IMG/VR virus record: IMGVR_UViG_3300045936_000177
Location: 1 to 20,081 of that record
DNA from: a virus
DNA: 20,081 nt
Direction: 5' to 3' (one strand)
In this document: positions 1 to 20,081 of the stretch, piece after piece
Position numbering within the stretch: the stretch's first letter is position 1
Layout: the number at the start of each line of letters is the position of its first letter
The notes under the pieces: model-generated
What the model was told of the DNA's origin: nothing
Database searches by the model: none
The model's input: only the letters and a program-made list of their open reading frames with translations
Made by a program: the position numbers and the translations under genes

Positions 1-600
1 GAAGGTGATGTCGGTCACGGGTGGTGTCCCTCCTTGGTCCGGCAGCTCCGGATAGACGGCGTTGCCGCGGGCGCAGACCTTCCCCGCGTATTTCGGGTCG
101 GTCGCCCAAGTCCCGGCGAGCTCAGCGACCGTCTCGGCCTGGGCGGTGTTGCCGTAGGCTTCGACGTAGGCGTCGTAGCGCGGATCGACGGCGCGGATCG
201 ACTGCCCCGTCACCCGGAACCAGAGCGACCCGGCGTCCGCTGGGCCCGTCGCGTAGACGAGAAGATGGGCAAGGTGCGATTGCGCCGACGCGGTGCCGTT
301 CGGCCAGCGGTGGGATTGCTCGTTCTGGGCCGGATCGCCCGTGATCCCGATGCCCGCCGGGTTGAGGCGTTCGACCCACCAGTGCGAGGACCACGGGCGG
401 CTCGCCATCGTCGTCTCGTGGACGCTCTGAGCGACGACGATGGACGCGTCGATGCCGAGGAGCGGTGCGAGGCGGTAGACCTCTTGCAGATAGGCGGTTA
501 CCTCGCCCAGACGCGCCGCGCCGTTCGAGGTCGCGTAGGCAATCGCCCTTGTCGCAGTCCCTCTCGTTGACGCGATAATTCGATCTGTCGTCCGCATCAT
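1..600 (-). CDS. Endolysin, N-acetylglucosaminidase-like (partial, 3' end outside window)
   Basis: Peptidoglycan hydrolase for host lysis. The frame stays open from ATG at 600 to the window edge (200 residues seen, C-terminus missing). Residues 48-90 resemble the glucosaminidase (FlgJ/LytG-type) fold: helix, then VVAQSVHETTMAS with E62 as the likely catalytic acid, then LNPAGIGITGDP matching the family's 'N-x-x-G-I' strand. HLLVYATG (110-119) and ATDPKYAGKV (166-175) match later family motifs. No signal peptide is visible, so export would rely on a holin, and several small membrane proteins lie just upstream. GGAG lies about 10 nt before ATG600, and a stop at 661-663 excludes a longer start. 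The first ~20 codons are AT-richer at third positions than the rest and appear to be a recoded replacement of the relic start at 1218-1271. Family call is good; exact bond specificity is inferred. Confidence 0.82.
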   Translation of the reverse strand, partial: MMRTTDRIIASTRGTATRAIAYATSNGAARLGEVTAYLQEVYRLAPLLGIDASIVVAQSVHETTMASRPWSSHWWVERLNPAGIGITGDPAQNEQSHRWPNGTASAQSHLAHLLVYATGPADAGSLWFRVTGQSIRAVDPRYDAYVEAYGNTAQAETVAELAGTWATDPKYAGKVCARGNAVYPELPDQGGTPPVTDITF

Positions 601-608
601 GGTAAAAT
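572..608 (+). promoter_or_regulatory. Promoter region of HNH gene 1
   Basis: Extended -10 element TGG-TAAAAT (TG at 600-601, hexamer 603-608) upstream of the HNH gene at 681. A second -10-like GATAAT lies at 574-579 inside GCGATAATTCG (572-582), an 11-mer repeated exactly in front of HNH gene 3. No convincing -35 is placed for either. The -10 at 603 abuts the endolysin start codon on the other strand, and the GATAAT copy lies inside its first ten codons. Confidence 0.5.
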
Positions 609-618
609 TGCTCCAACG

Positions 619-653
619 AAAAGACCCCGGCGCGTGGTAGGCACCGAGGTCTT
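619..653 (-). terminator. Hairpin in HNH1 leader, terminator-like on the minus strand
   Basis: Arms at 621-633 and 641-653 with a 7-nt loop. In minus-strand RNA they pair over 13 positions with two G-U wobbles and are followed by UUUU (622-619), the form of an intrinsic terminator placed just before the endolysin ribosome binding site. In plus-strand RNA the same arms pair with two C-A mismatches and sit near the 5' end of the HNH1 mRNA. Which role matters is not decided by sequence. Confidence 0.55.
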
Positions 654-680
654 CCGCACCTCAGCGAAAGGACCGCTGCG

Positions 681-1217
681 ATGCCCTCGAACGATAGCAT
701 CCCCCTCGGGTTGTGTCAGTGTGGGTGTGGTCGCACGACGACGCGGGCTAGTAAGACCAACGCGCGTCGCGGTGTTCGCAAAGGAGACCCGCTCAGGTTC
801 TTCCCTGGACACGGATCGCGAACCGGTGGTCGGCCCTACTATGCAGTCGATGACGAAACCGGATGTTGGGTGTGGCAACGATCGGTCAGCGGCGAAGGTT
901 ACGCACGGATCACAATTGGCGGGAAGACCGTCAGCGCTCATCGCTGGTATTACGAACAACGATTTGGCTCCATCCCGGAAGGGTATGAACTCGATCACAC
1001 CTGCCGCAATCGGGCATGCGTCAACCCCGACCATTTGGAGCCCGTGACCGGTGTCGAAAATATCCGGCGCGGTGACAGGACGCATCTGACCATGGACGAC
1101 GCACGGGCCATCCGCGCACTTCGCGGCAAGGCGTTTCAGCGCGAACTCGCCGCGAGATTCGCGGTAGATCAGACGACGATTAGCCGCATTCAACTCAGGA
1201 AGGTTTGGCGAGAATAG
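681..1217 (+). CDS. HNH homing endonuclease 1 (HNH_3 type with C-terminal HTH)
   Basis: Free-standing 178-aa endonuclease on the strand opposite the late operon. Residues 12-44 carry a Cys-rich N-terminal module (CQCGCG then RFFPGHG) common in phage HNH proteins. CWVWQ (62-66) and GYARI precede the HNH core: AHRWYYE (H87), ELDHTC (H106), CVNPDHL (N115, H118). The C-terminal ~40 residues form a helix-turn-helix (RELAARFAVDQTTISRI), a usual DNA-recognition module of homing enzymes. AAAGGA lies 9 nt before ATG. It sits between the 1268-1678 gene and the endolysin, and its stop codon directly abuts an 18-codon relic of the endolysin start on the other strand. Third positions are more mixed than in the structural genes, consistent with separate ancestry. 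Confidence 0.9.
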   Translation: MPSNDSIPLGLCQCGCGRTTTRASKTNARRGVRKGDPLRFFPGHGSRTGGRPYYAVDDETGCWVWQRSVSGEGYARITIGGKTVSAHRWYYEQRFGSIPEGYELDHTCRNRACVNPDHLEPVTGVENIRRGDRTHLTMDDARAIRALRGKAFQRELAARFAVDQTTISRIQLRKVWRE

Positions 1218-1271
1218 CGCGGCGGTGCCGCGGGCGGCGCTGCGGATGCGGTCGCTCGTCTTCATCGTCAT
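1218..1271 (-). pseudogene. Relic 5' end of the endolysin gene
   Basis: Eighteen open codons from ATG1271 read MTMKTSDRIRSAARGTAA and then run into the antisense of the HNH1 stop. They match the start of the working endolysin at 600 (MMRTTDRIIASTRGTA): 9 of 15 aligned residues are identical and most others conservative, yet 7 of the 9 identical residues use a different codon. The ATG overlaps the stop of the upstream gene as ATGA, the normal coupling in this operon, with GGGAG upstream. This is read as the original endolysin start, disconnected by insertion of HNH1. Confidence 0.75.
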
Positions 1272-1678
1272 GGCTTCGTGTCTCCCGTCCCGAACGGCGG
1301 CGTCGCCGTCTGCGTTGCGCCGATCATCGTCACCACCGCCGCGCCCTCCCGGATGCAGACCGCGCCCGGTTGCGGCGTCCCGCACGTGGGCAACGGCACC
1401 TCGGCTGTGGCGCTTGGCCATGAGCAGACCGATCCGCGGAACAACGTCACTTGACAGTCGGGTAATTCGGTCGCAGTCGGGTGCGGCGTCACGACGGCGG
1501 TCGGCGTCGCCGTCTCGGTCGCCGCCATCGGCACCCCGGTCACGACCACGATCCGCGCGGCTGCGGCGGTGGCAGGGAGCGGCAGCGGGTCGGTCAGCGA
1601 CGCGGCCACGCCCGCCACCAATGCCGAGGCCAGGGCCAGGGAGAAGACGATCGGCGGCAGGGGCGAGGGGCGATTCAC
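1268..1678 (-). CDS. Secreted or membrane-anchored lysis-region protein
   Basis: A 136-aa protein of unrecognised family. N-terminal residues ~9-28 (IVFSLALASALVAGVAASL) form one hydrophobic segment, a signal peptide or signal anchor. The rest is a Thr/Pro/Ala/Val-rich linker with four Cys (DCQ, VCSW, TCGT, VCIR) that could form two disulfides outside the membrane. GTG1678 is preferred because it overlaps the upstream stop as GTGA; TTG1687 in the same frame is an alternative. Its own stop overlaps the relic endolysin ATG. Position between a two-TM protein and the endolysin suggests a lysis accessory such as a spanin-like component, but no spanin signature is seen. Confidence 0.6.
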   Translation of the reverse strand: MNRPSPLPPIVFSLALASALVAGVAASLTDPLPLPATAAAARIVVVTGVPMAATETATPTAVVTPHPTATELPDCQVTLFRGSVCSWPSATAEVPLPTCGTPQPGAVCIREGAAVVTMIGATQTATPPFGTGDTKP

Positions 1679-2088
1679 GAGCACCAACCCCGCCGGCGCT
1701 CAATCCCGCTCCGCCGCTCCGGCCCCTGCCACGCCTCGCTGTACGCCGGCACATGGACCGCCATCCGTGGCCCCTTCCTCGCCCGGTTCATCTCCGCTGC
1801 GGTCCCGAGCGCGGTCCCGATCACCAGCACCCCGGATGAGGCGATGGCCGCCCGGTTGAGGATCGTCAGCCACGAGGGCATCGCGGACGCCCGGATCGCG
1901 TTGAGACAGGCGACCTCGTCCATCTCCCCCTGCCGCGGTCGGCACGCCGCCAGGTCGACGCCGCGGGCGAAGAGATAGGCAACGGCGAAGACGTAGCCGA
2001 GGACCGCGAAAAAGATGACGAGGGCGATGAACAGATCGCAGAGGGATCGTCCGAATCGCGTGAGACGGCGTCGCTCGGCAGCGCTCAT
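1675..2088 (-). CDS. Two-TM membrane protein, holin-like candidate
   Basis: A 137-aa protein with two predicted membrane helices: residues ~17-42 (SLCDLFIALVIFFAVLGYVF and on) and ~77-97 (TILNRAAIASSGVLVIGTAL). A short loop between them carries two Cys, and the C-terminal tail is charged and Arg-rich (GPERRSGIERRRG). ATG2088 overlaps the stop of the upstream small holin-like gene (ATGA) and has GGAGG 8-10 nt before it; the longer in-frame extension to 2256 is Arg/Pro-rich shadow sequence. With two small hydrophobic proteins next to an endolysin, this could be a second holin or an antiholin. No family is recognised. Confidence 0.6.
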   Translation of the reverse strand: MSAAERRRLTRFGRSLCDLFIALVIFFAVLGYVFAVAYLFARGVDLAACRPRQGEMDEVACLNAIRASAMPSWLTILNRAAIASSGVLVIGTALGTAAEMNRARKGPRMAVHVPAYSEAWQGPERRSGIERRRGWCS

Positions 2089-2267
2089 GGCAGCATCCTC
2101 CGCAGCATCCAGGCAAAGACGGCCGTCAGGACGACGAAGACGAGGACGACGACCGCGAGGGTCGCCAGGTTCATGGTCCCGTCGCCGACCCAGTCCGCCC
2201 AAATCGAGGAAATCGCCAGCCCAAAGGTCGCCAGCGCCGCGAGCGGCGGAATCCATCGCTTGCTCAT
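2085..2267 (-). CDS. Small two-TM protein, probable holin
   Basis: A 60-aa protein of class II holin size. It has Lys/Arg near the N-terminus (MSKRW), a first hydrophobic segment at ~7-23, a short acidic turn (ADWVGDG), a second strongly hydrophobic segment at ~35-54 (TLAVVVLVFVVLTAVFAW), and a basic tail (MLRRMLP). Holins form the membrane lesion that releases the endolysin. The call rests on size, topology and position upstream of the endolysin, since holins share little sequence. Its start is coupled to the upstream frame as TGATG, and its stop overlaps the next start as ATGA. Confidence 0.6.
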   Translation of the reverse strand: MSKRWIPPLAALATFGLAISSIWADWVGDGTMNLATLAVVVLVFVVLTAVFAWMLRRMLP

Positions 2268-2664
2268 CACCGCCCCCGTTCGTCGTTCATCAGCGCTTCC
2301 TCCAGCCAGGTCACCGATCGCCGGGCGTCGGCGACGCGTTGCCGGACGTCGCGGAGGGTGTCGGTCTGGTCGACGACGGTCTGGATGCGGGCGCCGTCGC
2401 AGCGTCGAAGCCGGCACCAGAAGCGCCAGAACGCGTGAGCAAGCGGTCGATGTCGGCTTGGAGGTTCGCCACGTCCCGTCGCAGGAGGGTGATCTCCCCG
2501 TTGCGCAAGCGATCCGCTTCCTCCCACCGCGCCCGGTCCAGCTCGCAATCCAGCATCAGCGCGAAGCGACGAAACGCCCGTGGGCCGTAGCGGACCAGCG
2601 CGGTCAGCGTGGCGCCGAGCGCCGCCCAGGACCAGTGATCGACGATCCATCCGAACACCTCCAC
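2267..2664 (-). CDS. Membrane-anchored coiled-coil protein split between two frames
   Basis: GTG2664 has a strong AAGGAGG ribosome site. The first frame gives a hydrophobic N-terminus (FGWIVDHWSWAALGATLTAL), a basic patch, and a long amphipathic helix (RWEEADRLRNGEITLLRRDV, then LQADIDRLL). After about residue 78 it turns into Ser/Pro/Thr-rich sequence and stops at 2311. The -1 frame over the same stretch instead gives helix-like sequence (ARIQTVVDQTDTLRDVRQRV, ending WLEEALMNDERGR) that stops at 2267, exactly on the TGATG coupling to the holin start. The natural product therefore seems to be a fusion of both frames, about 130 aa. Either a one-base sequence error or mutation, or a recoding event, lies between roughly 2350 and 2430; no slippery heptamer was recognised. 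Function unknown, possibly lysis-associated. Confidence 0.5.
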
Positions 2665-2697
2665 ACCGAGGGACCTCCTTTCCGCTCGGGTCGTTGC

Positions 2698-2715
2698 GCC
2701 GCGCGGCGGCGCGGC
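2698..2715 (-). other. Short GC-only hairpin upstream of the lysis cassette
   Basis: A 7-bp perfect stem (2709-2715 with 2698-2704) and 4-nt loop lie in the 60-nt gap between the tail protein stop and the GTG at 2664. No U-tract follows, so it does not look like an efficient intrinsic terminator. It could modulate or process the mRNA between the tail and lysis genes. Confidence 0.3.
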
Positions 2716-2727
2716 CTCTTCTGATCC

Positions 2728-3426
2728 TTACGCGAGGCGAGTTGCCCGCACACGGATGACGGGATTACTGGCCGATACGGTCCCGGCGTCGCGCGGCTTG
2801 TAGTCCAGCGCCACCGTCACCGATCGGTTGCCTGCCACGTTCGTCTGCCGCCGGCTGACCGCCCACCGGCTCCAGATCGAGGCGTGGAGGTTCTGGGAAT
2901 TGCGCGGCGTTGCGATGCCGTCGATCGACACCTGGAAGTCGGCCCGCAGCGCACCCGAGTGCAGCATCGCCAGGTCCGCGTCCGCAGTGATCTCCCACGT
3001 CCCCGGCCCGAGCGGGATCGAGATCGACAGCGCGTTGACGTAGGTCGTCGTGCTCGGGTTGGTCGCGACCGTGGCGCCGCTGGCCGACCCCTCGCGATCG
3101 ACGATGCCCGGACCGTCGTCGGCTTTATGGACCGGCCCCCAGGCAACGTAGGACGGTGCGGCGTCGCGGTCACCGCGGCCCGGCAGCGCGATCCTGACGA
3201 CGGCGTCGCCGGGTTGTGGAGGGAAGAGACCGGCCCAGGCGATCGGCTCGTCAATGACGGTGCCGTCACCCTCTCGGAGCGTCACCAGACCGGAGGCGTA
3301 GGCAGACACGTAGAGCAGCCGATTCGCGACTCGTTCGATCTGGCGGCGCGTCGCTTCCTCGCGTCTGAGCGCGTGGTCGCCGGGGCGGGGCAGCGGTGGG
3401 ATGAGGACGAGGGCGCGGTCGGTCAT
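2728..3426 (-). CDS. Tail tip / baseplate-associated protein (unrecognised family)
   Basis: A 232-aa protein, last of the tail genes before lysis. Residues ~20-45 form an Arg-rich helix (RREEATRRQIERVANRLLYV). The rest is beta-rich with short hydrophobic strands (AVVRIALPG, TWEITADADLAML, FQVSIDG, RSVTVALDYKP), fitting a helical stalk followed by a beta-sandwich. This organisation is common in tail tip accessory or receptor-binding proteins, but no named family is recognised. ATG3426 lies 3 nt past the upstream stop, and its ribosome site (GGAGGG) lies inside the 3' end of the hub gene, so translation is probably coupled. Confidence 0.6.
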   Translation of the reverse strand: MTDRALVLIPPLPRPGDHALRREEATRRQIERVANRLLYVSAYASGLVTLREGDGTVIDEPIAWAGLFPPQPGDAVVRIALPGRGDRDAAPSYVAWGPVHKADDGPGIVDREGSASGATVATNPSTTTYVNALSISIPLGPGTWEITADADLAMLHSGALRADFQVSIDGIATPRNSQNLHASIWSRWAVSRRQTNVAGNRSVTVALDYKPRDAGTVSASNPVIRVRATRLA

Positions 3427-3429
3427 CAG

Positions 3430-4524
3430 CTAGCCCTCCGGCATGAAGCGATGCAATTTGTTGCACCGCCATCGTTGGGCGCCTTGACCGGGCACGAACC
3501 CCAATTCGACCTCGTCAACCCTCCAATTCCCGCTCGCCACCGTCGATCCGTCGTCGCGCACGATCGCCAACTTGACGACATCCCGGACCTCAAATCGCGG
3601 GTCTGGGATCGTCGACACCGCCAACCGCGTCAAGACGCTCGCACCCTCTTCGAGGGTTTTGAGCGCCAGCGCTTCCGCCTCCGCACTCGTCTCCAGGTTG
3701 CTCGCCTCGATCGTCTTGCCGAGCGTGAGACCGAGGTTGACGGTACTGACGGGCGAATCGGCACGGGAGTTTGTTCGGGTGAGATAGATCGGATCCCCCG
3801 CGGCGTCGTTGCGGATCACCGTACAGCGATTGCAGAGGCGTTCCGGGTCGGTATCCAGGGTGATCGTCTCAACCACGTCCCCGTTCGCCGACGAAATGGT
3901 TCGCGCCGGCTCTTCCTTGCCAAGCGTCCGGTAGGGGCGCGAGGTCGGCACCCCCTGCCGGTCCATCGCGAGGGGGTAGTAACCGGCCCGGAAAAGGCGG
4001 TCGTTGATCGACGTCAGCCAGTCGGTCCCCGGATCGTAGGCGCGCCGTTTGGTGAACGTCCGCGAACTCGCCGGGATGTTGGTCCGATTGAAGCCGCGGG
4101 CGGCAAGGTCGGTCACGATGCTGCCGATGACGTTGGCCCCGGCCGCGTAGCTCGCGCCCGCGGACGTGTCCTGCTGCAACCGCCAGCACAGGTCGCGTCC
4201 CTCGATCCGCCCCATCGGCCGCACGTTGGTGTGCGTCTCCCCCGGCGGCATGACGATGAAGAGCCCGACTTGCTCGGTGATCGAGACAAACGCCCCCTCG
4301 TCCGGGTCCCACCATTCGACAGTCAGGAAGGGCGCCAGGTAGGAGAAGGCGGGGAAGGCGTCGGGGTCGGTCGTCTCCGCCGCGAAGGTCATCGGCACCT
4401 CAGCGTCGGCGTCGACCTTGACGGACCCAGAGAGTATGAGTGCGCTTACGTCCTCGCCAATGCCGCCGTTGAGGTCGGAGCGGTAGCAGCGGGGGCGGAG
4501 GGTGTAGGCGGCGAAATTAGGCAT
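3430..4524 (-). CDS. Tail hub-like protein (XkdQ/gp27-like)
   Basis: A 364-aa protein that probably forms the hub closing the distal tail. Features resemble the phage hub/late-control fold: an N-terminal beta domain with an internal strand (DVSALILSGSVKVD), then RPMGRIEGRDLCWRLQQD, a helix (ANVIGSIVTDLAARGFN), a DWLTSINDRLFRAGYYPLAM segment typical of such proteins, and a C-terminal beta domain (FEVRDVVKLAIV, NWRVDEVELGF) before ending in RFMPEG. The order tape measure, large tail protein, hub, tip is typical of siphoviruses. The first codons after ATG (CCT AAT) end in T, unlike the GC-ending codons that follow. The plus-strand insert 4559-4936 separates this start from the stop it was probably coupled to. 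Confidence 0.65.
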   Translation of the reverse strand: MPNFAAYTLRPRCYRSDLNGGIGEDVSALILSGSVKVDADAEVPMTFAAETTDPDAFPAFSYLAPFLTVEWWDPDEGAFVSITEQVGLFIVMPPGETHTNVRPMGRIEGRDLCWRLQQDTSAGASYAAGANVIGSIVTDLAARGFNRTNIPASSRTFTKRRAYDPGTDWLTSINDRLFRAGYYPLAMDRQGVPTSRPYRTLGKEEPARTISSANGDVVETITLDTDPERLCNRCTVIRNDAAGDPIYLTRTNSRADSPVSTVNLGLTLGKTIEASNLETSAEAEALALKTLEEGASVLTRLAVSTIPDPRFEVRDVVKLAIVRDDGSTVASGNWRVDEVELGFVPGQGAQRWRCNKLHRFMPEG

Positions 4525-4534
4525 GAGCGTCGCC

Positions 4535-4552
4535 TATACTTCGCATCGGAGG
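4535..4552 (+). promoter_or_regulatory. -10 element and ribosome site of the 4559 insert gene
   Basis: TATACT (4535-4540) is a near-consensus -10 in GC-rich sequence; GGAGG (4548-4552) lies 6 nt before GTG4559. This spacing decides the start, because the in-frame ATG4523 would lie upstream of the promoter. No clear -35 was found. A transcript from here would have a very short leader. Confidence 0.5.
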
Positions 4553-4558
4553 TGTTTC

Positions 4559-4936
4559 GTGCTCGACCTTGGCCCATCCACGCCGCTCGTGGAACGCATC
4601 ATGTCCGCAACCCAACTCCCGGCCGGAACCGAAGGCGTTGCGTTCAACGAACGCACAACCAGTTACATTCGATGGTCGCGGGATCGCCCGGACGTCATTG
4701 TCTTCACCCCGAATCTGAGCATCCAATTTCTTCCGGACCCGAGAGGTGGCCCGCCGTTTGTCTTTGCCATTACCCTCAATCGCTCCGGCCGAAGCATCTT
4801 GGCATTTGATCCGTCCGAGCCAAAGGATTCGGAACGAGAGGTCTGTCGGCGCATCGACGACGCGACCGATGGGCTCGTGACCTACGGTCTGCGCGCGACC
4901 GACAGCTACGATGTGCTTGCGTGGTTGCACGCCTAG
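4559..4936 (+). CDS. Unrecognised 125-aa protein, plus-strand insert gene
   Basis: A soluble-looking protein with no signal peptide or membrane helix. It opens MLDLGPSTPLVERIMSATQL, continues with beta-like strands (ERTTSYIRWS, DVIVFTPNLSIQFL, FVFAITLNRSGRSILAF) and ends in a helical segment (SEREVCRRIDDATDGLV, SYDVLAWLHA). No nuclease or DNA-binding motif is visible. It lies between two tail genes, opposite to them, with its own -10 and GGAGG. Its stop abuts an ATG (4937-4939 on the minus strand) overlapping the tail protein stop, so it seems to have been inserted at a TGATG coupling. Codon use is less GC-biased than the tail genes. The most economical reading is a moron-type cargo gene of unknown function. 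Confidence 0.7.
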   Translation: MLDLGPSTPLVERIMSATQLPAGTEGVAFNERTTSYIRWSRDRPDVIVFTPNLSIQFLPDPRGGPPFVFAITLNRSGRSILAFDPSEPKDSEREVCRRIDDATDGLVTYGLRATDSYDVLAWLHA

Positions 4937-4938
4937 CA

Positions 4939-7590
4939 TCACTCGTCCCCCTCGGTGACGCTCTCGTCCCACGCTAATTCCCGGAACCGAATCCGCAGCC
5001 GTCGCGGCGCCCCGCCCGGTGTGTCGAGTTCCACCGGCGGCTCCGCGAACTGCCCAAAGTAGCTATTGCCGCGCCCGTCCCGGTAGTGGAGCGGATGCCT
5101 GCTCCGCGCCATCGCCTGCGCGCGGCGCATGATCGCGGAGGCGGCCTGCGGCGTTTCGGCGACCACCGAGTACTCCACGTCGATCTCGATGTAGTTCGTT
5201 TCACCCTGGAGATGGATTGGCTTGGCCTGGTTCCACGGCATTAAGACGACGGTATCGTCCTTCGGGGTGATCGTCCGCTCTTTGCGCGCCGCGAGCACAA
5301 TCCGCACGCTCGGGTCCGTGACATCGGTGATGATGGTGGCATCGAACTCCACCCGAAGCGTCTGCGCGTTCGAGGGCGATCCCAACAGGCTGACGCCGTT
5401 GAAGAGGATGTATTGGCGCAGCTTGTAGAGGTATTCGACCCCCGGTCGTGCCGCGTGGTCGTCGTAGTGGGTCGTCGTCACCGTGCGGATATACGGCAGG
5501 CGCACGACCTCGTTCGGCAAGTTCGGGTCCGCGGCGAGCGCGTCCGCGGTTGGCTGCCGGGTCAGGCGGTAATACTGAAACGCCCCCGCCCCCGCATCGG
5601 ACAGCGGGTAGGTCGACTGCGGCCACGACAGCCGGACGAACGACGGCACCACATCCCCCGGCGCCATCGCCAAATCGGCGGAGAGATCGAGCGCCGGCGG
5701 GTTCGGGAAGTCCACCGTTACCGTGACCGAATCGCTGCCGGAGATGGCGAGGGCGTCGGTGGCGGTGATGATGATGGTGATCTCGTCGCCCTCGTGGAGC
5801 ACTTCGCCCGTCGAGAGCGTCGCCGATTGCGTCGTCTGCGTCACCGTGGTGGCAAACGTGTTGTCGTGGATCGTGATGCCGTCGCGGACATACTGGACAC
5901 GGCGACTCACCTGGGACGAACCGGACACGTCCCAGTCGATGAACGGCGTTCCGGTGTCGATCGTGCCCCCGTCTGTCGGCGCGACGATGGTGACCTGGGG
6001 ACCGTTCGCGTAGGTGAAGGTCCGCTCCGCGCTCTTGGCCGCGCTCGCCTCAACTGTGGTGCCGCCCGAATAGACCGTGCCGTCAAAGGCGTAGGCATCC
6101 CACTTCCAGGTCCCGAACGTCGGGATGTCGGTCGAGGTGGTCTGGTACTCGAACTTGCCGGTGCTCGCGTTGTAGGCGCCGGTGCGGGTGAAGAGGACGG
6201 TGCCCGATGAGTTCTTGATCCGAAATTTCACCACGAGGGTGGCGGTCGAATCGTCGGGATCGGAGACGGTGACCGCCAGTTCCGGGCGCGACGTGCGGAC
6301 GGCGTTGTTCGCTGGCGTGTAGGGACTCGGCACCGTTGGCGCGGCGTCGATCGAGAAGGACCGCAGCTCGGACCAACTCCCCCAATTGCCGGCGGTGTCG
6401 CGGCCCCGCATCCGCCATTTCGCGTCGGTCCCCCAATCGAGGGCGGCGAACCCGGTCTGCGCCCAGGTCACGGAGGAGACGGCGTTCGCCGCCACCGTCT
6501 TGGCGATGGCGGAGCTGTTGCGGAGGACGGTGCCGGTGTCGGCGTCGAGGATATGGATCTCGACGGCGTTGGTCGAAAGCCCACCGGAGTGCCGCCACGT
6601 CGCCGCGAACGGGGACGGCGATTGCGTCGTCTGCTTGCCGGTCGGCGTCGTCTCGGTGTCCATCGACCCGGCGCCGATCTGGAAGTAGCGGTAACTGCTC
6701 CAGGCGGACCCGGCATCGAACTGATCGTAGACCTTCGCTCGGACCCGGTAGACGACACCGGCGGCGAGGGTCGTCGCCGTCGCCGGATACGACCGCGAGA
6801 ACGCGCGGTCGTCTTGCTCGTCGGTCGTCGCCGTGACCGCGTTGGAGTCGTAGACGAGCGCGCCGGTGTCGTGGCGATAGACCTGATACTGAAACCGTTT
6901 GAGTTTGTCGGCCTCGCCGATCGCGAACTGGACAACCTGTTCGTTGTCGTCGACGAAGGTCCCGACGATCGTCGGGGTGAAGGTCGCGATCTGGGACGGA
7001 CTGGCGCTGCTCGTCGAGGAGAGCCCCGCCACGGTGACGGCCGGGGCATCGGGCGGGACGTTGGCCTCCGTATCCAGCCAAACCGCGAGCCACCCCTCGT
7101 AGCTGCTCGCCGTCCAGCCGTCCGCCGGGGGCAGACTCGACCGGGAGCGGTAGTAGAAGAGGTTGTTGGCGTCCGCGGGTTGCGCCGCGTCGCCCGCTTC
7201 CCGCATGCCGAACCGGATGCGGGCGTCGATCGCCTCGAACCCAACGGCGTAGCGACGGCCGTCGAACATCCGCAGCGCCGCCTGCAGGTCCTTGGTCGTG
7301 ATCGCCCCGTCCGCCCCGCCCGTCATCGGGGTCGTGACCGCGAACTCGTCGGTCAGGACGACGATCTCGTCGGGGTTGCCGGACTCGGCGAGCTGCACGC
7401 CGCCCTGGACGGTCGGGGTGGCGGACCCGTGCTTGCCCATGTGGGCGTTCCACCGGTAGGCCCACTGGTCGCCGGCGACCTCACCGAAGACGGTGAAAAC
7501 CTGGTTGGTGCTGTGCGGCGTCGATTCGTTGCCGGTGCTGCCGGCGGCCGGCGAGGAGGAGGAACCGCGCGCATACCCGTAGATCGGCAT
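4939..7590 (-). CDS. Large tail tip protein with Ig/Fn3-like repeats
   Basis: An 883-aa virion protein. The N-terminal ~190 residues include a Ser/Gly-rich start and a beta-rich region with aromatic residues (QWAYRWNAHMGKHG, NNLFYYRSRSSLP). The middle (~190-640) holds several Ig/Fn3-like beta-sandwich units with recurring motifs: FQYQVYRHDTGALVYDS, YRVRAKVYDQFDAGSAWSSY, AKWRMRGRDTAGNWGSWSEL, FRIKNSSGTVLFTR, and proline starts such as PTVPSPYTPANNA. A further Fn3-like unit (YYRLTRQP, EYLYKLRQYILFNG) precedes a C-terminal domain (~745-883) that may be a tail-binding beta domain. Such repeats extend tail tips or bind cell-surface glycans. GGGGAGGG precedes ATG7590. The gene is parted from the tape measure by the 7645 insert. 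Whether it includes Dit-like functions cannot be settled here. Confidence 0.72.
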   Translation of the reverse strand: MPIYGYARGSSSSPAAGSTGNESTPHSTNQVFTVFGEVAGDQWAYRWNAHMGKHGSATPTVQGGVQLAESGNPDEIVVLTDEFAVTTPMTGGADGAITTKDLQAALRMFDGRRYAVGFEAIDARIRFGMREAGDAAQPADANNLFYYRSRSSLPPADGWTASSYEGWLAVWLDTEANVPPDAPAVTVAGLSSTSSASPSQIATFTPTIVGTFVDDNEQVVQFAIGEADKLKRFQYQVYRHDTGALVYDSNAVTATTDEQDDRAFSRSYPATATTLAAGVVYRVRAKVYDQFDAGSAWSSYRYFQIGAGSMDTETTPTGKQTTQSPSPFAATWRHSGGLSTNAVEIHILDADTGTVLRNSSAIAKTVAANAVSSVTWAQTGFAALDWGTDAKWRMRGRDTAGNWGSWSELRSFSIDAAPTVPSPYTPANNAVRTSRPELAVTVSDPDDSTATLVVKFRIKNSSGTVLFTRTGAYNASTGKFEYQTTSTDIPTFGTWKWDAYAFDGTVYSGGTTVEASAAKSAERTFTYANGPQVTIVAPTDGGTIDTGTPFIDWDVSGSSQVSRRVQYVRDGITIHDNTFATTVTQTTQSATLSTGEVLHEGDEITIIITATDALAISGSDSVTVTVDFPNPPALDLSADLAMAPGDVVPSFVRLSWPQSTYPLSDAGAGAFQYYRLTRQPTADALAADPNLPNEVVRLPYIRTVTTTHYDDHAARPGVEYLYKLRQYILFNGVSLLGSPSNAQTLRVEFDATIITDVTDPSVRIVLAARKERTITPKDDTVVLMPWNQAKPIHLQGETNYIEIDVEYSVVAETPQAASAIMRRAQAMARSRHPLHYRDGRGNSYFGQFAEPPVELDTPGGAPRRLRIRFRELAWDESVTEGDE

Positions 7591-7608
7591 CGTCTATGCC
7601 CTCCCCTC

Positions 7609-7641
7609 GTGTAGAATCCCGCCCGCACGAAAGGAGAGGAG
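7609..7641 (+). promoter_or_regulatory. -10 element and ribosome site of the 7645 insert gene
   Basis: TAGAAT (7612-7617), directly preceded by TG, is a good -10; a purine-rich AAGGAGAGGAG stretch ends 3 nt before ATG7645 and supplies the ribosome site. No strong -35 is apparent. The minus-strand tail gene's own ribosome site lies between this element and ATG7590. Confidence 0.5.
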
Positions 7642-7644
7642 ACG

Positions 7645-8268
7645 ATGCGTCGAATGCTCGTGGTGATCGTGGTCGGCCTCATCGTTGCCATTGCCGCATG
7701 GACGCAAACACCGTCGGCCGCGCCCATCACACAAGGCGCTTCCCCTGTCGCTTCTCCGATGGCTCCCCCACGTCCAGAATCGATCGCCAGTAGCTTGATC
7801 GCCGGACTGCACTCTGCCGCGTACCTGCCCGAACCGACGGGCTTGGGTGACGGATGGCGACTGGAGCGGGTCGGAGTTCCCGGCGCCGACCCGGAAGTGT
7901 TCGTCGACTCGGCGAATGCCTTCTATACCGGTCCCCAGGGCGGGCGCATCGAGGTATTCGCCTACGTAACCAAGTCCGATCGCACGTCGGTTCAACAATC
8001 TTGGGAGGGGGCTTCTGCCGTATTCGAAAACCTTGCCTATAAGACCCAATATCGTCAGAGAAACGACCAAGCTGTTCCCGCTGAATGCGACAACGGAAAG
8101 AGTTCCGAGGGGACCGATCTCCTGTTCCAGGTCTCTGTTGGCATAACGATGTGTTCCGTTGGTGCCGACGCCATCGTGCTGGCCGTCGTATCTGGGGAAT
8201 ACAACGGGCAAACCGGAGCAGACGCGTCGGGAGCGGTTGTTGCCCTGAGTCTGAATCTCGACTCGTAG
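7645..8268 (+). CDS. Secreted or membrane-anchored cargo protein
   Basis: A 207-aa protein with a clear export signal: MRRM, then a hydrophobic core at ~5-19 (LVVIVVGLIVAIAAW), then a Ser/Pro/Ala linker (ITQGASPVASPMAPPRPE) of the kind common in Chloroflexota secreted proteins. There is no lipobox Cys. The rest is a compact, partly beta domain (GWRLERVGV, RIEVFAYVTKSD, LLFQVSVGITMCSV, AIVLAVVSGEYNG) with two Cys (ECDN, TMCS) that could pair outside the cell. No family is recognised. It lies opposite the late operon, between tape measure and tail tip genes, under its own promoter, so it could be expressed in a lysogen. A surface or superinfection-exclusion role is an inference from topology and context only. 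Confidence 0.75.
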   Translation: MRRMLVVIVVGLIVAIAAWTQTPSAAPITQGASPVASPMAPPRPESIASSLIAGLHSAAYLPEPTGLGDGWRLERVGVPGADPEVFVDSANAFYTGPQGGRIEVFAYVTKSDRTSVQQSWEGASAVFENLAYKTQYRQRNDQAVPAECDNGKSSEGTDLLFQVSVGITMCSVGADAIVLAVVSGEYNGQTGADASGAVVALSLNLDS

Positions 8269-8306
8269 AATCGGAAGACAGAAGGAGTTTGTAGTTCGCG
8301 GGGCCA

Positions 8307-11300
8307 TCACGAGTACCTCGCTCCGTCGCTGATCCACTCGTGCGCTTCTCGCCCCTGCCGGGACTCCCGCATGACCCGAACGAGGTCGCCTTCCGACAAC
8401 GCGTAGTTGTGGTGGTTGACGATGACCGTGGTACCTCGACTGGGCGCCGTAGCGAGGTGCGCACCGTTCGGGGAGAACGCCGCACTCACGCCCGGGGTGA
8501 GCGCCCGGTTTACCCGCGCCATGGCCGTCTCGGTCGTCGCACCCATGCCGGCGAGGCTCCGCCGTAGCCCATCCGCGATGTAGTCCCACGAGATCGGCTT
8601 CGAGAGCGGTCCCTTCTTCGCCGGAGAACTCGGCAGCAGATCCCGAATCTGCTGCGCCGCCGCCGCCGCATGCTCCACTGCCCGATCCAGAGCGCTCGTG
8701 TCCATCGTCAGGCGGGAAGAGAACACCGCCCCGTCCCACTGATTCCCCAGCGAAAAGGCAAGGCTGACCGCGTCGCGGACGCCCCGGGTATCCGCCGTGA
8801 AATCGGCCGAGAACGACGCCGAATCCCATTGGGTGCCGATCTGGCGCGAGAGGTTTCCCGCGTCTTTCACCGCCTGGGGGTCGGCAAGCAAGTCGGCCGT
8901 AAACCTCGCGGCCTCCCACTCCTTGCCGAGCGACATCACAAAGGCAGCCGCCTCGGCGACGGCCGTGGTATCGGCGGCGAATGTGGCGGTGGAATCTTCG
9001 GCGCGGCGCGGGATCTTGGGGATGCGCCTCAGGGGCATCACCTGGCTGCCGCCCGCGCCGACCGCGCCCGATCCGAGGGCAGCCGTCCCGCTTGGTTCGC
9101 TGCCGATGATCGCGTCGACGATCGTCTGAATGAAGCCGCTGGGGATGGCGGCCGTGACGGCGCCCTTGATGCCGTTCCAAATCGCCGTCCCCACTGAGGA
9201 AAAGTCGGCGCCCGTGAACCCTGATGCGACCGCGCTGACGGCCTGTTTGGCGATCGTAAGCCCTTCGCTCAAAAAATCGCCCGCATCGATCGCAGCGCCA
9301 ATCGCCGTCGCGATCCCGTTGAGGATCCCTTGCCCGAGCCCCTCCACCTTCGTCATCGCCAGCGCGATCCCACCGGCGATCGCCGTTGCTACGTCGTCGA
9401 ACTTCACGTCCTCGCCGAAGACGATGCCGGTCACGGCGCCGGCGATGAAGAGCCCGATGGCCGCCGCGACCTTCGCCGTCCCCTCGGCTCCCGCCTTCAG
9501 TACCCCAACCGCCCCGTCCGCGATCTTTTTGGGCAACCCCGACCAATCGACCTCCGTCAGATTGATCGAGGTGACGGCGGTCTTGATGCCAGTGACGAGT
9601 CCGGCCGCCACATCGGCCGCGAACACCGTTCCTTTCGCGAGGGCGTCGTGGATCGCGGAGCCGACCGCAGTGCCTGCGTTGAACACATCCTCAGCCGTGA
9701 TGTTCCAGTCCGCAATTCCGGCGATCGTGGCCTTCACGGCGGTCACGATGCCCGCCCCGAAGTCGGTCGCCCGCCCGATCGCCCCGACGACGCCATCCTT
9801 GATGGCGGTCGCGACGCGCGTGAACTCCACATCGCCCGAGAGCAAGACGATCGCTTTGACGAACACCGTTCCGACGTCGACGACCTCGGTGAGCCCCGCC
9901 GAGAGTTTGGGCTTCAGCCAAGCCGCCCCGTCCGTCGCCAACGCATGAAGGTCGTTTGCCGCGTCGTCCGCAAACCCGACCACGGCGGCCACCGATACCG
10001 CCCCCAAGGCAACGACCGCCGTCAGCCCGGAGTCGAGTTTGGTCTTCAGCCACGCCGCGCCGTCGTTGGCGAGCGACCAGAGATCGTTCGCGGCATCCTG
10101 CGCGAAGGCGATTCCCGCGGAGATCGTGACCGTGCCGAGATCGGCCGTGTTATCCCAAGCCCACCCCGCCGCCGCCTTCAGCCCCGCCCAGACATCGGAC
10201 GCCACGTCTTTGAGCCAGCCCGTGACGGTCGGCACGATCGTCGAGAGCGTCCAATCGCCAAGATCGACCAGCCCGCTCCACGCCCATCCGGCGGCAGCCT
10301 TGAGTCCCGCCCACGCGTCCGCCGCGGTGTCCTTGAGCCACCCGGTCACCAACGGCGCGACCGTGTCGAGCGTCCAATCTCCGAGCGCGGCGGTGCCCGC
10401 GAAGGCCCACCCCGCCGCCGCTTTCACGCCGGCCCAGGCATCGCCCGCGGTGTCTTTGAGCCACCCTGTGACGGTCGGCTCCAGCACGTTGAGTATCCAG
10501 TTCGTGATCGAGAACGGCTCCCACATCTCGGTGCCGTCGCCACGCGACGAGGCGCCGCCGAACAGCCGCTCCTTCAGCCACGCCCAGGCATCCTCCGCCC
10601 ACACGAAGACCCGCGGCGCCCCCACCGTCAGCGCCCACCCCGTCACCTCGCCAACGAGATCGAAGAACCCCGGTATCCCGTCCGTCTTCAGCCAGTCCCA
10701 GAGATCGGACGCCCACGCCGAGACCACCGGCGGTCCCACCCGCAACGCCCACCCGACCAGATCGCCACCGACATCGAGCAAGGTGCGCAGCGGCGCTAAT
10801 GCCGCATCGACCGCCCCCGCGAAGTCGCCCCGCAGCAGCGCCGCCAGCGTGCGGAACGGCGCCGCCAGCGTCGACCCCACCAGTCGCGCCAGCCCCGACA
10901 CGACCACCGCGATCTCGGTCATGTGGGCGCCGAGGAAGGCGAGCGCCGCCGTCGTGCCGGTGATCGCGGCCAACAGGATCGGGCCGAGCGCGGGGATCAA
11001 CTCACGCCGCAGGAATTGGGTAAAATCGGTCACGCCCCGGACGAGCAGATTGAGCATCCCCTGGAGTGAGAGCCACTTCCCCAGGTCAAATCTCGTTGCC
11101 TGCTCGACTGCCGCTCCGAACCCCTTGAACGCCCGCCCCAACCGGACGATCGACGTCGTCAACTGGCGCCCGAGGTCCTTGCCGAACAGGCGCCCCAACC
11201 GTTTCGACAGTTCCGCCATTGCCGCGATGTCCTGGGGGTTGCGCATGATGTCGAAGAAGAGCGCCGCCGCCTGAGTGACGTCGCGGTAGGTGTTACGCAG

Positions 11301-12920
11301 TTGCCGCAGCGGCTTCGCCAGTTGGACTAAGGCGGTTTGGACGGCACGCACCTGCTCGAAGTTGAGCCCAAAGACCTTGGAGAGCGAGGTCACTGCCGCC
11401 TGGATCGCCTGAGATTGGGAGGTAAACTTGCCGCCCGCTTGAAACTTGGTGCCGAAGAGGGCGGCGATTACGTCGCGGATGGGGCCGGCGGCGGCGACAA
11501 TCTTCCCGAATGTGGTCTGCACCGAATTGGCAACGCTGCTCACTGCATCCCGGAAGCCGAACAGGTTGACCTTGTAGGCGACTCCGAGGGCGGCCAGGGC
11601 GCCGACGATAAGGGCGACCGGGCCGGAGATCCCGAGCAGGAACGGCAGCATCGCCTTGAACGCCTGCACCGCCGCAATCACTTGTGGCGCGAGCAGGATG
11701 AAACCGCCCGCGAGCGTCGCGATCACGCCCGCCGCCGCTCCACCGAAGGCCGCGATCTTCTGGAGCGGTTCGGGCAGCTCGAGCAAGGCGTTGACGGCAG
11801 CGGTGGCGGCGTCGACGATCGTACGCAGCGGCGGCAGCAGCGCGGAGCCGATGACGATCGCGAGGGTTTCAACCGACCCTTTGAGTTGCTCCAGGCTGCC
11901 CTTGAAGTTGTCGAGGCGCGTCGCGGCGGCGCGCTGGGCAGCCCCGGCATCGTCGACTGCCTCCCGGTACTCCTGAACCCCCTTCGTCCCTTCTTTGTAG
12001 AGGATGTTGGCAGCACGCACGGCATCGGAGCCAAAAAGCACGGCGAGGGCGGTATTGCGCTCCTCTTCGGTCAGTCCGGCGAGGCGGTCCCGCAACTGTC
12101 CGGCGACGCCATCGAGCCCAATGAACTGTCCCTGGGCGTCGAAGAACGACAGCCCCAATTGATCCATGAGATCGGCTTGCTTCGCCGTGGGATCGAGCAT
12201 CGAGAGCAGGGCCGTCTTCAGCGAGGTCCCCGCGTCGCTCCCTCTGAGCCCATTATCGGCAAACAGCGCCAGCGCCCCGGCGGTGTCCTCGATGGTGAGG
12301 CCGAACGACGCCGCCACCGCCCCCGCTTGCGCCATGCCTGCCGCAAGGTCGGTCACGTCGCTCGCGCTCTTGTTCGCTGCGGCGGCGAAGACATCGGCGA
12401 CGTGGACGGCCTGGTCGCCCGAAAGGTTGAAGATGTTGAGGGCGTTGGACATCACCATCGCGGCTTGCGGCACCGCGACGCCGGCGGCAGCGGCGAGGGC
12501 CACCGCGCCGTCCGCTGCACCCCGGAGAATGTCCTCGGTGGAAACACCCGCCTTCCCGAGCTCTTCGATCGCCTGGGCAGCGTCGCTCGCGCTAAATGAG
12601 GTCGACTTGCCGAGGTCGAGCGCCTTTTGCCGTAGCGCCTCAAACTCCGCCCCGGTTGCGTTGGTGACGGCGGCGACCGCCGACATCTGCTCTTCAAAGT
12701 TCGCCGCCGTGTTGACGGCAAGGCCGAGCCCGCCGAGGACGGCCACGCCGAACCCGGTCATGACTCGCCCGGTTCCCTGGAGTTTGTCGAATGCGGATGT
12801 GGAGGACTTGCCGAAGGCGTTGAGGGATCGCTGGACGTGGTCGATGTTCGCGATGGCTTTCGCCACCTCGATCTCGATCGAACCATGGGCCGAGCCCAGA
12901 TCGACGCCGCCCGCGCTCAC
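8307..12920 (-). CDS. Tape measure protein (TP901-type)
   Basis: At 1537 aa this is the longest gene. Tape measure proteins set tail length and assist DNA delivery. An N-terminal helix precedes a TP901-like tail tape measure domain (~70-330): ANFEEQMSAVAAVTNATGAE, TSFSASDAAQAIEELGKAGV, ALALFADNGLRGSDAGTSLK, GSDAVRAANILYKEG. Hydrophobic segments follow (~355-455: GVIATLAGGFILLAPQVIAA, GPVALIVGALAALG). The centre has tandem ~41-residue Trp-rich repeats, and the C-terminal part has 30-residue repeats, then LPSSPAKKGPL, a motif typical of tape measure C-termini. At about 1.5 A per residue the tail would be roughly 0.2 micrometre, an inference. ATG12920 overlaps the stop of the chaperone extension (ATGA). 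Its stop overlaps an ATG (8305-8307) now leading into the 7645 insert. Confidence 0.93.
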   Translation of the reverse strand: MSAGGVDLGSAHGSIEIEVAKAIANIDHVQRSLNAFGKSSTSAFDKLQGTGRVMTGFGVAVLGGLGLAVNTAANFEEQMSAVAAVTNATGAEFEALRQKALDLGKSTSFSASDAAQAIEELGKAGVSTEDILRGAADGAVALAAAAGVAVPQAAMVMSNALNIFNLSGDQAVHVADVFAAAANKSASDVTDLAAGMAQAGAVAASFGLTIEDTAGALALFADNGLRGSDAGTSLKTALLSMLDPTAKQADLMDQLGLSFFDAQGQFIGLDGVAGQLRDRLAGLTEEERNTALAVLFGSDAVRAANILYKEGTKGVQEYREAVDDAGAAQRAAATRLDNFKGSLEQLKGSVETLAIVIGSALLPPLRTIVDAATAAVNALLELPEPLQKIAAFGGAAAGVIATLAGGFILLAPQVIAAVQAFKAMLPFLLGISGPVALIVGALAALGVAYKVNLFGFRDAVSSVANSVQTTFGKIVAAAGPIRDVIAALFGTKFQAGGKFTSQSQAIQAAVTSLSKVFGLNFEQVRAVQTALVQLAKPLRQLRNTYRDVTQAAALFFDIMRNPQDIAAMAELSKRLGRLFGKDLGRQLTTSIVRLGRAFKGFGAAVEQATRFDLGKWLSLQGMLNLLVRGVTDFTQFLRRELIPALGPILLAAITGTTAALAFLGAHMTEIAVVVSGLARLVGSTLAAPFRTLAALLRGDFAGAVDAALAPLRTLLDVGGDLVGWALRVGPPVVSAWASDLWDWLKTDGIPGFFDLVGEVTGWALTVGAPRVFVWAEDAWAWLKERLFGGASSRGDGTEMWEPFSITNWILNVLEPTVTGWLKDTAGDAWAGVKAAAGWAFAGTAALGDWTLDTVAPLVTGWLKDTAADAWAGLKAAAGWAWSGLVDLGDWTLSTIVPTVTGWLKDVASDVWAGLKAAAGWAWDNTADLGTVTISAGIAFAQDAANDLWSLANDGAAWLKTKLDSGLTAVVALGAVSVAAVVGFADDAANDLHALATDGAAWLKPKLSAGLTEVVDVGTVFVKAIVLLSGDVEFTRVATAIKDGVVGAIGRATDFGAGIVTAVKATIAGIADWNITAEDVFNAGTAVGSAIHDALAKGTVFAADVAAGLVTGIKTAVTSINLTEVDWSGLPKKIADGAVGVLKAGAEGTAKVAAAIGLFIAGAVTGIVFGEDVKFDDVATAIAGGIALAMTKVEGLGQGILNGIATAIGAAIDAGDFLSEGLTIAKQAVSAVASGFTGADFSSVGTAIWNGIKGAVTAAIPSGFIQTIVDAIIGSEPSGTAALGSGAVGAGGSQVMPLRRIPKIPRRAEDSTATFAADTTAVAEAAAFVMSLGKEWEAARFTADLLADPQAVKDAGNLSRQIGTQWDSASFSADFTADTRGVRDAVSLAFSLGNQWDGAVFSSRLTMDTSALDRAVEHAAAAAQQIRDLLPSSPAKKGPLSKPISWDYIADGLRRSLAGMGATTETAMARVNRALTPGVSAAFSPNGAHLATAPSRGTTVIVNHHNYALSEGDLVRVMRESRQGREAHEWISDGARYS
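8700..8970 (-). repeat. Three 30-residue tandem repeats in tape measure C-terminal region
   Basis: Three 90-nt units without gaps. Each encodes a helix, then a Gly-x-x-W-[DE] turn (GKEWEAARF, GTQWDSASF, GNQWDGAVF), then a strand ending A/M-D-[PT]. A partial unit (ATFAADT) precedes them and a degenerate one (SALDRAVEHA) follows. Confidence 0.75.
10105..10475 (-). repeat. Three ~41-residue Trp-rich tandem repeats in tape measure centre
   Basis: Units of about 123 nt share V-T-G-W-L-K-D-x-A-x-D-x-W-A-G-[VL]-K-A-A-A-G-W-A followed by a short variable stretch and L-G-D-W-T. Two looser copies of a related motif (DAANDLWSLANDGAAWLK, DAANDLHALATDGAAWLK) follow at 9890-10105, and a preceding stretch with paired Trp may be an older version. 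They suggest stepwise lengthening of the tape measure by unit duplication. Confidence 0.75.
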
Positions 12921-13306
12921 GGCTCGTCGTCCGCGTCGGCCCAGTCGCCCGCGAGTAGGTCGAGCGCCAGCGTCTCGGCATTGGTCGTCCCAAACTGCTC
13001 GGCGATCTGGGCCATCTCGGCGTCCTCATCGGTCAGCGCCAATACGTCGGCGAGCGTCCGGTACTTGGGGACCGACTGCTTGGGTTTGGCGTTCCTGGAC
13101 GGCGTCGGCGCGTCGACGAGATCCGTCTCGTTCGCCCGGTGGTCAGCCCATCGCTTCAGGTCGCGGACGGCGAAGTCGAAGTCGAGACGGACATCAAGAG
13201 GCCACCCGGCCTCGCTTAGTTCCAGACACTCCGATGGCCGCCTCCCCGACGACTCCGCCAGGTCCGCCAACTTCCACATCTGGAGCCGGTTCGTCAGCAA
13301 CGGCGC
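12917..13306 (-). CDS. Tail assembly chaperone C-terminal extension (+1 frame, gpGT-like)
   Basis: Open frame overlapping the 3' end of the 13817 gene and ending in an ATGA overlap with the tape measure start, the classical place of the lambda T part of gpG-T. It encodes ~129 residues: LLTNRLQMWKLADLAE, ASSGRRPSE-like turn, then DVRLDFDFAVRDLKRWADHR, a Pro/Lys linker, and an acidic helical C-terminus (LADVLALTDEDAEMAQIAEQ). No start codon with a ribosome site precedes it; ATG at the QMWKL segment lacks one. It is most likely made by ribosomal frameshifting as a fusion of ~299 aa with the upstream product. The frame is +1 (or -2) relative to that gene, not the -1 of lambda. Confidence 0.72.
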   Translation of the reverse strand, partial: APLLTNRLQMWKLADLAESSGRRPSECLELSEAGWPLDVRLDFDFAVRDLKRWADHRANETDLVDAPTPSRNAKPKQSVPKYRTLADVLALTDEDAEMAQIAEQFGTTNAETLALDLLAGDWADADDEP

Positions 13307-13817
13307 GAAAGAGCGCCGCCGCGGCCTCGTTGTTCGTCTCGCTCCAGAGGAAGAACTGCTGACGGTCGTAGGCATCGAGGTCGGTCACGAGGACCTGGCC
13401 GTCGTCGGTGCGCTCCATCTCCGAGAAGATCAGTCGCGGCTTGACGAACCCGGCCACGCAGTAGGCGTTGCAGATCTCTTCGTTGGCCTTGCTGTTGCGC
13501 TGCCACTGCGCCAGTGCCACCGACCCGTCTGAGCGCATCGCGCTCGGCTGGTCGCCGACCTTGGCGAGCGCATTGAGGACGCGCTGCTGCTGGTGCTGAG
13601 GCAGTGTTCCGATCGCGACCCGATCGGCGCTCGTGATGCGCCGGACGAGTGCCTTGCCACCCGTGCGCGGCAGGCGGAACCAAAAGCCCTGTCCGGCCTT
13701 GGTTCGCGCTGACCGAGCCCGTTCGGGCGTCAGTAGATCGCCTTGATCGTCGGCGCCGACCTCATCAACAAACTCGACCGGGATCGGCACCGGCCCCGAA
13801 AATGTCTGATTGTCCAC
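13194..13817 (-). CDS. Tail assembly chaperone (gpG-like)
   Basis: A 207-aa protein between the major tail protein and tape measure genes, the position of the chaperone that coats the tape measure before tail polymerisation. GTG13817 has GGGAGG about 7 nt upstream. Visible features: a Pro/Asp-rich start, WFRLPRTGGKALVRRITSAD, a helix (PQHQQQRVLNALAKVG), and NEEICNAYCVAGFVKPRLIF, a pattern familiar from siphovirus chaperones. FFLWSETNNEAAAALF lies just before the likely slip site; beyond it the zero frame gives Gly/Val-rich sequence to the stop, as in the unshifted product. Assignment rests mainly on context and the overlapping second frame. Confidence 0.75.
   Translation of the reverse strand: MDNQTFSGPVPIPVEFVDEVGADDQGDLLTPERARSARTKAGQGFWFRLPRTGGKALVRRITSADRVAIGTLPQHQQQRVLNALAKVGDQPSAMRSDGSVALAQWQRNSKANEEICNAYCVAGFVKPRLIFSEMERTDDGQVLVTDLDAYDRQQFFLWSETNNEAAAALFRAVADEPAPDVEVGGPGGVVGEAAIGVSGTKRGRVAS
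13307..13313 (-). other. Candidate +1 frameshift site
   Basis: Zero-frame codons CTC TTT C. tRNA-Phe reading TTT (residue 170) could move one base forward onto TTC and enter the frame that leads to the tape measure overlap. It lies just after the region where the zero frame still looks chaperone-like and inside the overlap of both open frames. No supporting pseudoknot or Shine-Dalgarno-like stimulator was established; other sites in the overlap remain possible. Confidence 0.4.
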
Positions 13818-13872
13818 AACTGCACCTCCCGCGCCTGTCCGCGCCTCTGTGCCTATCCCGCCGCGCCTACGG

Positions 13873-13899
13873 TCAGGCGGCGGCGGCGTAGGTCCGAAA
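13873..13899 (-). pseudogene. Relic 3' end of the major tail protein gene
   Basis: Minus-strand codons here encode QFRTYAAAA then TGA; the working major tail protein ends VQQETYAAAA then TAA at 14637. The shared T-Y-A-A-A-A-stop is encoded with a different codon at every one of the seven positions (ACC TAC GCC GCC GCC GCC TGA here; ACG TAT GCT GCG GCT GCA TAA in the gene). The relic begins right at the HNH2 promoter. This is read as the original gene end, cut off when HNH2 and a recoded end were inserted. Confidence 0.72.
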
Positions 13900-13900
13900 C

Positions 13901-13939
13901 TGGTACAATTGCGGCGTCAGTTTCCTGCTGACTTGCCGC
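13901..13939 (+). promoter_or_regulatory. Extended -10 promoter and leader hairpin of HNH gene 2
   Basis: TGG-TACAAT (13901-13909) is an extended -10. A stem follows at once: 13911-13920 pairs with 13928-13939 (5 + 5 bp with a 2-nt bulge, 7-nt loop). With a start near 13916 only the inner stem would be in the RNA. No -35 is evident, as usual for extended -10 promoters. Confidence 0.5.
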
Positions 13940-13962
13940 ATTCGTCCCGGAGAAATCGGCCA

Positions 13963-14631
13963 ATGGAGACGACGTGCCCCCAATGCCAGCGAGTTTTTGC
14001 GCTTCGCCCCTGCGACGTACGGAAGGGCAAGCGATTCTGTTCGCGTGCGTGCTACGACAAAAGCCGCGACGCTCAACCGAAGGCGGATAGGCAGTGCGTC
14101 TGTCGGCAATGCGGTGAGACGTTCCATCCGCATCCGAGCAGCCCCGGCATCTACTGCTCGTACAGGTGCCGCGCCGCGTTTCAGAAGGGCGAGCACCACA
14201 ACCGCTACCAGGGCGGTCAGGTGACGTTGACGTGCGAGCAATGCGGCAGGGAGTTCTCGGTCTATCCCAGCCGCACGCGGCGAAAGAGTCCGGCGAAGTT
14301 GTGCTCGAAGGCGTGCACCGCGCTCTACCAGCGCGGCCCGAACGCTCCAGGGTGGAAGGGCGGACGGTTTCTTGATCCGCAGGGATACGTCGTGGTCTAC
14401 GCCCCGAACCATCCCCGTGCCTTCAACAACCACGTCTACGAACACATCCTCGTCGCTGAGGCGACACTTGGCCGGTCTCTGATGCCCGGAGAGGAGGTCC
14501 ATCACGACGACGAAGTCAGGGACAACAACGACCCATCCAACCTCATCGTGCTGACCACGTCTGAGCATCAGAAACTCCATCGCGCCAGAGAGAAGCAGAA
14601 ACGACTTATTCAGTCGAATACTGCTACGTAA
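13963..14631 (+). CDS. HNH homing endonuclease 2 with three zinc ribbons
   Basis: A 222-aa protein. Three Cys4 zinc-ribbon modules stand in series: CPQC...CSRAC (5-30), CRQC...CSYRC (47-69), CEQC...CSKAC (91-118), probably for DNA binding. The HNH core follows: DPQGYVVVYAPNHP, HVYEHILVAEATLGRSL, EEVHHDD (H180/H181), PSNLIVL (N193) and EHQKLH (H202). ATG13963 has GGAG 10 nt upstream; the in-frame extension to 13810 crosses the promoter and is rejected. The stop lies 5 nt from the opposing stop of the major tail protein. It is flanked by the relic (left) and recoded working end (right) of that gene, pointing to insertion near the gene's 3' end. Confidence 0.9.
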   Translation: METTCPQCQRVFALRPCDVRKGKRFCSRACYDKSRDAQPKADRQCVCRQCGETFHPHPSSPGIYCSYRCRAAFQKGEHHNRYQGGQVTLTCEQCGREFSVYPSRTRRKSPAKLCSKACTALYQRGPNAPGWKGGRFLDPQGYVVVYAPNHPRAFNNHVYEHILVAEATLGRSLMPGEEVHHDDEVRDNNDPSNLIVLTTSEHQKLHRAREKQKRLIQSNTAT

Positions 14632-14636
14632 ACGGC

Positions 14637-15170
14637 TTATGCAGCCGCAGCATACGTCTCCTGTTGCACCCTTGAGAGGAGCACACCCGAGATCGCCACG
14701 CCCTCGAAGTCGAGGCTCGGCTCGTCCCAGGCGTCGCCCGAGAGTTCTTCGGCGGGACCGCTCGTCACGAGCAGCTTCTTGAGGTTGACCTGGTAGCCCT
14801 CGCCGGAGACCGCCCGGTTGAACGTCGTCGCCGTCGCCTGAAAGTAGGTCGAGCCCGCCGACGCGCTTTCGTCGAGGGTGTTGAGTTCGGTCGTCCCCGT
14901 CCCGGACGGCACCACCGACCCGCCGACCATCACGGCGAGGGCCGCCAGCGGCACCGAGCCGATCGTGATCGATCCCGTCAGCCGCTTGGGGAGGCGGACG
15001 ATCGCGATCGTCGTGTTGTCGCCGGTCTGCTCGTCGGAGTCGGACTCGACATCCCAACTGATCGACTTGGAGCCGTAGACGTCGACGTTGCTGCCCGGCG
15101 TGTCGCCGGTCAGCAGCGCGACCTTGAGGTCTTCGAGTCCGCGGGGGACCACTTGCGTCGTCAGGGCCAT
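14637..15170 (-). CDS. Major tail protein
   Basis: A 177-aa protein of the size of siphovirus tail tube subunits, encoded between the neck genes and the chaperone/tape measure pair. The beta-rich pattern fits a tube protein: RGLEDLKVALLTGDTPGSN, VDVYGSKSISWDVESDSDEQ (a loop and strand motif common to tube proteins), TIAIVRLPKRLTGSITIGSV, YFQATATTFNRAVSGEGYQV, and SLDFEGVAISGVLLSRVQQE. GGAGG lies 5 nt before ATG15170, which follows the preceding stop by one base. The last codons (TAT GCT GCG GCT GCA TAA) depart from the GC-ending habit of the gene and look recoded. Confidence 0.85.
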   Translation of the reverse strand: MALTTQVVPRGLEDLKVALLTGDTPGSNVDVYGSKSISWDVESDSDEQTGDNTTIAIVRLPKRLTGSITIGSVPLAALAVMVGGSVVPSGTGTTELNTLDESASAGSTYFQATATTFNRAVSGEGYQVNLKKLLVTSGPAEELSGDAWDEPSLDFEGVAISGVLLSRVQQETYAAAA

Positions 15171-15171
15171 C

Positions 15172-15408
15172 TCAGCCTCCGTTCTGGTCTGCTACGGCCG
15201 GTCCCTCCGGCCCCGCCTCCGCGATCGATTCGGGCACCTCGCGCCCGGTCGTCATGTCGAACACGTGCCGGTGCGACCCGTCCTCGCCGCACCGCTTCTC
15301 TTTGCACGGCGGCGTCTCCAAGAACCGCCCGGCGATGGCCGTCCCGAAGTAGGCCCCGCCCGGCGCGACAAGCCGGATTCGGCCGGTGCTAGCTCCGCCA
15401 GGTGCCAA
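15172..15408 (-). CDS. Small Cys/His protein (unrecognised)
   Basis: About 78 aa from a tentative TTG15408 (MAPGGASTGRIRLVAPGG), ending one base before the major tail protein start. The centre has AYFGTAIAGRFLETPPC and then CKEKRCGEDGSHRHVF, a C-x4-C-x5-H-x-H spacing that could bind a metal, followed by DMTTGREVPESIAEAGPEG. It overlaps the end of the 16093 gene in the +1 frame. No good ribosome site precedes TTG; AGGAGGG lies ~27 nt upstream, so expression by frameshift from the upstream gene or another start is possible. The upstream part of this open frame (to 15579) is Arg-rich shadow. Function unknown. Confidence 0.5.
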   Translation of the reverse strand: MAPGGASTGRIRLVAPGGAYFGTAIAGRFLETPPCKEKRCGEDGSHRHVFDMTTGREVPESIAEAGPEGPAVADQNGG

Positions 15409-16093
15409 CGGTGCCCGTCCGATCCAGTCCGACCAGTCCCTCCTCGCGGCCGGAGCGCACCCGAAGGCGCTTCTCCTCCGCCGAGAGCGGCGCGCTCTTG
15501 AGCTTCCTGCGGCGCAGGTAGTCGATGAACCGCCGCCACGCCTCGTCGTCGGCGGGCTGCGGCGGCAGGGCGTCGGCATGGCTGCCGAGCACGCGGAACG
15601 GGCTGCGCGGCCGGCGCACCCGCTCCCCCTTGATCAGCCAGTACTCGCCGAGGGCGAACAGGTTGTCGAGGTCGGCGAAGTCCACCTCCACGACGTAGGT
15701 ACCGGGCTCCTTGCCGAACCGGTAGGTCTTCGTCAGCCCGTCGCGCGGCCCGAGCGTCCAGCCCGTCACGCCGTCGATCCGCGGTTGCCGCCAGAACGTC
15801 AACTGCCCGAGCACGAGGCGTTCGGTGGCGGTCAGCAGCCCCCGCAGCCGCAGCGCCCTCACGAGCTCCGCGTCGAACGGTGACGGGTCGCCGATCCACT
15901 CGACGAGGGCCTTCCGCGGTGGGACGTACCGTGCGTCGATGGGCGAGAAGTCCGGCGCGGCCGGGCGCCCGAAGAGTTCGTCGCGGTGGCGCTCGACGCT
16001 GGGGTCGGACCCGCCGACGACGACGAGGCGGTCGTCGCGCTCCCGCGCGATCTTGGCCCCGATCGCGAGTGCCCGTTCGACGTCCAGGCCCAT
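15389..16093 (-). CDS. Unrecognised 234-aa protein between tail terminator and tail tube genes
   Basis: Soluble-looking protein starting MGLDVERALAIGAKIARERD, 3 nt after the preceding stop. It has a mixed alpha/beta N-terminus (DDRLVVVGGSDPSVERHRDE), a Pro-rich middle, a helical segment (AELVRALRLRGLLTATERLV), a beta part (GLTKTYRFGKEPGTYVVEVD) followed by LDNLFALGEYWLIKGERVRR, and a basic C-terminus (RRFIDYLRRRKLK). No family is recognised. Siphovirus neck and tail tube genes are usually adjacent, so an extra gene of this size here is uncommon; it may be a virion or assembly accessory. Confidence 0.6.
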   Translation of the reverse strand: MGLDVERALAIGAKIARERDDRLVVVGGSDPSVERHRDELFGRPAAPDFSPIDARYVPPRKALVEWIGDPSPFDAELVRALRLRGLLTATERLVLGQLTFWRQPRIDGVTGWTLGPRDGLTKTYRFGKEPGTYVVEVDFADLDNLFALGEYWLIKGERVRRPRSPFRVLGSHADALPPQPADDEAWRRFIDYLRRRKLKSAPLSAEEKRLRVRSGREEGLVGLDRTGTVGTWRS

Positions 16094-16096
16094 CGC

Positions 16097-16540
16097 CTAG
16101 GCCCCCACCGCCCACAGGCCGTCGACCTGCAGGCGCATCATGCCGACGACCAGCCCCGGAATCACCGGATCGTCGTCGACGGCGACGCGACCGACCACCT
16201 TGACGCCGGCGCCGGTCCCGTTCGGCCCCGTCACGTGGCGCGGGATCGTGGTCCGGGCGATCTCCCAGGCCGCCTCCACGGCGGCGCGTCCGTCGTCGGT
16301 CGCCTCCGCCTGGAACCAGACCTGAGGGAAGCCACCGAAGGCCGTCTCCTTGCCGCCGGGGTCGTGGTCCTCGCCCCGGTCGATCACGGCAGCCGCGGGC
16401 AACGGGCGACCGAACGCGTCGAACGCCGCCGGCGTCCCCTCGCGGGTGAGCCGCGTCGGATGGACGCCACCCGTGAGGACGGCCGTCAAGGACGGCGCCC
16501 CGGCGAGTGCGGCGTAGACGGCGGAGGCCACCGGTCCCAT
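16097..16540 (-). CDS. Tail terminator-like protein
   Basis: A 147-aa protein. The N-terminus (VASAVYAALAGAPSLTAVLT, then GGVHP) resembles siphovirus tail terminators (DUF3168/gpU-like), where a short helix precedes a value-in-loop 'L-x-G-x-V' turn. FPQVWFQAEATDDGRAAVEA matches the 'P-x-V-x-F' strand plus helix of that fold, and VVGMMRLQVDGLW near the end is a final strand. Terminators cap the tail tube and join it to the head. Position before the tail tube gene supports the call. ATG16540 follows the preceding stop by one base. Confidence 0.6.
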   Translation of the reverse strand: MGPVASAVYAALAGAPSLTAVLTGGVHPTRLTREGTPAAFDAFGRPLPAAAVIDRGEDHDPGGKETAFGGFPQVWFQAEATDDGRAAVEAAWEIARTTIPRHVTGPNGTGAGVKVVGRVAVDDDPVIPGLVVGMMRLQVDGLWAVGA

Positions 16541-16541
16541 C

Positions 16542-16772
16542 CTAATCCTCGTTTTCGGGCGTTGGGCCCGTCCGGGACCGTTTGACGGTCTTTGGTGGGG
16601 CGTCGGCGGTCGCGTCGGCGTCCAGCGTCACGGTCTCGCCCTCCCGCGTCAGCGGCTGCGTCGCCGCCTCGCCGTAGTCGGGGATCTCCATCGTGGTCGG
16701 CGGGATTGGCTCCGGCACGTCCACGAAGCCGCTCGCATCGCCGGGATCGGGGGTCGTCGAGGTCGATCGCAT
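16542..16772 (-). CDS. Small acidic Pro/Thr-rich protein
   Basis: A 76-aa low-complexity protein (MRSTSTTPDPGDASGFVDVP, later EIPDYGEAATQPL and TLDADATADAPPKTVKRSR). Probably intrinsically disordered. Tight packing with both neighbours (stop one base before the terminator start; start 6 nt after the neck gene stop) and good frame continuity support a real gene. No function can be named; short disordered proteins at such sites are sometimes assembly factors. Confidence 0.5.
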   Translation of the reverse strand: MRSTSTTPDPGDASGFVDVPEPIPPTTMEIPDYGEAATQPLTREGETVTLDADATADAPPKTVKRSRTGPTPENED

Positions 16773-16778
16773 CGGGGC

Positions 16779-17135
16779 CTACTTTCCGACGAGGCGCCGC
16801 AGCGCCGCCAGGATCTGTGGGTAGTGCGTTTCGAGCGTCGGCAAGAGGATCGCGAACCGCCCTTGGTTGGCCAGCTCCAACCATTTCCCGTACTCAACGG
16901 TCGTTGCGAGGACGATCACGACCGCCGTCGCCGTTTGGATCGCCTTCGCCCGCAACCCCTGCCGGGCGTTGGTGGTCCGGTCGGTCCAGGGGGCGTTCTG
17001 CTGCGCGTACGCCTGCATCCTGGCCGCGAAGTACTCCGCCAGCGAGAAGACCGCCGCCAGGAGTCGCTTTTCGTACGACTCCAACCCGGCCACGATCACC
17101 GATGGCGGCACAATCCACCTGAAGGACGTCGCCAT
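16779..17135 (-). CDS. Neck protein, HK97 gp10-like
   Basis: A 118-aa protein with the plan of the gp10 family of head-tail joining proteins: helix (LESYEKRLLAAVFSLAEYFA, then ARMQAYAQQNAPWTDRT), the conserved 'A-P-x-x-T-x-x-x-R-x-x-L' turn here as APWTDRTTNARQGL, a hydrophobic strand (TAVVIVLATTVEYGKWLELA), then NQGRFAILLPTLETHYP and a C-terminal helix. Order relative to connector and tail terminator is as in HK97-like phages. Confidence 0.72.
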   Translation of the reverse strand: MATSFRWIVPPSVIVAGLESYEKRLLAAVFSLAEYFAARMQAYAQQNAPWTDRTTNARQGLRAKAIQTATAVVIVLATTVEYGKWLELANQGRFAILLPTLETHYPQILAALRRLVGK

Positions 17136-17138
17136 CGC

Positions 17139-17507
17139 CTACGGCCTCCCGACATCGATGGTCGCCTCAGCGAAGATGGAGCCGGCATCATCGAACACGC
17201 GTGTGATGACGCCAGTGACATCCTGAAGCCGGAAGCGGTCGCCCTGCGCGACGTCGAATCCGTCCGCTCGCGGTCGCCGGAACACCACGTCCGCTTGCGT
17301 CTCGCTCATCGACTGCGTCCCGCCGACTCGCCGGCTGTTGCGCCGGCTCACCCAATCGACAACCACCGCTTGTGCGTCGATCTCAACCCCGTCCCGATTC
17401 AGGATCAGGTCGGTGGCGGGATCGGCCACGGCACGGGCGGTGGCGAACCCATCGCGGCGGAGGCGCTTGATGGCCGCGACGTCGGCAGGCGCGAGCAGGG
17501 ACGGCAT
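17139..17507 (-). CDS. Head-closure (stopper)-like protein
   Basis: A 122-aa protein located between the connector and the gp10-like gene, where the head completion or stopper protein is expected. It opens with a helix (APADVAAIKRLRRDGFATAR), then beta strands including EIDAQAVVVDWVSRR, ADVVFRRPRADGFDVAQGDR (the 'G-D' turn before a strand is typical of such small beta-barrel head-tail proteins), and FRLQDVTGVITRVFDD. Family assignment is by context and beta-barrel pattern rather than a diagnostic motif. Confidence 0.58.
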   Translation of the reverse strand: MPSLLAPADVAAIKRLRRDGFATARAVADPATDLILNRDGVEIDAQAVVVDWVSRRNSRRVGGTQSMSETQADVVFRRPRADGFDVAQGDRFRLQDVTGVITRVFDDAGSIFAEATIDVGRP

Positions 17508-17513
17508 CGCGCC

Positions 17514-17723
17514 CTACCGCGCCTTGCCGGTGTGGTCGGCGGTGATCGTGCCCTCGGTGTGCGGGCGCTTCTTCGCCGTTGTGCGCGCGGGCGCCGGATC
17601 GATCTGCATCTCGTCGTCGTCCGCGTCGTCGTCGGCATCGGCCCCAAAGTCATCGGCCGCGTTCGCCGCCGCCTTGGCCTCGGCCTCTGCCTTGGCCTTC
17701 ATCTCCGCGTCGGTCTGTCGCAT
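17514..17723 (-). CDS. Small Ala/Asp-rich protein
   Basis: A 69-aa protein starting MRQTDAEMKAKAEAEAKAAA (charged helix) followed by an acidic run (DDFGADADDDADDDEMQID) and a basic C-terminus (TTAKKRPHTEG). Likely a helix plus disordered tail. It is packed between connector and head-closure genes with 3-6 nt gaps. It is similar in style to the 16542-16772 product; function unknown. Confidence 0.5.
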   Translation of the reverse strand: MRQTDAEMKAKAEAEAKAAANAADDFGADADDDADDDEMQIDPAPARTTAKKRPHTEGTITADHTGKAR

Positions 17724-17726
17724 CGC

Positions 17727-18143
17727 CTACCATCCTTCCTGGAATTGCCAGTCGTACGGGCGCCGGTACTCCGGCGTCGTGTCCCCGCCGCGCGTCGGCT
17801 TGGAGACCGAGGTCTGCCCGCTCGCCGTCGCGGCCGCGATCCTCTTCGTCAGTCCCGCGATCAGGTCTGTCAGGGCCTTGACTCGATTCTGCCAGGCGAC
17901 GCGGGTCGCGTCGTCGCCGTAGCTGGTCGGGCTTTGGGCCACCTTCGCCAGCGCCGCCCTGGCGCTGACGAGCAGCGCCGCTTCCTCGGTCGCCTCGGCG
18001 GCCAGGATCGCGAGGTAGGTCTCGTCCTGGAGCCACGCCCCGGACTCGCCCGTCTCCGGATCGATCTCGACCGCGGTGTCTCCCACGGCGAGACGAATCC
18101 TATCGAGTGCGGTGCCGAGTCCGGGATCGAAGGTCGCGCTCAT
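17727..18143 (-). CDS. Head-tail connector protein (gp6/gp15-like adaptor)
   Basis: A 138-aa protein, first gene after the capsid gene. It opens MSATFDPGLGTALDRIRLAV with GDTAVE, then helices typical of phage adaptor proteins: LQDETYLAILAAEATEEAAL, VSARAALAKVAQSPTSYGDD, and AWQNRVKALTDLIAGLTKRI, ending with an aromatic tail (YDWQFQEGW). The Ala-rich multi-helix plan, size and place fit the connector under the portal. ATG18143 is chosen because the longer TTG18200 start falls inside the hairpin of the HNH3 leader; a GGGG stretch precedes ATG. A separate frame ends in TGA overlapping this ATG, as if an upstream gene once ended here. Confidence 0.68.
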   Translation of the reverse strand: MSATFDPGLGTALDRIRLAVGDTAVEIDPETGESGAWLQDETYLAILAAEATEEAALLVSARAALAKVAQSPTSYGDDATRVAWQNRVKALTDLIAGLTKRIAAATASGQTSVSKPTRGGDTTPEYRRPYDWQFQEGW

Positions 18144-18151
18144 GTCGTAGC

Positions 18152-18184
18152 CCCGAATCCCGCAGAGATATGCGATAATTCGGG
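18152..18184 (+). promoter_or_regulatory. Promoter of HNH gene 3 with flanking inverted repeat
   Basis: Extended -10 TGC-GATAAT (TG 18171-18172, hexamer 18174-18179). It lies within GCGATAATTCG (18172-18182), identical to the HNH1 upstream sequence. CCCGAAT (18152-18158) and ATTCGGG (18178-18184) form a 7-bp inverted repeat enclosing the promoter, a possible operator. Confidence 0.5.
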
Positions 18185-18190
18185 CACGCG

Positions 18191-18220
18191 AAAAGGCCAA
18201 CGCGCGGGAACGCGTTGGCC
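18191..18220 (-). terminator. Perfect hairpin in HNH3 leader, intrinsic terminator on the minus strand
   Basis: Perfect 10-bp stem (18195-18204 with 18211-18220) and 6-nt loop. On the minus strand it is followed by TTTT (18194-18191), a good intrinsic terminator form between the capsid gene and the rest of the operon. On the plus strand it sits a few bases after the HNH3 start site, as in HNH1. Confidence 0.62.
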
Positions 18221-18262
18221 GGATCGCACCCTCATCCGGCCTGTTAGGGAGGTCAGAATCCG

Positions 18263-19015
18263 ATGCGCCAGAAGCGTACCAGTCGTCGTCCCCTCATTGC
18301 TCGCGTCTGTGAGCGATGTGGTGTTGAGTTCATGGCGTGGCAAAGCAAGGTGGATGTGGGCGGAGCGCGCTTTTGCGGTTACGCCTGTTGGCTCGAACAC
18401 AGACGACAGCAAACGGTCGAATGCGCCTGTGAGCAGTGCGGCAAAGCGTTCACCGTGGGGGCGGCGACGTTCGCCAAGCGCGGCGCACGCTACTGCGGAC
18501 GCCGCTGCGCGACTCTGGCGGCAATCACGCCGTTGCGCGATCGGTTCTGGACAAGGGTCAACAAGACCGACACCTGTTGGTTGTGGACGGGGAGCACCGC
18601 CGGACAGAGCGGATACGGCGTGATTGGCATCGGCCCACGCGGTGCCGGGAAGATTTACACCCACCGGCTCTCCTACGAGATCCACGTCGGACCGATCCCC
18701 GAAGGGATGCGGGTCTGCCACAACTGCCCTGAGGGCGACAATCCCCTTTGCTGTAACCCCGCGCACCTGTTCCTTGGCACCGATGCCGACAACGCCGCCG
18801 ACAAAGTTGCAAAGGGAAGGCAGACACGCGGAGAGTCGAACGCCTCCACAAAGCTGACCGAAGCGCAAGCCAGGACCGCCCTGTCGATCGACACCAGCCA
18901 GCGCGGAGCCGTCGCCAAACTCGCACGCGAATTCGGCGTCAGTCACGCGACGATTTGTGATGTCATTAGCGGCAGGACGTGGAAGCATCTGCGTCCAGAC
19001 CCTTCTCTTGGCTAA
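18263..19015 (+). CDS. HNH homing endonuclease 3 with two zinc ribbons and HTH
   Basis: A 250-aa protein. Two Cys4 modules: CERC...CGYAC (16-42) and CEQC...CGRRC (56-82). Then CWLWTG...GYGVI (105-120) and the HNH_3-type core: THRLSYE (H134), VCHNC (H153), CCNPAHLFLG (N165, H168), followed by the usual DNAADKVAKGR tail. The C-terminal helix-turn-helix (AKLAREFGVSHATICDVISG, then RTWKH) resembles that of HNH1, suggesting a shared origin. GGGAGG lies 10 nt before ATG. It stands between capsid and connector genes on the opposite strand. Its TAA overlaps the capsid TAG by two bases, leaving no intergenic space. Confidence 0.92.
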   Translation: MRQKRTSRRPLIARVCERCGVEFMAWQSKVDVGGARFCGYACWLEHRRQQTVECACEQCGKAFTVGAATFAKRGARYCGRRCATLAAITPLRDRFWTRVNKTDTCWLWTGSTAGQSGYGVIGIGPRGAGKIYTHRLSYEIHVGPIPEGMRVCHNCPEGDNPLCCNPAHLFLGTDADNAADKVAKGRQTRGESNASTKLTEAQARTALSIDTSQRGAVAKLAREFGVSHATICDVISGRTWKHLRPDPSLG

Positions 19016-20081
19016 GCTATAGAGGGCGGTGTGTAATCGCCGCTCGCCGCCACCGTGGTCAAGGTCGCGCCCGTCCGGTCTCTGACTCCGACGCCGAAGC
19101 GGTAGCGGAGGTACGCGGCGTCCAGCGGAAAGAGCGAGCGGAACCGCAGTTCAACGCCGCGTCCAAAGCGCGGCGAGTACCGCCAGGCGAGTGCATTGCG
19201 CGCGTCGAAGTTGCCGTAGGTCTTGAAGATGGCGAAATTGGCCGAGGAGCCGAGCTCCAAGAGCGAGTGCCAGACCCGGACGTCGGCCGAGCCGTCGCCG
19301 GCGTTGTAGACGCCGAGGTAGCGGGTGCGATCCACCTGGGCCACCGCATCGCCTTGGGCCGGCACGATCAAGGCGGAGCCGGAGGGTGTGAACCCGGCGA
19401 GCGCCGCGATGGCGGCGACCTCCGCCGCGCTGCCGATGAGGTCGAACGGCCCTGGATGCCAGCGCTGGAGGCGGGCCACCTGGGTCGCGATCGTCGCCGC
19501 CCGGTTGGCAGTGGTGTCGCGGAAGTAGTGGGTGTAGCCGCCCGGCAGCGCCGTGCCGTCGGGGTAGGTGCCGGAGAACGCGTTATCACCGCTGCCGCTG
19601 CCGGCAAAGCCCGGCGAGAGCGCCGTCGTCTTGCGATCGACGTACCACTCGGCGTCGTCCGTCAGGCGCCGCAGCACCATCAGCCGGCCACCGCGGACGA
19701 ACGTCGCCAGCATGTTGTCGGTCTGCCGTAACACTTCCGCCTCGGTCGCGTCCTCCTCCAGCCAGGTCTCGGTAAACCCGAGCGCCTTCTGGTACCGCCG
19801 GAACGGCAGCATGTGGGCGCGCTTCTCGGAGAACTCGGGCCGGGCGAGACCGTACTCGGTCTCCTCTTCGAGGTCGAAAGCGGTCGGGGTGTTGCCGTCG
19901 ACGGTTGGCTCGGTCGTGAAGCTGACGAGGGCGGCGACGAGCGGGTCGGCCACCTGGGCAACCGCGTTGAGCCGGGAGTCGATCGACTCGAGCGCCGATT
20001 GGAAACTCATCCCGCGCGCATTTTCGAGGGTACGCACGTAGTTGGCATCGATGTTGGCCGGGGAGTCGATCAGGGTCGTGG
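19012..20081 (-). CDS. Major capsid protein, HK97-fold (partial, 5' end outside window)
   Basis: Frame open from the right edge, so GTG20037 is internal (TLIDSPANIDANYVRTLENA precedes it). About 356 residues are visible. Pattern of an HK97-like major capsid protein: helical start, EETEYGLARPEFSEKRAHML then LPFRRYQKALGFTETWLEE resembling an E-loop to spine-helix region, a long spine helix (EAEVLRQTDNMLATFVRGGR), a glycine-rich loop, the domain with PFDLIGSAAEVAAIAALAGF and ALIVPAQGDAVAQVDRTRYL (P- and A-domain style), and a beta C-terminus (RVWHSLLELGSSANFAIFKT, AWRYSPRFGRGVELRFRSLF). The last codons (GAT, ACA, TCT ATA GCT) are less GC-ending than the body of the gene, a hint of recoding next to HNH3. 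Confidence 0.82.
   Translation of the reverse strand, partial: TTLIDSPANIDANYVRTLENARGMSFQSALESIDSRLNAVAQVADPLVAALVSFTTEPTVDGNTPTAFDLEEETEYGLARPEFSEKRAHMLPFRRYQKALGFTETWLEEDATEAEVLRQTDNMLATFVRGGRLMVLRRLTDDAEWYVDRKTTALSPGFAGSGSGDNAFSGTYPDGTALPGGYTHYFRDTTANRAATIATQVARLQRWHPGPFDLIGSAAEVAAIAALAGFTPSGSALIVPAQGDAVAQVDRTRYLGVYNAGDGSADVRVWHSLLELGSSANFAIFKTYGNFDARNALAWRYSPRFGRGVELRFRSLFPLDAAYLRYRFGVGVRDRTGATLTTVAASGDYTPPSIA

What the first reader, a model, noticed from the sequence alone, without database searches (positions are those of the whole stretch)
597..1271. HNH1 split the endolysin start and supplied a recoded replacement start
Two versions of the endolysin N-terminus flank HNH1. The upstream one (ATG1271, 18 codons) is stranded: it keeps the ATGA coupling to the preceding gene but runs into HNH1. 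The working one (ATG600) carries a similar peptide, with 9 of 15 aligned residues identical (M, T, D, R, I, R, G, T, A), yet 7 of those 9 use a different codon (GAC/GAT, CGC/CGA, ATC/ATT, CGC/AGA, GGC/GGG, ACC/ACT, GCC/GCG). Plain duplication would keep the DNA alike. A recoded copy keeps the protein working while removing the endonuclease's target from the resident gene. The logic resembles mobile elements in fungal mitochondria that carry a replacement gene end, but I know of no description for free-standing phage HNH genes.
Basis: partly seen in the sequence, partly recalled or inferred. Interest (0 to 1): 0.88.

Follow-up and report, generated by a model that had tools for sequence, protein, structure and literature searches.

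The report
Phage nuclease gene carries replacement gene ends
A selfish DNA-cutting gene in this phage has broken into the ends of host genes and in each case supplies a differently spelled spare copy of the broken end, and the same trick turns up in several unrelated, published phages.

Summary
HNH1 (681-1217, +) separates a stranded endolysin start (1271-1218, -) from the working start (600). They share 9/15 residues but only 53% of bases; 7 of 8 shared non-Met residues use another codon. Working ends have HNH-like codon usage, stranded ends phage-like usage.

No relative covering the endolysin was found, so the empty site of HNH1 itself was not seen. Five published HNH+/HNH- phage pairs show it elsewhere: the gene end beside the HNH is replaced or recoded while flanks are mostly 92-100% identical (weakest pair about 84%). 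In ghunaviruses the recoded endonuclease I start follows the HNH across genome backgrounds; HNH-free phages keep the native start. Five more IMG/VR loci show stranded plus replacement ends.

Best reading: a mobile HNH gene that travels with a diverged, probably cut-resistant gene end, like fungal mitochondrial mobile ORFs. Co-mobility is shown; protection from cutting is inferred. I found no description for phage HNH genes.

The parts
681..1217 (+). HNH1, free-standing HNH_3 endonuclease gene, antisense to the structural genes
   Evidence: PF13392 6.4e-12; phrog_826 1.1e-34
1218..1271 (-). stranded native endolysin start, 18 codons, ATGA-coupled to the preceding gene
   Evidence: GC3 1.00, phage-like codons
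541..600 (-). replacement (recoded) start of the working endolysin
   Evidence: GC3 0.55, HNH-like codons, lowest 0.5% of phage-gene windows
1..600 (-). endolysin gene (glucosaminidase domain), runs off the contig end
   Evidence: PF01832 1.7e-07
1268..1687 (-). preceding gene, whose stop overlaps the stranded start
601..680 (-). segment between HNH1 and the working start, with a ribosome-site-like GGAG before ATG600
   Evidence: read from sequence
13963..14631 (+). HNH2, free-standing HNH_3 endonuclease gene
14637..14666 (-). replacement 3' end of the major tail protein gene (QQETYAAAA*)
13873..13902 (-). stranded native 3' end of the major tail protein gene (QFRTYAAAA*)
14637..15170 (-). major tail protein gene
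   Evidence: phrog_4971 1.1e-09
18263..19015 (+). HNH3, free-standing HNH_3 endonuclease gene; its stop overlaps the capsid stop
19012..19050 (-). capsid gene end beside HNH3, HNH-like codons; no stranded partner found

Best explanation
HNH1 is a mobile, free-standing homing endonuclease gene whose mobile unit includes a replacement end for the gene it enters. It landed inside the first codons of the endolysin gene. The native start (1271-1218) was left stranded, still coupled to the preceding gene, and the endolysin now begins at a diverged start (600) that arrived with HNH1. HNH2 did the same at the 3' end of the major tail protein gene. The replacement end is most likely the corresponding end of a homologous gene from an earlier host phage. 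It keeps the protein working, and because its bases differ it should no longer be cut. The stranded native piece can serve as the homology beyond the cut when a recipient is repaired. Shown here: the paired ends, their different codon usage, and, in other phages, co-mobility of HNH and replaced end with empty sites. Inferred: the cut site lies in the native end, the replacement resists cutting, and the HNH1 empty site looks as predicted.
For: Paired ends at HNH1 and HNH2. Codon usage of working ends HNH-like, of stranded ends phage-like. Same-phage contig L003/L011, an independent assembly, holds HNH2 with both ends. Independent cases in L035, L053, L095, L050, L051. Ghunavirus HNH+ phages share a recoded endonuclease I start (74-95% in the first 27 codons; 60-69% to HNH- phages) while codons 100-148 follow genome background; shared-residue recoding in the first 24 codons 12/16 and 11/17 against 0/23 in the HNH-free control pair. 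DoCa2 against DoCa4: primase end 62% identical in the 60 nt next to the HNH and 95-100% beyond. Dove against Redno2: identity resumes at the native last codon, now the HNH stop. N3_2 against I3_18: gene start replaced beside the HNH, 98.7% elsewhere.
Against: No HNH1-free relative of this phage was found. HNH3 has no stranded partner. Recoding does not exceed what saturated divergence gives, so selection for resistance is not demonstrated. In Ep017 and Dove the divergence extends beyond the immediate end, as simple co-conversion would also give. No cleavage data.
Confidence: 0.75

Rival explanations
1. Ordinary co-conversion: HNH1 came by homologous recombination from a diverged phage together with whatever flanking gene sequence that phage had. 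The replaced ends are passive mosaic tracts with no protective role.
For: Co-conversion of flanks is well described for T4 endonucleases (PMC2988022). In Dove, Ep017 and Ep022 the diverged tract reaches 200-400 nt into the gene. Recoding is at saturation level.
Against: Homologous exchange at both sides would not leave a stranded native end beside a second copy, as in HNH1, HNH2, L035, L053, L095, L050 and L051. In DoCa2 and N3_2 the change is confined to about 60 nt next to the HNH. In ghunaviruses the same replaced start recurs with two diverged HNH types in two backgrounds.
Confidence: 0.2
2. HNH1 and HNH2 sit in self-splicing introns with antisense endonuclease genes; the stranded and downstream pieces are exons and the second copy is incidental.
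For: A phage intron with an antisense endonuclease gene is known (LittleE capsid gene, PMC3706429). Splicing 1271-1218 to about 540 would restore a protein.
Against: No intron family at E up to 1 in Rfam. Only about 100-135 nt of non-HNH sequence would remain for the intron. An intron would not need a second, in-frame, protein-conserved end. In L095 the HNH abuts both copies, and in Ep017 it starts on the native start codon.
Confidence: 0.03
3. Old tandem duplication of the gene end followed by neutral drift of one copy.
For: Two similar peptides flank each HNH.
Against: Protein is kept while synonymous sites are saturated, so both copies were long under selection as working ends. The copies differ in codon composition, one phage-like and one HNH-like. 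HNH-free ghunaviruses, DoCa4/DoCa9 and Redno2 have a single native end.
Confidence: 0.02
4. Chance similarity of short peptides.
For: The blocks are short (15 and 10 residues), and one tail-protein end is alanine-rich (score 31 against a null maximum of 30 without the positional constraint).
Against: Null scans, the IMG/VR-wide pattern scan, recurrence at HNH1 and HNH2, long unambiguous copies in L035 (24/30) and L053 (17/28) far above the null, and the HNH+/HNH- pairs.
Confidence: 0.01

Closest known systems
Fungal mitochondrial mobile ORFs with a foreign gene terminus (Allomyces macrogynus atp6; Glomus atp6, atp9, cox2, nad3; PMC3630166)
   Same: Endonuclease ORF inside a gene end, a diverged in-frame replacement end, a stranded native end, protein conserved while bases differ.
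   Different: HNH_3 enzymes, not the LAGLIDADG type reported there; phage, not mitochondria; gene starts as well as gene ends; often antisense; replaced stretches of about 10-40 codons.
T4 free-standing (intronless) homing endonucleases: seg and mob genes
   Same: Free-standing endonuclease genes near essential genes; flanking sequence is co-converted (PMC2988022).
   Different: Reported cut sites lie hundreds to thousands of bases away and insertions are intergenic; no stranded native end with a replacement end is described there.
Aeh1 mobE insertion in nrdA
   Same: A free-standing HNH gene inserted into a coding gene.
   Different: There the gene is split into two working polypeptides and no replacement end is supplied (PMC2988022).
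HNH insertion beside lysin A in mycobacteriophage Omega (PMC3706429)
   Same: HNH acquisition gave a new 3' end of the neighbouring gene.
   Different: Explained there as repair error or distant donor; recoding and a replacement function were not proposed.

Membership tests
Free-standing phage HNH homing endonuclease genes | HNH_3 nuclease domain | tested here: met
   PF13392 6.4e-12 for HNH1; HNH2 and HNH3 also above cut-off
Free-standing phage HNH homing endonuclease genes | Not inside a self-splicing intron or intein | tested here: met
   No intron match in Rfam; flanking geometry leaves no room for one
Free-standing phage HNH homing endonuclease genes | Presence/absence polymorphism at the insertion site among relatives | tested here: inconclusive
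   Met for related HNH genes in other phages; no HNH1-free relative of this phage found; L006 lacks HNH2 and HNH3
Free-standing phage HNH homing endonuclease genes | Cuts HNH-free alleles and converts them | not testable with these tools
   Needs purified enzyme or co-infection
Fungal mitochondrial mobile ORF with foreign terminus | Endonuclease ORF interrupting a gene near its end | tested here: met
   HNH1 at the endolysin start, HNH2 at the tail-protein end
Fungal mitochondrial mobile ORF with foreign terminus | In-frame diverged replacement end plus stranded native end | tested here: met
Fungal mitochondrial mobile ORF with foreign terminus | Native end closer than replacement end to element-free relatives | tested here: inconclusive
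   Met for ghunavirus, DoCa and cluster J comparisons; not testable for the window itself
Fungal mitochondrial mobile ORF with foreign terminus | LAGLIDADG endonuclease in a mitochondrial genome | tested here: not met
   HNH_3 in a phage contig. So it works like one but is not a member
Group I intron with antisense endonuclease | Intron core between the two exons | tested here: not met
   Rfam, E up to 1: none
T4-type intronless homing with distant cut site | Cut site hundreds or more bases from the gene | not testable with these tools
   Recoding confined to about 60 nt beside the HNH in DoCa2 and N3_2 suggests a near site

The most novel reading that the evidence does not exclude
Phage HNH genes commonly move as two-part units, endonuclease plus a cut-resistant terminus of the invaded gene ('terminus-carrying homing'). 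This would be a convergent counterpart of fungal mobile ORFs and would explain why HNH genes sit at gene ends and why gene ends beside them are mosaic. In this phage the antisense HNH genes may also keep a stop-free frame on the structural-operon strand that hands ribosomes on to the next gene.
Probability: 0.5. Interest if true: 0.85.

Novelty: new variant of a known kind. Interest (0 to 1): 0.73.

Why it matters
It offers a mechanism by which selfish endonuclease genes can enter essential phage genes without harm and become immune to themselves. It predicts where the cut sites are (the native gene end) and explains local mosaicism of gene ends beside HNH genes. It also yields directly testable pairs in cultured phages, such as gh-1/Ep017 and DoCa4/DoCa2, with simple plasmid cleavage assays.

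Tried and rejected
Looked for an HNH1-free relative with the endolysin protein (IMG/VR, GTDB genomes, GenBank phages), a tail protein, the capsid alignment and degenerate end patterns: only same-phage contigs not reaching the endolysin, or distant relatives, were found; the 49.9 kb relative behind L007 has no endolysin match. Intron rejected by Rfam. An unanchored six-frame flank comparison lacked power in GC-rich DNA, so a gene-aware test was used; in that test z of 3 to 5 also occurs for pairs that look like chance, so smaller cases rest on position (start or stop anchored) as well as score. L094, L026 and L058 were judged paralogous or chance on inspection. HNH3: no stranded capsid end. phi674/phi673 has an 84% background and is less clear. 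The PDB search for HNH1 gave only spurious ELYS hits.

Full report
The window is a complete IMG/VR contig of 20,081 bp with phage structural genes on the minus strand and three free-standing HNH_3 genes on the plus strand: HNH1 681-1217, HNH2 13963-14631, HNH3 18263-19015.

Observation. The stranded start at 1271 overlaps the stop of the preceding gene (ATGA) and runs for 18 codons to the end of HNH1. The working endolysin (glucosaminidase domain) starts at 600. Over 15 aligned codons, 9 residues agree but only 24 of 45 bases, and 7 of the 8 shared non-Met residues are recoded. The match scores 47 against a maximum of 33 in 504 other windows of the contig. A codon-degenerate pattern for it is absent from the rest of IMG/VR.

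A second case in the same phage. HNH2 lies between the major tail protein gene and the next gene. The tail protein ends CAA CAG GAG ACG TAT GCT GCG GCT GCA TAA (14666-14637). Across HNH2, just before the next gene, lies CAG TTT CGG ACC TAC GCC GCC GCC GCC TGA (13902-13873). Seven of nine residues and the stop agree, and every shared codon differs. A degenerate search of IMG/VR finds this motif only in another contig of the same phage, twice, on either side of HNH2. So the arrangement is not limited to gene starts and is not a single assembly artefact.

Which copy is native. Phage genes here have GC3 of 0.77-0.94, the HNH genes 0.64-0.75. The stranded pieces have GC3 1.00 and 0.90; the working ends beside HNH1, HNH2 and HNH3 have 0.55, 0.55 and 0.58 and look HNH-like, in the lowest 0.5%, 0.2% and 0.6% of phage-gene windows. 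The working ends therefore most likely arrived with the HNH genes. For HNH3 (capsid end) no stranded partner was found.

Other HNH genes. I collected HNH_3 loci from IMG/VR and tested whether the end of the gene on one side is repeated across the HNH. Cases with convincing context are L035 (phospholipase-D-like gene end, antisense HNH, 24/30 residues); L053 (radical SAM start, 17/28, next to the CxxxC motif); L095 (stranded start MPEITFRLPG still overlapping the upstream gene's end, working start MPDLTFRLPG overlapping the HNH stop); L050 (dUTPase end ERQNNGY*, with the native ERQVNGY* now the HNH C-terminus); and L051 (hydrolase-like end EARAAGVCA*, native EARAAGVAF* as HNH C-terminus). L035 and L053 are far above the null; L050, L051 and HNH2 are short and rest on the stop-codon anchor as well. 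The functional names of L035, L053 and L051 are my reading of the sequence, not database hits. Over seven cases 53 of 80 shared codons differ, about what independent codon draws would give. Heavy recoding is real but does not itself prove selection for recoding.

Empty sites. No relative of the window covering the endolysin could be found. Published phages supply the comparison instead. (a) Ghunavirus: in gh-1, phiPSA2 and MR2 (no HNH) the SSB gene is followed directly by endonuclease I, MAYAGPKGAR.GAFRSGLED. In Ep017, Pf1, Ep022 and P413 an HNH begins at that start and ends inside a new start, M...GPRNARVGAFRSGLED. In the first 27 codons the HNH+ phages resemble each other (74-95%) more than HNH- phages (60-69%), whereas codons 100-148 follow the genome background: Ep022~gh-1 100%, P413~MR2 91%. 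Recoding of shared residues in the first 24 codons is 12/16 and 11/17, against 0/23 between the two HNH-free phages. The replaced start travels with the HNH. (b) Xanthomonas DoCa2 against DoCa4/DoCa9: about 95% identical, but the last 60 nt of the primase are 62% identical, and helicase codons 2-6 read TCA CTT GAT CTA ACC against TCA TTA GAC TTG ACA. (c) Mycobacterium Dove against Redno2: 92.5% identity stops inside the primase gene, a diverged 3' part and the HNH follow, and 98.6% identity resumes at the native last codon and stop TCA TGA, now the HNH end. (d) Rhizobium N3_2 against I3_18: 98.7% identical, with a replaced and partly recoded gene start beside the HNH. (e) Corynebacterium phi674 against phi673: weaker, on an 84% background. 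All five pairs examined show a changed HNH-side gene end; these pairs were the best-matching phages with usable relatives, not a random sample.

Mechanism. Shown: HNH insertions go with a local replacement of the interrupted gene end, and in ghunaviruses replacement and HNH move together. Inferred: the HNH cuts the native gene end; the replacement survives because its bases differ; the stranded native piece is the repair homology beyond the cut. Plain co-conversion, known from T4 (PMC2988022), supplies diverged flanks but not stranded duplicates. Fungal mitochondrial mobile ORFs do both (PMC3630166). I found no description of this for phage HNH genes in the searched library; many subscription papers are not held. 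The nearest hint is a new lysin A 3' end beside an HNH in mycobacteriophage Omega, explained there as repair error or distant donor (PMC3706429).

Side observation. None of the three HNH genes contains TTA, CTA or TCA, so the in-phase antisense frame is open throughout. At HNH1 this frame runs from the stranded ATG1271 to a TGA that overlaps the working ATG600. At HNH3 it runs from ATG18988 to a TGA overlapping the next gene's start at 18143. At HNH2 it is in frame with the stranded tail-protein end. About 6 such codons would be expected after correcting for the bias of similar HNH genes (9.3 x 0.67), but 7 of 46 HNH genes of similar GC3 also have none. This may let ribosomes on the structural message cross the insert. 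It was found after the fact and is only suggestive.

Noticed in passing
681-1217, 13963-14631, 18263-19015 (minus-strand frames 1271-597, 14637-13873, 18988-18140): All three antisense HNH genes lack TTA, CTA and TCA, leaving a stop-free frame on the structural-gene strand; at HNH1 and HNH3 that frame ends in a TGA overlapping the start of the next working gene, a possible ribosome relay.
   Followed up: partly
13873-13963 and 14637-14666: Second recoded-terminus pair, around HNH2 at the tail-protein 3' end; a QQETDAA reading in another frame at about 13930 also resembles the working end.
   Followed up: partly
L050 2418-3606 and L015 1369-2582 (Caldibacillus phage CBP1): dUTPase-HNH pairs in which the HNH protein's last residues are the native dUTPase end, keeping the stop/start overlap with the next gene.
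   Followed up: partly
L013 about 2010-2493 and L115 about 907-1330: Two diverged HNH genes occupy the same SSB/endonuclease I site in ghunaviruses, each starting on the native start codon of endonuclease I.
   Followed up: yes
601-680 and 18143-18262: GC-rich hairpins followed by TTTTCG on the minus strand next to the 5' ends of HNH1 and HNH3; the terminator scan did not call them.
   Followed up: partly
L007 4830-5397: About 560 bp lie between capsid and the next structural gene in this distant relative, against about 10-30 bp in L005 and L006; the content was not examined.
   Followed up: no

Follow-up and report, generated by a model that had tools for sequence, protein, structure and literature searches.

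Mobile open reading frames (mORFs) are known from fungal mitochondria, with examples at atp6, atp9, cox2 and nad3 of Glomus and at atp6 of Allomyces (PMC3630166). The insert supplies its target gene with a diverged, largely synonymous C-terminus, and the native C-terminus is left stranded past the nuclease gene (PMC3630166). The nucleases are of the LAGLIDADG or GIY-YIG type, and their genes run in the same direction as the target, often in phase with it, at 3' ends (PMC3630166). Homing in phage T4 includes both co-conversion of the flanks and one-sided illegitimate repair with junctions at microhomology (PMC2988022). The T4 genes mob and seg (HNH, GIY-YIG) are lone nuclease genes, close to essential genes, that separate neighbours still adjacent in relatives; free-standing T4 nucleases are intergenic with distant cut sites, and replaced or stranded gene ends receive no mention in the passages that describe them (PMC2988022). 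Homing endonuclease genes also lie near essential genes and at the borders of DNA exchanged between phages, in regions of more than 10 kb (PMC10448857).

The locus described here, a 20,081-nt IMG/VR virus record analysed over its whole length and called the window below, contains a phage late operon on the minus strand and five genes on the plus strand. The explanation that we consider probable is that three of these genes, HNH1, HNH2 and HNH3, are insertions of free-standing HNH_3 homing endonucleases with replacement of a gene end, and that the remaining two are moron-like genes. As with mORFs, the endonuclease genes are found at gene ends, a diverged end is supplied and the native end is stranded (PMC3630166). 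Unlike mORFs, they encode HNH_3 nucleases, run opposite to the target, occupy 3' ends and one 5' end, and belong to a phage. The window inserts therefore work like mORFs without being members of that class, their nuclease family and direction being different. They resemble mob and seg in that each is a lone nuclease gene separating neighbours that adjoin in relatives, close to essential genes. They share that last position with the nuclease genes that bound exchanged phage DNA, although a single gene end is replaced here rather than a region of over 10 kb. A description of gene-end replacement by phage homing endonucleases was not found in the literature searched, which lay mostly outside subscription journals.

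The late operon and its opposite-strand inserts

The minus-strand operon encodes the major capsid protein (PHROG major head protein match, 8.5e-14), a tail completion protein, the major tail protein, two overlapping ORFs, the tape measure, tail proteins and the endolysin. The plus-strand ORFs occupy positions 681-1217 (HNH1), 4559-4936, 7645-8268, 13963-14631 (HNH2) and 18263-19015 (HNH3), and the flanking minus-strand genes have complete ends. A sequence-only reading of the window had set these five genes between minus-strand genes with intact ends, and its coordinates are correct. So is its observation of three ATGs, at 1269-1271, 4937-4939 and 8305-8307, that share bases with a TGA stop. 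Nearly all uninterrupted junctions of the operon overlap or are at most 10 bp apart, so a gene coupling is the position expected of any insert. The list of five was chosen by strand, and same-strand inserts fall outside its reach; in contig G001, for example, the capsid gene and its neighbour are separated by a same-strand gene.

Three contigs with neighbouring record numbers are 99-100% identical where they overlap; all carry HNH3, and one carries HNH2 as well. The upstream contig G002 has no HNH_3 gene besides HNH3. L003, whose tail protein is 85% identical, is a more distant relative, as are L007, L008 and L014, with capsid proteins at 51, 45 and 42% identity. Several relative searches, and likewise the genome contigs, yielded no relative that spans the HNH1 site or the 4559 site.

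Empty sites in these relatives establish insertion for three of the five genes (HNH2, HNH3 and the 7645 gene), which are accordingly not fixed genes without empty-site alleles. The HNH2 site is empty in L003 (stop 3363, start 3434) and L008 (stop 11325, start 11393), where a spacer of 67-70 bp separates the neighbours. The HNH3 site is empty in L007, which reads TAG-CCTC-ATG, and in L008, with a gap of about 22 bp. At the 7645 site the neighbours are joined directly by TAATG in L003. The expectation that empty sites would be direct overlaps is thus borne out for the 7645 gene and fails for HNH2 and HNH3, and with it fails the claim that all five inserts sit at stop/start couplings. The TGA/ATG overlap at 18140-18142, which had been read as a coupling at HNH3, is absent from the empty HNH3 sites and probably arose by chance.

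Gene ends next to the HNH genes

All three HNH genes match PADLOC homing endonuclease models and score above the cut-off of PF13392. HNH1 (681-1217, plus strand; PF13392 6.4e-12, phrog_826 1e-34) stands between two versions of an endolysin start. The working endolysin begins at position 600 with MMRTTDRIIASTRGTATR; the region 541-600 (minus strand) is GC3-poor, at 0.55 for the first 20 codons, after which GC3 rises to the operon level. The second start, MTMKTSDRIRSAARGTAA, is stranded at 1218-1271 (minus strand) with a GC3 of 1.0. It is opened by the ATG at 1269-1271, in an ATGA overlap with the upstream gene's stop, and it ends at the HNH1 stop. This ATG had been described as leading nowhere, yet a repeat of the endolysin N-terminus is read from it. 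The match between the copies extends over 15 residues and scores 47; none of 5000 shuffles and none of 400 flank-swap controls scored as high. Internal evidence, namely this duplicated start, shows HNH1 to be a putative insertion, and codon usage suggests which endolysin copy is native and which is incoming.

HNH2 (13963-14631, plus strand) encodes a predicted zinc-finger and HNH_3 endonuclease (PF13392 1.1e-9). The working end of the major tail protein gene, at 14637-14657 (minus strand), reads ACG TAT GCT GCG GCT GCA TAA and is GC3-poor, with a GC3 of 0.50 over the last 8 codons. On the far side of HNH2, at 13873-13893 (minus strand), is stranded ACC TAC GCC GCC GCC GCC TGA. All six codons differ between the two copies, the stop included, and both encode the peptide TYAAAA. 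The stranded end and the sequence adjoining it align continuously with the tail-protein end and native spacer of L003 (0 of 2000 shuffles; 0 of 400 controls in an end-anchored test). Because the stranded copy runs into an L003-type spacer, it is probably the native one, and the working copy would have come from the insert or its donor. HNH1 and HNH2 therefore differ from the earlier description of inserts never found inside a gene, in that they lie inside gene ends which, judged from their duplicates, were subsequently replaced.

HNH3 (18263-19015, plus strand; PF13392 2.7e-10) has a stop that overlaps the working end of the major capsid protein gene (19012-19038, minus strand). GC3 is 0.38 over the last 8 codons of this gene and 0.88 over the whole of it. 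A stranded capsid-gene end was looked for at HNH3 and not found; a diverged duplicate of a gene end flanks the nuclease gene at HNH1 and HNH2. Whole genes that bear GC3-poor ends have GC3 values of 0.83-0.89, and the two lowest-GC3 gene ends in the operon are those adjoining HNH2 and HNH3. A gapped DNA-level repeat search over the insert boundaries gave no significant result, and such a search is too permissive for GC-rich sequence.

Sequences upstream of the inserts

A hexamer matching TATAAT at five of six positions occurs 24-89 bases upstream of the start in all five inserts, on the plus strand in each case. These -10-like boxes are TAAAAT for HNH1 (603-608), TATACT for the 4559 gene (4535-4540, 24 bases upstream), TAGAAT for the 7645 gene (7612-7617, 33 bases upstream), TACAAT for HNH2 (13904-13909) and GATAAT for HNH3 (18174-18179). 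In the whole window the plus strand has only ten such hexamers and the minus strand a single one, and the chance per random position is 4%; the product of the five box chances (about 1e-7) overstates the case because the inserts are richer in A+T. A scan for two-hexamer sigma-70 promoters returned none at any of the five inserts. The boxes of HNH2 and HNH3 are followed by a leader hairpin, with folding z-scores against shuffles of -3.9 and -2.3, while the plus-strand leader of HNH1 folds no better than shuffles. A -10-like box in every insert is as expected of separate self-contained units, from which the genes may be expressed. Promoter needs could in themselves lower GC3 next to HNH1.

The 4559 and 7645 genes

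Neither of the two remaining inserts has a family match in Pfam, PHROG, NCBIfam or PADLOC. The 4559 gene (4559-4936, plus strand) starts with GTG after GGAGGT; the product of the 7645 gene (7645-8268, plus strand) has an N-terminal hydrophobic segment. Searches of solved structures with both proteins gave nothing usable, and their AlphaFold models, with mean pLDDT of 42 and 48, are too poor for use. GC3 is 0.70 in the 4559 gene and 0.65 in the 7645 gene, against 0.84-0.89 in their neighbours. The gene ends that flank them have the same codon usage as the rest of those genes, showing no recoding, although at the 7645 site similarity to L003 weakly suggests a stranded tape-measure end.

Morons of tailed phages were reportedly described by Juhala, Hendrix and colleagues in 2000. 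Both genes are like morons in being single genes with their own -10-like box and a different base composition, and the 7645 gene lies between genes that are adjacent in a relative. They are unlike morons in running opposite to the operon and in that no terminator was recognised, no factor-independent terminator-like site being present at the 3' end of either gene; because morons have a terminator of their own, we call these genes moron-like only. As part of the explanation given above, they are probably units placed between genes with no end replaced.

Related loci in other phages

The survey took in 80 IMG/VR loci carrying genes related to HNH1 and HNH3. GC3 at gene ends was compared in the GC-rich loci, counting each cluster of similar loci once and leaving out the window. 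N-terminal ends facing an HNH gene had a GC3 shift of -0.21 (9 clusters) versus -0.05 at other ends (n=150; p 0.003), and C-terminal ends facing one had -0.15 (10 clusters) versus -0.03 (n=147; p 0.006). With both kinds of end combined, HNH-facing ends were GC3-poor at p 1e-4. Gene calls in the survey were mechanical and their start codons uncertain; the C-end result is independent of starts.

At one locus, L091, a gene ending in TVGAH adjoins the HNH gene, and a stranded end reading TVGLH overlaps the following gene at TGATG (0 of 400 controls). This arrangement shows what appears to be the same anatomy as in the window. A second locus, L099, may fit it as well: an NlpC/P60 gene has a GC3-poor start, and GTGACGATCGCCGACGAG is stranded in a GTGA overlap, a piece too short for its own test. 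An ATGA coupling is still present at this site in a phage relative. At two further loci, L031 and L037, the same HNH gene is followed by the same recoded start of the downstream gene, and the upstream genes are different. Some flank-test scores at L054, L069, L087 and L090 appear to reflect low complexity or short chance matches. A six-frame comparison of the survey flanks was swamped by low-complexity frames, and end-anchored tests were used instead.

Discussion

Each of the three predicted homing endonuclease genes runs opposite to the operon, has a -10-like box of its own, and adjoins foreign-looking coding DNA that would give an essential neighbour its working end. The replaced length would be about 20 codons of the endolysin start at HNH1, about 6 of the tail-protein end at HNH2 and about 5-8 of the capsid end at HNH3, with the native end apparently stranded on the far side at HNH1 and HNH2. 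In the order of events that we infer, an HNH-free phage would be cut by the nuclease at a conserved gene end, and a diverged donor with the HNH gene would serve to repair the break. On one side, homologous joining would bring in the donor gene end; on the other, illegitimate joining would strand the native one. The relatives include no near-identical HNH-free sister, and the donor and the direction are putative. Inserts would be found at gene ends because only events that keep both genes working survive, and a preference for couplings is not needed. Double-strand-break repair in which one side is joined by homology and the other illegitimately fits the observations; an element that carries its own replacement end, by analogy with mitochondrial mORFs, would also fit them. 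The two mechanisms differ in whether gene end and nuclease travel together.

The HNH gene and the recoded end could form one unit, a natural element for recoded rescue that keeps the target gene working and makes its carrier resistant to its own nuclease. The fully exchanged codons of the tail-protein end with TYAAAA retained, the occurrence of recoded ends at either gene terminus, and the shared HNH gene and recoded downstream start of L031 and L037 beside different upstream genes all speak for such a unit. We nevertheless regard it as unlikely, since a diverged donor yields the same codon pattern without a role in resistance, and no combination of the same HNH gene and end was found at several sites.

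The sequence-only reading had proposed one insertion mode shared by nuclease and cargo genes, with cargo hitchhiking on homing. All five inserts do lie between intact minus-strand genes, the tape-measure end that may be stranded beside the 7645 gene is a weak hint in the same direction, and HNH2 and the 7645 gene are both missing from L003, which ends short of the other sites. The ends next to HNH genes are recoded, however, and those next to the 4559 and 7645 genes are normal; the cargo genes are separated from every HNH gene by kilobases (by 5.7 kb in the case of the 7645 gene and HNH2), and tight junctions are the base rate. Neither a common mode nor hitchhiking is supported, and we judge the proposal quite improbable. 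Very improbable, in our estimate, is that the GC3-poor ends are native, altered by selection for HNH promoters or leader structure, with second copies due to chance. The -10-like box next to the endolysin start and the non-significant gapped repeat test are compatible with native ends, but the control results for the second endolysin start and for the stranded tail-protein end, which is continuous with native spacer, argue against chance, and C-terminal ends 3' of HNH genes are affected too. We thus favour gene-end replacement by the three endonuclease genes, together with two separate moron-like genes.

Homing endonucleases face a practical question, which is how to enter a compact operon without killing the host. 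With gene-end replacement, an arrangement familiar from fungal mitochondria would also occur in phages, and at gene starts. Stranded gene ends and steps in codon usage form a readable scar of invasion, for which any GC-rich phage can be scanned. It is a tentative and rather doubtful suggestion that phage HNH_3 elements in general may insert as natural home-and-rescue drives with a recoded, cleavage-resistant target-gene end at either terminus. If recoding also blocks re-cutting, the design of synthetic home-and-rescue drives would already exist in nature, and such an element could invade coding sequence without cost.

Tail genes

Two overlapping ORFs occupy the interval between the major tail protein and tape measure genes on the minus strand of the window (12917-13817), and the overlap is kept in two more distant relatives, L003 (3434-4310) and L008 (11393-12302). 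This interval is the usual place of the tail assembly chaperone pair, which is produced via ribosomal frameshifting; the ORF pair has that same position in the window and in both relatives. The tape measure gene of the window holds internal repeats of about 123 bases at 10155-10479, as seen from self-like matches with locus L002.

Flanks and sites of HNH genes

The plus-strand leaders of the homing endonuclease genes HNH1 and HNH3 each contain one exact copy of the 11-mer GCGATAATTCG (571-584 and 18172-18183, respectively), the only two in the window. When the two leaders were shuffled 2000 times as a control, some common 11-mer arose in 47 cases; GCGATAATTCG is possibly a promoter common to both genes.

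Loci L031 and L037 (about 3370-4050 in each) share the same HNH gene and the GC3-poor start, MARGVNKAILIGNL..., of a single-stranded-DNA-binding-like gene. Their upstream genes differ, yet the last codons, GCAGCTTAA, are common to both, which marks a recombination boundary at a gene end.

Upstream of the terminase gene in G002, the contig carrying HNH3 (locus L024), a gene at 344-1642 weakly matches a PHROG transposase (2e-6), and 1.9 kb at 1890-3773 is without backbone-like coding.

Sulfitobacter phage phiGT1 (L110) and Vibrio phage 1.232.O (L111) both have an HNH gene after the major capsid gene, the placement of HNH3 in the window. Because all three share this arrangement, the 3' flank of the capsid gene may be a recurrent HNH site.

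Follow-up and report, generated by a model that had tools for sequence, protein, structure and literature searches.

An HNH gene in the 3' end of a phage major tail protein gene, with a relic of the native end on one side and a re-coded working end on the other

The major tail protein gene of an uncultured phage appears to have been entered at its 3' end by a gene for a predicted HNH endonuclease (HNH2). Comparison with a relative lacking this gene showed an insertion in the coding end, in which the native end persists as a relic, the working end has been substituted and the protein is conserved. HNH2 is probably a self-spreading, DNA-cutting gene. We consider it likely that it forms a homing cassette, in which an HNH gene on the opposite strand is combined with a replacement 3' end that restores the gene it enters.

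Gene organization of the window

The window, i.e. the whole stretch of 20,081 nucleotides that was analyzed, is an uncultured bacterial-virus record whose minus strand carries the late operon of a tailed phage. Three HNH genes (HNH1, HNH2 and HNH3) all lie on the plus strand, against the operon. The nuclease domain PF13392 is present in each of them, and also at three of the other loci described below (L005, L027 and L072).

19012-20037, minus strand: major head protein (open reading frames; PHROG and Pfam names)
18263-19015, plus strand: HNH1, third HNH_3 gene, without a duplicated terminus (Pfam)
between the major head and major tail protein genes, minus strand: connector genes
14637-15170, minus strand: working major tail protein gene, 177 aa (PHROG 4971 and 88, "major tail protein"; relative L002 85% identical)
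14637-14675, minus strand: substitute, re-coded 3' tract of the tail gene, SRVQQETYAAAA and stop, on the near side of HNH2 (atypical codon usage)
13963-14631, plus strand: HNH2, predicted HNH_3 endonuclease (Pfam HNH_3, 1.1e-9; PHROG 15471, 1.2e-30)
13873-13895, minus strand: relic of the original 3' end of the tail gene, GG ACC TAC GCC GCC GCC GCC TGA (L002 alignment)
13818-13872, minus strand: native intergenic DNA from the tail gene to the next gene (score 41 with the post-stop DNA of L002)
13194-13817, minus strand: next gene, probably the first tail assembly chaperone ORF (named from its position)
8307-12920, minus strand: tape measure (named by length and position)
between the tape measure and the lysin, minus strand: tail genes
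1218-1265, minus strand: putative relic of the lysin 5' end, MKTSDRIRSAARGTAA, adjoining the HNH3 stop (start-anchored match 47)
681-1217, plus strand: HNH3, second terminus-carrying HNH_3 gene (Pfam HNH_3, 6.4e-12)
538-597, minus strand: putatively substituted 5' tract of the working lysin gene, MRTTDRIIASTRGTATRAIA (atypical codon usage)
1-600, minus strand: working lysin gene with a glucosaminidase domain (PF01832, 1.7e-7), running off the window

The HNH2 queries took 13960-14631, which is one codon more than the gene (ATG at 13963, stop at 14631). The ORF following the tail gene matched its L002 counterpart with an E value of 0.002 (blastp), and the overlapping ORF 12917-13375 matched L002 positions 3837-4310 with an E value of 1e-13.

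Two further plus-strand ORFs were observed. One (7645-8268), flanked by the tape measure and the following tail gene, has a signal-peptide-like start but no Pfam or PHROG match and is another insert opposing the operon strand; the second (4523-4936, 137 aa) lies between tail genes and matched no Pfam or PHROG family. A near-identical record, L003, aligns with window positions 14816-20081 with 30 gap positions in 5.3 kb. The IMG/VR sequence L192 (1-17596) is 100% identical across 2.7 kb at the right end of the window and extends the phage upstream; tblastn with six HNH proteins found no further HNH gene in it.

The tail gene end is doubled around HNH2

The first-pass annotation, made from the letters of the window, had reported that T-Y-A-A-A-A-stop is encoded on the minus strand on both sides of HNH2, in register, at 14637 and 13873, with all seven codons different; direct reading confirmed both points. 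The working end reads GAG ACG TAT GCT GCG GCT GCA TAA (stop 14637-14639) and the relic end CGG ACC TAC GCC GCC GCC GCC TGA (stop 13873-13875). A preceding Gln, said to be shared after a shift of one residue, contributes nothing. The substituted tract is not limited to these: some 12 codons at the gene end (SRVQQETYAAAA) are atypical. No promoter-like site was found in the surroundings of HNH2, and the one terminator found there was at chance level.

A chance likeness of two alanine-rich ends was weighed against the window itself. The stop-anchored match of nine residues scored 30. Among 972 cross-locus control pairs, 33 scored at least as high (p 0.034); in a control of 590 pairs p was 0.053. 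From the window alone the doubling is thus suggestive and chance is not firmly beaten, the HNH2 match by itself having a p of about 0.03–0.05. The earlier argument that two cases in one operon speak against chance was weak as stated, but its outcome held, the comparison with L002 being decisive. There the alignment runs on through intergenic DNA, which refutes chance, and other cases are far stronger; a fortuitous likeness is hardly conceivable.

Comparison with a relative lacking HNH2

Three relatives of the tail protein were present in IMG/VR. L001, identical to the window, also has HNH2, and L003 ends at residue 118; L002, identical at 85% over 177 residues, was the only HNH2-free relative found. 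No relatives were detected in INPHARED, in genome_contigs (tblastn), or in 400 genomes of the phylum of one Chloroflexota MAG; a weak match in that MAG was not recovered in the 400-genome search. In a Chloroflexota MAG (L193), an HNH-like gene (1895-2683) lies on the opposite strand just upstream of a distant tail protein relative (1219-1770), and no duplicated start was seen there by eye.

The tail gene of L002 ends in CAG GAG ACC TAT ACC GCC GCC GCC TAA, with the next start 70 nt on. An HNH2-free allele had been predicted to end in GCC-rich Ala codons and TGA about 55 nt before the following gene; the Ala codons were as predicted, but L002 has TAA, and its spacing is 70 nt vs 55 in the window. 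When the L002 allele was compared with the working-end side of HNH2 (site A) and the relic side (site B), site B scored 56, top among 996 window segments (next non-overlapping segment 31), and site A scored 25. For the post-stop DNA the local scores were 41 with site B and 12 with site A, and none of 5000 shuffles reached 41. Since both the end and the post-stop DNA of L002 align with site B and not with site A, site B is the native 3' end. This comparison is decisive: the relic is the native end of the tail gene, and a substitute closes the working gene. The insertion was not clean, as the relic lacks the six native codons for SRVQQE; the replaced DNA extends some 18 nt beyond what is duplicated.

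HNH3 and other loci with the same arrangement

HNH3 sits between the relic MKTSDRIRSAARGTAA (1265) and the working lysin start MRTTDRIIASTRGTAT (597). Its score of 47 was higher than all 590 control pairs (maximum 46) and all but one of 972. The window lysin had no relatives in IMG/VR or INPHARED, so HNH3 is without an empty allele. The annotation had also placed a similar case at a 5' gene end beside an HNH gene that it called HNH1. This most likely refers to ORF 681-1217, i.e. HNH3, for which the description holds; it does not hold for HNH1 at 18263-19015, where flank surveys found a duplicated terminus on neither side. The stop of HNH1 overlaps that of the major head protein (19012). The HNH genes of one phage thus sit in different ways.

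Flanks of other HNH loci were scored by start- or stop-anchored matches, which replaced gapped local alignment. The gapped local survey, by which L027 was found, also returned arginine-rich frame matches at L014 and L054, which were rejected as low-complexity; L131 was an artefact of wrong ORF ends. The 590-pair survey omitted L006, L008, L011 and L013 as duplicates or too close to an end. The joint survey covered 81 HNH-confirmed, non-identical loci with 972 control pairs, after removal of copies of the window phage (L001, L004, L101-L103) and of loci without a confirmed HNH core, with short flanks or with identical HNH ends. Its orientation counts were set aside, being based on longest frames and too noisy in GC-rich DNA.

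In the joint survey L072 exceeded all 972 control pairs and L027, like HNH3, all but one. The top control pair (129) consisted of the related lysins of L005 and L072, and the next control scored 39; with the related-lysin pair set aside, three of the 81 loci clear the control. L005, L104 and HNH2 fall within the control tail, L005 and HNH2 being supported by other evidence. L177, L127, L117, L179 and L152 (scores 32–39) were not accepted as cases. None of 19 HNH loci of annotated phage records had a duplicated terminus.

At L027 the HNH gene lies between MSTSLLVLERNIAKAGFGYATGAPTS (relic) and MSTSLLQLCRNIAKAGYGYATGAPSA (working), 26 codons with a score of 102 (control maximum 46, 590 pairs). 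The interrupted gene had no INPHARED relative, and its IMG/VR relatives were too distant to serve as empty alleles; as for HNH3, no empty allele was found in these two databases. At L072 the relic MILATAPSMATLPVYDWQEPAIPQNHDW extends over 28 codons with a score of 139 (control maximum 43, 374 pairs), and the working copy differs from it at four residues, the GTG start counted as Val. The L072 relic matched L074 at 68 of 84 positions and the working copy at 63 of 84; with L073, L075 and L071 the two were equal or nearly so.

L072 and L005 have related lysins (a GH25 domain was shown for L005), and different HNH genes (L072:2288-3084 and L005:4870-5568) lie in their 5' ends at different codons. 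The L005 pair is VIFATAPS (relic) and MILATAPS (working), with a score of 37 (p 0.008); the relic GTG overlaps the stop of the upstream gene. In the HNH-free L074 and L075 the upstream gene directly precedes the lysin, and L075 aligns with the L005 relic side over 170 bp at 82.9% identity. These relatives mark where the HNH gene of L005 was inserted. The relic matches HNH-free alleles at 15–17 of 24 bases and the working copy at 19–20 of 24, so the identity of the L005 relic rests on position. L104, with the pair MNRASATSLLTK and MDRNSAVNLLTQ (p 0.02–0.03), is a probable further 5' case, its support beyond the score being its position.

By reading, unscored, the 5' cases have their own ribosome-binding-site-like stretch before the working start. 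HNH3, L027, L072 and L005, all at 5' ends, support the earlier suggestion that the element carries whichever terminus it interrupts.

Codon usage and composition of the substitute tracts

With the nine other genes of the window as reference, none of 4101 windows of the same length in the genes of this phage was as atypical in codon usage as the final 12 codons of the tail gene. The 12 codons preceding this tract were ordinary (2893 of 4101), as was the tail relic (2669 of 4161). For the lysin, none of 4021 windows of 20 codons was as atypical as the first 20 codons of the working gene beside HNH3, and the relic was again ordinary (2853 of 4061). The same residue was encoded by the same codon in 20 of 61 positions across five firm cases (Met and Trp omitted). 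For tail orthologs the corresponding value was 82 of 137 and for lysin orthologs 75 of 122, with Fisher p values of 0.0006 and 0.0003 vs the five cases, although the orthologs are rough yardsticks only, because the five cases come from different phages. Such low codon identity fits selection against re-cutting or recombination, and also a distant donor.

Had the gene end been duplicated locally in tandem, with later HNH insertion between the copies and drift, two copies in direct orientation would be accounted for. This course is nevertheless very improbable, since the copies are sharply unlike in codon usage within one genome, and a drifting copy would not conserve so much of the peptide (24 of 28 and 21 of 28 residues) when only 13 and 7 of the codons concerned stayed the same.

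Passive import is a second alternative, in which recombination brought in an HNH gene together with the diverged gene end of a donor, the other side of the HNH gene being joined near the native end; the codons would then be those of the donor and the re-coding unselected. In keeping with this, HNH2 (61% GC), HNH3 (60%) and their tracts (58% and 57%) are AT-richer than the window (67%). In the working L005 lysin, roughly 80 codons from the start (L005:4657-4896) are atypical for the locus, none of 654 windows being as low, and only 8–9 of these are duplicated, as in a conversion tract. The available excerpt of PMC10448857 also describes nuclease genes at boundaries of exchange between phages. 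Nevertheless, the frame was kept in every firm case, 5' and 3', which chance joins would rarely give, and the silent divergence is greater than that between orthologs; passive import is thus considered unlikely. Against a simple form of the homing cassette, neither copy stands out in codon usage at L027 (344 and 337 of 1865), and the L005 relic is less like HNH-free alleles than its working copy.

Proposed mechanism

For the homing cassette the following course is suggested. The HNH protein would cut an uninterrupted tail gene at its 3' end, and repair from an element-bearing genome would copy in the replacement terminus together with the HNH gene, with pairing in the gene body at one flank and in the native terminus or intergenic DNA at the opposite flank. 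The tail gene then ends in the replacement and still encodes the full protein, and the native terminus beyond the HNH gene is a relic, as the comparison with L002 shows. Because it encodes a near-identical peptide in different codons, the replacement may resist both re-cutting and recombination with the relic that would expel the element. The 5' version (HNH3 and other phages) would follow the same plan, with the cassette also supplying the start codon.

A group I intron or intein with a homing endonuclease was considered and rejected, as no spliced-out sequence was found. No splicing is needed to read the tail gene, which is intact on one side of the insert, with the HNH gene on the other strand; moreover, no Rfam family reached the gathering threshold in the window, which thus has no known group I intron.

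Relation to known systems

Mobile ORFs (mORFs) that replace a C-terminus are known from fungal mitochondria, in Allomyces atp6 and in Glomus atp6, atp9, cox2 and nad3, where, according to the available part of PMC3630166, the native C-termini are 91–98% identical to a relative and the inserted ones 64–81%. As in the arrangement described here, an ORF of homing-endonuclease type occurs with a foreign terminus fused to the gene, the differences are mostly synonymous, and the native terminus lies downstream and matches element-free relatives (PMC3630166, same excerpt). The fungal elements described in that text are LAGLIDADG or GIY-YIG, mitochondrial and confined to 3' ends, with Glomus gene transcripts passing through the mORF, whereas those in the present study are HNH_3 genes of phages, on the opposite strand and at both 3' and 5' ends. 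HNH2 therefore works like the fungal elements but, as an HNH_3 gene in a phage tail operon, is not a member of that group.

The free-standing homing endonucleases seg and mob of T4 are likewise found between conserved phage genes and missing from relatives (PMC2988022, in part). The genes studied here have an HNH domain, some have collinear relatives without the element (L002 for HNH2; L074 and L075 for the lysin loci), and no intron or intein was recognized in the window. In the available portion of PMC2988022 the T4 genes are described as intergenic insertions, whereas HNH2 lies within a coding end, and that text on free-standing phage enzymes contains none of the word stems duplicat-, recod- and polymorphi-. 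Duplicated or re-coded gene ends also go unmentioned in the accessible parts of PMC2988022, PMC10448857 and PMC12724721, and among the matches listed in the open literature, represented in part, there was no phage report of such ends beside HNH genes.

HomeR, a synthetic, Cas9-based drive in Drosophila, is an engineered counterpart. It cleaves an essential gene close to the 3' end and restores that gene by means of a re-coded terminus of 22 or 27 residues that it brings along, and it was designed against conversion between rescue and native allele (PMC7968924, in the excerpt available). The likeness to HNH2 is one of design, not of kinship.

It is an evenly balanced proposition that phages harbor a class of such cassettes, with several HNH genes and re-coded 5' or 3' termini in essential virion or lysis genes, and that the re-coding is selected because it averts re-cutting and recombinational loss, which would amount to a natural home-and-rescue drive. 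For annotation, gene starts or ends beside HNH genes may be doubled, one copy being a relic. If true, the proposed mechanism would make clear why a selfish nuclease gene need not be lethal to its host even when lodged in the coding end of an essential gene, and resistance could be costly because mutations that block cutting would fall in the essential gene. It would also extend a fungal-mitochondrial mechanism to phages, adding 5' ends, and provide a natural counterpart of an engineered gene-drive design.
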